Positions 1 to 64,000 of a stretch of 64,000 bases of DNA are shown in pieces. The notes below the pieces were generated by a model that made no database searches, was not told the DNA's origin, and saw only the letters and a list, made by a program, of their open reading frames with translations. Position numbers and translations under genes: made by a program. The stretch is from Laspinema palackyanum D2c (GTDB lineage Bacteria; Cyanobacteriota; Cyanobacteriia; Cyanobacteriales; Laspinemataceae), in the NCBI RefSeq assembly GCF_025370875.1, contig NZ_JAMXFD010000010.1, forward strand, positions 1 through 64,000, in the 5' to 3' direction. Every line of letters starts with the position of its first letter. Within the stretch, counting starts at the first letter, position 1.

Positions 1-126
1 CGACTGAAGTCGTTACTACGAACAATTAAGAACGACTGAAGTCGTTACTACGAACAATTAAGAACGACTGAAGTCGTGACGTTGAACTTGGATAACGACT
101 GAAGTCGTGACGTTGAACTAAGATAA
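1..126. repeat. Tandem palindromic repeat, about 32-bp period
   Basis: Four tandem copies of a unit containing CGACTGAAGTCG start near positions 1, 33, 65 and 96. Copies 1-2 continue with TTACTACGAAC and copies 3-4 with TGACGTTGAAC. The core AACGACTGAAGTCGTT is an inverted repeat with 7-bp arms around GA. The array continues off the left edge. The same core recurs near 50.6-50.8 kb and 59.2 kb, so it is a dispersed family. There are no unique spacers, so it is not a CRISPR array. Confidence 0.85.
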
Positions 127-168
127 CTACTTCAGGCGTTTCTTGTATTCAAAACTTATCCCGAATGG

Positions 169-1173
169 TTAGCGAGAGTGAACTGCGGGTCGGCGATTAC
201 GACGCCACAGATTTGCTAGACCCGCTAAACCGATGAGTCCAGGTAACCCGAAAAGTCCCCAATTCGGGGAGCGATCGCGGGTTCGGACTGTTTGAGTCGC
301 TGAACGGGTTGTCCCTGGGGTCGTTGTAGTTTCGGTATTGGTACGCTCGATAATGGTGGTACTACCGGGTGTCGTCGTTGTATTCGGTGTCGTTGTACGC
401 GGTGTCGTCGTCGCAGGCGGTACAATCATTGTACCTCCGGGAGTTGTGCTCGGAGTTGTGCCTGGATCGGTCAGATTTGGACTGGTAGTCGTACCCGGAG
501 TCGTACCTGGAGACATCATCCCTGGACTGGTAGTCGTACCCGGAGTCGTATCGGGTGTGGTTGTCCCTGGAGTCGTACTTGGAGACATCATCCCTGGACT
601 GGTAGTACCCGGAGTCGTACCTGGACTGGTAGTACCGGGAGTCGTACCTGGGGTTGTCATATCCGGAGACATACCTGGGGTTGTCATATCCGGAGACATA
701 CCTGGGGTTGTACCTGGGGTTGTACCTGGGGTTGTACCTGGGGTTGTACCTGGGGTTGTACCTGGGGTTGCACCTGGGGTTAGAGTACCATCGGGTTGAG
801 TCGGATCCGAGTCAAAGGTGTCGGGAGTTGGGGTGCCCTCCGGTGAGGTGGTATAAGGGTCGGTGGTATAAGGGTCGGTTGTCTCAGGGGTGGTTGTCTC
901 AAAATCCGTTGTTCCTTCTGGGTCCGTCGTTTCGGGAGGGGTTACTCCTTCAGGGTCCGTGGTATAAGGGTCAGGATTGGTATAATAAGGGTCCGTGTTT
1001 TCCAAATCGGTGGTTCCCTCGGGATCGGTCCCGGCAGGTGCTGTGGGGGAAGTCGTTCCCATGCCATCGGGTGAGGTTTGAGCAAAACCGGGGAGATTGA
1101 ATAAAGGCACAGTCAGTACACTCAATGTACAGGCACTTGCCAAAACTATTTTAGAGAGATTAACAGGTTGCAT
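169..1173 (-). CDS. Secreted Thr/Pro-rich repeat protein with WGxxGxxG-type C-terminus
   Basis: This 334-residue protein begins with a signal peptide (residues 1 to about 31, hydrophobic, ending near GFAQ). The mature part is almost wholly low complexity: an Asp/Pro/Thr region (about 35-130), then tandem TTPG and TTPGMSPDM units, encoded by 12-bp and 27-bp direct DNA repeats at about 655-785. The end carries NWGLFGLPGLIGLAGLANLW followed by arginines. That matches the WGxxGxxG-CTERM type found in cyanobacterial exported proteins: a short hydrophobic anchor plus a basic tail. Function is unknown; a wall- or sheath-associated stalk is only a guess. The repeats should make its length variable between strains. 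Open frames in the repeat region on the other strand are shadows. Confidence 0.85.
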   Translation of the reverse strand: MQPVNLSKIVLASACTLSVLTVPLFNLPGFAQTSPDGMGTTSPTAPAGTDPEGTTDLENTDPYYTNPDPYTTDPEGVTPPETTDPEGTTDFETTTPETTDPYTTDPYTTSPEGTPTPDTFDSDPTQPDGTLTPGATPGTTPGTTPGTTPGTTPGTTPGMSPDMTTPGMSPDMTTPGTTPGTTSPGTTPGTTSPGMMSPSTTPGTTTPDTTPGTTTSPGMMSPGTTPGTTTSPNLTDPGTTPSTTPGGTMIVPPATTTPRTTTPNTTTTPGSTTIIERTNTETTTTPGTTRSATQTVRTRDRSPNWGLFGLPGLIGLAGLANLWRRNRRPAVHSR

Positions 1174-1590
1174 GGTTATGTTTTGTTGAGTTTGACTGGT
1201 AACTTAGGGTTGCTTGTTAATGGAACTGAGAACCCGTTCTCTTTCAGGGGGATGCACCACTGAAAATATAATAAGTTAGAGACTCGGGAATCTAAGGAGT
1301 AAAAACTGGGTTAGTCTTGTTTTAGAGTAAGAGATGAAATGAGGGGTTGCCAATCCTCTGTAGGCATAGTTTGATCCTGGGGAGAACTGGGGATTGAGGA
1401 ATCAGAAGAGTCCGAGGATTTTTTTCAGGAATCCCCCTGAGAATTCAGGTGCTAGGATTGCAGCGATCGCCTAAGCATTCAAGCCACTTAAGACTAATTT
1501 GCTGACAGGGCGAGTTGACATCCTCCTGTGGATAGATTTAGTTTGAATCCCCGGGATGAAAAGTGCAGTAGGGGGAATTGAGGGGGAGTT
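1174..1590. other. Intergenic stretch, no gene seen
   Basis: About 417 bases lie between the start of the Thr/Pro-rich protein gene and the stop of the next minus-strand gene. The half nearest 1173 presumably holds the promoter of the repeat protein. No coding frame, RNA gene or strong hairpin was recognised. Confidence 0.5.
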
Positions 1591-2907
1591 TCAACGAGGC
1601 GATCGCCAGCGATTTAATCCCATCCAACTCATTCCTGCAAACAGCATTCCCAGGAAAATACTGGGGAAAAATACTAATCCATAATTTAATCCAATCTGAG
1701 TGGGTGTGAATTCACCTGGGGATTCGGATGGCGATATTTGGGATATCGTCTGAGTTAGAGAAAGGGTCGATGCCGTGGTGGTGCTGACTCCCATTGCAGC
1801 AGCAGCGATCGCATTTTCCATCCGGCGATCGCGTTCTTTCATTTGAGCACGGTTTAGCACTGCTTCTATGTCTTGTAGAGATTGTTCTCGACCCTGCAAT
1901 CCCATTTTAAATCCCCGCCATTGTTGTTCGACTTCCGCTTGATATTGGGGGGCGATATAATCTCTAAATTCAACCCAAACTTTTAAGTCACTGGTGGCCA
2001 TGTCATCCTTGAGTTGCTCTTGAATCCGCTGCAACCGTTTCTCATACTCTCTTAAATGGGTACTTAAAGCATGGCGCTGGGTTTCTAATCCTGCCACTCC
2101 CGCGCGATGTTGTGCTAAAATGAGGAGAGTTTGAGACCATTGCGATTGGAGATTGGGCAAATTTTGAAGGGCCCCCAGGGACGATCGCATGAGTTCGGGG
2201 AGTTCAGGTAAAATAGCTCCAGTTCTGAAAATCCCTTGTTTTTCTAAGGCGGTTTGGATGAGTTGACTGTTGCGATAGGCAGACCCAATTTGATGGCGAT
2301 TTAAAAATAACCACAACCACTCGGAATATAAGTCAGTGATTCGCTTTAATGCAGATTTTGAAGGGCAAATACAAATCATAACCCCTTCAAGTTCTGGGTC
2401 ATGATTCTTCCCATATTGAGGAGAGTCCCGGACCTCAAACAATGAACAATTCAGCAATTTGCTAGGATGAAAAGCCGGAACAGATTTGGAGGGATAAAAT
2501 CCTTGATAGGCGGCGTGAGCGGCTTGAAAATGAGCTGAATCTGAGCGACTGTTGACATAGCCTAAAATTAGCCAAGTTTTGCCCAAATTGGCAGAAACAT
2601 CCAGGGTTTGGCGAAAGCGAGATAAGAGGGTAATATCGGTGGTTTCTTCAGAATGAGGCATCAATGCGACCATCAGACTTTGGGTATCTCCCATGGCATA
2701 GCGGAGGTAAAACCCTTGTCCATGGGGGTTGCGAAACAGATAATCGCGATCGCCCGGTTGATTCGCCTCGGGATGAATTTGCAGGCGATCGCGTAACGCA
2801 TCCCAGTTGTTCCCATTTCCCCCTTCAGAACCGGGAACCTGTCGGTCATAAGCAAAGAGAAATAGTTGAGGGTAACTTAAATAAGTTTGCACGACCACTT
2901 GACCCAA
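1591..2907 (-). CDS. Conserved hypothetical protein with C-terminal membrane anchor
   Basis: A 438-residue protein I do not recognise as a named family. The first 230 residues or so look globular. A helical, charged middle (about 265-360, Glu/Gln/Arg rich) is probably coiled coil, and one hydrophobic segment near the C-terminus (about 405-430, YGLVFFPSIFLGMLFAGMSW) is a likely transmembrane helix followed by a basic tail. A cytoplasmic protein anchored at its C-terminus is the simplest reading. The start is uncertain: the full frame opens with TTG at 2907, and a GTG three codons later (about 2898) is equally possible; neither has a clear ribosome binding site. It stands alone on the minus strand. 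Confidence 0.75.
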   Translation of the reverse strand: MGQVVVQTYLSYPQLFLFAYDRQVPGSEGGNGNNWDALRDRLQIHPEANQPGDRDYLFRNPHGQGFYLRYAMGDTQSLMVALMPHSEETTDITLLSRFRQTLDVSANLGKTWLILGYVNSRSDSAHFQAAHAAYQGFYPSKSVPAFHPSKLLNCSLFEVRDSPQYGKNHDPELEGVMICICPSKSALKRITDLYSEWLWLFLNRHQIGSAYRNSQLIQTALEKQGIFRTGAILPELPELMRSSLGALQNLPNLQSQWSQTLLILAQHRAGVAGLETQRHALSTHLREYEKRLQRIQEQLKDDMATSDLKVWVEFRDYIAPQYQAEVEQQWRGFKMGLQGREQSLQDIEAVLNRAQMKERDRRMENAIAAAAMGVSTTTASTLSLTQTISQISPSESPGEFTPTQIGLNYGLVFFPSIFLGMLFAGMSWMGLNRWRSPR

Positions 2908-3139
2908 ATTTTAACATAAATATTTGAAATATTAGCATGATTGGCGATAACATCACGATTAATTAGCGCTCATTTAAAAGTCTATAGTCAAGGCAATACC
3001 CTGGCTATATTCAGGGAAGTTAGAGCCTAGAAAAGCTTATTGGGCGTCTGCTTTCGGCAGAATTTGTCCAGGCAACTGCTGCAAATCTTCTAGGGGTGAC
3101 AACTGTGACAGGATTTAGGCAGATTTTGAAAATTCCAGA

Positions 3140-3178
3140 TAAATGTAGAGGCGAGCAAGCGAATCGCCTCTACATTTA
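3140..3178. repeat. Perfect 15-bp-arm hairpin repeat
   Basis: Arms TAAATGTAGAGGCGA (3140-3154) and its exact reverse complement (3164-3178) flank a 9-nt loop. It lies between two divergent genes, so it is not an obvious terminator. It resembles the GTAGAGGCGA...TCGCCTCTAC intergenic repeats common in cyanobacteria. Confidence 0.8.
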
Positions 3179-3328
3179 GCGCTTAATATTAAAGATTCCA
3201 TAAGTTTTGAGTTTTTCGCGGACATGATGAGTCGAGTCGGTTTAGACTGAGTTGGAAACCGGGGTTCTTGACCAAATGTCTGCTCATAATACGGAATTCG
3301 GTTGTGATAGGTCTTTAAAAACGAGTAG

Positions 3329-3430
3329 TAGCACGTCTAGGCTAAAATTGTGGGTAAAAATTTCTGAGTTCCCGCCTTGGCAAGGCGGGTTAGGAGGGAT
3401 AGAACCCACAATTTTAAGCTGGACGCGCTA
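3329..3430. mobile_element. MITE-like element with about 27-bp terminal inverted repeats
   Basis: The left end (3329-3355) and the reverse complement of the right end (3404-3430) agree at about 23 of 27 positions. Both start TAGC and end with AAAATTGTGGGT. The interior has a CCCGCCTTGGCAAGGCGGG palindrome and no coding frame. GTAG occurs directly outside both ends and could be a 4-bp target duplication. Non-autonomous element status is inferred from structure alone. Confidence 0.5.
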
Positions 3431-3480
3431 GTAGGGTGGGCAATGCCCACCTGCACAGAAAGGTGGGCAGTGCCCACTAC
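3431..3480. repeat. 50-bp palindromic repeat (GTAGGGTGGGCA type)
   Basis: GTAGGGTGGGCAATGCCCACC and a near-perfect inverted copy ending in CCCACTAC flank a short TGCACAGAAA loop. Each arm is itself partly palindromic (TGGGCAATGCCCA). This style of intergenic repeat is frequent in filamentous cyanobacteria. Confidence 0.75.
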
Positions 3481-3660
3481 TTTTAACTCAATCCATACCG
3501 GGGTCCTAGGAGGGTCGAGTGCCAAGTCTAGCCTCTGCTGTCCATGCTAAAATCATAAGTTCACACCCCAGAAAAATTTGGCCGTATTCGATTGACCTGC
3601 TCCCAAACTGGCGATTCACCTGATGCCCTGGGTTCCATCATTCACCATTGACGAGAAAAC

Positions 3661-6600
3661 TTGATGAAACGCCCTATTCGGATTGATACACTTCAATGGT
3701 TTATTGGCATTTATCTTGCTATCCGGGGAACATTGATGCTGATGTTGCCACACAAGGTCGCCAGCGATATTTTTGCCCCGTTTCAATCTTATGTGACGGA
3801 GTTGGGCGCGTTGCAAGTGATGGTGGGCGCTGGGTTGATTGGGGTGGCGACCCTGCTACCCCTGCGGTGGAGTATCCTGGGCGCTCATCTGATGGCGGGG
3901 GTGGTGTTGTTCCAGATTGGCATCGGATATGCCTCTGGGGGTAACTTGATGGAGGTGGTGGGGGCGTTAATCTTGGGATTGGCGCTGGCGATCGCCCCGT
4001 TTCTAGGCAATGAGGATGAGCGTAGATATAGGCAGAGGGAGGCGCAGACTGGGGCGATCGACCTGTTTGCTGTGGCAATGGGATTGAGAATGGCGATCGA
4101 AGCGCTGCTGTTTCTCATCCTGTTGAATCCAGCATTACAGGAGTCCTTGTCCCCGGTGCTGCCTTCGTACCGAATCCCCTACGCCCTCCTCTATTTAGCG
4201 ATCGGCATGAGTGTTGTCGGGGTTCAGCTTTATCCGAAAGTCCCTCGCTGGCTGTTTCAAGGGGTGCATTTCTTCGCCGGGATCTTCCTTTGGACCTGGA
4301 TTCTGGGGATGGGGTTTTCTCTTTGGAATGGGGTACTCTCCTACGCGGCATTGGGAACGGCTTTGGCATTCCTCCCCGGGATTGGCAAGCGCCTGAACCG
4401 ACTTGATCCGCATTCGTTACAAACCCGAGTTGCCGTCGCCTCGATTGGCATCGTTACCTTACCTCTGGTTTCTTTAACTACCCTGGTGTCCCTTCCCCAA
4501 GAGCAAGCGATTATCGATCACTCCCTGACGGTCCAGCAGTCCCTGGCAGTTGCCCTCTCTCAAGATATCGCCACCTATATCAACCTGCACAATTCCGCGC
4601 TGATTGCTCTGGGGAATCAGCCCGGATTGGCGGAAATGGAGCCGGAACAACAGCAGGCTCTCCTCCAAGTCGTTCATGGGGCTTATCCTGATATTCAGGT
4701 GTTAAGTACCTTTAATGCCAATGGTCAGGAAATTGCCCGCAGCGATAACCGGCCCCTGGGTCCCTCAATTCGGGAGATGGCCTCGTTTCAACAGGCACGC
4801 CTGACGGCCCAGCCTATTCTGAATTTCCAGGTGGGTAGAACCGTGAATCTGCCGGTGGCATTTTTTCTGGTGCCGATCAAAAATTCTCAGGGAGAATTTG
4901 CCGGGGCTCTCTCCGGTTCGATCGCCTCGTCACGGATTACGGATCAACTCGGTCGGATGGCGGCAGATACGAATCTGAAAGCTTATCTGGTTGATACCAA
5001 AGGACGGGTGATTGCTCATCCGAATGTCGAGTTGGTCAATTCCTTTGCGAACTTCGCCCAAGTGCCTCCGGTGGCTGCCCTTTTGAACAGTTCTATTTCC
5101 TTGGGTAAACTCAGCTACTGGAATGGACCCGTCCGAGAATTGGTGGGATATGCCCGAGTCCCGGATTTTGGCTGGGGTGCAATTGTAGAACGTCCGGCAG
5201 ATGAAGTGTTAGGGGCCCTAAATGTTAGACGGGAGCGGGATTTTGCGGTGCTGTTGTCCGTGGCAACGGCTTCGTTGGCGATCGGGGGGTTCCTCTCTCA
5301 CCGCTTGACCCACCCCCTGAGAACTCTGGCATTTGCCGCACAAGAGTTAGGCAAGGGCAATTCAATGGCACCTCTGCCGGATAGCAATATTACGGAACTG
5401 GCGAATTTATCTTTGGTGTTTGGGACGATGCGCGATCGCCTGGTTCGACGCACCCAAGAACGCGATCGCGCTGAGGCGGAGTTACGGCAAAGTGAGGCAA
5501 AATTTCGCCGCTTGGTGGAATCCAATATTATTGGGGCGATCGTGGTGGAAATTGAAGGTCCAGTGATTGAAGCCAATGATGAATTTCTTCAGATGATGGG
5601 CTATACTCGCACTGATTTAGCCTCGGGTAAAATCCAATGGCTGCAAATTGCTCCTCCAGAATATTTTGAGGGCGATCGCCGCATCAGTCAGGAATTACAA
5701 GAAACTGGGGCGTTCACTCCCTTTGAAATGGAATGTATCCGCGCTGATGGTCGTCGGGTCCCGGTATTACTCGGGGCGGCCCGGTTAGAAGAAACCGAGG
5801 ATAAGGCGATCGCTTTTGTCCTGGATTTGACCCAGCGCAAACAGATGGAAGAAGAGCGCGAACAACTCCTCAAGCGCGAACGAGCCGCCAGAGAAGATGC
5901 GGAATCCGCTAACCGGATTAAGGATGAATTTTTAGCGGTCCTCTCTCATGAATTGCGATCGCCCCTGAATCCGATTTTAGGCTGGGCCAAGTTGCTCCGT
6001 TCTCGCAAGTTTGATCAGAAAACTATTGATAAAGCCTTGGAAACCATCGAGCGCAATGCCCTCTTACAAACTCAATTAATTGAGGATTTACTCGATGTTT
6101 CTCGGATTCTGCGGGGCAAATTAACCCTGAATGTCCAACCTGTTAATTTAACTTCGACCATCACGGGTGCGCTAGAAACCGTAAGCTTGGCAGCGGAGGC
6201 GAAATCTATTCACATCGAAACGCGCTTTGAGGCAAAGATGAGTCCCGTTGCCGGTGATGTGATTCGCCTCCAACAAGTGCTCTGGAATCTGCTCTCTAAT
6301 GCGGTGAAATTTACCCCGGCTAATGGGCAAATTGAGGTGATTTTAGGCCAGGTGGATTCAATGGCTCAGATTCAGGTCAAGGATACGGGAAAAGGGATTG
6401 CTACCCAGTTTCTGCCTTATGTGTTTGAATATTTTCGCCAGGAAGATGGCGGGACAACGCGCTCTTTTGGGGGTCTGGGTTTGGGATTGGCGATCGTCCG
6501 CTATATTGTGGAACAGCATGGGGGTTCAGTGATGGCAGAAAGTCCCGGTGAGGGCTTAGGGTCAACCTTTACGGTCCATTTACCCCTGATGTCTGTGGAA

Positions 6601-7047
6601 CCCACCCCTGATGCGGAAGATCGCCCCCCGGTGGGTCGGATGGAGAATTTACAGGGCCTGCGGGTGCTGCTGGTGGATGATGAACCGGATCTGCGGGAGT
6701 TGGCTGCTTTTACGTTGGAGGAATCTCAAGCACAGGTGACTTCCTGCGCCACTGCTGCTGAGGCACTGATTGCTTTGAATCACAATCCCTATGATCTGCT
6801 GGTTTGTGATATCGGAATGCCCGATATGGATGGCTATATGTTGATGCGTCAGGTGCGCTCATTTCCTCCAGAACTCGGGGGCAAAATTCCGGCGATCGCC
6901 CTCACTGCTTATGCCAGTGAACTAGATCGTCAACAAGCTCTTTTAGCCGGTTTTCAGTTACATTTATCTAAACCCATTGAGCCGGATCTGTTCATTGAGG
7001 CGATCGCTAAACTTCTCCAAACCGATCAAGGGGTTGACTCGGAGTAG
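3661..7047 (+). CDS. Hybrid sensor histidine kinase (membrane region, Cache, HAMP, PAS, HisKA, HATPase, receiver)
   Basis: An 1128-residue hybrid two-component protein. Residues 1 to about 280 are strongly hydrophobic with several membrane helices. About 285-525 look like an extracellular Cache-type sensor, closed by another helix (about 530-550). Then follow HAMP (550-600), PAS (610-730) and the HisKA H-box, with H763 in FLAVLSHELRSPLNP. HATPase has N876/N880 in the N-box, and a C-terminal receiver (from about 1000) has phospho-acceptor D1050 in VCDIGMPDMDG. H763 should autophosphorylate and pass phosphate to D1050. No output domain or partner regulator lies next to it. The ATG at 3661 follows a GAGA-type ribosome site. 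The ligand cannot be told from sequence. Confidence 0.93.
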   Translation: MMKRPIRIDTLQWFIGIYLAIRGTLMLMLPHKVASDIFAPFQSYVTELGALQVMVGAGLIGVATLLPLRWSILGAHLMAGVVLFQIGIGYASGGNLMEVVGALILGLALAIAPFLGNEDERRYRQREAQTGAIDLFAVAMGLRMAIEALLFLILLNPALQESLSPVLPSYRIPYALLYLAIGMSVVGVQLYPKVPRWLFQGVHFFAGIFLWTWILGMGFSLWNGVLSYAALGTALAFLPGIGKRLNRLDPHSLQTRVAVASIGIVTLPLVSLTTLVSLPQEQAIIDHSLTVQQSLAVALSQDIATYINLHNSALIALGNQPGLAEMEPEQQQALLQVVHGAYPDIQVLSTFNANGQEIARSDNRPLGPSIREMASFQQARLTAQPILNFQVGRTVNLPVAFFLVPIKNSQGEFAGALSGSIASSRITDQLGRMAADTNLKAYLVDTKGRVIAHPNVELVNSFANFAQVPPVAALLNSSISLGKLSYWNGPVRELVGYARVPDFGWGAIVERPADEVLGALNVRRERDFAVLLSVATASLAIGGFLSHRLTHPLRTLAFAAQELGKGNSMAPLPDSNITELANLSLVFGTMRDRLVRRTQERDRAEAELRQSEAKFRRLVESNIIGAIVVEIEGPVIEANDEFLQMMGYTRTDLASGKIQWLQIAPPEYFEGDRRISQELQETGAFTPFEMECIRADGRRVPVLLGAARLEETEDKAIAFVLDLTQRKQMEEEREQLLKRERAAREDAESANRIKDEFLAVLSHELRSPLNPILGWAKLLRSRKFDQKTIDKALETIERNALLQTQLIEDLLDVSRILRGKLTLNVQPVNLTSTITGALETVSLAAEAKSIHIETRFEAKMSPVAGDVIRLQQVLWNLLSNAVKFTPANGQIEVILGQVDSMAQIQVKDTGKGIATQFLPYVFEYFRQEDGGTTRSFGGLGLGLAIVRYIVEQHGGSVMAESPGEGLGSTFTVHLPLMSVEPTPDAEDRPPVGRMENLQGLRVLLVDDEPDLRELAAFTLEESQAQVTSCATAAEALIALNHNPYDLLVCDIGMPDMDGYMLMRQVRSFPPELGGKIPAIALTAYASELDRQQALLAGFQLHLSKPIEPDLFIEAIAKLLQTDQGVDSE

Positions 7048-7067
7048 CAAGTCGGGGGATTCTATAA

Positions 7068-7094
7068 ATTACCCCAACCTGGGATAGGGGTAAT
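7068..7094 (+). terminator. Hairpin just after the hybrid kinase gene
   Basis: ATTACCCC (7068-7075) pairs with GGGGTAAT (7087-7094). A second outer pairing (TCGGGG-type at about 7053 with CCCCGA at about 7108) could extend the stem. It starts 20 bases after the kinase stop. No U-run follows, so termination is plausible but unproven. Confidence 0.4.
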
Positions 7095-7163
7095 CCTGAA
7101 CATCCCCGATTCATGTCAGAAATCCAGTTTCTTAACGCTTGTTGGTAAAACCGGGAGTTTTTG

Positions 7164-7271
7164 ATGAGTCACGATTGGCTAGTTTTTATGACCTGTATGG
7201 GGGCGTTAATTCTCTATTTAATGTTTTCTGCTCTCACGGAAATGGGGACAAAATGGCCGGGTAAAAAATAG
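7164..7271 (+). CDS. Possible small one-helix membrane protein (35 aa)
   Basis: ATG at 7164 opens a 35-codon frame ending TAG at 7269-7271. Residues about 5-24 are hydrophobic (LVFMTCMGALILYLMFSAL), followed by a short polar tail ending in lysines. A GGGAG-like sequence (about 7154-7158) sits roughly 6-9 bases upstream. Small single-helix proteins are common in cyanobacteria, and the composition fits one. There is no independent evidence of expression or conservation. Confidence 0.4.
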   Translation: MSHDWLVFMTCMGALILYLMFSALTEMGTKWPGKK

Positions 7272-7554
7272 CACCATCCCCAGTTATCCGCTGGTCTAAA
7301 TTATTTGAACAACAGTATTCAGGAGTGGGAGTAATTGTTCAACTGCTGCAAGACTTGTTAGATCAGGTCCGGTGGATTAACCTAAAAAACCATTTCTTCC
7401 TCTTCTCCCCCGTACAGCAATAAAAAAATTTCCTTATTCTCCCTCTCCTTGTAGGAGAGGGCCTGATCAGAGGTGGTTCGGGGGCTGTGGGGGGTTAGGT
7501 CTCTTTTTATTCTTGAGATGCTACCGCAGAATTGCACCCCTGTAAATCGATGGA
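7272..7554. other. Intergenic stretch with a CTCCCTCTCCT repeat
   Basis: This stretch holds a short palindrome, CCCTCTCCTTGTAGGAGAGGG near 7440, followed by a G-rich tract (GGTTCGGGGGCTGTGGGGGG). This is a common cyanobacterial intergenic repeat type. No gene was seen. Confidence 0.5.
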
Positions 7555-7872
7555 TTAGGATTTAAGCAGGCGACAAATCAGATCTCCCACTCCATCTTCA
7601 TCAAAGGAAACTCGCGTCCCATTGGTTTGGACTCGAAGGCGATCGCGACAGTTGTAGCGTTCCAAAGGTTGATCTACCCCGTCAAGGCGAAGGGCAACTC
7701 GATATTCCCAATGATATTTAGCACTGCGCTGAATCCGCACAATGCAGACAGAGCGATCGCCCAGGGTGCGACAGACTAAGGCTTGGGCGGGAAATGTTAA
7801 GCTCAAAGCTAAGATGATACCGAGTAACAGGGCTGTTGCTTTAATCCATTGTCTGGGTTGAATGCTGCTCAT
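7555..7872 (-). CDS. Small exported protein, function unknown
   Basis: A 105-residue protein with a clear signal peptide: basic start, hydrophobic core ALLLGIILALSLTFPAQA, predicted cleavage after AQA near residue 31. The mature domain of about 74 residues has four cysteines (CRTLGDRSVC, NC, IC), an even number that would suit two disulfides in the periplasm. No family recognised. It is monocistronic, with the stop near the hairpin-rich region left of it and about 330 bases to the divergent PLD gene. Confidence 0.65.
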   Translation of the reverse strand: MSSIQPRQWIKATALLLGIILALSLTFPAQALVCRTLGDRSVCIVRIQRSAKYHWEYRVALRLDGVDQPLERYNCRDRLRVQTNGTRVSFDEDGVGDLICRLLKS

Positions 7873-8206
7873 ATTGCGACCTAATTTCGGAATAAAATGG
7901 GCGGGATTGGGTCTGTCTTTTGATCAAAAGTTGGGACTCTATCCTTAGATAGATACATAAAATATCTATTTCGTCAATAATAATTAAAATAGCTTAATCT
8001 ATGTGATAAACTCACTTCTAAAATTGCGAGTGCTGAAACGGGCGGGGGGAGGGAATTGAGGTGAGAGGCTATGGGACATCTAGTCTCCGGACTAGAGATG
8101 TTCCAAAATATCCGAGTCAATCCCCAAACGGTGAAGCTCACGGCAATATTAGAGGAAAAGTAGAGTCATATAGTGAGATTAAGCCGGAAAATGACGAGGA
8201 GAAACA
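7873..8206. other. Divergent intergenic region, no gene seen
   Basis: About 334 bases between two divergently transcribed genes; both promoters must lie here. An A/T-rich block is present at about 7950-8010. A short inverted pair GGGACATCTAGTC / GACTAGAGATGTTCC lies at about 8073-8104. No coding frame or known RNA was recognised. Confidence 0.5.
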
Positions 8207-9490
8207 ATGAATTCGGTACTTGTATGGATTCTCGGAACAATTATTGTCCTGGCGATACTTCTCCTGATTGCGCTGTATATTCGCGGAACCTTTCGCGATC
8301 GCGTAGAATACAAGGTGAAAAATCCGCCGACTCCGGGAGAACCCCGCTTTACCATCGCCCAAGCAAGCTTATCCAATTCTCTAATCACCTCCGCTTTAAT
8401 TACCGATGTTTGGAATGATTCCCCCACGATTCAACAAGTCAGACTTGATGCGATCGCCAAGGCAAAACATTCTATCCATTTTGAAACCTTTTTCATCACC
8501 CCGGGACGACGAGCCAACGACTTTGCCGCCGCCATTGCCGAGCGCGCCGCAGCGGGAGTGGAGGTTCAATTACTGGTAGATAGCTATGGTAGTAAAAAAA
8601 TTTCCGATAAATATTGGAACCGCTTAAAATCTGCCGGAGTTAAAGTGCTGTTTTTCAATCCCTTTGATTGGAAAGCTCCTGCGGATTATGCCGGGAGAAC
8701 CCACCGAAAATTACTCGCGATTGATAGTAAAGTGGCCTATATTGGAGGTGCAGGAATTTCCGATTTTTGGGACGGCGAGTCCGGTTCCGGAGAAAAAGAA
8801 CCGTGGTTTGATTGTGAATTTCGTTTAGAAGGAGAGATTGTTGCTGTATTAGAAGGGGTCTTTGTTCAGCATTGGACTTATGCGAGTGGGGTATCAAATC
8901 TCGGTCCAGAAACGTTTAAAAAAGACCCGGCACAGAAGCCAATTACCCTCGTGACTCCTTCATTTAATCCCACTTACCGATTTTCCCCGATTCGAGCTTT
9001 ATTTCAAACCAGTTTATTAGCGGCCCGAAAGCGAATTTGGTTGGCGAGTCCCTATTTTTTTCCGGACCTGAATTCCCGGGATTTGCTGATTGCAGCCAAA
9101 AAGAGTGGGTTGGATGTCAAAATTCTCACCACCAGTTCAGTAAGTGATAAAAAGAAGGTTTATTACGCTTCTTATGAAGGATATGGACCCCTGTTAGCCG
9201 CAGGCATTGAAATCTATGAATATCAACCGAGTATGACCCATGCTAAGCTATTATTAATAGACGATCGCTGGATGACCACCGGAAGTGCCAATTTCGACCC
9301 CCGCAGTTTTTTTCATAACGATGAATTAGATTTTTCCACCGGGGAACCGAATGTTTTAAAAGAAGTTGAGCAAATTTTTCAACGGGGTTTTTCTAAATCC
9401 AAAGTAGCCAGTTTGGAAGATTGGCGCAAGCGAGCGCTCTGGAAGCGAATGGTGGGACAAACCGTTCGCTTCTTTGAATGGCAACTTTAG
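8207..9490 (+). CDS. Phospholipase D family protein, cardiolipin-synthase-like
   Basis: This 427-residue protein has an N-terminal membrane helix (residues 4-26) and two PLD phosphodiesterase motifs, HRKLLAID from H166 and HAKLLLIDD from H345, followed by TGSANFDPRSF. Two HKD motifs plus an N-terminal anchor match bacterial cardiolipin synthases, which condense two phosphatidylglycerols or transfer phosphatidyl groups. Other PLD-family transphosphatidylases cannot be excluded. The start is well supported by GAGGAG five bases before ATG. It is followed by a palindromic repeat that may act as a terminator. Confidence 0.85.
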   Translation: MNSVLVWILGTIIVLAILLLIALYIRGTFRDRVEYKVKNPPTPGEPRFTIAQASLSNSLITSALITDVWNDSPTIQQVRLDAIAKAKHSIHFETFFITPGRRANDFAAAIAERAAAGVEVQLLVDSYGSKKISDKYWNRLKSAGVKVLFFNPFDWKAPADYAGRTHRKLLAIDSKVAYIGGAGISDFWDGESGSGEKEPWFDCEFRLEGEIVAVLEGVFVQHWTYASGVSNLGPETFKKDPAQKPITLVTPSFNPTYRFSPIRALFQTSLLAARKRIWLASPYFFPDLNSRDLLIAAKKSGLDVKILTTSSVSDKKKVYYASYEGYGPLLAAGIEIYEYQPSMTHAKLLLIDDRWMTTGSANFDPRSFFHNDELDFSTGEPNVLKEVEQIFQRGFSKSKVASLEDWRKRALWKRMVGQTVRFFEWQL

Positions 9491-9502
9491 TGCAATTCCT
9501 GC

Positions 9503-9562
9503 GTTTGTAGTAACCCCTTCAGGGGTTTCTTAAGATGACTCAATCAAGGAGTCACTACAAAC
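9503..9562. repeat. Palindromic repeat, variant of the AACGACT family
   Basis: GTTTGTAGT (9503-9511) pairs with ACTACAAAC (9554-9562). Inside is AACCCCTTCAGGGGTT, which matches the reverse complement of AACGACTGAAGTCGTT except for two compensated base pairs. It lies 13 bases after the PLD gene stop and just beyond the phytochrome stop, where it could terminate transcription in both directions. Confidence 0.6.
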
Positions 9563-9581
9563 ATTTCTAGTGCTCAGGGGT

Positions 9582-12059
9582 TTATCCGGCGGCATCAACC
9601 GCTTGAACAGGAGTTGGATAAGACTGTTTGGTGGGAATTTCCAGGATAAACTCGGCACCCTGGGACAGTTCGGAAATACAGCGAATCTCACCTTGATGTT
9701 TCTCCACGACAACTTCCTTGGCGATCGCCAACCCAACCCCGATGGATTTTTTTGTGGATTTAGTGGTAAAAAACGGCTCAAAGATTTGGTCTTGAAGGGT
9801 GGGGTTAATCCCCATCCCATTATCGGCAATACTAATTAAGACGCGATCGCCTCCCAGGGCTTCCGTGCGAATCAAAATGGTTTTTTGTCCCGGGTGATTG
9901 GGGTGGAACTCTAACGCATCGATCGCATTGGAGAACAGATTCATAAACACTTGATTGAGTTGGCTGGGATAGCACTCCACCTCGGGTAGGTTTCCATAAG
10001 CTTTGACAATTTGAATTCCCGGCAAACCCCCTTTCCCTTTTAATCGATGTTGTAAAATCAATAACGTGCTATTAATTCCCTCGTGAATGTCCACCGCTTT
10101 CAAGTCAGATTCATTCAAGCGCATGAAATTTCGCAAGGCATGAACTAAATCTCGAATGCGTTCCGCCCCCCCTTTCATCGATTCAATCATGTTGGAAAAA
10201 TCTTGGGAAGTAAATTCCAGGTCGATTGATTCTATGGTTTCTAAGATTTCTGGGACAGGTTCAGGATAGTGCTGTTGATAAAGATACAAGAGATTTAATA
10301 AATCCTCAGCATACTCCTGAGCATGAGAAATATTTCCCGTGATGAAATTAATCGGATTCGTAATTTCCGCAGCAATACTGGCAATTAATTCCCCCAGCTC
10401 CGACATCTTTTCTTGTTCGATTAACTGGGTTTGGGTCCGTTGGAGTTCTTGCAAGGCTTTGGCAAGCTGATTGGCTTTTTCCTGGGTTTTCGCTTCGGAT
10501 TGCTGCAAGGCGACATTTAATTTAGCCAGTTCATCCGCTTGCCGCAGAACGATGGTGACGATCGCATTTTTGAGGTCTAATGCCGCCTCAATTTCACAGG
10601 GTTTCCAGGGTAAAGACGTTAATTTGACCAGTTCTTGCCACACTTCAAAGGATTTTCGAGGATGCAGTCGAGGATTTCTGCCCGGTAACAGTTCAAAGGG
10701 GGTATTCGGGTCTCCCGCCCAACTGACTTGATGAACCACCTCGGTTCTAAACCATAACACATAATGCTTGGGTTCTTTGGAAATCACCACCGCCAGCAAT
10801 CCACTAGCAATATCTTTATAAGTTTCCGCTTCTGGATAAACACTCGCTAGGGAATCTGTATGATAAACGGTGGGAAAGTTCTGTTGTTCCAACCAATGAA
10901 TCAGCCGCTCAATGCGATCGCGACTGGGAGTATTCCCCACTTGCTGATAGGTTTCTTTAAAATAAATTACCGCCCCATCAGCCCTGACCAGATTCAGTAA
11001 GTTCGGTTGAAACTTTACTAATCCGTCAATAAAATTAGTCTCCCTTGACATATATTCGACTAATTTTGCCGTGGTGGCTTGCAATTGCAGGCGATATTCA
11101 TAAAAGCTATCATCTTCTTTAGACCGGAGTTCCAATGCCATCACCTTACCAAAGAATTCGCAGGCTTTCCTCACTTCATAAGACACATATTTGGGGGAGT
11201 TATGATGGCAGGCAACCAGTCCCCACAGTTTCCCCTCTTTGACAATCGAGATCGACATTGATGCCCGAACCTTCATATTTTGAAGATACTCGATATGACA
11301 AGGGGACACACTGCGAAGAACCGAATGGCTCAAGTCAAGGGGTCTTTTGTCTAGGGGATTAATTGTCGGAACAATGGCAACCGGCTTGTAGTTGACATCG
11401 GCAATTAAGCGAAGCAAATTAATTGAATAAAGTTGTCTGGCCTGGGGGGGAATATCCTCCGCCGGATAATTTAAGTTTAACCAAGAGTTCATAGACTCCA
11501 GTTTTTCCTCAGCCAAAACCGTTCCATGTCCGGCAGGGTCAAACCGATAGAGCATTACCCGGTCAAATCCCGTAATATTCCTAATTTCTTTGACCACAAA
11601 CTCGCAGAGTTGTTGAAAATTTTTGGAATTTTGAATCGTCGATGCAGCCGCTTCGACTAACTTATAAAAGCTTAAAAATCCCACCGTTTTCGGAGAAAGA
11701 GCGGGTTCGAGTTCTAAAATTAAACAATCGGGATGAGAATGATGAATGATGCCATCAAAGTAGAGGGTTTTCCAGTCCGTATGAATCGTTATGTTGAGAG
11801 GATTGATACTCCCCAACGTCTGATAATTGATAGATTCTTTGATAACATTGATCTGAGTGGCATCCAGTAAAGTCTCTAAAGGTTGGTCCAGAAACGTTTC
11901 CGGTGGGCGTCCAAAAAACTTAACGGTATTGTTGCTAACTTGTAATATATTGAGCTCCGTTGACAAGACAAATAGGATCCCGTGGGGTTGGATTAAACCG
12001 GGACTTTGGATCGGTTCTCGTTCGTAGTTTGCCCAACTTAGTGTTTCTGACTGCATCAT
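9582..12059 (-). CDS. Cph1-type phytochrome histidine-kinase-like protein lacking the H-box histidine
   Basis: An 825-residue photoreceptor with PAS_2 (about 10-115), GAF (about 145-315), PHY (about 330-510) and a kinase-like C-terminus. The GAF bilin cysteine is C254 (SPCHIEYL, the plant/Cph1 position); the bacteriophytochrome N-terminal cysteine position is Y12 (NYEREPI). The GAF AEDIPPQAR motif is present. Phycocyanobilin binding and red/far-red switching are expected. The HATPase region is intact (NLFSNAIDALE, ADNGMGINP, GVGLAIA). The dimerization helix reads LIASIAAEITNPINF, with A564 where sibling kinases at 37.6 kb and 43.2 kb have histidine. Autophosphorylation in cis is therefore unlikely. 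GGAGA five bases before ATG supports the start. Confidence 0.93.
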   Translation of the reverse strand: MMQSETLSWANYEREPIQSPGLIQPHGILFVLSTELNILQVSNNTVKFFGRPPETFLDQPLETLLDATQINVIKESINYQTLGSINPLNITIHTDWKTLYFDGIIHHSHPDCLILELEPALSPKTVGFLSFYKLVEAAASTIQNSKNFQQLCEFVVKEIRNITGFDRVMLYRFDPAGHGTVLAEEKLESMNSWLNLNYPAEDIPPQARQLYSINLLRLIADVNYKPVAIVPTINPLDKRPLDLSHSVLRSVSPCHIEYLQNMKVRASMSISIVKEGKLWGLVACHHNSPKYVSYEVRKACEFFGKVMALELRSKEDDSFYEYRLQLQATTAKLVEYMSRETNFIDGLVKFQPNLLNLVRADGAVIYFKETYQQVGNTPSRDRIERLIHWLEQQNFPTVYHTDSLASVYPEAETYKDIASGLLAVVISKEPKHYVLWFRTEVVHQVSWAGDPNTPFELLPGRNPRLHPRKSFEVWQELVKLTSLPWKPCEIEAALDLKNAIVTIVLRQADELAKLNVALQQSEAKTQEKANQLAKALQELQRTQTQLIEQEKMSELGELIASIAAEITNPINFITGNISHAQEYAEDLLNLLYLYQQHYPEPVPEILETIESIDLEFTSQDFSNMIESMKGGAERIRDLVHALRNFMRLNESDLKAVDIHEGINSTLLILQHRLKGKGGLPGIQIVKAYGNLPEVECYPSQLNQVFMNLFSNAIDALEFHPNHPGQKTILIRTEALGGDRVLISIADNGMGINPTLQDQIFEPFFTTKSTKKSIGVGLAIAKEVVVEKHQGEIRCISELSQGAEFILEIPTKQSYPTPVQAVDAAG

Positions 12060-12553
12060 CTGAATTCTCCGACTGTCTGGGTGAATCTAGGACCGTGTTT
12101 TACGACAACTGGGTTTAAAGAAAGAGGAAATTGGGCCTTTCGGGTTATTGCATTGGACGGTTTATTTTAGCCGGTTATTTTGCTTAATATTTTCTTAAAA
12201 TTTTATCATAACCGTTGGCTCGTACTTTACTTTTCGAGGAAAAAAATCTTTTTGTAACAATTCTTAATCTCCTGATTTGGCGAGTCCCAATTGTGTCAGA
12301 AAACCGGGGAAGCCCAGAGGGTTCAGGATTAGCAAAACCCAGACCGATCGCCCCCTGTAGCTGAAATCTCGGGTTTGTGAGAGGGGGCAACGGAATCGGC
12401 TGCGATCGCCCTTTTGCAGCCCCAGGACAGCGAGTTTCCCCCGTGATCACCCCTCCAACCCCCGAATCCCTCTCGTCCCTTGTGGGCTATACAGGGAGTC
12501 AATGGCCGAATCTACCCGCATCATCGGGCAAAATCCAAGTTTCCCAAGAGGAA
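12060..12553. other. Intergenic stretch between phytochrome and pyrimidine gene, no gene seen
   Basis: About 490 bases. The part near 12060-12250 is A/T rich and should carry the phytochrome promoter; the part near 12300-12550 is GC rich with two HIP1-like sites. Open frames there run into the coding region of the neighbour and look like chance frames. Confidence 0.5.
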
Positions 12554-14047
12554 TTAATGGGACTCTTTAAAAAACTGGAATTGGCAGTCGGTGATGCGCC
12601 CTGCATCATAAAGAGTTTCGGCAATTTCCGAAAGAGTCAAGACCGAATGTGCTTGATACCCATTGTCTTTTAATCGCTGTTTCACCCCTTTTTCATGGTC
12701 GATAAAGACCACAATATCCTCCACCTTCAACCCGGTCGATTGCAGCTTTTGCGCCCCTTCCATCGCACTTTTTCCACTGATTAAAATATCATCCACCACC
12801 ACCACGGTTTCCCCGGGATTAAAGTGACCTTCCACTAACCGTCTTGTTCCATGTGCTTTCACTTCTTTCCGAGGAAAAATCATCGGATAATTCAACCGCA
12901 AAGAGAGTCCCGTTGCCGTGGGTAATGCCCCGTAGGGAATTCCGGCAATCCTGTCAAATTTGAGAGTTTTTAAAACCTCAGCATAAGCACCAATAATTTT
13001 ATCAAAAATTTGCGGATTTGAGATAATTGTTCGCAAGTCAACATAATAGGGAAAAGTTTCCCCGGATGCTTGGACATATTCTCCAAACATGATGCAACCC
13101 AAATCATAGAGTTGCAGAATTAAATCCGTATGGGGATGAGCATCAGTGGCGGGAATATCTGGAAACCACACGGGACAAGCTTGTGCCTCCGAGGGGATGC
13201 GAACTCTCACTTGATTAATCGTTTCTCGCAGCCCTAAAATTAGGGAACCGGCATTTTCACTACTTAAATAATCTTGGGGAACCGGCAGGATTAAACCATC
13301 TCCTTGACTGTTTAAACCGGCTTTGAGAATGTTAGCTAAAACTGTTCCTTCGGACCAGATACTGCGGGCGAGAATCAGCCGTTCTGGAGCAACGGACCGG
13401 ACTCGTTTCAAGACTTCTGGCGTATTGGTTCCCACCTCGACTGCGACCTGTTCCGGAGTCCCCCAAGTTCGGGTTTCTTTGACAATTTGCAGGTATAATG
13501 GGGCGTCATTTTTAGGATAATGTTGCAGGATTTGTGCCGCCGGATTGGAGGTGTGACACAGGACAAAGACGGCTTTATCGGGATACAGTAAAAATGGGGC
13601 GGCTAAATCTTGCCCGGGATAGGGACTCAGGGTCACGGCATCCACTTGCCAGCGTTCAAAAATTGTCTGGGCAAATACGGTACTACTGTTCAAATCCGAG
13701 TGTTTGACATCTAAAATCACCGGGAGGGAACGGGGAATCGCTTGTAAAATTTGCTGCAATAAATTAAGGCCCTCCGCACCCAAGGCGGTGTAAAATCCGA
13801 GGGTTGGTTTGTAGGCACAGACCAGTTCAGCAGTTTGGGCAATGATAAAATGCAGCCAATCTGTCAACTGCGCGATCACCGTGGCGGGGTTATCCGGGGT
13901 CCCGAATCGGGGGGGTAGGGCTTCGGGATCAGGGTCGAGTCCCACGCACAGTAGGCTATTATTGCGCTCGATCGCACTTTGCAATTTATCGCTAAAATTA
14001 ATCATAATGGGTGAAGATTGAATCGATTTTGCACGAATTTTGCTCAC
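12554..14047 (-). CDS. pyrF-pyrE: Bifunctional orotidine-5'-phosphate decarboxylase / orotate phosphoribosyltransferase
   Basis: This 497-residue fusion carries two consecutive UMP-biosynthesis enzymes. The N-terminal half (about 15-290) is a subfamily-2 OMP decarboxylase, with LLCVGLDPDP at the barrel start and the catalytic stretch ILDVKHSDLN. The C-terminal half (about 310-497) is orotate phosphoribosyltransferase, with the PRPP-binding motif VVVVDDILISGKSA. The order is decarboxylase first, the reverse of animal UMPS. The start is ambiguous: GTG at 14047 abuts GGGGAGG with no spacing, while ATG at 14005 (MINFSDKLQ) begins just before the conserved domain but lacks a ribosome site. It stands alone, without other pyr genes. 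Confidence 0.93.
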   Translation of the reverse strand: MSKIRAKSIQSSPIMINFSDKLQSAIERNNSLLCVGLDPDPEALPPRFGTPDNPATVIAQLTDWLHFIIAQTAELVCAYKPTLGFYTALGAEGLNLLQQILQAIPRSLPVILDVKHSDLNSSTVFAQTIFERWQVDAVTLSPYPGQDLAAPFLLYPDKAVFVLCHTSNPAAQILQHYPKNDAPLYLQIVKETRTWGTPEQVAVEVGTNTPEVLKRVRSVAPERLILARSIWSEGTVLANILKAGLNSQGDGLILPVPQDYLSSENAGSLILGLRETINQVRVRIPSEAQACPVWFPDIPATDAHPHTDLILQLYDLGCIMFGEYVQASGETFPYYVDLRTIISNPQIFDKIIGAYAEVLKTLKFDRIAGIPYGALPTATGLSLRLNYPMIFPRKEVKAHGTRRLVEGHFNPGETVVVVDDILISGKSAMEGAQKLQSTGLKVEDIVVFIDHEKGVKQRLKDNGYQAHSVLTLSEIAETLYDAGRITDCQFQFFKESH

Positions 14048-14272
14048 CTCCCCGGGTTTTACTCACCGGGGAAATCACCCACGGCGATTGTCGCCTAACC
14101 CGGTCTAAAATTAGCAATTTGCAATTCACAAATCCTGTGAATTCTGGTTAAAACCGGATATTTACGATATCAATGGAGTATAACTTAGGGAATGAACGGA
14201 CGAGGTAGGAACAGAGGAATCTGTTGTTGCCCTCACTCTGGCTTATTTTACCATTAATGAGCGATCGCAACG

Positions 14273-14848
14273 ATGACTGGAGAAAAAATTGGCAAATACC
14301 TCACCCTAGAAGAATTTTGTACCTGTACGCAAACCTATAGAACCTACAAGGATCAGATTAATCCCTTTCCCGAGAACCCCCAGGAAACGATTCCGGCAAT
14401 TTTGGCATTAATTGATGCCATTGTCGATCCAGTTATCGACGAGTTCGGACGCGATCGGTTCCGCTTGACTTATGGATTTTGTTCCAAAGATTTAAAGCGC
14501 TATCTGGAGAAAAAAGACCCAGTAACGGGACAAAAAAATGGTCGGGTGGCCCCGGAATTGGACCAACATTTGGCCCATGAGGTGAATCAGAAGGGCCATT
14601 ATTATTGTAAGCGCCTGGGTGCCTCCTGCGATTTTATGATTCTCGATTTATCTAGTGCAGCTTTGGTGGATTGGATGTTGGCCCATCAATTACCTTTTGA
14701 TTCCCTTTATTTTTATGGAGAAAATCGACCGATTCATATTAGTTATGGTCCCCAACAGAAGCGGGATATTTGGACTTTTACTCGCGGGAGACAGCCGACT
14801 AAGAAGGGGATTGAGGAGTGGGTGGAGTTGGCGAAAAGTATTAAATGA
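14273..14848 (+). CDS. Hedgehog/DD-peptidase (peptidase M15)-like protein
   Basis: A 191-residue protein whose second half resembles the M15A/DD-carboxypeptidase fold: LTYGFCSKDL (65-74), CKRLGASCDFMI (112-123) and RPIHISYGP (152-160). In this fold zinc is normally held by histidine and aspartate in SxHxxGxAxD plus a later histidine. Here D120 and H155 are present, but the first position is K113, with C112 and H109 nearby, so activity is doubtful. There is no signal peptide, so the protein should be cytoplasmic, which also argues against a wall hydrolase. It stands alone on the plus strand at the left edge of the Dnd island. The assignment is by fold-like motif only. Confidence 0.5.
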   Translation: MTGEKIGKYLTLEEFCTCTQTYRTYKDQINPFPENPQETIPAILALIDAIVDPVIDEFGRDRFRLTYGFCSKDLKRYLEKKDPVTGQKNGRVAPELDQHLAHEVNQKGHYYCKRLGASCDFMILDLSSAALVDWMLAHQLPFDSLYFYGENRPIHISYGPQQKRDIWTFTRGRQPTKKGIEEWVELAKSIK

Positions 14849-14882
14849 ACCCGCACCCTGAAGGGTGGGGCTATACGAACAA

Positions 14883-14900
14883 AGCCCGCCTGCGCGGGCT
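14883..14900. terminator. Hairpin between convergent genes
   Basis: AGCCCGC (14883-14889) pairs with GCGGGCT (14894-14900) over a 4-nt loop. It sits 35 bases after the M15-like gene stop and 44 bases before the stop of the convergent Uma2 gene. A weaker CACCCTGAAGGGTG hairpin precedes it at about 14855. No clear U-run, but the position fits a bidirectional terminator. Confidence 0.5.
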
Positions 14901-14943
14901 AATTATAGAAGTATTCATGGCCCTACAAAAACAGGCGGGTTAA

Positions 14944-15486
14944 TTACTCAAATACGGGCGGCCATAAATCAGCAATTGGCATTTCCCAACCCGGGAATAA
15001 TTCGGGAATTGTTAAAGTATTTTCGCTATTTAAAACGGTAGTTTCTCCCGTGGGACGATAGACGGTTACGGTTTCTTTATCGGGGTCCACTAATATCCCG
15101 ACTGTTGTTCCTAATGCTAAAAATAGTTTAATTTTATCGGCGAGGGGATTAAGGCGATCGCTTTTAGATTTAATCTCTACCATCAAATCTGGAACGAGGC
15201 GCACAAAATCCCGATTACTGCGCTTGATTCGGTCCGCAAGAACAAAGGATACATCCGGTGCTCGCAAGTCCGTATTCGGCAGGATAAACCCACCACTGGA
15301 GTCATAAACTCGCCCCAATCGCCGGGGATTTACCCACAGTTTCAGCAAAAAGGTAAATTGAGCACCAATTTCGCTAGATGTATCATCGGATGGACCCATT
15401 GCCTTAATACCTCCATCAATTAATTCCAGGTTCCACTCGGGATGTTCTAATTGGACTTGTTCCAGGTCGGCAATTGTTAAACTCAT
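14944..15486 (-). CDS. Uma2 family endonuclease-like protein (DUF820)
   Basis: A 180-residue member of the Uma2/DUF820 family, which has a PD-(D/E)XK nuclease-like fold and is hugely expanded in cyanobacteria. Visible landmarks are LELIDGGIKAM near the N-terminus, LRAPDVSFVL (about 93-102), the catalytic-type strand PDLMVEIKSKSD (about 118-129) and VGILVDPDKETVTVYRP. The physiological substrate of the family is not established. AGAGG seven bases before ATG supports the start. It lies 30 bases downstream of the methyltransferase-like gene on the same strand and may be cotranscribed with it. Confidence 0.85.
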   Translation of the reverse strand: MSLTIADLEQVQLEHPEWNLELIDGGIKAMGPSDDTSSEIGAQFTFLLKLWVNPRRLGRVYDSSGGFILPNTDLRAPDVSFVLADRIKRSNRDFVRLVPDLMVEIKSKSDRLNPLADKIKLFLALGTTVGILVDPDKETVTVYRPTGETTVLNSENTLTIPELFPGWEMPIADLWPPVFE

Positions 15487-15516
15487 AACTTAACCTCTCT
15501 GTAGCTTTATTTAATT

Positions 15517-18468
15517 TTAGCTTAAATCCGGTTCAGTTTCAACTTGCTTTTTCTGACGCGATCGCAATGCTGTTGCTGCTTTGAGGATTTTCAAGCGATA
15601 GGGGTCAGCATCTTTGCGCCAAAATACGGTATTTCCCCGAATCTCGGCACAATTTTCTTCTAACCGTTTTTGCCAACTTTTAAGGGTTTTAATCTCCCAG
15701 GGTCGGTCTAGCAATCCCCGATTTTCTTCCTGATGGGTCAGTTTAACCAGTTTTTCATACTGGGGATAGTCCGGAGTGACACAGGCATCTTTGCGATGGA
15801 GAATAGGGGGATTATCATCTTTGTCATAGTCTCGATAAATCACCCGCAAATCGATTAAGTCAATATCCATCCGGGTATGTAAGCGGGGATGGGTTTCTTT
15901 GTCAAAATTGGGGTAAAATAAATAAGATATTCTCGGCTTTTTCAGGCTAAACTTAATTAAAGTGGCCTCATCCATCCGGCCAATTGCCCGACTCACGACC
16001 CCTTCATAAATTCTCAGTAAGGGTTCGAGGGTTTCTAAGGCGGAAACATGAACGGTGAAACTATTAGGTTTGAGCAATCCCACGGAACTATTTTTACAGC
16101 TACTTGCCACTAATTGAATATCATTTAAACTAAAAACCAGTTGTTCTGCCATAATACAGGCAGTCCGATAGGAGGGAAAGAGTGCTTTAATATCATTTTG
16201 AATTTCTAAGGGTAAATGAGACAGTTGGACTCGTTTTAACAAGTTAGTAACAGCAATATAAGTCAGGAGGTCTTTGCGGCGTTTTTCGGTGATTGCCTCC
16301 CATTCTTCCGGGTGAGTGAACTCCATAATCACTTTAAAGGCGCGGCGCAAATTGCCAAATTCGGCGATAATTTGCGGTTCTTGGGGGAGTTCTCCGGGAA
16401 CTGGCAGTCTGCCGCGATCGCTGGCAAATTCCATGAGTGGCGTCAGGATTTCCCGATACTCATCAAAACTTTTCAGCAGTTTAGGCACCGTCGTCCGACT
16501 GCGGAACCGATACGCCTGAATCCGTTGTGCCAGTTGTTGGTCCCGAAAGACGAAATAAATCCCCAACGCCACAGGAATTGCTTCCACTTGGAGCACAGTT
16601 TCGATATACTGTTTCAGTTCTTCCTGTTCATAATATTTCTGAAAAGTATGGCGGCGCGTAATTACTCCATCTCCATAGGCAACTTGACCAGAATTGCGGT
16701 CATCCACTAACACTAAAGATGCAACAATTAACACTTTTTGGGTCAATTCCCAGGATTGAATCAGCGCTTGTCGGCGTTCTTCTAAATCTTCAATTACATT
16801 AATGATATAACCCAAATTTACCACATCTGCCGGAGTCCGAGGTGTATCTGGAGAATAATACGGGTCCCAACCACTACTCGGAAATCCTTGTTCGGCAATG
16901 CGTTTAATATCTCCCCCATGACCACATCCATAATCAAAAAAGGTCGTTCCTTCAGTAAAAAATCCCGCTTCTAATCCTAATCGCATGGGACGGGATATGG
17001 CATTTCTGACAATTGCAGCGCGATGGCGTTCGATTTTGGGGGTGGTTTTTAGGGTTTTATTTGTTGTTTTTGGTTCTGATGTGACAATCACCGTATGTCC
17101 CTGAATTTCGACCCCAGCATCGGCCAAATGTTCTAACCATCCATTGCGCGTTCCAATCCCCCGAGACTTTTTTAATAGTCCTAATTTTTCTTCTGCTTGG
17201 GTGAGGTTTTCAAACAGTTCATACAGCGGATAATCTGGGGTGACAAAGGTTTCTTTACGGTGGAGAACGGGAGGATTATCTGCTTGGCGATAGTCTCGAT
17301 AGCGAATTCGACCTTCGGGGAAATGAATCTGTAGACTTGCCTCTAATGCCGGATGTGGGTCAGTGTCAAATTCGGGATAAAATAAATAAGAAATAATCGG
17401 TTTATCAAGGTTGAATTTAATTAAGGTTGCGCCATCGACTCGTCCCAAATGACGACGGACAACTGCTTCGTATAAACGCAGGATTGGGTCTAAAGATTCT
17501 AGTGCCCAAGCATGAATATACAATGCACCGGGTAGCTTTTTCCCGAGGGGACTATTTTGGGAAGCGGTGGCGACTCCATCCGGTGATTCTAATTGGGATA
17601 ACAAGTTTTGCGCCGCTTGTTTTGCGTTATTCCAATTCCCAAATAAGGCGCGAAAATTAGCTGCAATTTGCGGGGAAAATTCCGAGAAGGAGGGAACGCG
17701 CTGTTTCTCCCAAATTAGACTTGCTAGATAAATTAAGGCATCTTGACGGCATTTTTCCTGAATTTGCTGCCAAATTTCCTCGGAGGTTGCTGCTTGAATG
17801 TGATGGAATGCTTGTTCTAAACTGCCAAATTCTCGGATAATTGCTTTGGCGGTGGATAACTCCTTAATCTGGGGTAACCGTCCCCAGTCCCCGATAAACT
17901 CCATCAACGGGGTGAGGATTTCTTCCTGTTCAATTAATGCAGTAGCATCCGGGTTGAGGGGAGGAATTATTGAGCGCGATCGCCCTAAATTGAAGTGATA
18001 AATTTGAGCATCTGCCGGATTGCGAAAGATGAAATAAACCCCCAATCCTGCTGGGGTTGCCTCGACGGATAAGATGCGTTCTAGTTCAGTTTTAAGTTCT
18101 ACTTGTTCATAATAGGTCTGAACCGAATTTATGGGAATTACGCCCTCTTTCCCATAAGCAATTTTTCCTCGATTGACTTCGGAAACGGTGACTGAGGCAG
18201 CGATAATTAAAACATTTTCGGTCAATTTCCAGGCATCCTGCAAGACATCCTCACGTTCTTCCGGGGACTGGATTATATTGAGGATATCGGCAAGATAAAC
18301 AACATCCGCAGGATGGTGATTGGCATCTCCCCCATAGTCCAAAAACGTGGTTTCAGCAGTCAGAATTCCCGCTTCTCCGGCGAGACGCAGGGGACGGGGG
18401 AGATGGCGGTGAACCGATGCCAAACGGTCTAGTTTAGTTGGGGGTAGCGGCAAACTGGATTTATCCAT
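15517..18468 (-). CDS. DNA phosphorothioation-associated putative methyltransferase, tandem two-copy form
   Basis: About 983 residues from ATG at 18468; an in-frame TTG at 18522 would add 18 residues without support. It consists of two copies of one domain of about 490 residues. Both share RPLRLGxEAG, a block ending in a Tyr-Tyr-Glu-Gln motif, VEATPxxLGxYFIFR, a Leu/Pro-rich EILTPLMEF block, and a terminal NPPxLHRKxxxVTPDYP. The second copy has a normal SAM-binding-like segment, TFFDYGCGHGGDIKRIAE followed by GWDPYYSP. In the first copy this is collapsed to TFLDYGGDANHHPADVV, lacking the CGxGxD loop and the following strand. Only the C-terminal copy therefore looks able to bind SAM. The family is named for its recurrence in dnd loci; substrate unknown. 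Confidence 0.82.
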   Translation of the reverse strand: MDKSSLPLPPTKLDRLASVHRHLPRPLRLAGEAGILTAETTFLDYGGDANHHPADVVYLADILNIIQSPEEREDVLQDAWKLTENVLIIAASVTVSEVNRGKIAYGKEGVIPINSVQTYYEQVELKTELERILSVEATPAGLGVYFIFRNPADAQIYHFNLGRSRSIIPPLNPDATALIEQEEILTPLMEFIGDWGRLPQIKELSTAKAIIREFGSLEQAFHHIQAATSEEIWQQIQEKCRQDALIYLASLIWEKQRVPSFSEFSPQIAANFRALFGNWNNAKQAAQNLLSQLESPDGVATASQNSPLGKKLPGALYIHAWALESLDPILRLYEAVVRRHLGRVDGATLIKFNLDKPIISYLFYPEFDTDPHPALEASLQIHFPEGRIRYRDYRQADNPPVLHRKETFVTPDYPLYELFENLTQAEEKLGLLKKSRGIGTRNGWLEHLADAGVEIQGHTVIVTSEPKTTNKTLKTTPKIERHRAAIVRNAISRPMRLGLEAGFFTEGTTFFDYGCGHGGDIKRIAEQGFPSSGWDPYYSPDTPRTPADVVNLGYIINVIEDLEERRQALIQSWELTQKVLIVASLVLVDDRNSGQVAYGDGVITRRHTFQKYYEQEELKQYIETVLQVEAIPVALGIYFVFRDQQLAQRIQAYRFRSRTTVPKLLKSFDEYREILTPLMEFASDRGRLPVPGELPQEPQIIAEFGNLRRAFKVIMEFTHPEEWEAITEKRRKDLLTYIAVTNLLKRVQLSHLPLEIQNDIKALFPSYRTACIMAEQLVFSLNDIQLVASSCKNSSVGLLKPNSFTVHVSALETLEPLLRIYEGVVSRAIGRMDEATLIKFSLKKPRISYLFYPNFDKETHPRLHTRMDIDLIDLRVIYRDYDKDDNPPILHRKDACVTPDYPQYEKLVKLTHQEENRGLLDRPWEIKTLKSWQKRLEENCAEIRGNTVFWRKDADPYRLKILKAATALRSRQKKQVETEPDLS

Positions 18469-18586
18469 AAGATTGGAGGTGTAACTCAGCAGCGATCGTG
18501 ACCCACCTTTTTCATACCACAAAACGGCTGCCGCCAGTCTAAATTTTTATTGCCGCTACCCCGTCACGGCAGAAACCGATGGAGAA

Positions 18587-19114
18587 TTATGCGCTAAATT
18601 TACTGCGGATCTCTTCGATTCGTTTGCGGTTTACCCCTAAATCAGACTGTCCTAACCGCGACGCCGATCGCACTTGAATGACATCGGACTTGCGATCAAG
18701 AAAAAATTCCACATCATCGACATATCCCATCAAAGAACTGGTAAACTCAGCATACAGATAATGAGCATCAGATTTAATTACCTTGGCATTCTCTGTTTCT
18801 TCGATAATCTCCTTGAGATGAGTAAATGCTCTTTTGGCCGAAGATTCATATCGTAACGGTTCAATCTTATGCTTTTTATCCGTTTCTTCCGCTTGAGAAG
18901 AGACACAATTGGGAGAAGTTGGACAAGGAGATAATTTTCCCATGCTGACGCCTAAGTTATCAGGACGTTCTCCCGAAAAGGAGAACAGACTGGCGATCGC
19001 ATTTGGGGAAATTTCAGCAGCGAATGCCGCCGGAGTTGGACCCAAATAACACAAGAGTGCCAAGGTGACCGAAAAACACAGAGTGAGAACTTTGACAGGA
19101 GATAACTTGTACAT
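18587..19114 (-). CDS. DUF1499 domain protein, exported
   Basis: A 175-residue protein with a signal peptide (core LTLCFSVTLALLCYLG, likely cleavage after AAFAA near residue 33). The mature domain has the DUF1499 signature: LSPCPTSPNCVSSQA near 61-75, AKVIKSDAHYLYAEFTSSLMGYVDDVEFFLD in the middle, and the closing VRSASRLGQSDLGVNRKRIEEI. The biochemical role of DUF1499 proteins is not known. It sits between the methyltransferase-like gene and dndE on the same strand but reads as a housekeeping exported protein rather than a Dnd component. Confidence 0.88.
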   Translation of the reverse strand: MYKLSPVKVLTLCFSVTLALLCYLGPTPAAFAAEISPNAIASLFSFSGERPDNLGVSMGKLSPCPTSPNCVSSQAEETDKKHKIEPLRYESSAKRAFTHLKEIIEETENAKVIKSDAHYLYAEFTSSLMGYVDDVEFFLDRKSDVIQVRSASRLGQSDLGVNRKRIEEIRSKFSA

Positions 19115-19172
19115 AAATCACCGTTTGATGTAAAATGCTCTTCTCATTCTAGCGGCAAAGGCAACTACTGGT

Positions 19173-19592
19173 TCACCGTTTCCCCTTTGATTCTTTCTCC
19201 GTTGTCTGACTCGCCACTGCCACATCAATTAAATGCTCAATTTTCTTGATATTCGGGTCCCCTGCCAGATACCCAATTCCGCGATGCAGATGCAAGCGAA
19301 ACTGTGTTGCCAAAGTCTCTTTATCCGTCCCCAATCCATCTTGGTGGCAGCGTTGTTTCAAGGCCAAAATTAAAATATCTGACATTTCCCCCCCAAAGAC
19401 TCGCCAACTCATTTCGACGTTACTATCTGCCGGAATTGGAACCGGAGATGGGGTAGAATTTTCCGACAAAGACTTACAAAATGCCCAACGGCATAAAATA
19501 TTCCATTGGTCAATTTTAGTATAACGCTTGAGTTTGCTGAGTTGTTCTTTTGCAGTTTGAGAGAGTTTAATTCGGTCGAGGGGTGGTTCCAT
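19173..19592 (-). CDS. dndE: DNA phosphorothioation protein DndE
   Basis: This 139-residue protein matches DndE, the small subunit of the DNA sulfur-modification complex. Landmarks are the N-terminal RIKLSQTAKEQLSKLKRYTKI, WNILCRWAFCKSL, and the family hallmark LHRGIGYLAGD near residues 103-113. Known DndE proteins form tetramers that bind nicked duplex DNA and act with DndC and DndD to insert sulfur. The Lys/Glu-rich tail (EKESKGKR) is slightly longer than usual. It is the last of three collinear dnd genes (C, D, E), 151 bases after dndD, with a C-tract/G-tract hairpin between them. Confidence 0.92.
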   Translation of the reverse strand: MEPPLDRIKLSQTAKEQLSKLKRYTKIDQWNILCRWAFCKSLSENSTPSPVPIPADSNVEMSWRVFGGEMSDILILALKQRCHQDGLGTDKETLATQFRLHLHRGIGYLAGDPNIKKIEHLIDVAVASQTTEKESKGKR

Positions 19593-19685
19593 TGATGGTG
19601 TAAAAATAAAGGTGGATAAACCCGACGTGGGTTAAGAATAGAGGTGTGGGGTAATTTAATAAACCTCTTGCAAAATTCTTTAAAG

Positions 19686-19704
19686 CCCCCCTTCTTAAGG
19701 GGGG
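19686..19704. repeat. CCCCCCTT/AAGGGGGG hairpin between dndD and dndE
   Basis: CCCCCCTT (19686-19693) pairs with AAGGGGGG (19697-19704) over a 3-nt loop, followed by TTGGGGGGAT. A matching hairpin lies between dndC and dndD at 21797-21817. The element is of a common cyanobacterial repeat type; within the operon it could reduce readthrough or affect mRNA stability. Confidence 0.65.
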
Positions 19705-19743
19705 TTGGGGGGATCCCTCCGTTATTTGCCAGAGTTTTATAGT

Positions 19744-21726
19744 TTACCAGAAATAGCCCTTTTCTACAACAGTTTTTCGGGTTGCGGGTTGATATTTGAG
19801 GAGGTAGCTATTGGCGATCGCCTCCTGTTCTACAAGGTGCTCATACTCAGTCTTGCTAATTTCCGTATCCGTAGATAGCAGAATCACCTGATGAGATGCC
19901 GAGGGAAAATAGCGTTCAATTAAATTATTCCGATGGGAAGAATCCAACCGTCCCAATGGGGTATCGATCGCCACTGGTAGATGCCGTCCCGACACTCGCG
20001 CCAATCCCCACAAAAAGGCGATCGCCAACAACTGCTTTTCCCCTGCCGAAAGACGATGTTTCGGCACAGGTTGACCCTCGGGGTTGTACAGGGACAATCC
20101 AAAACTTTGCTTATCAATCGCAATCCGATGGACTAAATCCACTTTATGTAACAGATAGCGGAAACAGTCCGTTACCTCCACCTCTAACTTATTTAACTTC
20201 CGCAGGGTCAACCGTTCCTTAAACAATTTCAGGGTTTCCTGAACCTTCTTCGATGACTCAATAATATGCTCATCATTTTGGCGTTCAATACTCCTTTCAC
20301 TGTACACCGCCAGTTCCTTCTTGAACCCCTCAATATCTTTCCCTAACTTATCGCATCGCTGCTGACCATTATTATAGTCCGCTTGAGCTTTCACCACTGC
20401 CGCTTGTGCGGCCTTCAATGCCGCATCCAGTTGTTCATAAATCTCTGGAGAAGGTGCCGATGCCAGTTGTCGTTCATTGAAGGTAATTTCCATCTCCAAT
20501 GCTTCCAAAGACTGCAACTTTTCCTCCGCCAACTTCACCTGACTTGGCAGTTCATGACGCAACACATTCGCCAACAAAGACAAGGTTTCTTCATCCGCTG
20601 ATAACCAGAAATCCTCTTCCGAACCAATTTCCCTATCAAGCGCCTCATCCTCTTGTTCCAGGAAGAACTTAACCTTATCCAACTGCTGCGGTTTCAGCTT
20701 CAATTTGTCCAGATATTCTACCAGACGACTGCTGCGTTCCTTCACCACATCCCGCGCAATTTTGGCCTGAAGAGATTTCGCCTCCCTTTCCCCTTGAACC
20801 TGCACATCATTCAGCAACGGTTGAATTAAAACCAGGGGTAAACTCCCCCCAGCTAATTCTCCCAAAGACTCGCGCATCTGTTCCAGACTTCCCTCTAAAC
20901 TGCGCTTTTCCTTTTCCAGTTGAGTCCGTTCCGCCGCAATTTTCCCCCCTTCCGAAATAAACTTATCCCAAGCATCCCGCTGCCGTTCATGCGCCTGTTC
21001 TAACTTATTTTGCAATCCCCCTAACTCTTGTTTGGCCTTATCCAATTCATCGTTAGATGTTGATAACTTTTGTTCAATTTCTTCCAAACTCGCCAACTGC
21101 TTTGCACTCGCCAACTTCTTCTGCTTTCGCCGGACCAAAATATCCAAATCTATGGATAACCGTTCCGCCAACTCCAACCCCAATAAAGATTGAATCGCAT
21201 CCACCACCACCGGAGGCGGCGTTTCCTGTTCCGCCAACTCCTTCACCTGTTCCCCATCAAACAGAAACAGATTAGAAATCCCCAACGGCAACAAATTCTC
21301 GATATATTCATCCCAAATATTCGTCAAATCCGTTCGCGGCCAATCTCCTTCCAAAATCCCTAAAGTATCCTTACCATCCTTGGGATTTGCTTCCCAATAG
21401 CGCACAATCCGCAACTCCACCGCCGCATCATTTTCAAAATGCTCAAACACCAACTCAATCCGAGTTTTTTCCACCGGATCCGAATCCCGAGTCACACATT
21501 GAGTCAGGAAATCACTATAATTCAAATTGCCTCGGGTCGAACATTGAGCGCGAGGACCATAAAGTGCCAACCGAATGGCATCCATCAGGGTCGTTTTCCC
21601 CCCACCATTCATCCCCCCAAACAGGATAATCGGACGAGTCTCCCCATGAATTTGGGGACGTAAATCAATCACTTGTCGTCCCATATAAGGACCAAAGTTT
21701 TGCAGAACCAGTTCAATAAAAATCAC
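19744..21726 (-). CDS. dndD: DNA sulfur modification protein DndD (SMC-like ATPase)
   Basis: This 660-residue SMC/Rad50-like ATPase is the canonical DndD of the locus. The Walker A is GGMNGGGKTT (37-46), long coiled-coil arms occupy about 190-500, the ABC signature is HRLSAGEKQLLAIAF and the Walker B is LPVAIDTPLGRLDSSHR. No CxxC zinc hook is visible at the coiled-coil apex. DndD supplies ATPase activity, thought to open or nick DNA for sulfur insertion by DndC. It opens with GTG at 21726 and lies 110 bases downstream of dndC on the same strand, directly upstream of dndE. Confidence 0.92.
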   Translation of the reverse strand: MIFIELVLQNFGPYMGRQVIDLRPQIHGETRPIILFGGMNGGGKTTLMDAIRLALYGPRAQCSTRGNLNYSDFLTQCVTRDSDPVEKTRIELVFEHFENDAAVELRIVRYWEANPKDGKDTLGILEGDWPRTDLTNIWDEYIENLLPLGISNLFLFDGEQVKELAEQETPPPVVVDAIQSLLGLELAERLSIDLDILVRRKQKKLASAKQLASLEEIEQKLSTSNDELDKAKQELGGLQNKLEQAHERQRDAWDKFISEGGKIAAERTQLEKEKRSLEGSLEQMRESLGELAGGSLPLVLIQPLLNDVQVQGEREAKSLQAKIARDVVKERSSRLVEYLDKLKLKPQQLDKVKFFLEQEDEALDREIGSEEDFWLSADEETLSLLANVLRHELPSQVKLAEEKLQSLEALEMEITFNERQLASAPSPEIYEQLDAALKAAQAAVVKAQADYNNGQQRCDKLGKDIEGFKKELAVYSERSIERQNDEHIIESSKKVQETLKLFKERLTLRKLNKLEVEVTDCFRYLLHKVDLVHRIAIDKQSFGLSLYNPEGQPVPKHRLSAGEKQLLAIAFLWGLARVSGRHLPVAIDTPLGRLDSSHRNNLIERYFPSASHQVILLSTDTEISKTEYEHLVEQEAIANSYLLKYQPATRKTVVEKGYFW

Positions 21727-21796
21727 GATACAGTCAAGGTAATAAAGTCAACAGTAACCAGAATTCCAATCCCCCCTACTAGGCAGAATTCCAATC

Positions 21797-21817
21797 CCCC
21801 CCCTTAGCAAGGGGGGG
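21797..21817. repeat. C7TT/AAG7 hairpin between dndC and dndD
   Basis: Nine-base arms (21797-21805 and 21809-21817) surround AGC. The hairpin is preceded by a twice-repeated AGAATTCCAATCCCCCC (about 21759 and 21785) and followed by a further G7 run. It lies immediately after the dndC stop at 21837 in the direction of transcription. Confidence 0.65.
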
Positions 21818-21836
21818 TTAGGGGGGGTCTCTTCAA

Positions 21837-23462
21837 TTAATCCTCTACATCATCATCAGCATCGAGAGTTGGATATTTCATCGTCCCCCAACTTAACTGT
21901 TTAACCCCAGCAACATCCTCATCAGTCCCCAAGGGTTTCATATCCCGATTTTTAAGCTGTTTAATCGCATAAACATCCCCTTCCTTAGCAGCAGTTTTTA
22001 AGTCCCGCTTGTAATGAGCATTTTCAATTGCTTCTGCCTGCGATCGCGAACTACTTTCAAAGCATTTCTCTAACGCATCATACACCCCCGTCCGTCGGGA
22101 TTTTGTATGATACTGATACTCCGTCCCAATCAATTTAGACATCAATTCCAAGTGCATCGTATCCGGGTTGCAGATTTCATGCAAAACCTCCCACTCATCA
22201 CTTCCCCACAACTGATTCCCAGCGCCAGGACGAGGGTCCTCAAACACTTCCCCGGTTACTTCTTCATAAATCTTAGGCAAGCTATCGTCAAATTCATGCT
22301 TCTCTTCCAGCCAAATTCTCCGAATTTCGCTGAGTTCTTCTAAAGTAATCAGGGTGATATCCTGCATATCTTCAGGACCATTTTTTCGGATTCCCGTTTG
22401 AGCCGATAGAACTTTTCTCAGCCAATGCTCCCGCCATTTTTTAAGGTAAGGTCCAGGAATAGGCACTACCGTCATTTCCCCCTCATTGTTGCGCTCAAAG
22501 AGTTCAACTTTCCCATAAATACGACGGAAGTCTCGTTTATCATGGTCTTCATGAATATCTAATTCATTACGAATTTCCAACAATGGCATCATCCATTCTT
22601 TTTCATCATCATTTTGGATCATGGCTTGCATGGATTTATCTTGATTGACAAGAGTACAAACCCAGCAACCAAAGCGAGAATCCCCACAACTTGGGGTAGA
22701 GGTATCAACAACGAGGGGACATTCATTGTCTGCTGTTGCACCCCGATACATAGTAAATAAATCTTTGTTACTTTGTCCCCAGGGATTTGACCACTGATTC
22801 AAATAAAGCCATACCTCATCATTGCGCCAGTCTTCGATAGGAGTATAGACTAAAGAATTAATCAGACTTGATCTAGGACTTAGGCGATCGCGCACCCTTT
22901 TTTCTTCGTGTTTTTGCATGGTTGCCGAACGGCTGACGCTTTCAGCCTTCCGCATACCTAAAACAAGAATGACTTCTCCATTGTCCCTAACCATGCTACG
23001 AATGAAGTTGTTAGCTGGCTGAATTTTTAAACGATCTGTACACCATCGAAAACGGGAACGAGGTGCTGGATAACCTTTTCCAATTAAACAGACCCAGAAT
23101 GTATCTTTAACTTTTGGGTGAAGCAAATTTGGCTCAAATGGCATTTGTTGTTCCATAGCTGCTTCTTTCATCCGGTCCAGCGATTTGCGAACCCATGTGG
23201 CAACAATTGGATTTTCGACCAGAGTATCGGTCGTAATTACATGAATAGTTTTGGTTCGCTTTTCCATTGGAAGTTGAGCGACTGCATTCCAGATTAACTG
23301 TAATGTTGCCGTGCTGTCTTTCCCCCCTGAATATCCCACAATCCAGGGAACTTCATCTAAACAATATAAAGATTGAACTTCTTGGGTTAGTTTTTCTATG
23401 TCCTCGACTAATTCATCCACACTGCGAGGTGGGAATAATGACATTTGCGATTGTTCTGACAT
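21837..23462 (-). CDS. dndC: DNA phosphorothioation system sulfurtransferase DndC
   Basis: A 541-residue PP-loop ATP pyrophosphatase of the PAPS-reductase type, clearly DndC. The PP-loop is SGGKDS at residues 45-50 (GYSGGKDSTATLQLIW). Four cysteines, C248, C259, C266 and C269, in ECP...SCGDSRFGCWVC fit the iron-sulfur cluster known for DndC, which carries sulfur to the DNA backbone. ATG at 23462 is preceded by AGGAG about 11 bases away. It heads a dndC-dndD-dndE run. Upstream, dndB lies on the same strand but is separated by an opposite-strand DGQHR gene, so the usual dndBCDE order is interrupted. No dndA desulfurase lies nearby. Confidence 0.95.
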   Translation of the reverse strand: MSEQSQMSLFPPRSVDELVEDIEKLTQEVQSLYCLDEVPWIVGYSGGKDSTATLQLIWNAVAQLPMEKRTKTIHVITTDTLVENPIVATWVRKSLDRMKEAAMEQQMPFEPNLLHPKVKDTFWVCLIGKGYPAPRSRFRWCTDRLKIQPANNFIRSMVRDNGEVILVLGMRKAESVSRSATMQKHEEKRVRDRLSPRSSLINSLVYTPIEDWRNDEVWLYLNQWSNPWGQSNKDLFTMYRGATADNECPLVVDTSTPSCGDSRFGCWVCTLVNQDKSMQAMIQNDDEKEWMMPLLEIRNELDIHEDHDKRDFRRIYGKVELFERNNEGEMTVVPIPGPYLKKWREHWLRKVLSAQTGIRKNGPEDMQDITLITLEELSEIRRIWLEEKHEFDDSLPKIYEEVTGEVFEDPRPGAGNQLWGSDEWEVLHEICNPDTMHLELMSKLIGTEYQYHTKSRRTGVYDALEKCFESSSRSQAEAIENAHYKRDLKTAAKEGDVYAIKQLKNRDMKPLGTDEDVAGVKQLSWGTMKYPTLDADDDVED

Positions 23463-23586
23463 TTGATGAAGACTCCTTGCTATCTTGCTAAATTTAGTGA
23501 TCTATGGTAAAATTGAAAACATTTTTAATTTAAGAGGTAAAAGGGCATCCTCAATTTTTGACTTTTTTTACATATTTTATTCATGC

Positions 23587-23613
23587 TTTACACCCTCTAG
23601 TTACTTTTATAAT
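23587..23613 (+). promoter_or_regulatory. Candidate promoter for the opposite-strand DGQHR gene
   Basis: TTTACA (23587-23592) and a perfect TATAAT (23608-23613) are separated by 15 bases, a short but usable spacing. It lies in the divergent region between dndC and the DGQHR gene and points toward the latter, giving an expected 5' leader of about 115 bases to ATG 23736. Confidence 0.5.
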
Positions 23614-23735
23614 GAGTGAATAGACTTGTATTAATCTATCCGAGATGTCCCCTCCTGAATCGAGGTTACCAACTCGGGTGGATCGGTGTTCAATTCCTTA
23701 TCGGATGTCAGTTCTCCCTACTCTTACGATTTTAT

Positions 23736-24911
23736 ATGATGGACAACCACTTACCCGAGACAGAAACTTCCCCTCGCCTGGATCCGTTCCTTGAGCCCTA
23801 TTTCGCAAAACATCATCGCGAAAAGTGTTATCCCGGTCTGATTTTCCGCCAAGGGAAGCGCCAGATGGTGCAAATCAATGTCCCTGCCGATGATTTGCCG
23901 ACGCTTCTCCAAGCAAAACCCTCTAGTGATAACGACCCGGATTCGGGTAAAAATCGCCCAGAAGTTAAGGGTCATGCCGAGGAAATCAAAGAGTATATTC
24001 TGAAACGTGCCAGCAACGGTAAACCCTGGATTTTGGGAACCCTAACGGCAAATGTCGATCCCAGCAAGATTGAGATCATTGAATTGGGGAGAGGGATTTG
24101 CTTAGTAGTCATTCCTCGGGGAGTCAAATTAGATATTACAGATGGACAACATCGTAAAAGTGCCATCCAAGATTTAATTATCGGTGAATTTGGCGAGGTA
24201 ATTGGCGATAATGATTTCCCCATTACCCTGGTTTTAGAACCGGATTTTAACCAGTGCCAGACTGATTTTAGAGACATGGCGCAGACCAAGCAACTGGATA
24301 AATCACTGCTGTTGTCTTTTGGGGAATTTGAAGGTCGAGTCGGCATTACTAAACGAGTTGTCGATGAAGTTTTCATGTTTCGAGGGAAGACGGAAAAAAT
24401 CAAAAATTCTCCTGCTCTTAAAAAGAAGTTGATTTACACCAATAATTACATTATCAGAGCCGTAAGCTGTGCCTTCACTAACGACCCAAATAATGAATTA
24501 AGAGGATATGATGTAGATCGCGCATCAGATTCTTTAGTAAATACACTGAATGAGTTTTTTTCGGAATGTAGTCATACTCGACATATTTTTGAAACAAACC
24601 CTGAAGATTTGACGATTGAACAAGTAGCTGAATTTAGAGAGAACTGTGTCTTGGGAATAAGTGTAGGATTGGATATTCTTGGACGATTACTCTATTACAC
24701 CTACCACCCCAATAGTATGTCTTTTGAATCCAGCCAAGTATCACAAATAGCTCTACTAAATTGGTCAAGAGACAGTCATTTATGGAAAGACAATGTTGTG
24801 TTAATTGACCCCAAGCCTAAAAATCCAGCCAAACCCTACAAAATTTCTTATGTTTCTAGTGCTGTAAGAATTGCTGTAAATCGGGCAAAAACACATCTAG
24901 GATGGATGTAA
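23736..24911 (+). CDS. DGQHR-domain protein, DndB-like
   Basis: About 391 residues from ATG 23736; the frame is open back to a GTG at 23616, but that would put the start on the candidate promoter's transcription start. The hallmark DGQHR pentapeptide is at D136-R140 in LDITDGQHRKSAI, preceded by VIPRGVK and followed by ITLVLEPDFNQCQTDFRDMAQTKQLDKSL. Overall it matches DndB-family proteins, which bind DNA and regulate phosphorothioation. It differs strongly from the other two DGQHR proteins here. It lies on the strand opposite to dndB and dndC and between them, convergent with dndB over 60 bases. A second regulator or a DndB for a different modification are both possible. Confidence 0.82.
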   Translation: MMDNHLPETETSPRLDPFLEPYFAKHHREKCYPGLIFRQGKRQMVQINVPADDLPTLLQAKPSSDNDPDSGKNRPEVKGHAEEIKEYILKRASNGKPWILGTLTANVDPSKIEIIELGRGICLVVIPRGVKLDITDGQHRKSAIQDLIIGEFGEVIGDNDFPITLVLEPDFNQCQTDFRDMAQTKQLDKSLLLSFGEFEGRVGITKRVVDEVFMFRGKTEKIKNSPALKKKLIYTNNYIIRAVSCAFTNDPNNELRGYDVDRASDSLVNTLNEFFSECSHTRHIFETNPEDLTIEQVAEFRENCVLGISVGLDILGRLLYYTYHPNSMSFESSQVSQIALLNWSRDSHLWKDNVVLIDPKPKNPAKPYKISYVSSAVRIAVNRAKTHLGWM

Positions 24912-24927
24912 AGTGTGCCTTTAGCTA

Positions 24928-24968
24928 TTTTAGAGGGAGTCGATCGCCCTAAATTCTCCCTCCTAAAA
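24928..24968. terminator. Bidirectional terminator between convergent DGQHR genes
   Basis: TTTTAGAGGGAG (24928-24939) pairs with CTCCCTCCTAAAA (24956-24968) with a one-base bulge. A-rich and T-rich flanks give a U-run in both directions. It fills the gap between the plus-strand stop at 24911 and the dndB stop at 24972. Confidence 0.7.
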
Positions 24969-24971
24969 CTT

Positions 24972-26045
24972 CTACTGATTTTCCAAACGCTTCTCTTCCT
25001 CCGTTAACGGCAAATTTAAGCGCTTTTTCAGATAAGCAGTCATCCGCATCACGCTATTTGACCCTTGGGACAGTTGACCCTTGAAAATCACCCTCCCTTC
25101 CCAGTCTAAATGCGATCGCGACCAATCGACTTGCCGTAAGGGATCCAGATGGTCTTGCCAGGTGTCTGGATAAGTCCTGAGTAACGTGGCACCCACTGCG
25201 CCTAACCCGATTAAGGCGATCGCCTGAGTATGCAGGTAATCTCGCCGAATCTCATAGGCACTAACTTTGCGGTCTAATACAAGTTGCCAATCTGGAATAT
25301 GCCGACTGACTGCATTCCAGTAATCGACTGCCTGTTTGATTTGTGCTTCCAGGGGTTCCCCTTGCCAGTCTGCCAATAATGTCAAGGTTGCCTGACAAAT
25401 ATGGGGGAGTATAAACAGTTTACCAGACCGGGTGCTTAAATGACTGCGTTCGGTTTCCGTCAGGGTGCGGAATACCTCCACTTGCTGATATACTCCTCTC
25501 CCTAATGCCGCTTTGTCATCGCGATGGTCATACAGCAAGTTTAAGGCAGGGTCCGATCGCACCGGGTAGCGGTTGAGGTCACTAAAAATTTGCTGCGATC
25601 GCTTCAAACCCACATCCAGAAACAAAATCAGGGGAATCGTTTCATACCCCAAATCCGGATTCTGCTTCAATGCCGATTCAAATGCCACCCGCCGATGTTG
25701 ACCGTCATTGATGGTAAATCGCGCATCCATCGGCACTCGCAAGCGTCCGATTTTTCGCCCTTCCGCTTCGGTTCCCAGGGGTTCAAAGGTGATATCCGCA
25801 TCAATAGAGGCGGTAATCGCCGAGATAGTATAACTGCGGGGATTATCCAAAATATATTGGGTAATTTGCGGCACCCTTGTCCGATTCAGCGATCGCCTCC
25901 CCCGACTTTCTGGCGGCGTTTCCACCTGTTCCAGGGGGAACAGTTTCGGCAGGAGTCGCAGGGGACACATGGACACATAGTATTCCCGTCCCGCCTGTAT
26001 TCCCCGAACGACAGGTAAAACATATTCAAACGCGGTATTTAGCAC
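24972..26045 (-). CDS. dndB: DNA sulfur modification protein DndB
   Basis: The classical DndB: VLPVVRGIQAGREYYVSMCPLRLLPKLF at the N-terminus and the DGQHR motif in FTINDGQHRRVAFES. It also has LFLDVGLKRSQQIFSDLNRYPVRSDPALNLLYDHRD, then a helical C-terminal half. DndB is a DNA-binding protein that represses the dnd operon or modulates modification sites. I place the start at GTG 26045 because GGGAGG lies six bases upstream and this gives 357 residues, close to known DndB lengths. A TTG at 26126 would add 27 residues without support. It is separated from dndC by the opposite-strand DGQHR gene and transcribed divergently from the third DGQHR gene. Confidence 0.92.
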   Translation of the reverse strand: MLNTAFEYVLPVVRGIQAGREYYVSMCPLRLLPKLFPLEQVETPPESRGRRSLNRTRVPQITQYILDNPRSYTISAITASIDADITFEPLGTEAEGRKIGRLRVPMDARFTINDGQHRRVAFESALKQNPDLGYETIPLILFLDVGLKRSQQIFSDLNRYPVRSDPALNLLYDHRDDKAALGRGVYQQVEVFRTLTETERSHLSTRSGKLFILPHICQATLTLLADWQGEPLEAQIKQAVDYWNAVSRHIPDWQLVLDRKVSAYEIRRDYLHTQAIALIGLGAVGATLLRTYPDTWQDHLDPLRQVDWSRSHLDWEGRVIFKGQLSQGSNSVMRMTAYLKKRLNLPLTEEEKRLENQ

Positions 26046-26218
26046 GATCGCCCTCCCGGTATGTGCGGTAGATGGTATCCCACTGGCAACTCCCCCTTTT
26101 ATTTTAGACTGCTCTTGACGAATCAAGATTAATATGTTATAAGCAAACCGGATTTAATCCCTTTGTTTTAGTAAAGCACAAAAAGTTTTTAAAAACCAGC
26201 TTTTTAGCAAAATAGTTA

Positions 26219-26241
26219 AAACCCTTACGGGGAAAGGGTTT
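26219..26241. promoter_or_regulatory. Hairpin/operator-like inverted repeat upstream of the third DGQHR gene
   Basis: AAACCCTT (26219-26226) and AAGGGTTT (26234-26241) flank a 7-base spacer in the divergent dndB/DGQHR intergenic region. It is the only clear dyad there and could be an operator or a leader hairpin. Confidence 0.35.
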
Positions 26242-26276
26242 GAGAAAGGGTGGGTCAGTCTGGGAAGTTTCCTGCT

Positions 26277-27911
26277 ATGTTTAAGGATGTGCCTATCGAT
26301 GTGAACGTCCTCATGAACCCTCCCCGGAAACCAGCAACGGACCTTGCCAATAAAATCCTGGAACAGGAAAACAGCGATCGCGAAGCGTTGGCGTTATTGC
26401 TGGATCGCCATCTCTCCCGTAGCGATCGCCTCCTGGTTCAGAAAACCCAGATGGGGAATACCGAGGCATTTATTGGATCCGTCACCTTAGAATGGTTAAG
26501 CAGTCGGGTTCGTTTCGCCTCCCAACTGCCACTCTTTCAGAAAAAGTATGACCCCCAAACCGATAATGTTGTCCGGGACCGGGAAACCATTGACGAACTG
26601 CTACAACGTCCCCTAGATTGGTCCCGCCAAGCAGCTTTGACCCTGTATTTAGTGGCACGAAAAAACCATAAATTTCCGGCATTGTTGGTCGTACAAAGTC
26701 CGGCGTGGGTGGATAATCCCGATGCGCCAGAGTGGGATAAAACTGGGCGATCGCGTCAATCTAGTTGTGACTTCATTTCCTTAGACAAAGACAACACCAT
26801 CGGACTCTTAGAACTGTCTGAAAAAATTGCAATTTTTGCCTTAGATGGTCAACATCGACTGATGGGAGTCCAGGGATTAATGGAACTGATTAAAACCGGA
26901 CGACTCCAACGCTATAACAAAAACAAAAAACCCGTAGGTGCGGCAATTACCATCGATGATTTAAAAGAGCAATATCAAGTCGAATCGGCACATCTGCAAA
27001 AATTAGCCTCCGAAAGAATCGGCATCGAATTCATTCCCGCAGTCTTGGAAGGAGAAACACGAGATGAAGCAAGGCGGAGGGTTCGGTCGATTTTCGTTCA
27101 TGTTAACCTGATGGCCGTCAACCTGAGTAAAGGACAACTCGCGGTCCTGAATGAAGATGACGGATTTTCAATTATAGCGCGGAAAGTTGCGGTCACTCAT
27201 CCCTTATTGAAAGAACAAAAGAAACGGAATGCGCGGGTGAATTGGGATAGTGCTACGGTTGCTGCTAAATCAACGGTTTTAACTACCCTTCAGGCGCTTA
27301 AGGATATGTCCGAACGCTACTTGGGCCCGAAGTTTCCCCAGTGGCAACCTGCGAATAAAAAAGGATTTATTCCGATTCGTCCAGAAGATGACGAACTAGA
27401 GGAAGGTTTACGGGAATTTGAAGCATTATTTGATGGATTATCCAGCTTAGTCAGCTATCAGCAACTTGAATCGGGAACCGAAACTCCAGAAATGCGCCGA
27501 TTTAGTCATGAAAAAGGCAACGGCGATGGGAATTTACTCTTTCGTCCCATTGGACAAATTGCCTTAGCGCAAGCGATGGGAATTTTAGTGTTTGAGAAAG
27601 GGTTTTCCCTGAAAGAGTTGATTGAGAAGTTGCAGGAATTTGATGTGGATGGGGGATTTAGTGGGATGGAATATCCCCGGTCCCTTTGGTATGGGGTGTT
27701 GTATGACCCGAGTAAAAGGCGGGTGTTAGTTTCGGGTCGGGATTTAGCGGCGAAATTGTTAGTTTATATTTTAGGGGGAATTGAGGATGATTATGAACGC
27801 GCCAATCTTCGCAAAGCGTTAGCGGATGCGCGTACTTTTGAAGGGAAAGCAGTCAGTTTTGAGGGAAAATTTGTGAAACCGAAGGAGGTGGGTTTGCCGG
27901 AGGTTTTGTAA
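26277..27911 (+). CDS. DGQHR-domain protein, large DndB-like paralogue
   Basis: About 544 residues from ATG 26277 (a GTG at 26250 would add nine). The DGQHR motif is in AIFALDGQHRLMGVQGLMEL, about residue 190. Other conserved-looking stretches are FPALLVVQSPAWVDNP, IEFIPAVLEGETRDEARRRVRSIFVHVNLMAV, LSKGQLAVLNEDDGFSIIARKV, and a C-terminal SLWYGVLYDPSKRRVLVSGRDLAAKLL. It is longer than DndB and belongs to the branch of DGQHR proteins seen with DNA-modification and restriction loci. It is divergent from dndB across about 230 bases. Function is inferred from family and context: binding DNA and controlling modification or restriction. Confidence 0.8.
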   Translation: MFKDVPIDVNVLMNPPRKPATDLANKILEQENSDREALALLLDRHLSRSDRLLVQKTQMGNTEAFIGSVTLEWLSSRVRFASQLPLFQKKYDPQTDNVVRDRETIDELLQRPLDWSRQAALTLYLVARKNHKFPALLVVQSPAWVDNPDAPEWDKTGRSRQSSCDFISLDKDNTIGLLELSEKIAIFALDGQHRLMGVQGLMELIKTGRLQRYNKNKKPVGAAITIDDLKEQYQVESAHLQKLASERIGIEFIPAVLEGETRDEARRRVRSIFVHVNLMAVNLSKGQLAVLNEDDGFSIIARKVAVTHPLLKEQKKRNARVNWDSATVAAKSTVLTTLQALKDMSERYLGPKFPQWQPANKKGFIPIRPEDDELEEGLREFEALFDGLSSLVSYQQLESGTETPEMRRFSHEKGNGDGNLLFRPIGQIALAQAMGILVFEKGFSLKELIEKLQEFDVDGGFSGMEYPRSLWYGVLYDPSKRRVLVSGRDLAAKLLVYILGGIEDDYERANLRKALADARTFEGKAVSFEGKFVKPKEVGLPEVL

Positions 27912-27989
27912 AGAATTGTTCCCTAAGCTACCACTGTCCCTGGGGAGGCGTGATATAATTTCTGCTTAATTCAGGAATAAGGGCAGATT

Positions 27990-28724
27990 ATGTCAATAAC
28001 TAAGCGGTGTCTTGCAGAGTTCATTGGAACGTTTTGGTTGGTCTTTGGGGGATGTGGCAGTGCAGTGCTTGCGGCCTCTTTCCCCGATTCAAACAATGCT
28101 TTGGGAATCGGACTCTTGGGGGTGTCCCTGGCATTTGGGTTAACGGTGATGACGATGGCATACGCGATCGGTCACATTTCGGGGTGTCACTTGAATCCAG
28201 CGGTTTCCCTGGGTTTATGGGTGGGAAAACGGTTTCCAAAAACCGATCTCGTGCCTTATATCAGCGCGCAAATCGGTGGGGGGATTTTTGCTGGGGGACT
28301 TCTTTATCTGATTGCCAGTGGTAAACCTGGATTTACTCTCATGGATGGATTTGCCGCGAATGGTTATGGAGTACATTCTCCCGGTGGCTATTCAATGTTA
28401 GCCGCTTTGGTGACTGAATTTGTCTTGACCTTCATGTTTTTGTTTGTGATTATGGGAGTAACCGATCGCCGGGCTCCTCAAGGTTTCGCACCCGTGGCGA
28501 TCGGGTTAGCATTGACCCTGATTCATTTAATTGGCATTCCCGTTACTAATCTTTCAGTCAATCCTGCACGCAGTATCGGACCTGCAGTCTTTGTCGGGGG
28601 TTGGGCGATGGCACAACTCTGGTTATTCTTGTTAGCACCCCTGGCCGGTGCCGCTTGTGCTGGACTTGTCTATTCCACACTGGTGGGTGATGTCAAACTG
28701 CGGCGCATGAAGCTAAAAATCTAA
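27990..28724 (+). CDS. aqpZ: Aquaporin Z-type water channel
   Basis: A 244-residue major intrinsic protein with six membrane helices and both NPA boxes, HLNPAVS and SVNPARS. The residue before the second box and the aromatic/arginine filter region (ARS after NP) are of the water-selective AqpZ type rather than glycerol facilitators. It begins [28 protein letters not shown], typical for AqpZ. It mediates fast water flow across the plasma membrane. It follows the third DGQHR gene by 78 bases on the same strand but has its own strong terminator and is probably an unrelated housekeeping gene inside the island. Confidence 0.95.
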
Positions 28725-28773
28725 TTAATTTTGTGAGTGTTTGTGAGTGTTTGTGTTTGTGTGATAAATATGG

Positions 28774-28801
28774 AAACCCGCTTTTTGAAAGCGGGTTTTT
28801 T
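28774..28801 (+). terminator. Rho-independent terminator of aqpZ
   Basis: AAACCCGCTTT (28774-28784) pairs perfectly with AAAGCGGGTTT (28788-28798) over a TTG loop and ends in TTTTTT. It lies 50 bases after the aqpZ stop. Confidence 0.9.
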
Positions 28802-28861
28802 AATCCCTAACCGAGTTTTTAAAAGCGGTCATTTTATATATCAACTGCAAAACTCCTGGAT

Positions 28862-29332
28862 TTACAAAAATCGACTGAGGTCAAAATCATCGGGTTCTGA
28901 GGTGGTTTTTTTGAAGCGTTCTGAGAGGAGAATGAGAAGGATTCGTTCGGTATAGTCTACAGCACCCCGTAACTCTTCGCGGAGGATTTCTAGGCCGCCG
29001 TTGGCATATTCTTCAAAGATATGCGCGCGTTTTTCTTCAGAATCGGGGTCGTTGGGGGCGATAATTTTGGAGTCTTTGGTTTCGGCGATCGCCAGCAATT
29101 TAATCACCAAATCATATCCTTTCGTGACAAAGGTATCGATGTCTATTGGACCCGGTTCGGTTTTAGAAATTGCGCCGAGGGGAACTCGTTTTTTGCGTTT
29201 TGCACCCAAGGCGGCAGCAAAAACGAGAACATCAGTAAAGTGACGAAATACGCCGGTTTTGTTGTCCGATGAGGTTAAGGAGGTGACTAAATCTGCTTTA
29301 TCTTTGGCAACCTTAATTCGATATGCACCCAT
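28862..29332 (-). CDS. Dnd system-associated protein 4-like
   Basis: This 156-residue protein resembles the small family called dnd system-associated protein 4, found near phosphorothioation genes. Visible conserved blocks are YRIKVAKDKADLVTSL, TGVFRHFTDVLVFAAALGAKR followed by KKRVPL, IDIDTFVTKGYDLVIKLLAIAETKDSKII, and EEYANGGLEILREEL. It is mostly helical and soluble. The biochemical function of the family is unknown. It is on the minus strand, convergent with aqpZ and not obviously in an operon, but lies between the dnd core and the SMC/helicase module, which supports a Dnd link. Confidence 0.75.
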   Translation of the reverse strand: MGAYRIKVAKDKADLVTSLTSSDNKTGVFRHFTDVLVFAAALGAKRKKRVPLGAISKTEPGPIDIDTFVTKGYDLVIKLLAIAETKDSKIIAPNDPDSEEKRAHIFEEYANGGLEILREELRGAVDYTERILLILLSERFKKTTSEPDDFDLSRFL

Positions 29333-29381
29333 TGCGATCGGCCTGTGTTTTATTGAACAGTGAACAGGTTTCAGGAAGCAA

Positions 29382-29415
29382 CGCCCCCATCTTGTTAAGA
29401 TAGCACAGATGGGGG
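29382..29415. terminator. Strong hairpin between two minus-strand genes
   Basis: GCCCCCATCT (29382-29391) pairs exactly with AGATGGGGGC (29406-29415). It lies just after the stop of the secreted-protein gene (29443) in its direction of transcription and upstream of the Dnd protein 4 gene, where it could insulate the two. Confidence 0.5.
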
Positions 29416-29442
29416 CATTTTCATCGTGGGAAAATCATCATT

Positions 29443-30396
29443 TTAGGGTCCGACTCGATAAACCCCCACATCATCAATGATAAATTCAGTGGAATTTTGA
29501 CCATCTGTATTCCCCGTAGAAAAGAACAAATAGTCCAAATTATCAAACTTAAATCCATAAGGGGTATAAGTCGCAGCAGCAGACTGAGAACCGGCGCGAA
29601 AGGTGAGTAAATCTCTCGGAGTTAAATCATCAACCCCCGGACTGGCATAGTAACTAATTGAACCATCTGGATTGAATGCCATGCCAAGAGTCCACCATCC
29701 AGTATTGGTAAATTTTTGTTCACTAGCATTGACATCTACCCCTTCATTATTGGCCCGAACCACCCAGCGAAAAGAGCGACGACCACTACTTTCTTTGTCC
29801 ATCCAAATCCAAATTCCGGGCCAATAATCTGCTAATTGACCATCCGGTTTACGTCCAGTGGCACCGACGCGAAAACCAATATGATATCCACCCATATCGT
29901 GCCATTCATTCAGGGGAGGTAAATAAATTCGCGTCACCACACTCAACCCAGAACCGAGAGGAACATCCCCGATGGTTTTTCCGGGAATAATATTCAGTAA
30001 ATCATCTTGCTGAATTGTCCCTTCCGTAATATTAGGAGTGCCAGAATTTGTAGTTCTTAGACGCAAGGAATATTGACTTCCGGGTATGCCTCCGGGTGGG
30101 GTTCTGACTTGTTCGACAATATCCGGATGTCCCCGAGTCGGTCCCTCGATCCACCTGCCATTGACAGAAACGCTAGTGGGAGCATTCCCGGCATGGATCA
30201 CTTCAACGGGACCCGAACCGGGATTGTGATATTGATTGTGGAGTTTAGGGTTATTGAAGTTATAACTCCAACCGACTTCCTCGAAGGTATCCCCCAACTC
30301 AGGGAGGCGGGTCCCTCTCCCCGGTGGCACCAATTCGGCACCATTAGATAGGGTAAAGGCGACTAAAACGCCTGCTAGGACTTGTGCTGCTTTCAT
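29443..30396 (-). CDS. Exported protein, possible concanavalin-like fold
   Basis: A 317-residue protein with a short signal peptide (MKAAQVLAGVLVAFTLSNGAE). The mature part is beta-rich with many tryptophans and glycines: GWSYNFNN, NGRWIEGPTRGHPD, LSVVTRIYLPPLNEWHDMGGYHIGFRVG, YWPGIWIWMD, and a closing FKFDNLDYLFFSTGNT...EFIIDDVGVYRV. The alternating pattern and the final VxIDDVxVY-type strand recall LamG/concanavalin-like sugar-binding or polysaccharide-lyase folds, but no catalytic signature is certain. It sits inside the Dnd island and looks unrelated to DNA modification. Confidence 0.6.
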   Translation of the reverse strand: MKAAQVLAGVLVAFTLSNGAELVPPGRGTRLPELGDTFEEVGWSYNFNNPKLHNQYHNPGSGPVEVIHAGNAPTSVSVNGRWIEGPTRGHPDIVEQVRTPPGGIPGSQYSLRLRTTNSGTPNITEGTIQQDDLLNIIPGKTIGDVPLGSGLSVVTRIYLPPLNEWHDMGGYHIGFRVGATGRKPDGQLADYWPGIWIWMDKESSGRRSFRWVVRANNEGVDVNASEQKFTNTGWWTLGMAFNPDGSISYYASPGVDDLTPRDLLTFRAGSQSAAATYTPYGFKFDNLDYLFFSTGNTDGQNSTEFIIDDVGVYRVGP

Positions 30397-30503
30397 TGAG
30401 TTATCAAATTTTACACGGTCTTAAGACGTATTTGTAGCCTAAATTGTGTCAAGTTGCAGCAGGATTGTCCCTGTTTCGTCTTCTCGTGCGATCGCGGGTC
30501 ATT

Positions 30504-30602
30504 AGAAACCGGGTTTCTTAACAAAATTCATGGTAAATAGCAACCACTTTGGCGAAAAACCCGGTTTCTGGTCCTGGGTAACAGATTAGAAACCGGGTTT
30601 CT
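30504..30602. repeat. AGAAACCGGGTTTCT palindromic repeats (three hairpins)
   Basis: Hairpin cores lie at 30504-30518, about 30555-30569 (imperfect, inverted orientation) and 30588-30602, between the secreted-protein gene and the DUF4351 gene. They belong to the same family as the array at 31597-31827 and the pairs at 49132-49198 and 52973-53038. Confidence 0.8.
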
Positions 30603-30653
30603 TAAAAATGTGCTAGGTTAGCGGTTCTCAGGGGTTGAGACAGAATCAAAGAT

Positions 30654-31577
30654 TTAGTTAGTTGCAGAAAATCTCCCTAATAATTCTTCCCGAGATAAAT
30701 TTCCTAATTGCAGCATCAGGACGCTCAATTCCTCCGGAGATAATGCCAACACCGGGTCAATCAACGCGGAAAGTTCCTCATCTAATTCCCCAAAGCGTAC
30801 CCGCAAGAAATTTTCTATCAATTGGCGCTGTCCCTGCTGAATCCCTCGCTGTTCTCCTATTTGTTCTCCTTCGCGGATTGCCTGTTCTCGGTCTTGTTGA
30901 TAAAGTGGTGCTAATCGCATAATTAACTCCCGTTCTTCTGCATCATTACTTTGATTAATTTGTAAATTTTGTCGCAGGTTGTAAAGCATTTCTAAGGCAA
31001 CTGCCCGAAAAGGGTTGTCCTGTGGAAGTGCTTCGAGTTCGTCGATCGCTCGTTTTTGGACTGTTCCCCGTCCCAGAAGTCTCAACCATAGGGTTTCTGA
31101 GGTGCGCGGTAGTTGGTGAATCACGACGATCGCCGTTCTGAGGGAGTCCCCCATTAAGTACACCCCAGGCAACCAATTTGGTTCTATGATAGCTCGAAAT
31201 CCATTTAAAAGGTTGGCCGAGGCGGTGGGGGTGAGTATCCATAATCTGGGTAAGTCTGACTCTTGAACCCGCGTATTATTCCGGTTCGCTTCTCGTTGGT
31301 AATCTCCCCGAACTTCTAGCAATTTTAAGAGACAATTACAAATGTCGTCGGTGTTAGCGGGGTTACGAAAGGGTTCAAAGATTGCTGGGGTCCCTGCTAA
31401 TCGTCCTAATAATCCTAATCCCGCAAGATTGGCATCCGCTTCCGGGGAGGGTGCAAACCAAACATCGATTTCTCGAACTTCTCCCGCAACTCGTCGGGAG
31501 GGTTTGACTTCTCCGTAGGGGGACAGCAATTCTTCTAAGTAATCTTTGGCAAATTGGTCATGAATAAATCGGGTCAT
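30654..31577 (-). CDS. DUF4351 / Rpn-type nuclease-related protein
   Basis: A 307-residue protein of a type widely multiplied in cyanobacteria. The N-terminal part (FIHDQFAKDYLEELLSPYGEVKPSRRVAGEVREIDVWFAP) resembles the PD-(D/E)XK-like Rpn/YhgA region, with EIDVWF near residues 35-40. A Gln/Glu/Arg-rich linker (EQAIREGEQIGEQRGIQQGQ) follows. A C-terminal DUF4351 domain (IENFLRVRFGELDEELSALIDPVLALSPEELSVLMLQLGNLSREELLGRF) ends it. Relatives are described as recombination-promoting nucleases or inactivated transposase-like proteins; the role here is unknown. It is flanked on both sides by palindromic repeat arrays. Confidence 0.8.
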   Translation of the reverse strand: MTRFIHDQFAKDYLEELLSPYGEVKPSRRVAGEVREIDVWFAPSPEADANLAGLGLLGRLAGTPAIFEPFRNPANTDDICNCLLKLLEVRGDYQREANRNNTRVQESDLPRLWILTPTASANLLNGFRAIIEPNWLPGVYLMGDSLRTAIVVIHQLPRTSETLWLRLLGRGTVQKRAIDELEALPQDNPFRAVALEMLYNLRQNLQINQSNDAEERELIMRLAPLYQQDREQAIREGEQIGEQRGIQQGQRQLIENFLRVRFGELDEELSALIDPVLALSPEELSVLMLQLGNLSREELLGRFSATN

Positions 31578-31596
31578 TTGTCATTTGTTTAAGGTT

Positions 31597-31827
31597 AGAA
31601 ACCGGGTTTCTTAATAAAGTTTATCCTAAATTGCAGCAACTTTTGCTAGAAACCCGGTTTCTGGTCCTAGGGTAAGGTTAGAAACCGGGTTTCTTAATAA
31701 AGTTTATGCTAAATTGCACAACTTTGGCGAGAAACCCGGTTTCTGGTCCTAGGGTAAGGTTAGAAACCGGGTTTCTTAACCAAGTTTATGCTAAATTGCA
31801 GCAACTTTTGCTAGAAACCCGGTTTCT
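31597..31827. repeat. REPIN-like array, three tandem 82-83-bp units
   Basis: Each unit starts with AGAAACCGGGTTTCT (at 31597, 31680 and 31762) and ends with its inverted copy AGAAACCCGGTTTCT, with a spacer of about 38 bases containing TTTATGCTAAATTGCA-like sequence. Two short hairpins in inverted orientation per unit is the architecture called REPIN. The array fills the gap between the DUF4351 gene and the SMC-like gene stop. Confidence 0.85.
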
Positions 31828-31842
31828 CGTCCCCCACTTCTT

Positions 31843-33915
31843 TTAAAATGCCTCGTCTACCTCCACGACTTCGGTATATTCAAATTCATTGGGACTGAAC
31901 TTAACTAATGGGTAGCGCATTCCTTTTAACTCGATCCAGTCTTCTTCACAATCGGGTTTGGGAGAGTTGTACACGAGGACATATTCTTTGCCGATATAAG
32001 GTTTCATTTCTTGGGCGACTTCTCCCCGCCATTGGGTTTTGGTGACTAAAACAACGAGTTGATTGGCAAGTTGTGGGAGGATTTTAGCAATTTGGCGGCG
32101 ATAAATTTCGTCTAAACTGCCAAAGGGGGAGTCCATGACGATGGGAAAGGTACTGCTATCCGGTCCCATCAAGGTGTTCTTTTTACTCCACTCGCGAACG
32201 CCATCGATAATACCGCCAATGAAGGATAAACTGAGGATTTGATTTTCGCCGGTGGAAGCGGCAACGGGGACTTCAAATCCGCTGGTATTTTCGATTAAGG
32301 TGAGTTCGTATTTGTCGCTGAGTTTGGGGAGATAGGGGGTAAAGGAAATTTCGCTAAAAATTTCCTGAACTCGCTGTTCGAGTTGGGTTCTAAATTGGTT
32401 TTCAAGGCGCGATCGCACCTCGGTTAAGCGGTCGATCGCATCCTGGGTGGCGAACACTCGTTTTTTGGCTAACTCTTGTTTTTCTTCGTTGGTTTTCTGC
32501 TTTTCAACTTGTTTATTTAATCGGTCAATCGCCCCCTGCAAGCTATCTAGCTGAGTTTGATTAGACCCGGATTCTCGGTCCAGTTCGCTCATTTTGCGCT
32601 CGATTTCATCTAGGCGTTTCTGCAACTCTTGGATGTTTTCATCGGGATAGCTTCTCAGTTTGTCTTTGATTTCATCGAGTTGGGTTTCTATGGAAGAAAG
32701 TTCGGTTCTAAATCCTTCTATTGCCTTCTGTTGGCGGTCCATTTCTTGCCAAAAATCAGGTACTTGTTTGTCGATCGCCTCAACTTGGGTGCTCATGCGA
32801 ATGGCGGTTTCTTCAATGTCTGCCATGCCTGCTTTGTCCATCCACGATCGCACCAATTGTCTGGCAGGATTGCCTTCGCTGAGTTCGGCACCACAGATAC
32901 AGCGTTGGCGATCGAGCAATTGTTGGACAAAGGGTTGTTTAATCCCTGCCGGTAATTCCCCTCGGTTGCGTAAATCATTGACTAGGGTTCTAAATTCGCC
33001 GGTAAATTCTCCCAGCAAAGTGATATAACCTTGGGTAGAAATGGCTCGTTTTAGCGCTTCTTTTGCTTGTTTTAATTGGTTACGAATGGAGGTATTTTGT
33101 TCCTCTAAATTTTTGCGCCGCTTTTGCAATTCTTCGGCACCGCCTAATTCCAGGAGGCGATCGCTGATAGTTTTCTTGAGTTGCGCTTGTGCTTCTAACT
33201 CTTTGGTAATCTCCGTTTGTCGTTTCTGAAGGCGAGTGCCGTCTTTCTCCCGGGTTGCCTTTTCTTTTAATAACTGTTTGGTTTGCGGATCGCCAATCGC
33301 TTTTAATTCATTTTCTAAGTTTTTGCGGGTTTCCCCGAGATGCCGAATTGCCCGATTTAAAACTTCTAATCCCAGTAATTTCTTAGTTGCTTCGGCAATT
33401 TCGGCTTTTTTCTCGGAACGGACGATATACTCGATGCGTTCTCCATCAAAAAAGAAGTATTGATGTAAACTTTCGGGTAAAATACGGCCAATAATATCAT
33501 CGGGATGTTGTTGCGGTGGAGGAGGGGACCATCTGCCATCATCTCCAGCGATCGTCATAAATAACTCACTGGAACCATGAGTGATTCCTGTCTCAGTATT
33601 GTAAGCGCGAATTAGGCGTTTTGCTTGATAGCGTTTGCTGTCATGTTCAAACACCAACTGCGCCCAACAGGCAACAGGTTCACCGGGTTTTGCTTCAGTA
33701 ATGGCGCGTTTATTCACCAGGCGATCGGGTCCGGCAAAAGCACCGGAAAATTGTTCATAAAGCACCCAAGTAAAGGCATTCATCAGCGTAGTTTTCCCGG
33801 ACCCATTATTACCATGAATAATGGTGGTATTATGCGACCCTCGGGATAAGAAAATTTCCGGGGTTCTCCCATAAAATTGGCGGAAATTACAAAGCGTCAG
33901 AGAAATCAGTTTCAT
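31843..33915 (-). CDS. SMC/Rad50-type AAA ATPase, second DndD-like protein
   Basis: This 690-residue ATPase has Walker A GNNGSGKTT (35-43), two coiled-coil arms (about 175-300 and 370-500) and a Cys-x-Cys element RCICGAELSEGN at the arm junction, resembling a zinc-hook knuckle. The ABC signature is STGENQILSLSF and the Walker B is FPIVMDSPFGSLDEIYR. It is related to, but clearly distinct from, the DndD at 19.7-21.7 kb, which lacks cysteines at the apex. Its ATG overlaps the stop of the upstream 97-residue gene by four bases (ATGA), indicating translational coupling. The helicase gene lies just upstream of both. A role as a DNA-sensing or restriction ATPase in the Dnd defence is inferred from context. 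Confidence 0.85.
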   Translation of the reverse strand: MKLISLTLCNFRQFYGRTPEIFLSRGSHNTTIIHGNNGSGKTTLMNAFTWVLYEQFSGAFAGPDRLVNKRAITEAKPGEPVACWAQLVFEHDSKRYQAKRLIRAYNTETGITHGSSELFMTIAGDDGRWSPPPPQQHPDDIIGRILPESLHQYFFFDGERIEYIVRSEKKAEIAEATKKLLGLEVLNRAIRHLGETRKNLENELKAIGDPQTKQLLKEKATREKDGTRLQKRQTEITKELEAQAQLKKTISDRLLELGGAEELQKRRKNLEEQNTSIRNQLKQAKEALKRAISTQGYITLLGEFTGEFRTLVNDLRNRGELPAGIKQPFVQQLLDRQRCICGAELSEGNPARQLVRSWMDKAGMADIEETAIRMSTQVEAIDKQVPDFWQEMDRQQKAIEGFRTELSSIETQLDEIKDKLRSYPDENIQELQKRLDEIERKMSELDRESGSNQTQLDSLQGAIDRLNKQVEKQKTNEEKQELAKKRVFATQDAIDRLTEVRSRLENQFRTQLEQRVQEIFSEISFTPYLPKLSDKYELTLIENTSGFEVPVAASTGENQILSLSFIGGIIDGVREWSKKNTLMGPDSSTFPIVMDSPFGSLDEIYRRQIAKILPQLANQLVVLVTKTQWRGEVAQEMKPYIGKEYVLVYNSPKPDCEEDWIELKGMRYPLVKFSPNEFEYTEVVEVDEAF

Positions 33916-34205
33916 TGAATTACTTCCTTAACAATTCTGAGGATATCATCGTTAATATTTCGGGGCATTTTCATATAGAGTTTATCTTTTTCTGCTTGTA
34001 AAACCCGCTCAATAATGGCGCGGACTTCTGGGGAGGCACCGGTGATCGGTTCTTCGATATCCCGCAGTTCCTCATGGGGTCGATTGCTGGGGTGATAGGT
34101 GGGCTGATTTTCTGCGAAAATGAGGTGTTTTTTGACAGGAACTGTCCCGGAAGGATAGGGGACTCCCAGGGTTGTATCTGATTCTGGCGGGTGACTGGCG
34201 TACAT
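33912..34205 (-). CDS. Small DNA modification system-associated protein (97 aa)
   Basis: A 97-residue protein with a polar N-terminus and a helical C-terminal half (ASPEVRAIIERVLQAEKDKLYMKMPRNINDDILRIVKEVIQ). It resembles the small proteins that recur beside SMC-like ATPases in DNA-modification loci; this is from memory of the gene neighbourhood, not a motif. GGGGAG lies 11 bases before ATG. Its TGA overlaps the ATG of the ATPase gene by four bases, and the helicase gene ends 69 bases upstream on the same strand. A stable complex with the ATPase, in near-equal amounts, is the natural inference. Confidence 0.7.
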   Translation of the reverse strand: MYASHPPESDTTLGVPYPSGTVPVKKHLIFAENQPTYHPSNRPHEELRDIEEPITGASPEVRAIIERVLQAEKDKLYMKMPRNINDDILRIVKEVIQ

Positions 34206-34274
34206 TTTGTGATTTTCTCCCCGATTGAAGTTTTACCCAATTGTCATCAATTTTACCTGGATTAACCCCAACTG

Positions 34275-35672
34275 TCAAAGACTTAATAATCCGTAAAATT
34301 TCTGAAGTTGGAGTAATTGCATTCGTGCTTCTCCGGCATTGTCGGCTAAATCAGCAAATTCTATGAAACGGTGCAATTCTTTTCTTAAGATATTTCGCTC
34401 AACTTCTAATGCTTCTCGGTCAAGTTTTGGTGGCATAACAATGGTATCAAAGAGCGTCGCCCGTTCCTTGTTGGGATGAGGGCGCAAAATTCGGCCCCGA
34501 CGTTGGATAAACTGGCGCGGATTGCCACTAGAGGCGAGAATAACAGCGGTTTTAATCGCGGGGATATCCACCCCTTCATCTAAACAGCGAATTGCCACTA
34601 ATCCTTGTAATTCTCCACTTTCAAATTGCCGTCGGAGTTCTTCTCGTTCTTCGATCGCCGTGTCAGCCGTATAGGTATTGACCCGATAGCCAAGTTCAGA
34701 CCCCAGCAGGTGAGAAACTGCTTCCAGTTGGCGATTACTGCCTCGGGAAGCGGACTCTTCAACGGTCCCATCGCCACAATAAAATAAAGTATGGCTGGTA
34801 TGTAGGCGAGTTTTCATTAACTCCCGCAACGCAGTTAATTTATTACTTGCTGACCCTACTAACCGGGCCCGTTGCATGACTAATCCTCTTAAATCTTCAT
34901 GATTGAGGTCCATGTTTTCTTGATGGCGTAATATCCACCCAATTCGCTTGGTTAATTTCAAATAAGCATAGCCTTCATTCTCAGTTAAATTCACCAAAAT
35001 TGGATGATAGAGATACCGCACTAATGCCCCTGCGCGAATTGCATCAGCAAGGGTCAGTTCCGGGGGAATAACCGGGCCGAAATAGTCGAGTAAACCCGCT
35101 GTTCCAGTCTCATCAAAATAGCGTTCAGGAGTGGCAGAAAGGGCTAATCGTAAGCCAATTTGCCGGGGTAAACTTTCTTCGAGACGCGGTGCACCCAGGT
35201 TGTGTGCTTCATCTCCTATAATCAAGGTTTTTGCAGGGAAGTACCGCAATTGAGACTGTAATCCCTCACTGATCAGGGTGGCATTGGTGGTAATAATTGT
35301 GAGAAAAGGTTGGAGGTTGGCGTTGACGTTGTAGAGTTGGGTAGAAAGCTGACTCTGCCAGGTGGAAACATTTTCAAAGGCTAAAATCGGGGCCAATCCG
35401 AACATCTCACATTCTCGCGCCCACTGATTGACGAGGTGGCGGTAGGGACAGAGGATGAGCAATACTTGTAATCCGATGCGCTGATAGAGTTCCGTGGCGA
35501 TCGCCAAGGCAGCGATGGTTTTGCCGCTTCCCGTTGCCATTTTCAGGGTTCCTCGTCCCTGGTTGCCAAACCAACTGGCGATCGCCTGCTTTTGATACGA
35601 TCGCAGCGTCAAATTAGGCGGCAGGGTCGGAACCCCCGGTCCCGATCTTTCAGCAGAATTCGATGCACTCAT
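34275..35672 (-). CDS. DEAD/DEAH-type helicase, candidate Dnd-linked restriction enzyme subunit
   Basis: A 465-residue superfamily-2 helicase. A Q-like start (LRSYQKQAIASWF) is followed by motif I MATGSGKTIAALAIA, motif II GDEAHNLGAPR, motif III LALSATPERY, a type III/UvrB-like linker, and motif VI QFIQRRGRILRPHPNK. No separate nuclease domain is visible within its length. It corresponds to the family annotated as DNA phosphorothioation system restriction enzyme in dnd loci (name recalled, not checked). With the 97-residue protein and the second SMC-like ATPase it forms a three-gene operon. Translocation on unmodified DNA, with cleavage by a partner, is a reasonable hypothesis. Confidence 0.85.
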   Translation of the reverse strand: MSASNSAERSGPGVPTLPPNLTLRSYQKQAIASWFGNQGRGTLKMATGSGKTIAALAIATELYQRIGLQVLLILCPYRHLVNQWARECEMFGLAPILAFENVSTWQSQLSTQLYNVNANLQPFLTIITTNATLISEGLQSQLRYFPAKTLIIGDEAHNLGAPRLEESLPRQIGLRLALSATPERYFDETGTAGLLDYFGPVIPPELTLADAIRAGALVRYLYHPILVNLTENEGYAYLKLTKRIGWILRHQENMDLNHEDLRGLVMQRARLVGSASNKLTALRELMKTRLHTSHTLFYCGDGTVEESASRGSNRQLEAVSHLLGSELGYRVNTYTADTAIEEREELRRQFESGELQGLVAIRCLDEGVDIPAIKTAVILASSGNPRQFIQRRGRILRPHPNKERATLFDTIVMPPKLDREALEVERNILRKELHRFIEFADLADNAGEARMQLLQLQKFYGLLSL

Positions 35673-35854
35673 TTGTCAAATTGGGGATAAAAAAATATTT
35701 TTTATTTTATCTTAAAATCCTGGACTTTTTATTCCCCCTCTGATAAAATAGATAAATTGATCACCATAGAATTGTTCCCACCGACTCCAGTCTAGTCAAA
35801 TGTCCGAATCTGTTCTACAGTAGATCCGGTAATCCTATCCGTCACATTGCCATC

Positions 35855-36793
35855 ATGCTAGAGGACAAACCGAGGATGCAAGGCAGCCTCACCCTAGAAC
35901 CAGATACCCTATGGTTTAAGGTGAAACACTGTACGCAACATGGAATAGAATCCGGTGCACTCCAATCGATTCCCACGGATTCTGAGTTTTTAGAAACCCT
36001 GGGACTGCGCTTTTTAGTACGGATTTTGTCGAATCTCGTTCGCAAGCAGGAGGCCAAGCAATCCGAAGCCGAGAAAACTCAGAAATCGGGTCAAGAATTT
36101 AATCCCTTTTTACCTTATGAACGCGATTTATTTGTCACCGATATTTCCCCCACTCATGTTTGTTTATTAAATAAATTTAATGTCGTAGACTATCATCTGT
36201 TATTAGTGACGCGGGAGTTTGAGGAACAGGAAATGTTACTCACCTTGGCCGATTTTGAGGCAATGTGGGGCTGTTTACAGCAGGTTGATGGGTTAGGGTT
36301 TTATAATGGCGGCAAGGAAGCGGGGGCGAGTCAGAGACACAAACATTTGCAATTAGTCCCTCTGCCGATCGCCTCCGATGGACCGAGGATTCCTTTGGAA
36401 CCCGCAATCCTGTCGGCAACGGTGGTAGATGGGGTGGGAACGATCGCCGCCTTTCCCTTTGATTGTGCCGTCACCTTTTTTGAACCCGACTTATTTAACC
36501 ATCCCTTGGCAGCAGCGGAACTCTCCCTCCAATCCTATCTAAAACTGTTAGCAACTGTGGGTTTACAAGCCGGGGAAACGACACCGAAACAAGCAGGTCC
36601 TTATAATCTTTTAATGACCCGAGACTGGATGCTGATTGTTCCGCGATCGCAGGAAAGTTTTGAGTCCATTTCCATCAACTCCCTCGCCTTTGTCGGTTCC
36701 CTATTTGTCCGGAATTCCCACGAAATGCAGATTCTCAAAGCAGTTGGTCCCCTGAAAATATTAGAAACCGTCGGGCGAGTTCCTCGGTCCTAA
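35855..36793 (+). CDS. Ap4A phosphorylase / ATP adenylyltransferase family protein
   Basis: A 312-residue HIT-superfamily protein of the eukaryote-like Ap4A phosphorylase II type, which cleaves diadenosine tetraphosphate to ATP and ADP. The catalytic segment GASQRHKHLQLVPLP holds the HxHxQ triad that forms the nucleotide-enzyme intermediate. Upstream are NPFLPYERDLFVTDISPTHVCLLNKFNVVDYHLLLVTREFE and FYNGGKEAGASQ. The C-terminal domain, with PYNLLMTRDWMLIVPRSQE, is typical. A later in-frame ATG at 35876 is also possible. It is convergent with the large kinase downstream, only 21 bases apart. Confidence 0.88.
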   Translation: MLEDKPRMQGSLTLEPDTLWFKVKHCTQHGIESGALQSIPTDSEFLETLGLRFLVRILSNLVRKQEAKQSEAEKTQKSGQEFNPFLPYERDLFVTDISPTHVCLLNKFNVVDYHLLLVTREFEEQEMLLTLADFEAMWGCLQQVDGLGFYNGGKEAGASQRHKHLQLVPLPIASDGPRIPLEPAILSATVVDGVGTIAAFPFDCAVTFFEPDLFNHPLAAAELSLQSYLKLLATVGLQAGETTPKQAGPYNLLMTRDWMLIVPRSQESFESISINSLAFVGSLFVRNSHEMQILKAVGPLKILETVGRVPRS

Positions 36794-36814
36794 TCCGGAT
36801 TAAACCCGCCGGTT

Positions 36815-39800
36815 TTAAGGGCGAATCGGAATCTCAATGGTAAACTCTGTGCCTTCCCCAGGTTGGGAATTGCACAGGAGTTTGCCATGATGACGTTCCA
36901 CAATAATTTGATGACTAATGGATAACCCCAGTCCCGTTCCTTTTCCTTCCGGTTTCGTCGTAAAGAAAGTATGAAATAATTGTTGCTGCACCTCCTCATT
37001 CATCCCCGATCCATTGTCAGCAATTTGAATGGCGACACTATTCTCTTTCAATTCTGTCCGAATGCGAATGGTTTTAGTTTCGGGTTCTTTCGGCAAAAGT
37101 GCAGGGTGATTCTCTCCAGATGAACCCCTGGTAACCGAGGATAAATGATTAGAGACCCCCACTTCTAACGCATCGATCGCATTAGCAATCAAATTCATAA
37201 ACACCTGATTCAGTTGTCCAGGATAGCAGGAAACTAAGGGAAGATTTCCATACTCTTTGATGACCGTGACGGATGGTTTAGAACCTGTCGCTTTCAAGCG
37301 ATTAGATAAAATCAGCAGAGTGCTATCTATTCCGGCATGAATATCCGCTTTTTGAAACACTCCAGGGTCTTTGCGAGAAAAATTCTTCAGGGATTTGACA
37401 ATTTCCTTGATGCGATCGGTTCCCAGATTCATGGACCGCAGCATTTCCAGGAAATCTTCTTGCAAGTATTCTAAATCGATCGCCGTGGCATGATTTTGGA
37501 TATCGGCAACAGGTTCAGGATAACATTGCCGATAGAGTTGCAGATGATTCAGTAAATCTTCGCCATATTGGAGGGCCATATTCAGATTGCCGTGAACGAA
37601 ACTGAGGGGATTGTTGATTTCGTGGGCAACTCCGGCCACTAACTGTCCCAGAGTAGACATTTTTTCCGTCTGAACCAGTTGCAATTGGGCTTCTTTCAAG
37701 TCCTGAAGCGACTGTTCTAAATTCTGGTATAATCGGGCATTTTCTAGGGAAATCGCCGCCTGAGAGGAAAGCAACTTTAACACTTCGAGGCGATCGCGGG
37801 TAAACACCCCGGTGCTCAAGTTATTTTCCAAGTATAAAATTGCCACAGTATGGCCTTGGTAGGCGATCGGGAAGCAAAGAATTGATTTTGGTTTCTTCGT
37901 GATAATATACGGATCCGTCATAAAGACCGACTCCACCGCTGCATTATTGAGAACCAGAACTTCCCCGGTCCGATGCACATAATTAATAATACTCAACGGC
38001 AAACAGGAGAAATCTTCCAGAGGAATTCCCGCGCAACTAATTTCAATAGACGGTATCGTAGTCGTCACCGTCTCTTCCTCAATATTTCCCGCCGCTTGGA
38101 TGACTTGTTTTCCCTCTTTTTCTAGGATTAAAAACCCAGTTTGTGCCCCAGCATTTTCCAGAATGACCCGCATTAACTTATTGAGGAATTTATCGAGAAC
38201 CAGTTCTTCGGAAAGCGCTAAGGCAGCTTTCATCACCGTGGTCATATCTAAGGCGGAAGAATTTTGGCTGATGCTCGTACTGCTGGTGGAAAAGGAGGAA
38301 ATAGTTTCCTGAATGCTGAAAGGCCGAATCACTGAGCGTTGGGTGACTCGGGCCAACACTAAGGGATATTTTTGTTCTAAACATTTCACCTTAGCACTGG
38401 CTGACCAACGCACATATCCATAGTAGGCTTCCGTTAAATAAAATTGGGCGATTTGTTGATTTCCTCGCTGGAGATGAAATTCACCGGCGAGTTCATTCGC
38501 CAGGGCTTCTTCTTGAATATACTGGCTTTCCCGGGCGTGGAGAATGGCCCGGTCATAACCGGCGATCGCCTCGGCAATATCCCCCTTAACTCGGGCTTTT
38601 TCCCCTTCCACCAATTCATACTTATGGAGAAAATTATCCGGGGCAAATTCTGACCATTTTTTCATCTTCTCTTGATTTTCTTCTACCTTATCCCACAGCA
38701 CTTTTTGTTCAGATTCGGGCCGCTTCCCATAGACACCCAATGCAGCCAGGGAGTCATAAAAATAGAAGAGAGGTAACGGATAAACTGCGGTCAAGCCATC
38801 TAAATAATTCGCCGCAATCCCGGCATTTTCAAAAGCGGCGTTGCTTTGTCTGAACAGATAGCTGAGAATGAGTTTGTTCAAATACAAACAACATAAAGCG
38901 TAGCGATCGCTGGTTTGTTCATGGAGCGGTAACATAGTGAACTCATTATAGAGTTCCCCCACCAGATGCTCTGGATGATCAGCCCCTCGAATTAAGTGAG
39001 ATAGGACCTGCCAGTACATTTTTTGATAGTTGAGGGTATTCGTCTGCTTGAATTTCTCCATCAGCAGGCTGTAGGAAGACATTTCCGCTTCCAACTGGCC
39101 CAATTCTTTTCCGGCAAAAAAGGAATTAATACAGTAATTATAAGCACATAACCCGGCATATTCTAAATCTCCGGTTTCCAGTCCACTCTCATACCCGATC
39201 AATAAAGGGGGAATCGTGTGCTGGAGGGGTTCCTTCCAGAACCGGACATTATTATTCACCACCATCATCGTCCGGGCTTTGAGTTTCTGATTCTCGAATT
39301 GGGCCAACACCGTTAAGGCTAATTTCCCAAATTGATGGCCGGTTTCGATATCTCCCACAATGCCACATAAAATTAATCCATAACAAGCGTAGGCATAAGT
39401 TGACTCATCGGTATTGCCATATTCGAGGGATAGCTTAACTTCTTCAAACACCAGTAAGGGTAACAATAAAGGGGCGGATTGATAGGCGGGAGCAATGGCA
39501 CTATTGAGAATCCGCATCGCCGCTTTTTTGTCAGGATTGCTCATTTTGGGCAATTCGCTTAAGGCTTTGACAGACTGAGCCGTTAACCGGGAAAACAGTT
39601 CCCCTAGTCCGTTTTGAATATGGTCAAAGCTGGGCTGTTCCGGTAAGTTAATTCCTAATAAAGCCAAGGATTCTCTGGCGGTAGCCAAGGCATCCAGTTG
39701 TTTATTTTGGGCGGTGTAGGCTTGAATTTTGACTTCATAAATTTGAATTTTGTCCAGGAGAGTCTCGGCTTTTTCGAGGACGATTTGGGCGAGGGACTCC

Positions 39801-42253
39801 ATGCGTTCAAAGTCGGTACTCAAATAGGCAGATTCGGCGGCGGCCAGATGAAGCGGGAGGGTTAAATCATAGCGATCGCCCCAACTGGTGGGATTCAATA
39901 AAGCCAACCCTGCCTCCAAATACCGTAATGCCGGTTCGTAAGCGGTGGCCGCTTTGGCTTTATGTCCCGCTTGCAGATTCAAGGCTGCTAATTGATATTT
40001 TTCCCCTAAACTCTCGATTAAATCGGCCCCGATATTCAATTGATTGACTAAATCAAAAACTTTTTCTTCTACCGCTTCCCCGGGGGTATTTTGGAAGAGT
40101 AACCGTCCGATTTTGAGGTGGGTGGCTTGTTTCTCAGGGTCAGGAATCAAAGAATAAGCGGCTTGTTGGACGCGATCGTGTAAAAACTTATACTGCACCG
40201 AAGGGACTTCGGTGTTGAGTTCTTCTCCCTCAGACCCCGAATCCGATTGGAAAAATTTATACAATTCGCTGACGGGAATCACCACCCCCGCTTGCAGCGC
40301 TTCCCACAACTGGGCTGAAGTTCCCCCGAGGGAATGCTGATAGACTACCGCTAAGGTCGCGAGGTCGAATTGATGTCCGATACAAGCGGCTAAGGTTAAA
40401 ACGGTTTGGGTGGAGGACGGTAACCGTTGCAACTGAGTCGCCATAAATTCTACAATGTTCTCGGAAACCGCTAAGGATTTAACTTGGGTGAGATCACACT
40501 GCCAATACCCGCGATCGCGATCGTACTCTAGTACATGATCCTCATCCAGGGATTTTAAAAACTGGGTGACAAAGAACGGATTCCCTTGAGTTTTCTGAAA
40601 CACCAGTTCGGAAATCTTTTGTGCGCGCCCTTGTGGACAGTTTAAGGCATCGGCAACTAGCTGATTCAAATCCTCTTGCTTCAGGGGTGGAACTTCAATG
40701 CGGTTGATCGGCACCCCCTGAGTTTGTTCGAGACGATTGACCATTAACATCAACGGGTGCACCGGACTCACTTCGTTATCCCGATAAGCCCCAATTACCA
40801 GCAGGTGATGTAAATCTGCGTCGCTTAACAGCAACTCTAGTAACTTTAATGAGGCGATGTCCGCCCATTGTAAATCATCTAAAAACAACACCAAGGGATG
40901 ATGTTCATTGGCAAACACCCGAATAAAGTTTTGAAAGACTCGATTAAAGCGATTTTGGGATTCAGCCGCCGGGAGTTCCGGAAGTGCCGGTTGTTTTCCT
41001 AACAGAAATTCAACTTCAGGAATCACATCAATGATCACCTGTGCTTGTTTTTCTAAAGCAGCCGTGAGTTGTTTTTTCCAGGTGGCGATCGCCTTGGGAC
41101 TTTCCGTGAGGATGTGGTAGCGAATTAAATCGCGAAACGCTTGAATCAGCGGTTCAAACGGAATATTTCGCTTGAACTGGTCAAATTTTCCTGAGATAAA
41201 ATAACCCCGTTTTGCCAGAATCGGTTTATGGACTTCCTGAACTAATGCCGATTTTCCAATCCCTGAATATCCCGCCACTAACATCAGTTGAGCAGTCCCG
41301 GCGGCAACGGATTCAAATGCCCCCATTAATTGCTCAATTTCCCCGGATCTACCGTACAGTTTTTCCGGAATCTGGAATCGCGCCGCTTTATCTTGCTGGG
41401 CGATCGCAAAGGGTTGAATGCTGCCCGTGGTTTGCTGTTGCATCAAACAGGTTTCTAAATCCGCTTTTAACCCTCCCGCTGTTTGATATCTTTCTTCCGC
41501 ATTTTTCGCCATCAATTTCATAACAATCTCAGCGATCGCCTCGGGAATCTCCGGAACTACTCGGTTCGGGGGGACTGGCTGTTTGGCGATATGATAATGG
41601 ACTAATTCCATCGCATCCGTCGAGGCAAAGGGTAAGGTTCCCGTTAATAGTTCATAAAACGTTACCCCCAAGGAATAAAAATCCGTGCGATAATCAATGA
41701 ATCGGTTCATTCTCCCCGTTTGTTCCGGGGAAATATAAGCCAAGGTTCCCTCTAAAGCATTGGGATTGACCAAGGTCAAGGTTTCTTTCGGCAACCGCGA
41801 AGAAATACTAAAATCGGTCACCTTAACCTGTTTGGTCAGGGGGTGAATTAAAATATTATCCGGCTTGATATCTTTATGAATGATGCGATTTTGATATAAC
41901 GCTTCTAAGGCATCGGCAATTTGGATCCCAATATAGAGAAAATCGGAAATAGAAAGGGGATGAGATGTGATATAATCTGTTAAAGAAATTCCGCCAAAAT
42001 CTTCCAGAATCAGAGCCAATCCATTGCGATCGCGTTCTAAGCTTAAGGGTTTGACAATTCCGGGGACGTTGAGATTTTTGGCGATCGCATATTGATTCCG
42101 CAACCGAACCAGTTCCCCCATAGTCGGATATTCAGCATTGGGAATTTTAATCATCACGGAGCTGTCATCCCCGGGCCGAGATCCACGGTACACCAGGGTA
42201 TGAATACTTTCATGAATTTTTTCGGTGATCAAATAGTCCGCGATCGCTTGCAT
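36815..42253 (-). CDS. Trifunctional Ser/Thr kinase - AAA ATPase - GAF - histidine kinase
   Basis: This 1812-residue multi-domain signalling protein is of the HstK type known in filamentous cyanobacteria. Residues 1-265 form a Ser/Thr kinase (HKDIKPDNILI, then DFSIS in place of DFG, EGTLAYISPEQTGRMNR). About 300-560 is an AAA/STAND-type ATPase with Walker A GYSGIGKSAL (K334) and Walker B LVLFLDDLQWAD. About 600-1290 is a long helical, TPR-like region. A GAF domain follows (about 1355-1500), then a histidine kinase with H1544 in VAHEINNP and HATPase motifs NLIANAIDALE, ADNGSGM and GTGLGLSI. Inputs are unknown. It is cytoplasmic and monocistronic, and its kinase end closely resembles those of the neighbouring PAS kinase and the phytochrome. 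Confidence 0.95.
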   Translation of the reverse strand: MQAIADYLITEKIHESIHTLVYRGSRPGDDSSVMIKIPNAEYPTMGELVRLRNQYAIAKNLNVPGIVKPLSLERDRNGLALILEDFGGISLTDYITSHPLSISDFLYIGIQIADALEALYQNRIIHKDIKPDNILIHPLTKQVKVTDFSISSRLPKETLTLVNPNALEGTLAYISPEQTGRMNRFIDYRTDFYSLGVTFYELLTGTLPFASTDAMELVHYHIAKQPVPPNRVVPEIPEAIAEIVMKLMAKNAEERYQTAGGLKADLETCLMQQQTTGSIQPFAIAQQDKAARFQIPEKLYGRSGEIEQLMGAFESVAAGTAQLMLVAGYSGIGKSALVQEVHKPILAKRGYFISGKFDQFKRNIPFEPLIQAFRDLIRYHILTESPKAIATWKKQLTAALEKQAQVIIDVIPEVEFLLGKQPALPELPAAESQNRFNRVFQNFIRVFANEHHPLVLFLDDLQWADIASLKLLELLLSDADLHHLLVIGAYRDNEVSPVHPLMLMVNRLEQTQGVPINRIEVPPLKQEDLNQLVADALNCPQGRAQKISELVFQKTQGNPFFVTQFLKSLDEDHVLEYDRDRGYWQCDLTQVKSLAVSENIVEFMATQLQRLPSSTQTVLTLAACIGHQFDLATLAVVYQHSLGGTSAQLWEALQAGVVIPVSELYKFFQSDSGSEGEELNTEVPSVQYKFLHDRVQQAAYSLIPDPEKQATHLKIGRLLFQNTPGEAVEEKVFDLVNQLNIGADLIESLGEKYQLAALNLQAGHKAKAATAYEPALRYLEAGLALLNPTSWGDRYDLTLPLHLAAAESAYLSTDFERMESLAQIVLEKAETLLDKIQIYEVKIQAYTAQNKQLDALATARESLALLGINLPEQPSFDHIQNGLGELFSRLTAQSVKALSELPKMSNPDKKAAMRILNSAIAPAYQSAPLLLPLLVFEEVKLSLEYGNTDESTYAYACYGLILCGIVGDIETGHQFGKLALTVLAQFENQKLKARTMMVVNNNVRFWKEPLQHTIPPLLIGYESGLETGDLEYAGLCAYNYCINSFFAGKELGQLEAEMSSYSLLMEKFKQTNTLNYQKMYWQVLSHLIRGADHPEHLVGELYNEFTMLPLHEQTSDRYALCCLYLNKLILSYLFRQSNAAFENAGIAANYLDGLTAVYPLPLFYFYDSLAALGVYGKRPESEQKVLWDKVEENQEKMKKWSEFAPDNFLHKYELVEGEKARVKGDIAEAIAGYDRAILHARESQYIQEEALANELAGEFHLQRGNQQIAQFYLTEAYYGYVRWSASAKVKCLEQKYPLVLARVTQRSVIRPFSIQETISSFSTSSTSISQNSSALDMTTVMKAALALSEELVLDKFLNKLMRVILENAGAQTGFLILEKEGKQVIQAAGNIEEETVTTTIPSIEISCAGIPLEDFSCLPLSIINYVHRTGEVLVLNNAAVESVFMTDPYIITKKPKSILCFPIAYQGHTVAILYLENNLSTGVFTRDRLEVLKLLSSQAAISLENARLYQNLEQSLQDLKEAQLQLVQTEKMSTLGQLVAGVAHEINNPLSFVHGNLNMALQYGEDLLNHLQLYRQCYPEPVADIQNHATAIDLEYLQEDFLEMLRSMNLGTDRIKEIVKSLKNFSRKDPGVFQKADIHAGIDSTLLILSNRLKATGSKPSVTVIKEYGNLPLVSCYPGQLNQVFMNLIANAIDALEVGVSNHLSSVTRGSSGENHPALLPKEPETKTIRIRTELKENSVAIQIADNGSGMNEEVQQQLFHTFFTTKPEGKGTGLGLSISHQIIVERHHGKLLCNSQPGEGTEFTIEIPIRP

Positions 42254-42425
42254 TATATTGTCTCTCCAGTCCCTGGCACTTTTTTAAGTGTTCTGCTTTC
42301 TTTCTATTCTACCGCGCTTGCTCTGAGAGTTAACGACGATTGAGATTTTTTTAAGGATCGATGGGGAGGGGGAGATCCGGAGGATGGGGGAGATGGGGGA
42401 GATGCCTAATATTTATCAGTCTTTT

Positions 42426-45400
42426 TTATCCTTTTTCATCCTTGTGAAATTGGTCCTGGTGAATGGGGAGTTCAAGGGTGAATTCCGTCCCTATCCCTGG
42501 GGTGGAGGTACATTGGAGTCCACCTTTGTGGCGATCCACCGTAATTTGATAGCTAGTGGCCAATCCTAACCCCGTCCCTTTCCCGATGGGTTTGGTGGTA
42601 AAAAAGGGGTCAAAGAGGTGGGGGAGGGCATTTTCTGCAACGCCACAGCCATTATCTTTAATCTGGATCGCAATGCGATCGCCCGGTAGAACCTGAGTCT
42701 GAATCCAGATTTTACCCAGTTCCTGGCGATTTTTCTGGCGAGAATACGCTTCATCAATAGCATCGATCGCATTGGTCAGAATATTGATAAACACCTGATT
42801 CAGTTCGCTGGCAAAACACTGGACCTTCGGAAGGGTTCCATAGTTTTTAATCACTTCAATTTCGGGACGATTCCCTTGAGAGTCTAACCGATTTTTCAGA
42901 ATCATTAAGCTACTCTCGATTCCCGAATGGATCTCTACATCTTTGAGGGCCGCTTCATCATACCGTGAAAAAGTCCGAAAGGAAGTCACAATTTCTCGGA
43001 TGCGAATCGCCCCCTGTTCCATTGAGTCTAAAAGTTTGGAAAAGTCTTCCTTCAAAAACTCTAAATCCACCTGCTCTACTTTATCCATAATCTCCGGCCC
43101 CGGATTCGGATAATGTTGGTCATAGAGTTCCACCACTTCTAGCAAATCCGACAGATATTCTCTAGCATGGATGATATTTCCAAAAATAAAACTAACGGGA
43201 TTATTAATTTCGTGAGCAATTCCGGCCACCAGTTGGCCCAGACTCGCCATTTTCTCACTTTGAATGAGTTGAGTTTGAGCTTTTTGGAGTTCTTTGAGGG
43301 TTTGTTCGAGTTTTTGCGATCGCGCCGTGGCGTCTTTATACAGTTGGGCCTGAGAAATGGCAATTTCCATGCAGTCCCGGACCGCCTCTAACAATTCAAA
43401 GTCCGAGGTTTTCCAGGTACGGGGTTCCCCCAAGGTGGCACAACAAATCACCCCTAACTTGCCATTATTTTTTCGCAGGGGAACTAACAAAATCGCACTG
43501 AAGCCCTGTTCTAAATAAATACTATGCCAGTCCGGATCCGGCGATTGGACCAAATCATCGCACCAGACCATTTCCCCTGCTGTCAATTGCCCATACAAAG
43601 AGTTATTTTCTGGAATCGGGTATTCTCCCAAGAAACTGTCTAAATTGGGCCGTTTAGCCTCTTGAATGCAAGACCAAACCGCAGTCGGTTCCGTTTCATG
43701 CCATAAAAAGTAACAGCGATCCAGAGTCAAAACCCGATGTAGTTCAGTTACCACCGTTTGCAGAATCCGATTCAGATCCAGGGAATTGCGAATTTGGGAA
43801 GTCAGCCGATTCAGCAGTTCCTCTCGGGCCACTTTTTCTCGCAGTTTAGCCTCACTTTTGAGTCGGTCAGATTCAGCTTGCTTGCGATCGCTGATATCTT
43901 CTACCACCGAAATCCAATAATTCCCGTCTTGCTCCATTGCCACAGTTAAATTCACCCAAATCCAGGTCTGATCCTGGCGAATGTAGCGCTTCTCAATGGA
44001 ATAATGAGTAATTTGCTCTCGCTTCACCTGCTGCGCCAATTCCCAATCTACATCTAAATCGTCGGGATGGGTAATCTCCTGAAAGGTCAGGGCTAACATT
44101 TTTGCTTTGGAATATCCCACAATGTCACAAAACCGTTGATTGATGCGAATAAACCGGCCCTCAAAATCCACATGAGCCACCCCCACTGCCGCTTGCTCAA
44201 AGGTCGTCCGAAAGCGCGCTTCACTGTCTTTTAAAGCCTGTTCTGCTTGTTTGCGATCGCTGATATCCGTGTTAATTTCTAAAATCGCCCGAGGATGATT
44301 CTGTTCATCCCGTTGCAAGGTCCAGCGACTTTCCACCACCACTGGAGTACCATCTCGCTTGGTATGGACCAACTCTCCTCGCCAATGCCCCTCGCGTAAA
44401 CAAATTGCCATAATTTCTGACAACGGTTCAGGAAACCGCGTCTGCAAAAACTCATGAATATATTCTCCCCTAACCTCGGTGAGACTCCATCCATATAATC
44501 GTTGAGCACCTTGATTCCAATATTCGATTTGGTTGTTTAAGTCACGAATGATAATCGAGTCATTCGCTTGGTCCAACATCTCGATCTGTTGACGCATCGA
44601 CTCTTCGGCCAACTTGCGATCGGTAATATCCAGAACCATCCCATCCCATAACATCGCACCATCGGGTTGAGGTGACTTTTTGGCAGCCCCTTGCAGCCAT
44701 TTCAGTTTTCCCGAACTGGTGATAATCCGCCACTGATAATACCATTCTTTCCCCGTTTGGGCCGCGCGGATGAAGGAGTCCGCAAATCCCGTACTATCCT
44801 CCGGATGAATGATCTGCCACATTAAGTGACAATTATTGAGGACTGCTTCGGGTTCGAGTTCATAAATCTCTCGACAAGCCGGGGAAACATAAGTAAAAAT
44901 ATCCTCCCCGGGTTGGTTCAAATACTGACGATATTGATAAACCATTCCAGGTAAAGTTTTCGCTAACCGTTCAAAGCGGGCTTCATATTCATGCAAAGCC
45001 GCTTCGGCGCGTTCCCGTTCCGCTTTCTCCTGTCTCACCTCATCTTTGAACGGGTGAATTTTACCTTGATCATCGGTAATTTCTGTGATAAAACCCATGA
45101 GGGAATGCGCCAGTCCCTTGCCATCCCGGACCAAATTCACCCGCAGGGAAACTCGGGCGATCGCCCCATCCTTTCTCAAATATCGTTTTTGTAGGGAATA
45201 GCTATCAATCTCGCCTTTGACTAATTTTTTGGCCCAGACTAATTCTCTATTCAAGTCCTCGGGGTGGGTCAGGTCCTCAAAACTTCGCGATCGCAACTCC
45301 TGCACTGTGTATCCGACGATCTGGCAGAATTTCTGATTCGCCTGCCAAATTTGACCCTCTAATCCACACTGCACCATACCCATCGGGGCTTGACTAAAGC

Positions 45401-45491
45401 TCACCTGCAACAAGGTTTCGCTCTCCTCAAGCCTTTTCTGGAGTTCAGCGTATTCTTTTTGCATCGCGACAAGTTGGGACTGTGTGACCAT
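42426..45491 (-). CDS. Multi-PAS / GAF sensor histidine kinase
   Basis: A 1021-residue cytoplasmic kinase without membrane helices. It has four PAS/PAC units (about 20-140, 165-290, 297-415 and 420-540), each ending in a DITDRK-like PAC signature, and a GAF domain (about 565-715). The H-box has H760 in LVAGIAHEINNPVSF, and the HATPase domain has NILTNAIDAID, KDNGCGV and GTGLGLATS. Redox, light or small-molecule sensing by the PAS/GAF domains is possible, but no cofactor residue is certain. It lies 172 bases upstream of the trifunctional kinase on the same strand and could be cotranscribed. Confidence 0.94.
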   Translation of the reverse strand: MVTQSQLVAMQKEYAELQKRLEESETLLQVSFSQAPMGMVQCGLEGQIWQANQKFCQIVGYTVQELRSRSFEDLTHPEDLNRELVWAKKLVKGEIDSYSLQKRYLRKDGAIARVSLRVNLVRDGKGLAHSLMGFITEITDDQGKIHPFKDEVRQEKAERERAEAALHEYEARFERLAKTLPGMVYQYRQYLNQPGEDIFTYVSPACREIYELEPEAVLNNCHLMWQIIHPEDSTGFADSFIRAAQTGKEWYYQWRIITSSGKLKWLQGAAKKSPQPDGAMLWDGMVLDITDRKLAEESMRQQIEMLDQANDSIIIRDLNNQIEYWNQGAQRLYGWSLTEVRGEYIHEFLQTRFPEPLSEIMAICLREGHWRGELVHTKRDGTPVVVESRWTLQRDEQNHPRAILEINTDISDRKQAEQALKDSEARFRTTFEQAAVGVAHVDFEGRFIRINQRFCDIVGYSKAKMLALTFQEITHPDDLDVDWELAQQVKREQITHYSIEKRYIRQDQTWIWVNLTVAMEQDGNYWISVVEDISDRKQAESDRLKSEAKLREKVAREELLNRLTSQIRNSLDLNRILQTVVTELHRVLTLDRCYFLWHETEPTAVWSCIQEAKRPNLDSFLGEYPIPENNSLYGQLTAGEMVWCDDLVQSPDPDWHSIYLEQGFSAILLVPLRKNNGKLGVICCATLGEPRTWKTSDFELLEAVRDCMEIAISQAQLYKDATARSQKLEQTLKELQKAQTQLIQSEKMASLGQLVAGIAHEINNPVSFIFGNIIHAREYLSDLLEVVELYDQHYPNPGPEIMDKVEQVDLEFLKEDFSKLLDSMEQGAIRIREIVTSFRTFSRYDEAALKDVEIHSGIESSLMILKNRLDSQGNRPEIEVIKNYGTLPKVQCFASELNQVFINILTNAIDAIDEAYSRQKNRQELGKIWIQTQVLPGDRIAIQIKDNGCGVAENALPHLFDPFFTTKPIGKGTGLGLATSYQITVDRHKGGLQCTSTPGIGTEFTLELPIHQDQFHKDEKG

Positions 45492-45880
45492 TGGAGCCTA
45501 CCTCACTCACTACATTTTTGGGAACAACTCGGAGGTTTCAACCGCTTTTGGACTCGCTACTCTCCGGAGTAGTCGGACTGATTTGATATCCCGCCCGCCT
45601 TACTCTTCCTATTTATTTCTTGAGAGACTTGACAAAATTTCTAAAAAATGTTTTAGAGCTTTTAAAAAAGTCTTTATATTTATTTTATGTTAATAATAAT
45701 ATCCTGTTTTATACCCAATCCGGTTATTACCCACCTGTTTTGTATTGAACTCCCAGAGGAGCAGATTTGTCCGTTGAGCCTCTCCCCCCTGCGTGGCGTT
45801 GACTGTTGGCAGACTATCCCAAACTATCCCACTACCAATCATGCACCAACGGCTTCATCCGTCCCTCGCAACCCCAGTTC

Positions 45881-45926
45881 ATACTAAATTCGGTACTGAT
45901 AGGTCTATCAGTACCGGATTTAGTAT
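45881..45926. repeat. Hairpin with 21-bp arms
   Basis: The arms (45881-45901 and 45906-45926) match at 20 of 21 positions around a GGTC loop. Both start ATACTAAAT and end with TACTGATA at the loop. There is no U-run. A related sequence, AATTCGGTTGTGATAGGTCT, occurs alone near 3296, so the element belongs to a dispersed family. Confidence 0.8.
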
Positions 45927-46085
45927 CATCTTCCCCAGAGACATCAACTGACCCTGCCGTTGCAATCAAGGGGGGATGATCCTGTTCGGGTTCCCGGCGC
46001 GATCGCCGGACTCAGCAGTTTCTATCGGTCCAAAACCGACCCTCGTCATTCCCCAGGGTTGAAAGAGTTTTGTAGCGATCAACTC

Positions 46086-46322
46086 TTAATCTGAAGCATT
46101 CATGACCTGTTCTGCCATTGCTGCGGCGACAGTATAGCTCATATTGCCATCGTGAGATTTCCCAAAGGGAAGATTGGGCGGTGGTTGCCGTTGAATTGAC
46201 CCCGCCAAGTCATAGATTCCCACCGATTTATTGGGGTCAGTTTGGGCATGGGGCTGACCACCCGGGGGATAAAATGGTTGGGTGCAGAATTTGTCCGGGG
46301 ATTTCTGAGGGGTGGACTCGGA
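46086..46322 (-). pseudogene. Possible gene remnant (startless frame)
   Basis: Reading the minus strand from a stop at 46323-46325 to TAA at 46086-46088 gives 78 codons of protein-like, Pro/Gln/Asn-rich sequence. It includes CTQPFYPPGGQPHAQTDPNK and YTVAAAMAEQVMNASD at the end. There is no start codon near its beginning, and an overlapping frame begins with ATG at about 46342 but stops early. A decayed or frameshifted small gene is possible; chance cannot be excluded. Confidence 0.2.
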
Positions 46323-46350
46323 TTAACCGAACAGGATTAAGCATGATTAC

Positions 46351-46533
46351 TTATTCAGGTAAGGCTTTATAAGTAGCAATTACGGCCAATAATAAGACTA
46401 CAGTCCAGGACCAACTGGGAATGGCGGCGATTAATAACCATACATCCCCAAAGATGGCGGCAAATAGCTCTAGGAAGTACGCGATCGCTATCGTGCCAAG
46501 GGCCAGGAGGATAACCGGGAATATCTCAGACAT
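46351..46533 (-). CDS. Small two-helix membrane protein (60 aa)
   Basis: ATG at 46533 is preceded by GAGGAA with five-base spacing, so I prefer it over the longer frame that would begin at 46566. The 60-residue product begins MSEIFPVILLALGTIAIAYF and continues through LELFAAIFGDVWLLIAAIPSWSWTVVLLLAVIATY, which gives two or three hydrophobic helices, and ends ALPE. No family recognised. It is likely a small inner-membrane or thylakoid protein. Confidence 0.6.
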   Translation of the reverse strand: MSEIFPVILLALGTIAIAYFLELFAAIFGDVWLLIAAIPSWSWTVVLLLAVIATYKALPE

Positions 46534-47072
46534 AACATTTCCTCGTCTAGTTCTCATACTCAGCAAGGCGATCCCTCGCTGGTCTTTGCTTTTCTCTTCT
46601 GTAACAGATTATAAAGCAAAAGTTACAAAAGTCCAAAAAATCGGTTAAGAATTATTAAGTTAAGGGGCCGATCAATGGAGATTAGCTATAATTAAGAGTT
46701 GAGTAGAAACAAGCACCTGAATTGCCGAGGGTGGGTAGATTCTCCCTGAATTCAGAAGGATGGGCGGTTGGATGGGCCCATCGGTTCTAATATTTACAGC
46801 CTAAGCGGTTTAAACCCTTTGATAGAGAAAACTAGGACAGTTTGAGATTTGGCTGGAACCGCTGATTTTTCTCTGAGACGCGATCGCCCTCAATCCGGTT
46901 TCTTTCCTTTTAGTTTACACAGCAAAACGACCCAATTAACTCAGTAATAATACTTATTAAAAAGGGAACTCCATCATCATCGCTTACAAAGAGACTCCCC
47001 GGATATAATCCGCTGAAAATTCAACCCCACAGGGACAGTGCGGTGAAGGGTGGGGGTCAACTCATCCTTGCC
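46534..47072. other. Intergenic stretch, orphan promoter-like sequence
   Basis: About 540 bases. A TATAAT at about 46687-46692 points rightward into about 370 bases with no gene, so an untranslated RNA is conceivable, but no known family or strong structure was recognised. Confidence 0.4.
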
Positions 47073-48968
47073 CTAAACGGTGTCAGAGGTGGCTAAATTA
47101 ATCCCTTTAACCGATTCAGACTCGGGAGTGAGCGTCGCCTCTTTGACCCGTTCCGGAGAAAGGGTACTGCGGGCGATCGCCTGTAACAGAGGATTTTCTG
47201 TGGCGAGTTTTCGGTAAGCGATAAACTCAAAAATTTGTTCCGCCCGAAGTCCATACTCAATCCGGCGCTGATACACTCGCCAAATCGCAATTAGAGGGAG
47301 AATCTCCAGGGCTTTCAAATCCACCCACTGTCCCCCCCGTTCTCCTGCGAACTGTTGCAGATAACGGGATGCTTGCCAATGCGGGGGAATCACCTGCTCG
47401 TAAGGGCGAACTAAACAGCCACAGGTGAGATCAAAAGTTTCATATTGAACCAACCGTTTTAAAGCCGCTTCCACTTTTTGGCTCTGCATCTCTTGGAGGA
47501 TCGCCACACCCAGGGTGGATAAACGGCCATTCTCACGAGTGGTCAAGGTAAAGTGAATATAACCGCGATTGTGGCGATCGCCCTGAATGCGATCGCTCAC
47601 AGACTCCACTGCCACCCCAGCAATCTTCTGTCCCAGAACCCGTTGGAACCCAAAATAAATCCCCTGAGCGACTGTCCCATTATCGAGCCCAGAGTCCGGA
47701 GTCGCGGGAAAATTTTGTTCCCGTTCAAACGCCGCTTCCACCTGTTCAAAGGGGTCTTCTTCCACCGGATGGAAATTTTCCGCACACCATTCCAAAATCT
47801 CCCGCACTGACAACTGTTCCCGCGCTAACGCCCTCAATTGACCCGCTTCAAAGGGATAAACCGGGTTAGGTGGGGTTAAATGGTAGTGTTCATAAAACCC
47901 TTGTAACCAGAGGCGCACCAACTCCACAATGCCATCAGGACTGATTTGGTATAACTGCATCGGTTCACCTTGTTTGCACAGGTAATTGGCGATTCCCGGG
48001 GGCAGCGCTTGGACCTTATTGCGCCAAGTTTCCTCCGTCATGACGCTGAATAGGACCAATCCCTGTTCTAGGGAGGCGCGAGGCAAGGTATCCCAGATTC
48101 GTTTAATAATGCTGGCAACCACCCGTTCTCGTTTTAACCCCGTATCGCTTTTATCTGCCGCCTCCAACTCGTCAAAACATATTATTAGGGGGTAATAAGC
48201 ACTAATTAGGGTTAAGGTATGCATGAGGATTTCCCAGGCATCGGCATCGCGGGAGTCTCGGGACCGATTGGGTAAACCGAGTTCCGTGGCTTTAGAAGGG
48301 GCGATCGCCATCCCGGACAACCATTTAATACTGTAGGGGGCTTCCGTGCTAGAGAGGGTCCAGATAATCCCCCGGACAATATCCGGATCGGCGAGATCCG
48401 GTTTAAGTTTGCAGAATCCTTCCGTGAGTTGAGTCACCCAAGTTTGATTTTTAGCCCGGGTGTGATTGTTGAGTTTGGCAATCAGTTCGGAGGGAGAAAA
48501 GGTCCGTGCATTGGAGTCGATCGCATGAATGGCATGATTGGCGATCGCTGCCGCTAGGCATTGCCACTGCATGACGCCCCCTTGACCGGCATAGCGTAAA
48601 CTCTCCACCACCCGCTGATGAAATTGATAGCGCAGGAGGTTTAAATCGGTTAATTGACCGGCATTGATATAAACGAACAATGCACTATCATCTTGTTGGA
48701 CCTGATGACGCAGGGTGCTGATCAGATGACTTTTGCCCATACCGGGATTCCCGGTTACGGCGATCGCATTCAGAGCAGAACGACCTTGGCGAGAGCGCTC
48801 AAGGGCTTGAAAAACCACCTGACGAATGCGATCGTTCAAGCTATTGAGATTGGGAAGGTCATCCCGCCAAATTTCGCGATCGCTGACCGATGCCGGGTAA
48901 GGGAAAGGATTCTGAGCGGCGATCGCCGCATTGAGGTCTTTAATCGAAGAAATAGAACAACTATCCAT
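47073..48968 (-). CDS. AAA+/STAND-like ATPase of unknown role
   Basis: A 631-residue protein with an N-terminal P-loop ATPase domain: Walker A TGNPGMGKSHLIS near residue 72 and Walker B YYPLIICFDELEAADK near 270. An Arg-finger-like KRERVVASIIKRIW follows. The later half is helical, with a sensor-like FPATPDSG linker and LTTRENGRLSTLGVAILQEM. It resembles ORC/Cdc6-like or KAP-type ATPases that gather DNA or membrane clients, but I cannot name a family. There is no partner gene in an operon. Cytoplasmic. Confidence 0.65.
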   Translation of the reverse strand: MDSCSISSIKDLNAAIAAQNPFPYPASVSDREIWRDDLPNLNSLNDRIRQVVFQALERSRQGRSALNAIAVTGNPGMGKSHLISTLRHQVQQDDSALFVYINAGQLTDLNLLRYQFHQRVVESLRYAGQGGVMQWQCLAAAIANHAIHAIDSNARTFSPSELIAKLNNHTRAKNQTWVTQLTEGFCKLKPDLADPDIVRGIIWTLSSTEAPYSIKWLSGMAIAPSKATELGLPNRSRDSRDADAWEILMHTLTLISAYYPLIICFDELEAADKSDTGLKRERVVASIIKRIWDTLPRASLEQGLVLFSVMTEETWRNKVQALPPGIANYLCKQGEPMQLYQISPDGIVELVRLWLQGFYEHYHLTPPNPVYPFEAGQLRALAREQLSVREILEWCAENFHPVEEDPFEQVEAAFEREQNFPATPDSGLDNGTVAQGIYFGFQRVLGQKIAGVAVESVSDRIQGDRHNRGYIHFTLTTRENGRLSTLGVAILQEMQSQKVEAALKRLVQYETFDLTCGCLVRPYEQVIPPHWQASRYLQQFAGERGGQWVDLKALEILPLIAIWRVYQRRIEYGLRAEQIFEFIAYRKLATENPLLQAIARSTLSPERVKEATLTPESESVKGINLATSDTV

Positions 48969-49280
48969 AGCAAAACGTATAAAGGAGCAAACCGAATTCA
49001 GATTCAGCTCTTACTTAAAGTGTGCCGCGAAACTCATTTAACCTGACACAATGCCCATCGGTTCTCTAGTCCCACCCCTTTCTCGGGCGTCGGTACAGAA
49101 TCAAATCCATAGAAAGGATCACAAAAGGATAAGAAACCGGGTTTCTGGTCCAAATTGGTGACTCATGAACAGGGATGTCCCCTAGAAACCTGGTTTCTAA
49201 TTGCGACTGAACCGACTCCCTAGGTCCCGAAGGCGATCGCCCGTTCCCTTAGAAACCTCCGATTTGCCAACCCACTTGCC
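48969..49280. other. Intergenic stretch with an AGAAACC repeat pair
   Basis: About 312 bases between two minus-strand genes. It holds hairpins AGAAACCGGGTTTCT (49132-49146) and AGAAACCTGGTTTCT (49184-49198), one REPIN-like unit, and a degenerate third copy near 49251. No gene was seen. Confidence 0.7.
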
Positions 49281-50264
49281 TTAACCCAAGGTACTGCCTG
49301 ATAAAATTTCGTGAGCTTGCTTGAGATGCTGGGCAACGGATTCAGCAGAAGCCTGGAAAGCCGCCCGTTCTCCCTCATCCAGTTCGAGTTCTAACACCTG
49401 AGCAATCCCTCGACGTCCTAACTGGCAAGGAACCCCGATGAACAAATCGCGTAACCCATATTCACCCTGAAGATAAGCCGCAGCCGGAACGATTCGCGAC
49501 TGGTCAAGCAAAATCGCTTCAATCATCAGACTCACCGAAGAGGCTGGAGCAAAATAAGCACTCCCGGTCTTCATTAATTCTACGATTTCCGTGCCCCCAT
49601 TGCGCGTGCGTTCCACAATTCGCTCAATGGTTTGAGCATCCAGCAGTTCCATCAAGGGAATCCCATCAACCGTCGTGTAGCGGGGCAGGGGGACCATTAA
49701 TTGTCCGTGATCTCCCAGGACCATTGCCTTGATATCCTGGATTGACACTCCTAGTTCCATCGAAATAAAAGTTTTAAACCGCGCCGCATCCAGAACTCCG
49801 GCCATACCAATCACCCGACGGCAGGGGAGTTGAGTCGTTTCCCAGGCAACGTAGGTCATCACATCGAGGGGGTTGGTGACCACAATTAAGATGGCTTCAG
49901 GCGATCGGGCGATCGCCTCCTTAGCTGCTGTCTTAACAATCTTGGCATTAATCTCAATCAAATCATCGCGATTCATCCCGGGTTTGCGAGGACGACCGGC
50001 AGTGATTACCACAATATCCGAGTTCGCCGTATCATCATAATCATTGGTCCCCACAATTTGCCGGTCATGACCCTCCACCCCCCTGGCTTCCATCAAGTCC
50101 AGGGCCAGCCCTTGGGGCATCCCTTCCAGGACATCCAACATCACCACATCGGCTAAATTTTTTTCGGCCACTCGCTGGGCGAGGGTACTGCCAACTTTAC
50201 CCGCACCAATAATGGAAACACGAGCTTGATGACAAGAGGGAGGAAAAAAGGGAGAGGAGGACAT
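49281..50264 (-). CDS. mdh: Malate dehydrogenase
   Basis: A 327-residue LDH-like malate dehydrogenase that interconverts malate and oxaloacetate with NAD. The Rossmann motif is VSIIGAGKVGSTLAQ (16-30). The substrate loop is RPRKPGMNRDDL (91-102), with arginine R93 where the lactate dehydrogenase in this window has glutamine, plus R99. The catalytic histidine lies in GDHGQLMVPL. ATG 50264 is followed by a short Ser/Pro-rich leader. The gene lies 30 bases downstream of ndhO on the same strand and may be cotranscribed, linking NADH metabolism genes. Confidence 0.93.
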   Translation of the reverse strand: MSSSPFFPPSCHQARVSIIGAGKVGSTLAQRVAEKNLADVVMLDVLEGMPQGLALDLMEARGVEGHDRQIVGTNDYDDTANSDIVVITAGRPRKPGMNRDDLIEINAKIVKTAAKEAIARSPEAILIVVTNPLDVMTYVAWETTQLPCRRVIGMAGVLDAARFKTFISMELGVSIQDIKAMVLGDHGQLMVPLPRYTTVDGIPLMELLDAQTIERIVERTRNGGTEIVELMKTGSAYFAPASSVSLMIEAILLDQSRIVPAAAYLQGEYGLRDLFIGVPCQLGRRGIAQVLELELDEGERAAFQASAESVAQHLKQAHEILSGSTLG

Positions 50265-50294
50265 GATTAATATAACCGTTGAACAGTTTAGGGT

Positions 50295-50510
50295 TTACTT
50301 GAATTCTTCGAGTTGGTCGATTCGCAGCCAGACATTCGGGGCAGGCATCTGACCAAACTTGATCAGGGCATAGTCCCCATTCATGTCTACAACTTCCCCT
50401 TTAGTTTCAAAAATATAGCTGGGGAAGCGCGAATCACTAGCGCTTGCTTCTAAACTATTGTCCAACGTTTCGCGAACGGCGCGAACCATACTACCTTTTT
50501 TAACTGCCAT
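50295..50510 (-). CDS. ndhO: NAD(P)H-quinone oxidoreductase subunit O
   Basis: A 71-residue NdhO, a cyanobacterial/chloroplast-specific subunit of the NDH-1 complex on thylakoids, which serves cyclic electron flow, respiration and CO2 uptake. The sequence [23 protein letters not shown]...[25 protein letters not shown]...[13 protein letters not shown] is characteristic throughout. The start is ATG 50510; the frame is open further upstream through the repeat region but that part is not NdhO. The stop is 30 bases before mdh. Confidence 0.95.
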
Positions 50511-50601
50511 AACTTGCTGTGCACTGTTTAAAACGCTTTCTCTCCTTAATTTTAATCCCTTCCGGGGTCGGGGGATGGGGGAGAGACGGGAGATCGGGAG
50601 G

Positions 50602-50822
50602 ATGTTTGTAGTAACGACTGAAGTCGTTACTACAAACATGAACCCCCATCTCCCTATTTTTACCGCTGACAATTGTGCGCGTGATTTGGCTAACGCCAAC
50701 TCATGCGGGAACGACTGAAGTCGTTACTACGAACATGAGCCCCCATCTCCCTCTTCTTACCGCTGACTATTGTGCGCGTGATTTGGCTAACGCCAACTCA
50801 TGCGGGAACGACTGAAGTCGTT
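50602..50822. repeat. 97-bp tandem repeat with AACGACT palindromes
   Basis: AACGACTGAAGTCGTT occurs at 50613 (inside a perfect 18-bp-arm palindrome, 50602-50639), 50710 and 50807, a spacing of exactly 97 bases each time. Between them the unit carries a second hairpin, GCGTGATTTGGC-TAAC-GCCAACTCATGC (50679-50706 and 50776-50803, one mismatch). The block sits between ndhO and mutM. Confidence 0.88.
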
Positions 50823-50853
50823 ACTACGAACATGAATCCCAATCCCCCATCCT

Positions 50854-51711
50854 CTAACTCTGACAATTGGGGCAGAAATGGCTAGAACGTCCCGTGAGTT
50901 TAAGCCGATGGAGGGGACTACCACAGACGCGACAAGGTTGCCCAGCGCGATTGTAAACCCAAGCGACTCCGGCATAGTTCCCATTAACACCGCTGACGTT
51001 GAGAAAATTGCTGAAGGTGCTTCCCCCGGCAGCGATCGCCGTTTGCAAAACTTCAATAATCTGGCTATGCAGTCGCTCAATTTCTGCCCCACTCAGGTGA
51101 GCACAGAGTTTGGTGGGCAAAATCCCACTCAGGAACAGACTTTCGTCGGCATAAATATTCCCCACCCCCGCCACAATGGTTTGGTCCAGGAGGGCGGTTT
51201 TAATCGCTTTTTGACGCTTGTGAAGTTGGCGCGTCAGGTATTCAACCGAAAATTCAGGGGAAAAGGGTTCCGGTCCTAATTTGGCTAATCCGGTGATGAT
51301 TGAGGGGGTGGGGATATTTGGGGGGACCCACCACATTTGACCGAAGGTGCGTTGATCCACAAATCGCAATTCCCGATCGCCCTCGAAGAATAGGCGCACT
51401 CGGGTATGTTTTTGCAAGGGTTCCTCTCGCTGGACCCATAACAGTTGCCCGGTCATTCGCAGATGGACTCCTAAACTGCCTCGGTGAGCCCCATCGGAAT
51501 CCGGTGATTGGGAGAGTTGCGCCACGAGATATTTACCTCGACGCTGCCAGGAGGCGATCGCGCATCCCTGGACTCCCGCCAAAAAATCTTTAGGTGAAAC
51601 TGGGTGGCCGATGGTTCGCGTCAGCAAAACATCGCCACCCAGAATACTCGTACCGAGGGTTAATTGATTTAACCCTCGACACACTGTTTCAACTTCAGGA
51701 AGTTCCGGCAC
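50854..51711 (-). CDS. mutM: Formamidopyrimidine-DNA glycosylase (Fpg/MutM)
   Basis: A 285-residue base-excision repair enzyme that removes 8-oxoguanine and formamidopyrimidines. It starts at GTG and carries the N-terminal catalytic PELPEVE (P2, E3), the conserved lysine in RRGKYLVAQL, the QRTFGQMWW loop region, the H2TH helix DQTIVAGVGNIYADE, and a C-terminal zinc finger C-x2-C...C-x2-C (CRVCG...FCPNCQ). The GTG lies three bases after the psaE stop on the same strand, so translation is probably linked to psaE. That pairing suits oxidative damage in photosynthetic cells. Confidence 0.96.
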   Translation of the reverse strand: MPELPEVETVCRGLNQLTLGTSILGGDVLLTRTIGHPVSPKDFLAGVQGCAIASWQRRGKYLVAQLSQSPDSDGAHRGSLGVHLRMTGQLLWVQREEPLQKHTRVRLFFEGDRELRFVDQRTFGQMWWVPPNIPTPSIITGLAKLGPEPFSPEFSVEYLTRQLHKRQKAIKTALLDQTIVAGVGNIYADESLFLSGILPTKLCAHLSGAEIERLHSQIIEVLQTAIAAGGSTFSNFLNVSGVNGNYAGVAWVYNRAGQPCRVCGSPLHRLKLTGRSSHFCPNCQS

Positions 51712-51714
51712 CCG

Positions 51715-52074
51715 TTAGCGTGCTTCAGTTCCTTGGTTGGGATCGCCTTCTACGGTACCGCTAGCACCGGCTTCCGGTTTGGCGGTCGTTTTGGTGCCTT
51801 TGGGACGGGCGTCGGTCCCGGTTGTGCGAGCAGCAGCCTTGGTTGTGGTGCCACCTTTGCCAGCAGAGGCTTTTCCAGCTTTGGGACCGGCGACTTCTTG
51901 GACTTCGTTCATCGCGAAGTTGTTGGTGTTGACTCCGGCATAGTTCACCTTGTCAAAGCGAACAATCACGGGATAGGTGATCCCGCTTTGGTCTACAGTG
52001 GCAACGGTGCCAACTTCTTGAAACCAGTACGACTCTTTACGCAGAATGCGAACTTGAGAACCACGTTGAACCAT
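51715..52074 (-). CDS. psaE: Photosystem I reaction centre subunit IV with long C-terminal tail
   Basis: A 119-residue PsaE. Residues 1 to about 66 are the canonical SH3-like subunit ([52 protein letters not shown]) that sits on the stromal face of PSI and aids ferredoxin docking. The remaining 50 or so residues form a low-complexity Thr/Ala/Gly/Lys tail, with net positive charge in its first half and an acidic end. PsaE is usually about 65-75 residues in cyanobacteria, so the tail is atypical. It is first in a two-gene unit with mutM. A single start ATG is preceded by AGAAGGA. Confidence 0.95.
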
Positions 52075-52185
52075 GTGTTTTTTTTTCCTTCTGATGAATT
52101 GAACGAAAAGTTTAAGTGGAATTGCTTCTCAGCGTACTACTCTAACGGGATACTCTGGAATGTTGCAATCTTTAAGTTTTATTAA

Positions 52186-52818
52186 CTACTCGATCCAACG
52201 GACCCCGATAAAATGGGCGGAACGTCCCCACATATCTTGGGTCGGGGTGATTTCTTCGATGGCCAGATTATAGGGAATGGCGGTGGTGAGGTAGCGTTGA
52301 GCTAAAATGCCCAGGTCTGGGGTCACCTGCGAGGCAGCAGTTGCCGCGACTCCTAAACCCAAAAGTTGGGAGATGGGGTCTCGGGGAAGGACCATCGTGA
52401 TTCCGAAAGCTAACCCGGCGGTGATCAACATTCCCACGGACAGATTGGTGCCACAACGGGGATGAAGGGCGAGGTCCCATTCTCCCCGGGTCAGGCGATC
52501 GTGGGCGACATGAACGGCACGACGCAGGTCCAGGAGGTTAACCTGACCATAGAGATAAAATCCGCGATCGGTGGACATCCCCCCCAATCCATCATTATCC
52601 AGCGATCGCCCCGGTTGGCTGGTTTCGGGGGCCCTCTCACCGGAGGTTTCGCTCAATACCCAAACGGTGGCGTGTTCCAAGGCATGAACCTGACGCACTG
52701 CCAGAGTTTCTTTCAATCCGGGAATAAAGGCGAGTTGTTGCAGCAGTTCGGCATCTCCTGTCGGATGCGGTGCAAAATCAAAGGGAAATGGATTCGCCTG
52801 GGAAGAAGTAGCAGTCAT
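52186..52818 (-). CDS. DUF6391 domain membrane protein
   Basis: About 210 residues from ATG 52818, where GGAG lies 10 bases upstream; a longer frame from 52962 begins beside a palindromic repeat and is less likely. The conserved core is LAFIPGLKETLAVRQVHALEHATVWVLSE, GGMSTDRGFYLYGQV and HPRCGTNLSVGMLITAGLAFG. One hydrophobic hairpin follows (SVGMLITAGLAFGITMVLP, LLGLGVAATAASQV), and it ends in SAHFIGVRWIE. The HALEHAT and HPRCGTN motifs could form a metal-binding site in or at the membrane. Function unknown; conserved in cyanobacteria. It lies just upstream of psaE on the same strand. Confidence 0.88.
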   Translation of the reverse strand: MTATSSQANPFPFDFAPHPTGDAELLQQLAFIPGLKETLAVRQVHALEHATVWVLSETSGERAPETSQPGRSLDNDGLGGMSTDRGFYLYGQVNLLDLRRAVHVAHDRLTRGEWDLALHPRCGTNLSVGMLITAGLAFGITMVLPRDPISQLLGLGVAATAASQVTPDLGILAQRYLTTAIPYNLAIEEITPTQDMWGRSAHFIGVRWIE

Positions 52819-52972
52819 GAGGTTAAGTCTCCAAGGAGTTAGGGTGGGTTCAGGCTGAGAAATAGTTGGGTTGATTGGTTTTAATTTAACGAATTTGCCT
52901 ACCCATTGCCCATCTTGAGGGCGATCGGCTATCCTCACCAAGACGCCGGTATCTGATTCCATCTCAGGGACC

Positions 52973-53038
52973 AGAAACCGGGTTTCTTGTCAAAATCTGT
53001 AGCAATTAACAGCAACTTGGGCCAGAAACCCGGTTTCT
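52973..53038. repeat. REPIN-like AGAAACC repeat pair
   Basis: AGAAACCGGGTTTCT (52973-52987) and its inverted form AGAAACCCGGTTTCT (53024-53038) are separated by about 36 bases that include AGCAATTAACAGCAACTT. It lies between the DUF6391 gene and ldh. Confidence 0.85.
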
Positions 53039-53131
53039 CACTCATGCGGTCTTGATGTCTTTGAGGCGATCGATATACTTATCTCCCTTGCAACTAAAAT
53101 GTGCGACTGAGTGAAAAAGACCTTACCTCAC

Positions 53132-54130
53132 TTATAAATCCAGCTTGGCGATCGCCTCTTTCAAGACGGTCGCCGACTGTTGCAGCAGATTTTCTTCATT
53201 AGGCGTCAAAGATAAATCCAACACCCGAGTCACCCCCTCACGATTCACCACCGCAGGCAAACTCAGACAGACATCATTGATGCCATTAACCCCATGAATA
53301 AAACTACTCACCGTTAACACCCGGTTTTGATTTCTCAACACCGCTTTCACAATATCCGTCACCCCCAACCCAATGGCATAAGAGGTCGCCCCTTTGCGCT
53401 TAATCACCTCATAAGCTGCATTTTTTACCTGGTCAAAAATTCCTTGCAATCGCTCTTGATTCGCTTCAGAACAGTCCTCAATTCCACCACTGCACAGATT
53501 CATCCCGGCAATATTCACCTTACTCCAAACCGGAACCTCACTATCCCCATGTTCCCCGATAATATAGGCATGAAAACTGCGCGGATCAATCTGTAATTGA
53601 TTGGCCAACAAATATCGAAATCGGGCCGTATCCAGAACCGTCCCCGAACCGAAGACTCGGTTACAGGGAAACCCTGATAACTTCAGGGTGACATAAGTCA
53701 TAATATCCACCGGATTGGTCACCAACAGCAGAATTGCATGAGGACAATATTGGACAATATCCGGAATCAATTTTTTGAAAATCTGCACATTGCGATTCAG
53801 CAAATCTAAGCGAGTTTCCCCGGGTTGTTGTTTTGCTCCAGCGGTTATAATGACGATATCTGGGTCATCACTTTCGGCCAAAGTACCAGAACGGATTCCC
53901 GTGGGGTCAAGGAAGGGGACACCGTGGAGTAAGTCCATGACTTCCCCCTGGAGTTTTTCTTGGTTGACATCTACCAAGAGCATCTCATCCAGGGTATTTT
54001 GGATTAACATGGAATAAGCACAAGCCATTCCCACTTGACCCGCACCAATAATCACGCCTTTGAGGGGACGACGATTGCTTTGGACGGTGCGATCGCGATC
54101 GGTAAATTCCGTAAATAACTGTTCAAACAT
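53132..54130 (-). CDS. ldh: L-lactate dehydrogenase
   Basis: About 332 residues from ATG 54130; a TTG at 54193 would add 21 unsupported residues. The NAD motif is [17 protein letters not shown]. The substrate-specificity loop is [13 protein letters not shown], with glutamine where malate dehydrogenases carry arginine. The active-site segment is [14 protein letters not shown]. The enzyme reduces pyruvate to lactate during fermentation in the dark. It is a distant paralogue of the mdh 3 kb to the left. Regulation, such as by fructose-1,6-bisphosphate, cannot be read from the sequence. Confidence 0.92.
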
Positions 54131-54243
54131 CAAACGATTCCCTATGCTTATATTCACCTGTACTAGGATAAAGGGTAATTCGATATTCTGCAAAATTTTT
54201 AGACGGTTGGTTAAAGATTAAGTTAAATTCATCTAATATTTAA

Positions 54244-54822
54244 TCATCCCTTAAACTCCACTCCTTCATAAAGTTCACCCAAAGACACCTCAAAATCAAC
54301 AGATTTCAACCGGACCCTGGCTGCTTCCCCTTCCCATTCGGTTAACATCCAGTTATGCTCCTCAATTTTATAATATTGCATCACATAAAACCGAGTTTGG
54401 TCAATTAACAAATATTCCCGCATTTCCGGTATCGAGCGATAATACATAAATTTATCGCCTTGGTCATAATTTTGCGTAGACTTCGATAAAACCTCCGCAA
54501 TCAGCAATGGATTCGTGACCGTAGTCGTTCCCGTATCCGTATAAATCGGTTCGCCGCCAATCACCATAACATCGGGATAGGTGTATTGACGATAGCGAGG
54601 AATCCACAACCGAATATCACCCATATAAATCCGATAGTTTTGTTTTCTGAGTTTCAGTTTGAGTAAAGCAGCTAAAGTTAACGCTAATTCATTATGATTG
54701 GTAGTTCCCCCCGGTATGGGGACAATTTCTCCATCGCGGTACTCGCTTTTATAATCAGATTGTTCTTCTAATTTCCGGTATTCTTCGGGAGTATAATATT
54801 TTTTATCGGTTTGAGTGAACAT
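54244..54822 (-). CDS. Uma2 family endonuclease-like protein (DUF820)
   Basis: A 192-residue Uma2/DUF820 protein with a PD-(D/E)XK nuclease-like fold. Visible motifs are YYTPEEYRKLEEQSDYKSEYRDGEIVPIPGGT, HNELALTLAALL, YTYPDVMVIGG (the PDV motif), LLIAEVLSKSTQNYDQGDK and REYLLIDQTRFYV. It belongs to the longer, more typical cyanobacterial branch and is not closely related to the other Uma2 gene at 15 kb. A true nuclease function is not proven for these proteins. Located between ldh and a WD40 fragment. Confidence 0.88.
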   Translation of the reverse strand: MFTQTDKKYYTPEEYRKLEEQSDYKSEYRDGEIVPIPGGTTNHNELALTLAALLKLKLRKQNYRIYMGDIRLWIPRYRQYTYPDVMVIGGEPIYTDTGTTTVTNPLLIAEVLSKSTQNYDQGDKFMYYRSIPEMREYLLIDQTRFYVMQYYKIEEHNWMLTEWEGEAARVRLKSVDFEVSLGELYEGVEFKG

Positions 54823-54875
54823 GATTTATGATTTCCCTTGATAAATTCCTAGAATCTGTTATCAAAAAAATACTG

Positions 54876-55076
54876 TTATTGTAACCGCCAAACCTTGATG
54901 CTGTTGTCACCATGATCAGTCCAAACGCCTCCACTGCCACTGACAAGAGTCCGTCCATCGGGACTGATAGCAAGAGATTCAACTGAGTCGGTATGCCCAG
55001 TGAGTGTATCAAGCAGTTCCCCGGTTTTTAAATTCCAAATTTTGTAACGAGGGGAACACATCCCAGGATGTGCCAA
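54876..55076 (-). pseudogene. WD40-repeat fragment
   Basis: A short frame with about one and a half WD40 repeats (KIWNLKTGELLDTLTGHTDSVESLAISPDGRTLVSGSGG, then DNSIKVWRLQ). WD40 proteins need about seven repeats, so this is a broken remnant. It lies directly after the Ser/Thr kinase gene on the same strand. Kinase-WD40 fusions are common in cyanobacteria, so it is probably the leftover 3' end of such a fusion or of a neighbouring WD40 gene. Confidence 0.7.
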
Positions 55077-55133
55077 AAATATAAAATAAGCGATCGCCTG
55101 TTTGCAGACCCAACAACCCGGTTAGGGCAACAG

Positions 55134-56750
55134 TTACGGCACCGAAAAGGACTGAGGATTCGGTTCATCGATACATCCCCCTTGTTCCGTAGCGGTGGGG
55201 ACGAAATTTGGCAGCACCTGCGGAAGTAACAACTTCTCTGAAATCCACCCAATATTACTCGGACGGACCCCGACAAGGGGTGGCGCGGCTGGTGCTGGCT
55301 CCTCGGTTACGGGTTCCGAGGCCCCTTCACCCGGAGAAACCGGACCCGTTGCAGTCCCTGGCGATTCCACCGGGTCTGGGGTCGAGCAAACTTGGACCTG
55401 AACCCAGGCATCTGTGTCGCTTGCTGCTGGGGGTTTACCCATCACCAACAGAACACTGCCACTGGGGATAAATCCCAGTTGATTTCCAGGGATAGCCTCC
55501 CCTTGCTGCCTCAACAAGATTAACTCCCCATCCTCTGGCCCTTGAGTGGTGAAAGAACGCCTCAGTTGCAGGTACTGGCCAGGTTCGATCGTGGCCCCTT
55601 CGGTAATATCCGGAGTCAGGAGGGGGTCGGTATAGGGATCCGTGGGGTTCGAGTATTCCCGGTTTGAATATTCCCGATCCGGCGATCCCCAACGGGTTAT
55701 TACTGACCCTGCCTGGGTTATTACTAACCCTACACCGCCTAGCAGGAGAATTGCCGCTAAAATTCGCAAAACGGGGGGCGGTTGTGGTTTCGATTGGTGC
55801 TGTTGTGCTGGGAATTGTGGTTGGAATTGTGGTTTTGGTAGCAATTTAGTCTGTTGTATTGGGGTCAGTTTTTTCTGTAAATCCCTCAACAGATCCCCTG
55901 CGTTTTGATAGCGGTTCTGACTTTCTTTTTGCAGTAAATTGTCAAACACCTGCTGCAATTGTTCACTCAGCGGTTGCAGTAAATGTTCTCGCCAAGAGTC
56001 AACCCAACCATAGCCCTGATCCAAAAATAACGCAAAAGGGTCATTGCCCGTTAGTAAATAAAAACAAGTCACGCCCAAACTATATAAATCACTGGCCGGA
56101 TACGCTTCTCCCCGTTTCATTTGCTCAAAAGGGGAATATCCATTCGTGCCGATTTGCGTTCCTTGCCCTGCCACCACCGTTGATTTTAATTGCTTAGAAG
56201 CCCCGAAATCAATTAACACATATTTGCCATCAGATTTGCGCTGCATGATATTCGGGGGTTTGATATCCCGATGAATTACACCCCGTTGATGGATGAATTC
56301 CAGAACCGGCAATAATTGCTCTAATAATTCTCTGACTTGAGTTTCTTTCCAGGTTCCCTGCTGGCATTTATGCAAGGGTTCCCCTTCGATATATTGCTGG
56401 ACTAAATATAAATATCCATCTTGCTCAAAATAGGCATAAAGGGTGGGAATTTGCGGATGTTCTCCCAGTTGTTGCAGTTGTCTTGCTTCTTGTTCAAATA
56501 ACTCTTTTGCTTTCTGGAGTGCGCTGGTTCCTTGGACTTGGGGGGCGAGTTGTTTAATCACGCACTTTTCGTGCAATTTGTCAATGTCTTCGGCCAGATA
56601 AGTTCTCCCAAATCCGCCTTCGTTGGAGAGGAGTTGGCGGGGGTAGTAATGACTTCGCAACACCACCAAAGGATTGCCACAACTTTGGCAGAATTTGATG
56701 CCGTCAGGGTTCTGAGGATTCGGGCAACTGGGATTTAGGCAGCAGTGCAT
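55134..56750 (-). CDS. Ser/Thr protein kinase with N-terminal four-Cys ribbon
   Basis: A 538-residue Hanks-type kinase. The N-terminus carries a zinc ribbon (C4-x4-C9 and C21-x2-C24), typical of SpkB-like cyanobacterial kinases. The kinase domain (about 35-305) has the catalytic HRDIKPPNIM, DFGASK and GTNGYSPFEQMKRGEAYPASDLYSLG. A proline/glutamine linker leads to one membrane helix (about 328-350). The extracytoplasmic C-terminal part (about 365-538) is Pro/Asp-rich and has an SH3-like stretch (IPSGSVLLVMGKPPAASDTDAWVQVQVC). The substrate is unknown. The WD40 fragment after its stop may once have belonged to it. Confidence 0.92.
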   Translation of the reverse strand: MHCCLNPSCPNPQNPDGIKFCQSCGNPLVVLRSHYYPRQLLSNEGGFGRTYLAEDIDKLHEKCVIKQLAPQVQGTSALQKAKELFEQEARQLQQLGEHPQIPTLYAYFEQDGYLYLVQQYIEGEPLHKCQQGTWKETQVRELLEQLLPVLEFIHQRGVIHRDIKPPNIMQRKSDGKYVLIDFGASKQLKSTVVAGQGTQIGTNGYSPFEQMKRGEAYPASDLYSLGVTCFYLLTGNDPFALFLDQGYGWVDSWREHLLQPLSEQLQQVFDNLLQKESQNRYQNAGDLLRDLQKKLTPIQQTKLLPKPQFQPQFPAQQHQSKPQPPPVLRILAAILLLGGVGLVITQAGSVITRWGSPDREYSNREYSNPTDPYTDPLLTPDITEGATIEPGQYLQLRRSFTTQGPEDGELILLRQQGEAIPGNQLGFIPSGSVLLVMGKPPAASDTDAWVQVQVCSTPDPVESPGTATGPVSPGEGASEPVTEEPAPAAPPLVGVRPSNIGWISEKLLLPQVLPNFVPTATEQGGCIDEPNPQSFSVP

Positions 56751-56956
56751 ACTCGCGCTTTGGGGGAGAAGGAGTGGTTGCGGCGACGAATCGCAGGGGT
56801 TTTATTATTATAGGCGGATGCAGTGCCTGGGGGGTCACCTTCTATAACAATCTTAATCTTCTCGGTGATTTTCTGCTGGGGACAGGTTGGGTGACTGCCT
56901 TGCTCCTAAATTCGGTTGGGGTGCCAGGTTTTTGTCCATTCTTAAATCCCACTTTT

Positions 56957-57322
56957 TTAACTCTCCTCATTACTATTTTGACCGGGTAGATCTAACGCGA
57001 TTAGTAAAGCAGAATTCAGTTTAGCAAGAGTGGCCTCTGAAAGATTGCCGATCCTTCGCAATAAACGAGTTTTTGCCAAGACCCTGACCTGATCTGCTTT
57101 CACGATTGAATCTCTCTCTAACCCTCCATCAGGAGCTTTAATTAAAACCTGAGTGGCAAAAACTCGCTTGGATGCATGATAACTGGTACAAGGAACTGCC
57201 AACAGAACTGGACTGTGAGTATTAATCGCATCCCGACTGACAATAATCACTGGACGATTCCCCCCTTGTTCAGAACCTTCTACAGGATCCAGACGAGCCA
57301 GATATACCTCTCCTCTTTTCAT
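56957..57322 (-). CDS. MazF/PemK-type toxin
   Basis: A 121-residue type II endoribonuclease toxin starting MKRGEVYLARLDPVEGSEQGGNRPVIIVSRD, with the conserved VPCTSY strand and IVKADQVRVLAKTRL. A longer frame to 57355 adds residues not found in the family. MazF cleaves single-stranded RNA at short sites to arrest growth. Its ATG shares one base with the stop of the upstream antitoxin (TAATG), so translation is coupled and the antitoxin is made first. The pair forms an addiction module, possibly stabilising this region. Confidence 0.93.
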   Translation of the reverse strand: MKRGEVYLARLDPVEGSEQGGNRPVIIVSRDAINTHSPVLLAVPCTSYHASKRVFATQVLIKAPDGGLERDSIVKADQVRVLAKTRLLRRIGNLSEATLAKLNSALLIALDLPGQNSNEES

Positions 57323-57594
57323 TATTCCGACTCCGCCAATTGCAACGCCTCCCAAGACGCTGTAGCAAATTCAGCCTCCATTTGTAAGACTTCCGCTTGA
57401 TATTCAGGATCCTGTGCCATCTCTGCAAGTTCTGCATCAATTTCTGCTCGTTTCAATGCCGCTAATTCCCGACGAATCGCCTGCATAATAAATTCATCGC
57501 GGCTTTTGGCTTTTCCTTGTTGCACTGCTTTATCCGTTGCTTCTAGCAAATTTGCAGGAAGACGGATTTGTGTTTTAATGGTAGGACTAGACAT
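57322..57594 (-). CDS. MazF-associated antitoxin, ribbon-helix-helix type
   Basis: A 90-residue protein with an N-terminal CopG/Arc-like DNA-binding segment (TIKTQIRLPANLLEATDKAVQQGKAKSRDEFIMQAIRRELAALKR) and an acidic C-terminal tail (EIDAELAEMAQDPEYQAEVLQME) that should wrap and block the MazF toxin. As with other such antitoxins it is expected to autoregulate the operon. Stop and toxin start overlap by one base. It lies about 220 bases from the hypD stop. Confidence 0.9.
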   Translation of the reverse strand: MSSPTIKTQIRLPANLLEATDKAVQQGKAKSRDEFIMQAIRRELAALKRAEIDAELAEMAQDPEYQAEVLQMEAEFATASWEALQLAESE

Positions 57595-57717
57595 GGACCT
57601 TCCTCCTAAGCTATCTATTTAGTTTAAGTCATTGAACCGAGCAGTGCCCAGGGGAGGGATTAGTAGCGGGCGGTATCCTGAAACAATCGACCGTTTCTCC
57701 ACTTTCCTAGCGAGCAA

Positions 57718-57748
57718 GATGTGATGCCTCCGGCACGCTTCGCGAACG
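57718..57748. repeat. Short GCCTCCGGC-type intergenic repeat
   Basis: ATGCCTCCGGCACGCTTCGC and a following GAACGC match a well-known class of cyanobacterial interspersed repeat containing the GCCTCCGGC palindrome. It lies between the antitoxin gene and hypD. Confidence 0.5.
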
Positions 57749-57817
57749 CACTCCAAATCTGTAACCCTGAGTCCACCGAATCGATATTTTCAGCATTCTC
57801 TCTCCCAAATCTCTCTT

Positions 57818-58924
57818 TTAAACCCTCGCTACCACGGCAGTTTGTTGTCGATATCGATAATAAGCGGCACAAGCTCCTTCCGATGAAACCATTGGTGCAC
57901 CGAGGGGATGTTCTGGAGTGCAGCGTTTGCCAAAGGCTGCACAATCATGAGGTTTCTTAACACCTTGCAGGATTAATCCACTCATACAGTCGGGGGATTC
58001 TTCGCTTTGAATTCCAGTTAAATCAAATCGATTTTCTGCATTGAATTGAGCATATTTTGGTTTTAAACTTAATCCGCTTTGGGCAATTTCGCCAATGCCT
58101 CGCCATTGTCTAGGGACGATTTCAAAGACTTCTTTGAGGATGTTTTGGGCGGGTTGGTTGCCCTCTTTTCTAACGGAACGACTATATTGATTCTCGACTT
58201 GTGCTTGTCCGGATTCGAGTTGTTTAATGCACAGATAAATCCCTTGTAAAATATCAACGGGTTCAAATCCGGTGACGATGATGGGGACTTGATATTTGGG
58301 GGCGATCGCCTCGTATTCGGTATATCCCATAATGGTGCAAACATGACCCGCCGCTAAAAATCCTTGCACTTTGCGGTGGGGTGCCGATAAAATCGCTTCC
58401 ATTGCTGGAGGGACTAAAACATGGGACACTAACATGGAAAAGTTCGGGATGTTTTGTTGCGCTGCCTGATAGACTGCCATCGCCGTTGCCGGTGCAGTGG
58501 TTTCAAATCCCACGCCGAAAAATACGACTTGTTTATTAGGATTCTCTTGGGCAATTTTTAGGCAATCTACGGGGGAATAAACGATGCGAATATCGCCGCC
58601 AGTTGCTTTAATACTGAGCAAGTCTTGAGTGGTGCCAGGAACGCGCAACATATCCCCAAAGGAACAGAAAATGACATCGGGATGGGAGGCAATGGCGATC
58701 GCCTGATCAATGAGAGCAATGGGAGTCACGCAAACGGGACAACCGGGACCGTGAATTAAAGTAATGTTATCTGGGAGTAGTTCATCAATGCCAAATTTGA
58801 CGATCGCATGGGTTTGACCCCCACAAATTTCCATAATCGTCCAGGGACGAGTTGTAATCTGCGCGATCGCCTTGGCGCAATCTTGAGCCGTTGTAGCATC
58901 GCGATATTCATCTACAAATTTCAT
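57818..58924 (-). CDS. hypD: Hydrogenase formation protein HypD
   Basis: A 368-residue iron-sulfur protein that, with HypC, assembles the Fe(CN)2CO centre of [NiFe] hydrogenase. Diagnostic motifs are [45 protein letters not shown], and the C-terminal cluster segment CMSGLIL...[28 protein letters not shown]. It stands alone; other hyp genes are not in the window. ATG 58924 is preceded by three tandem 14-bp repeats. Confidence 0.97.
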
Positions 58925-58927
58925 AAT

Positions 58928-58969
58928 TTGTCTTATGTTGTTTGTCTTATGTTGTTTGTCTTATGTCTT
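58928..58969. repeat. 14-bp tandem repeat upstream of hypD
   Basis: TTGTCTTATGTTGT is repeated twice perfectly and once imperfectly, ending four bases before the hypD start codon. The repeat occupies the leader or promoter region and could change its spacing by copy-number slippage. Confidence 0.8.
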
Positions 58970-59269
58970 TTGTCCTGGGTTGATGGGGAGATGGGGGAGA
59001 TATTCAATGTCCCGACGTCAGTCGTTATCTTCCCCTGTTCGTAGTAACGACTTGCTGTCGTTACCGCGTTACTTGGCATCCGCCAAGTAACGCCCATGTC
59101 AGGCTTAAGCTCCAGGCCCCAATCTGACAGGCTGTAGACCCTCCGATTGCTCGTGTTATGGCATCCGCCATAACACGAGAGAAACGACTGAAGTCGTTAC
59201 TACGAACCAGGAGGACAGCTTACACACGAGTTACCAGAACGACTCTAATCTCCCTATCCTCCCTACTGT
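58970..59269. repeat. Intergenic block with two GGC-ATCC-GCC hairpins and AACGACT elements
   Basis: A GGGGAGATGGGGGAGAT tract (about 58983) is followed by a relaxed AACGAC-TTGCT-GTCGTT element (about 59045). Hairpin arms follow at 59066-59077/59082-59093 (12 bp) and 59150-59162/59167-59179 (13 bp), each with an ATCC loop closed by GGC/GCC, then AACGACTGAAGTCGTT at 59183-59198. The outer stem sequences of the two hairpins differ but are fully compensated. Confidence 0.8.
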
Positions 59270-60487
59270 CTAACTCACAGCAGTTGGAGTGGCAGGAACG
59301 TTGCTACCGTTGTACTCTACGGAATGTGAGGCATCTCCCACATAAATCCCGAGTGCGCGGGCGGTTTGTACCATGAATCCATTCGGATCAACCGGGGAGG
59401 CACAGCGTTTTTCTTGGTGGCACTGTCGGACGAGTTGAATCACTAAGTCTAAGGGTTTGCTTTCGACTTTCCCGCCTTCCCAGACCACTAAGCGGTTATA
59501 ATGACCTTGTTCGATTAACTCAACCGCTTTGATGCCAAAGGCGGTGGCTAGGATGCGATCGAAGGAGGATGGGGTCCCGCTACGCTGTAAGTGACCTAGA
59601 ACCGTTACCCGAGTGTCGATTTCGTCTAAACCGCAAAATTCCGGGCGATCGAGGGAACAAAGTTTCTGGCTATAGAGTTTAATCTGTTGCGCGAGATAGT
59701 CGCCGATATTGCGATGTTGTCGGCGATCTTCATGTTTGACCCCTTCCGCAACAACCACTAGGGCAAATTTCCGCTTATCCTGACGCAGGGAGGCAATTTT
59801 ATCGCAGATCTGGGCGATCGCCTTTTCGTCAAGCAGAGGAGTCAGTTCCGGAATTAAAATCACATCGGCACCCCCAGCAATTCCCGCGTGGAGTGCCAAA
59901 TGTCCCGCATCCCGTCCCATCACTTCCGCTACCATGACTCGTTCATGACTTGCCGCAGTAAAGGTGAGGTTGTACAGCGCTTCGGTAACGGTATCCACAG
60001 CAGTCTGGAATCCAACTGCACGTTCCGTAAAGGGGACATCGTTATCGATGGTTTTGGGAACCCCGATCATATTCCAATTGCCTTTGACCGCCAAATCATA
60101 GATAATGTCCAAGCTACCATCGCCCCCGATCGCCACCAAGCCATCGAGTTCTAAGCGTTTATAACCTTCTAAAATCTGTTGTGCAACTTCCGGTTTTTCG
60201 GTATTCCCTTTGCTCAGACTTCCTAGAACGCTGCCACTGAGAAATTGCAGCACGTCAAGACCCTGTAACAATCCCGGGATATCATACCCATGCTCATTCA
60301 ATTTCATGTCCTCCGGTTGGCGGGTTCCGTTGGCAACATCGATGAATCCGTCGGTGCCGTAGGGAATGCCATAGACTTCCCATCCCTTGCGGGAGGAGCA
60401 TTTGACCACCGCTCTAATTACGGCGTTCAGTCCGGGACAGTCCCCGCCACTGGTCAGAATACCAATTCTTTTTTTTGGGTGTGTCAT
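59270..60487 (-). CDS. pfkA: ATP-dependent 6-phosphofructokinase
   Basis: A 405-residue group III-like phosphofructokinase. The nucleotide motif is [17 protein letters not shown] (9-25). GGDGS (121-125), with G124 where PPi-dependent enzymes have aspartate, indicates ATP use. The catalytic PKTIDND segment (D148) and [19 protein letters not shown] follow. It phosphorylates fructose 6-phosphate in glycolysis. It is longer than E. coli PfkA (about 320 residues), with extra C-terminal residues, as is common for cyanobacterial PFKs. Monocistronic; an upstream gap of 860 bases precedes the next gene. Confidence 0.95.
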
Positions 60488-61351
60488 AGTGCGTTTACCT
60501 GTTCACTCTCCTAATTTATTCCGAACTCCCTGCCCTTAAAAAGTAACCGCGATCGCTTTTTTATTTTCACTTTATGTTTGCCCTTCAATTTTAGCAAATT
60601 GCCCTCGTTTCTTGAGTGAGCTATTACGGGGATTTGAGGCAGAACCTAGGGTGCGGTCTTTCAGTAAAGCAAGGGTCTCTCTTGAGCGAAAAAAGTTGGA
60701 TCGTGGGGAAGACGCCTGCACTGCACAATCTTTCACCACTTATTTTGATGAGTGCGCCATTGAGGTTAACTCCTTGACCCATCTAGTCTAGGCTGCTTTC
60801 CCCCAATATTCCCCTCTTTTATGTGATTTTTTCGCTCTCTTGTAAATTCTATAACAGTTTTTCCGATACCCGCTTAAATACAGATTTTTTTTATAAATTT
60901 ACGCCAGAGGAATTTTATGCTATGCTTGAAGATCTAGTTTAAAAATGTTGAGAATTCTTGACGATTGTCAAGGGGAAAACACCCCAGGGCCTCACCATCA
61001 CCGCAATTTACCCCTTTTCTTGTCTCTCCCTAACTCCCGCTCCACTCTCCAAGGCGCGGAAAACTCCCCGGGGCAGCAGCAAGCCTAGCTGATTATATAC
61101 TATCCCCAGGTGTTCACCCAGGATTTACCTATTGCCTCTATCGGTTGTTAGCCCAATTCGCTTTACCCCCGAGATGATATTTGTTACCCATCCCTCACTT
61201 TTGGCCGAGTTCTCTGCGGAAAAATTAACTGAATCCAGGACAATCCAGGACGCTCCCGAGGGTTTCCTTCCGAGGATAGCTCCTTTCCCCCCGATTTCAA
61301 CTGTTCTGGTACTATAATAAGTCGTTTTGCTCTATTTATTCTCCCTGAGAC
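60488..61351. other. Long divergent intergenic region, no gene recognised
   Basis: About 860 bases between pfkA and the NuiA-like gene. An A/T-rich block at about 60820-60950 and a CTTGAC-GATT-GTCAAG dyad (60957-60972) look regulatory. Short open frames at 61132-61317 lack support. No tRNA or known RNA family was recognised, but a small RNA cannot be excluded. Confidence 0.4.
61313..61318 (+). promoter_or_regulatory. Likely -10 element of the NuiA-like gene
   Basis: A perfect TATAAT lies 33 bases before the ATG at 61352, giving a short leader. No good -35 hexamer is visible at standard spacing. Confidence 0.4.
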
Positions 61352-61783
61352 ATGAACCCTATCAATACTCCCCTTACTGAACAACTAGCGGAACTCACGA
61401 ATCGATTATTTTGGCTGAGTGAGTCGGAGTTTCCCTTCCAGGTTATTACCTGGGATACGAATAGGGTAACCATTGAGCAACTGCTAAAACTCACTTATCA
61501 CCCGCCAAACACCCCGGTTCAAACCCTCACGATTGATGAATTCTTCGCGCCTGCATTATCAGGAATCGGCAGTTTTAGTTTTCTTTTAGATCAAACCCTC
61601 ATCGGCAGATATCGGACCCTCTATAATTACCTCACTTATTACTTGCACAATATCAAAGTGTATCAAGTTGGCACCTATCCCCTGTATGTTTATATCATGG
61701 GCCTCACTCGCGACGAAAATTTAGCGGGGATCGCTACCCAAGTCATCGAAACTATCCCCCAATCGTCCAGAATTCACCCCTAA
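61352..61783 (+). CDS. Nuclease A inhibitor (NuiA)-like protein
   Basis: A 143-residue protein resembling NuiA of Anabaena, which binds the non-specific extracellular nuclease NucA. The family features are present in order: the N-terminal helix LTEQLAELTNRLFWLSESEFPFQVI, VTIEQLLKLTYHP, VQTLTIDEFFAPA, the long helix YRTLYNYLTYYLHNIKVYQVG, and the ending YIMGLTRDENLAGIATQVIET. No nucA-like nuclease gene lies in the window, and the Uma2 proteins are of a different fold. It has no signal peptide, consistent with a cytoplasmic inhibitor. Confidence 0.85.
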   Translation: MNPINTPLTEQLAELTNRLFWLSESEFPFQVITWDTNRVTIEQLLKLTYHPPNTPVQTLTIDEFFAPALSGIGSFSFLLDQTLIGRYRTLYNYLTYYLHNIKVYQVGTYPLYVYIMGLTRDENLAGIATQVIETIPQSSRIHP

Positions 61784-61891
61784 TAAAGGGAGAAAGGGAG
61801 TTAATCTGAAAAATGCATTTCAACTGGATCATTTTAGCGAAGCTCGATTGCTCGCTCTCCTTTAGACAGGCAACAGCTTACAACTTTACAA

Positions 61892-61935
61892 CTCCCCCAT
61901 CCTCCCCATCTCCCCCATCCTCCCCATCTCCCCGA
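61892..61935. repeat. C-rich 18-bp tandem repeat
   Basis: CTCCCCCATCCTCCCCAT occurs twice in tandem (61892-61909, 61910-61927) followed by a partial copy. G-rich relatives (GGGGGAGATGGGGGAGAT) occur at about 42365, 50570 and 58983, usually beside palindromic repeats. Confidence 0.75.
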
Positions 61936-61942
61936 TCCCAAT

Positions 61943-62191
61943 CTATTCCGATCGCTCTTGTTGCAACAACTCCTCTTTAGACTCCCCCCAGTAAGCGCTA
62001 TAGGTCCAGGTTTCCCGGTTACCGCTGGTTTCTAAAGACCAACGAAAGATGGCTGATTTCGGATTAACTCCGACTTCAATCAGCTTGGCACCCATATAGT
62101 ATTCCATCTGGCGTTTTTTCAAATCTTTAAATGCTGGGGGTTTTCGACTATCCCAGCTTTGAGACATTTGTGCTTTGGTCGGCCTTGCCAT
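61943..62191 (-). CDS. Small hypothetical protein (82 aa)
   Basis: MARPTKAQMSQSWDSRKPPAFKDLKKRQMEYYM and so on, basic at the N-terminus, with a Trp/Tyr-rich second half (IFRWSLETSGNRETWTYSAYWGESKEELL). A strong ribosome site (GGAGAAGGA) directly before ATG supports translation. No family recognised. Monocistronic between the NuiA-like gene and phzF. Confidence 0.65.
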   Translation of the reverse strand: MARPTKAQMSQSWDSRKPPAFKDLKKRQMEYYMGAKLIEVGVNPKSAIFRWSLETSGNRETWTYSAYWGESKEELLQQERSE

Positions 62192-62324
62192 TTTCCTTCT
62201 CCGATTCTCTTGTGGTACGGGTATCCTACCCTTAATTTAGAATACCAATCTTTCTATTCTTAGCACGACAACGGGACTGTTTTAAAGCTTACTCAGTTTG
62301 GAATCACCCATGCAACCCCTAGTT

Positions 62325-63212
62325 TTATACAAATTCCCCCTTGGCAACAGCGATCGCCTTACCGCCAACGGATACAGAAATCTCGCCGTTCTCTTTATGC
62401 GCCTTCAATAATAACAGCGACGGTCTCCCCATTTCATATCCCTGTTCCACTCGCAAATCAATCCCACCCTCCCCAAAATATCCATACTCCACGAGATATC
62501 CCGCCAAGCACCCATTCGCACTCCCAGTTGCCGGGTCCTCGGGTACCCCTAAATAATCCCCAAACATTCGGGCACTGAGATCATTTTCCGGTTTGTTCGT
62601 CTCGGGACAAAACAGAAAAATACATTTCGCCTCAGTTCCCTCAATTAATTTAAAATACTTATCTCGATTGACTTTGGCCTTTTTTAATGCTGCATGAGTT
62701 TTCAACGGCACAATTAGAAAAGGAATCCCCGTCGAAACCTCTCGAATCGGAAACCGCAAATCCAGATCCCCAACTTCTAAATTTAAAACCTCTGCCACAG
62801 GTTCCCCATCAATTGTCTGATGAAACGTCGGCGGTTTTTGCTGCATCCATAAAATATCCAGAGTCTCTTGTTGATAGTGCAAGGTCACTGGAATTTGCCC
62901 GATCGCCAGATTCAAATTAACCCGTTCTACCGGCTGTTGAATTATCTCTCGCTGAATAATAAAAGCAGTCCCTAAAGTCGGATGACCGGCAAAAGGTACT
63001 TCTTGGGCCGGAGTAAAAATTCTGACATCATATCCCCCTTCTCGTTGGTCCGAGGACAGCACAAAAGTAGTCTCGGAATAATTCATTTCTTTAGCAATTT
63101 GCTGCATCTGCTCCCCAGTCAGGCCCTGGGTTCCAGTAAATACAGCCAACTGATTGCCCTGGTATTTTTCTTCTGCGAAAACATCAACAATGTAAAAATT
63201 AATCTTGTCCAT
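62325..63212 (-). CDS. PhzF family isomerase
   Basis: A 295-residue protein of the PhzF/diaminopimelate-epimerase fold. Motifs are FYIVDVFAEEKYQGNQLAVF at the N-terminus, the catalytic-type glutamate in EMNYSETTFVL, DVRIFTPAQEVPFAGHPTLGTAFI, and the C-terminal-half DYLGVPEDPATGSANGCLAGYL. In phenazine producers PhzF isomerises DHHA; no phenazine genes are near, so this is a family member of unknown substrate, as in many bacteria. AAGG precedes ATG 63212. Confidence 0.92.
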   Translation of the reverse strand: MDKINFYIVDVFAEEKYQGNQLAVFTGTQGLTGEQMQQIAKEMNYSETTFVLSSDQREGGYDVRIFTPAQEVPFAGHPTLGTAFIIQREIIQQPVERVNLNLAIGQIPVTLHYQQETLDILWMQQKPPTFHQTIDGEPVAEVLNLEVGDLDLRFPIREVSTGIPFLIVPLKTHAALKKAKVNRDKYFKLIEGTEAKCIFLFCPETNKPENDLSARMFGDYLGVPEDPATGSANGCLAGYLVEYGYFGEGGIDLRVEQGYEMGRPSLLLLKAHKENGEISVSVGGKAIAVAKGEFV

Positions 63213-63334
63213 TTTTGCCTTGGTTGCAGATTTCGTTACAGTTAGCTCTCACCGGGGATCGTAGTCCATTGCGGTCTCTATCTGAGTACCGAATCGATCC
63301 CCAGACCCACTTGATCTCTGAGGGAGTTCGAGAT

Positions 63335-64000
63335 ATGGTGTTAGGAATTCGCTCAGATGATAAATTTGTTGACCCCTTAATAAAAACGCTTATGCCATTG
63401 ATGGGACTGGTCTGGATGACCTGCTGTTTGAGCGGGTTGCTTGCATACAGCCCAGGATTAGGGAATGCCTCCATTGCCCTGAAAAATCCGCTGTCGCTCG
63501 AAGTTTTATCCGGTTTGAGTCATCGGTGGGACCTTCCTCACCGGCTTGTCCGAGGCGGTAATGCCTCGGGGAAAAAGCACCGCCCTCGGTTGAAATTAAA
63601 GGGGGCTTCGGGTGAGCATCGGCTGTTTGCTCACCTGGCTCAAATCAGCGATCGCCCGGGAAAACACAGCCCAGGTGACTCCAGAAACAGGCAAATCTTC
63701 ACAAAAGCGCTCAACTGGGACAATCGCCTTCAAAAGGGACAATGTACTGTTAATCCACCTGTAATGAATTCTAGTCCCAGTAAAGCTTTGGGACAACAAA
63801 ATTTTCTCTCAACCCCACCGGACTTGCCGGAAAAAGCCACCCTGATTAGCAGTGGCCCTTCCCAGAAGTCGAAAAAATCCACCCCGGGAATGGGACAACT
63901 TTTGTCTAATTTCTTCCCTGAAGACTCTTTAGATGTAAAAACCAAACCCAGTCTGGACTCATCCGTTCAGGTGAAAGCTGTCTCCGTTGCCCCTGGTCCC
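63335..64000 (+). CDS. Partial gene, exported protein cut by the window end
   Basis: ATG 63335, with GGGAG eight bases upstream, opens a frame that runs uninterrupted for 222 codons to the last base of the window. Residues about 18-44 look like a signal peptide or anchor (LMPLMGLVWMTCCLSGLLAY, ending near GNA). The rest seen so far is polar, Ser/Pro/Lys/Gln-rich and low complexity (NPPVMNSSPSKALGQQNFLS), as in the linker of a secreted or periplasmic enzyme. No domain can be named. Divergent from phzF across 122 bases. Confidence 0.7.
   Translation, partial: MVLGIRSDDKFVDPLIKTLMPLMGLVWMTCCLSGLLAYSPGLGNASIALKNPLSLEVLSGLSHRWDLPHRLVRGGNASGKKHRPRLKLKGASGEHRLFAHLAQISDRPGKHSPGDSRNRQIFTKALNWDNRLQKGQCTVNPPVMNSSPSKALGQQNFLSTPPDLPEKATLISSGPSQKSKKSTPGMGQLLSNFFPEDSLDVKTKPSLDSSVQVKAVSVAPGP

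Follow-up and report, generated by a model that had tools for sequence, protein, structure and literature searches.

A PbeABCD-related module without the PLD nuclease part accompanies the DNA phosphorothioation genes of Laspinema palackyanum and other Cyanobacteriales

The genes at positions 14944–35672 of the DNA analyzed here (64,000 nucleotides of Laspinema palackyanum D2c, contig NZ_JAMXFD010000010.1; hereafter, the window) probably constitute a cyanobacterial DNA phosphorothioation (PT) system, DndBCDE supplied with sulfur by an IscS-type desulfurase of housekeeping origin, and alongside it a PbeABCD-related CxC-ATPase module. This companion module is of a known kind and corresponds to the CxC-ATPase/PbeABCD system described in the literature. 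The new features are a helicase that lacks the PLD part and the order-wide co-retention in Cyanobacteriales of four genes that often lie far apart. The locus looks like a vertically kept, near-core PT system with a nuclease-free reader.

Gene content of the locus

All of the dnd genes named in a preliminary description of this island were located by family profile matches (Table 1), and the gene identities assigned from these sequences are very nearly certain. DndB, DndC, DndD, and DndE each scored above the curated NCBIfam cut-off. DndC carries an SGGKDST PP-loop and a cysteine-rich stretch with GCWVC, DndE resembles the solved DndE structures 5wtu and 7x4e (E = 0.0011), and the window DndD contains no CxC motif. 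The two halves of the tandem TIGR04096 protein are 43% identical across 472 columns. The N-terminal copy is missing 25 residues where the DYGCGHGGD stretch sits, which we take to be SAM motif I and which the C-terminal copy keeps, and the lack of this glycine-rich stretch from one copy suggests an inactive/active pair. The double length of this methyltransferase-like protein is not unique to the locus, as open frames of 1007–1009 aa were found in all six Laspinema genomes of the sample; among the matches listed for other Cyanobacteriales, TIGR04096 lengths ranged from about 430 to 1065 aa.

Several genes between the dnd genes have no known dnd link. They encode a DUF1499 protein, aquaporin Z, a 317-aa protein belonging to no family, and a 307-aa protein with a weak match to DUF4351 (E = 0.022). 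The DUF1499 gene adjoins dndE, as it also does in Oscillatoria princeps (L013:21795), and the aquaporin Z gene occupies the same place in one related locus (L012) and is absent there in two others (L009 and L010). The membership of the Uma2 gene in the island is uncertain. The GC content was 0.43–0.47 along 14944–35672 (2-kb steps), compared with 0.46–0.47 in the right flank to 46 kb, and this likeness to the flank means that the locus is not a compositional island.

Table 1. Features assigned in and at the edge of the PT locus (positions in the window)
Feature	Position	Strand	Match or remark
Uma2-family putative nuclease, island edge	14944–15486	−	PF05685, 123 bits
Tandem TIGR04096 methyltransferase-like protein	15517–18522	−	1040 bits, two stretches
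DUF1499 protein	18587–19114		
DndE	19173–19592	−	TIGR03184, 140 bits
DndD ATPase	19744–21726	−	TIGR03185, 669 bits
DndC sulfurtransferase	21837–23462	−	TIGR03183, 712 bits
DGQHR/DndB-family paralogue, 431 aa	23616–24911	+	PF14072, 293 bits; TIGR03187, 65 bits
DndB	24972–26126	−	TIGR03233, 445 bits (cut-off 328)
DGQHR/DndB-family protein (PF14072, ParB-like), 553 aa	26250–27911	+	TIGR03187, 165 bits
Aquaporin Z	27990–28724		
Protein 4 (TIGR04062), PbeD counterpart	28862–29332	−	189 bits (cut-off 74)
CxC-type ABC ATPase, PbeC	31843–33915	−	PADLOC PDLC02753, 1098 bits, residues 1–649
97-aa protein, PbeB position	33912–34205	−	overlaps PbeC start by 4 nt
SF2 helicase, 465 aa, PbeA counterpart	34275–35672	−	TIGR04095, 647 bits (cut-off 600)

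The companion module

The second ATPase, which had been described as SMC-like, is more properly a CxC/PbeC ATPase with the zinc hook CICG. The hook was CxCG in all of the best 80 of 359 relatives (CICG in 79 and CLCG in one), which were all cyanobacterial and 62–99% identical to the window protein, with Laspinema nearest. A homologue of the small 97-aa protein lay upstream of PbeC at every one of these 80 loci, overlapping the PbeC start by 4 nt at 71. The 97-aa protein fits PbeB in size and position, although its comparison with the canonical PbeB profile gave no match (probability 0.25%). That this ORF might be a second DndE was considered and rejected: it stands in the PbeB position, its N-terminus is variable, and the DndE fold is predicted for protein 4 instead. 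PADLOC and NCBIfam returned no PbeB or PbeD match, which is not decisive because the canonical proteins tested were also unmatched. As a separate observation, the complete PbeC gene is preceded by tandem repeats of its first 24–26 codons in three Okeania loci (L015:7436-8584, L020, and L022), with seven extra copies in L015.

We identify protein 4 as PbeD with a predicted DndE fold, a reading based on position, profile match, and predicted fold together. In Ruegeria sp. THAF33, protein 4 is the last gene in a row of PbeA (694 aa), a 63-aa protein, the ATPase, and protein 4, which places it where PbeD would be; in another related locus (L065), protein 4 starts 7 nt before the end of PbeC. The family profile of protein 4 matched that of canonical PbeD, built from four sequences, with a probability of 48% (E = 1.9e-4), and eight other profile pairs compared gave 0.1–2.2%. 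No match to DndE was found at the level of sequence profiles (probability 2%). An AlphaFold2 model from 28 sequences (pLDDT 83, pTM 0.78) was compared by VIA-align with the 287 chains that a Foldseek ranking had put forward, of which 16 reached Z 2; the three matches listed were all DndE, namely 7x4e (Z 9.0, 111 residues aligned) and, each at Z 8.8, 5wtu and 4lrv. The Foldseek E-values to DndE were themselves weak (0.65–2.7, none below 0.001). With this assignment, the family so far called "protein 4" gains a predicted fold and role.

The helicase, the small protein, PbeC, and protein 4 likely act as one PbeABCD-like module. The available text of Xiong 2019 (PMC6459918) describes PbeA as a PLD, ResIII, and helicase-C protein, PbeB as a protein of 66 aa, PbeC as an AAA-domain protein, and PbeD as a protein of 152 aa, all four genes being needed, though pbeA only partly. 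The DndCDEA-PbeABCD system of Haloterrigena jeotgali A29 resembles the window in joining dndCDE to a cassette of helicase, small protein, ATPase, and ~150-aa protein. However, the small and ~150-aa proteins measure 66 and 152 aa in Haloterrigena and 97 and 156 aa here, the PLD domain of its PbeA is missing from the window helicase, and dndA is part of its operon, whereas no such gene stands beside the dnd genes of the window. Two genes also stand between PbeC and protein 4 in the window, unlike in Haloterrigena, and the presence of dndB and two DGQHR genes here is a further point of difference. In the parts of Rakesh 2024 (PMC10853773) available, PbeC is a CxC zinc-hook ATPase, PbeB is small and disordered, and PbeD is the cognate DndE of the ATPase. 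The systems centered there on a CxC ABC-ATPase and DndE share with the window a CxC ATPase with a DndE-fold partner in tandem with a canonical DndD-DndE system, but the vast majority include an HKD endonuclease, which is missing here. In Ruegeria sp. THAF33 (plasmid pTHAF33_d, L092), the helicase, named after TIGR04095, the small protein, the ATPase, and the TIGR04062 protein (167 bits) likewise stand in one row, which follows dndBCDE and a desulfurase gene at a distance of some kilobases. The Ruegeria helicase has 694 aa and an N-terminal HxK..GSxN signature (with no Pfam PLD), whereas the 465-aa window helicase lacks the signature, and the desulfurase gene beside dndE in Ruegeria has no counterpart beside dndE in the window.

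Parts of this arrangement have been reported from cyanobacteria. The available text of Jian 2021 (PMC8569181) describes dnd genes as enriched in Nostocales, with no dndFGH and with disordered operons, and infers vertical inheritance in Cyanobacteriales; the window resembles those clusters in having dndBCDE without dndFGH, a variable layout, and apparent vertical inheritance. The term "Pbe" does not occur in Jian 2021. In Microcoleus (PMC8546630), a gene lying upstream of dndBCDE was described as encoding a "type-III restriction enzyme" and interpreted as restriction-modification, and the accessible portions of neither that paper nor Jian 2021 mention the absence of a nuclease domain from the enzyme. 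The Microcystis genome paper, in its available part, reports dndC-D-E as clustered. According to the portion of ProPhylo 2011 (PMC3226654) available, TIGR04062 and TIGR04095 were created as strictly PT-dependent families, the latter apparently a second PT-dependent restriction enzyme; that portion contains neither the DndE fold and PbeD role of TIGR04062 nor the nuclease-free nature of TIGR04095. Judged by titles and the beginnings of abstracts among the matches listed, no open-licence PMC paper deals with Pbe in cyanobacteria.

A helicase without the nuclease part of PbeA

The window helicase belongs to TIGR04095, a family named "DNA phosphorothioation system restriction enzyme". However, the PADLOC PbeA profile aligns to it only at positions 240–681 of 682, its best solved relatives are RAD25/XPB helicases, and the N-terminal PLD/HKD nuclease part of PbeA is missing, with no PLD domain identified by Pfam. 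Among the best 80 of 359 relatives, 64 helicase matches were found in 61 loci, and in all 61 of these the PLD nuclease part was absent from the helicase. The short helicases account for 61 of the 64 matches (403–526 aa, the shortest, in L074, being split). The three long ones (656–671 aa) are second copies in L037, L040, and L079, where they sit in complete canonical cassettes (PbeA, a 72–82-aa protein, a CxC ATPase, and a 152–157-aa protein) adjacent to the short module at the same locus.

Pfam detected a weak PLD domain in these three long helicases but did not detect one in any short helicase scanned (those of the window, L017, L070, L075, L093, and L095). Among five long PbeA proteins, however, Pfam also missed the domain in those of Ruegeria and Halorubrum, so a negative Pfam result for the short helicases counts for little alone. 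The absence of the nuclease part rests instead on protein length, the HxK..GSxN signature, and the PLD profile. All of the signature residues (H, K, G, S, and N) were invariant in five aligned long N-termini, and the signature occurred in all three long representatives and in none of the 61 short helicases from the best 80 of 359 relatives. The helicase motifs were kept in this same set (TGSGKT in 58 of 61, LSATP in 61, QRxGRxLR in 60, and the literal DEAH in 41).

A profile of the PbeA-type PLD part found no match in the host genome. Some match was obtained in 57 of the 185 genomes of the order, and a strong one (E below 1e-80) in 12. In four of these 12 (G020, G133, G149, and G165), the PLD part lies 46–569 bp from protein 4, so canonical cassettes seem to have entered there repeatedly. 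The spot just behind protein 4 has the appearance of an entry site in these four genomes and in L037, L040, and L079. TIGR04095 was matched at E ≤ 1e-80 in 51 of 156 genomes drawn from the phylum, 49 of them in Cyanobacteriales, and the two genomes outside the order had open frames of 731 and 745 aa. A short helicase also occurs in an archaeon: on a plasmid of Halorhabdus tiamatea (L093), a helicase of 477 aa with no Pfam PLD is accompanied by a 48-aa protein, an ATPase, and a relative of protein 4 (52.6 bits, below the cut-off), in a set split by an IS66 gene and with a DUF3578 gene alongside.

Layout and spread in Cyanobacteriales

The preliminary description had presented the island as expanded and rearranged, which does not hold as an oddity because the layout recurs in other cyanobacterial dnd loci. 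Among the best 80 of 359 loci, six markers (helicase, small protein, PbeC, protein 4, DGQHR_b, and DndC) were found together in 22, and all 22 showed the same marker order as the window, with DGQHR_b on the opposite strand. The remaining 58 loci did not show the full set in the DNA covered, owing to contig ends or dispersal. Counted per locus within that DNA, protein 4 was present in 43, DndC in 23, and DndE in 4 of these best 80.

Across the 185 Cyanobacteriales genomes, DndC was found in 160 (155 above the cut-off), the helicase in 159, protein 4 in 160, PbeC in 156, and TIGR04096 in 164. When DndC matches below the cut-off (G021, G099, G102, G150, and G167) were counted as absent, DndC, the helicase, PbeC, and protein 4 occurred all together in 146 genomes, in mixed sets in 19, and not at all in 20, the last group coming from at least eight families. 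Seven genomes had the three Pbe-like genes without DndC above the cut-off, although DndC was partially matched in two of the seven; in three others, DndC was present and the helicase, PbeC, and protein 4 were all missing. The Fisher values for this co-occurrence carry no correction for kinship. The coupling of the methyltransferase was looser, with 15 genomes having TIGR04096 without DndC above the cut-off.

The positions of the four genes were compared in genomes of ≤10 contigs with all four positioned among the matches listed (n = 35; further ≤10-contig genomes without a listed position for one gene were left out). The genes lay within 20 kb in 7 genomes, dispersed on one contig in 27, and on two contigs in 1, with the dispersed spans running from 55 kb to 3.6 Mb as the shortest arc of a circle of genome size. 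The clustered cases include G045, G052, and G115, and a number of drafts, including that of the window, are also clustered. Co-retention despite such dispersal would be unlike a mobile defense island, and it raises the question of why a supposedly sporadic defense is near-universal in one lineage. The DndC and PbeC distances were correlated (rho 0.66; 20 sequences, near-identical ones dropped), which indicates co-inheritance only, because the loci had been picked by PbeC closeness and share a phylogeny.

Sulfur donor and DndFGH

As the preliminary description had noted, neither dndA nor dndFGH lies in the window: tblastn found no desulfurase there, and DptF, DptG, and DptH queries, which recovered their own loci, drew no match from the window or from the best 80 of 359 related loci. 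The search for DptG and DptH covered only the window and these loci. For DptF (DndF; TIGR03238), it extended to the whole host assembly (7.03 Mb, 81 contigs, estimated completeness 100%), which gave no match, and to the 185 Cyanobacteriales genomes, host included, none of which exceeded the cut-off, with one weak match (G037). The model scored an annotated DptF at 525 bits, with no control genome positive. In the available text of Rakesh 2024, DndF was found in all DndFGH-bearing taxa, which makes DptF a fair marker.

The expectation that the sulfur donor is encoded elsewhere agrees with the genome, in which no desulfurase gene adjoins the dnd genes and SufS, IscS, and NifS-like genes are present. 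Of the search for dndA or iscS that had been proposed, only the second part returned a gene. No dedicated dndA exceeded the TIGR03235 cut-off in the host or the 185 genomes of the order, a weak test because no control genome was positive and two known dnd-linked desulfurases likewise fell below the cut-off. Ten places in the host genome matched Aminotran_5, six of which were scanned. Of the desulfurases, L001 is SufS, L003 is NifS-like, and L002, on contig C46, is IscS (552 bits against a cut-off of 548; 434.7 bits with the DndA model, under its cut-off of 480). L002 shares 53% identity with the desulfurase that Halorubrum trapanicum encodes next to dndE. Since IscS can replace DndA, according to the available part of PMC11662687, the sulfur donor is likely a housekeeping desulfurase, with the IscS L002 as the best candidate.

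Possible function of the module

A non-FGH module is present in the island, as had been proposed, and corresponds to the PbeABCD/CxC system already published (Xiong 2019; Rakesh 2024), but its role in restriction is unproven because the nuclease part of PbeA is missing and its profile is unmatched in the host genome. In the mechanism that we propose, a housekeeping IscS-type desulfurase would supply DndC, which would add sulfur to DNA scanned by DndD/DndE, while DndB and the two DGQHR proteins would tune the modification. The CxC ATPase, with protein 4 as its own DndE-like DNA reader, would inspect PT sites, and the XPB-like helicase would be a motor that blocks replication or access of unmodified DNA instead of cutting it. 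A nuclease-free motor is the simplest reading because, in the available text of Xiong 2019, the archaeal system halted viral replication with no cleavage visible and needed pbeA only partly. Exclusion without cutting has somewhat less than an even chance of being the mechanism. Our wider reading is put forward tentatively: in Cyanobacteriales, PT would be a vertically inherited, near-core function, and its usual companion, a nuclease-free CxC-ATPase/DndE-fold/helicase reader, would inspect or remodel PT-marked self DNA, excluding foreign DNA uncut or maintaining the chromosome. If true, the module would read PT and act on it purely as a motor. The available text of Rakesh 2024 argues that CxC/Pbe-type systems do cleave, in dispute with the replication stop without cutting of Xiong 2019. 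Cyanobacteriales, a bacterial order in which the module has been retained but its nuclease part has not, offer a natural experiment on this question.

The best rival outside defense is that the system no longer serves defense and has become a core function passed on vertically, be it epigenetic regulation, oxidative protection, or repair; the module would then read PT in the cell's own DNA. The high incidence of the four genes (DndC above the cut-off in 155 of the 185 genomes, the helicase in 159, PbeC in 156, and protein 4 in 160), their dispersal on one contig in 27 of the 35 near-complete genomes (among the matches listed), the missing nuclease part, and the vertical inheritance inferred in the available text of Jian 2021 all favor such a role. 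Vertical retention is, however, compatible with defense, the set is jointly absent from the 20 genomes of at least eight families, the genes are clustered in a number of drafts, including that of the window, and in some relatives a further PbeABCD cassette of canonical type, which looks defense-like, stands next to protein 4. We consider such a core role rather unlikely.

The best rival within defense, which we regard as unlikely, is a nuclease acting in trans, with a Uma2-family (PF05685) protein cutting DNA marked by the helicase complex in ordinary restriction. In 26 of the 73 loci with enough downstream sequence (best 80 of 359), the first ORF after PbeC was labelled Uma2; it overlapped the end of PbeC by 7–46 nt in 23 of the 26 (ORF starts being mechanical) and was often followed by a MazG-like gene and protein 4, and the window island itself ends in a Uma2 gene. 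On the other hand, the first ORF after PbeC was not Uma2 by blastp in the other 47 of these 73, and the window and three Laspinema relatives have a protein of 303–327 aa behind PbeC instead, with a weak DUF4351 match in the window copy. Uma2 genes are very numerous in cyanobacteria, so chance insertion behind PbeC is possible. The order of Uma2 on the PbeC 3' end and then a MazG/PRA-PH-like gene occurs in many Oscillatoriales loci (e.g., L040:12057-13043).

Cutting by a dndFGH system or PLD nuclease elsewhere in the genome is very improbable: the available text of Rakesh 2024 does report DndFGH as commonly decoupled from the modification genes, but DptF was unmatched in the host and above the cut-off in none of the 185 genomes (one weak match, in G037) despite the 525 bits of its annotated control, DptG and DptH gave no match in the window and the 80 loci to which their search was confined, and the PbeA-type PLD profile was unmatched across the 81 host contigs, at 100% estimated completeness. 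It is scarcely credible, too, that a restriction module was lost and left its Pbe-like genes to decay, as a PbeA without its nuclease part might suggest, given the intact helicase motifs, the order-wide retention, and the PbeC identity of 62–99% across the best 80 of 359 relatives.
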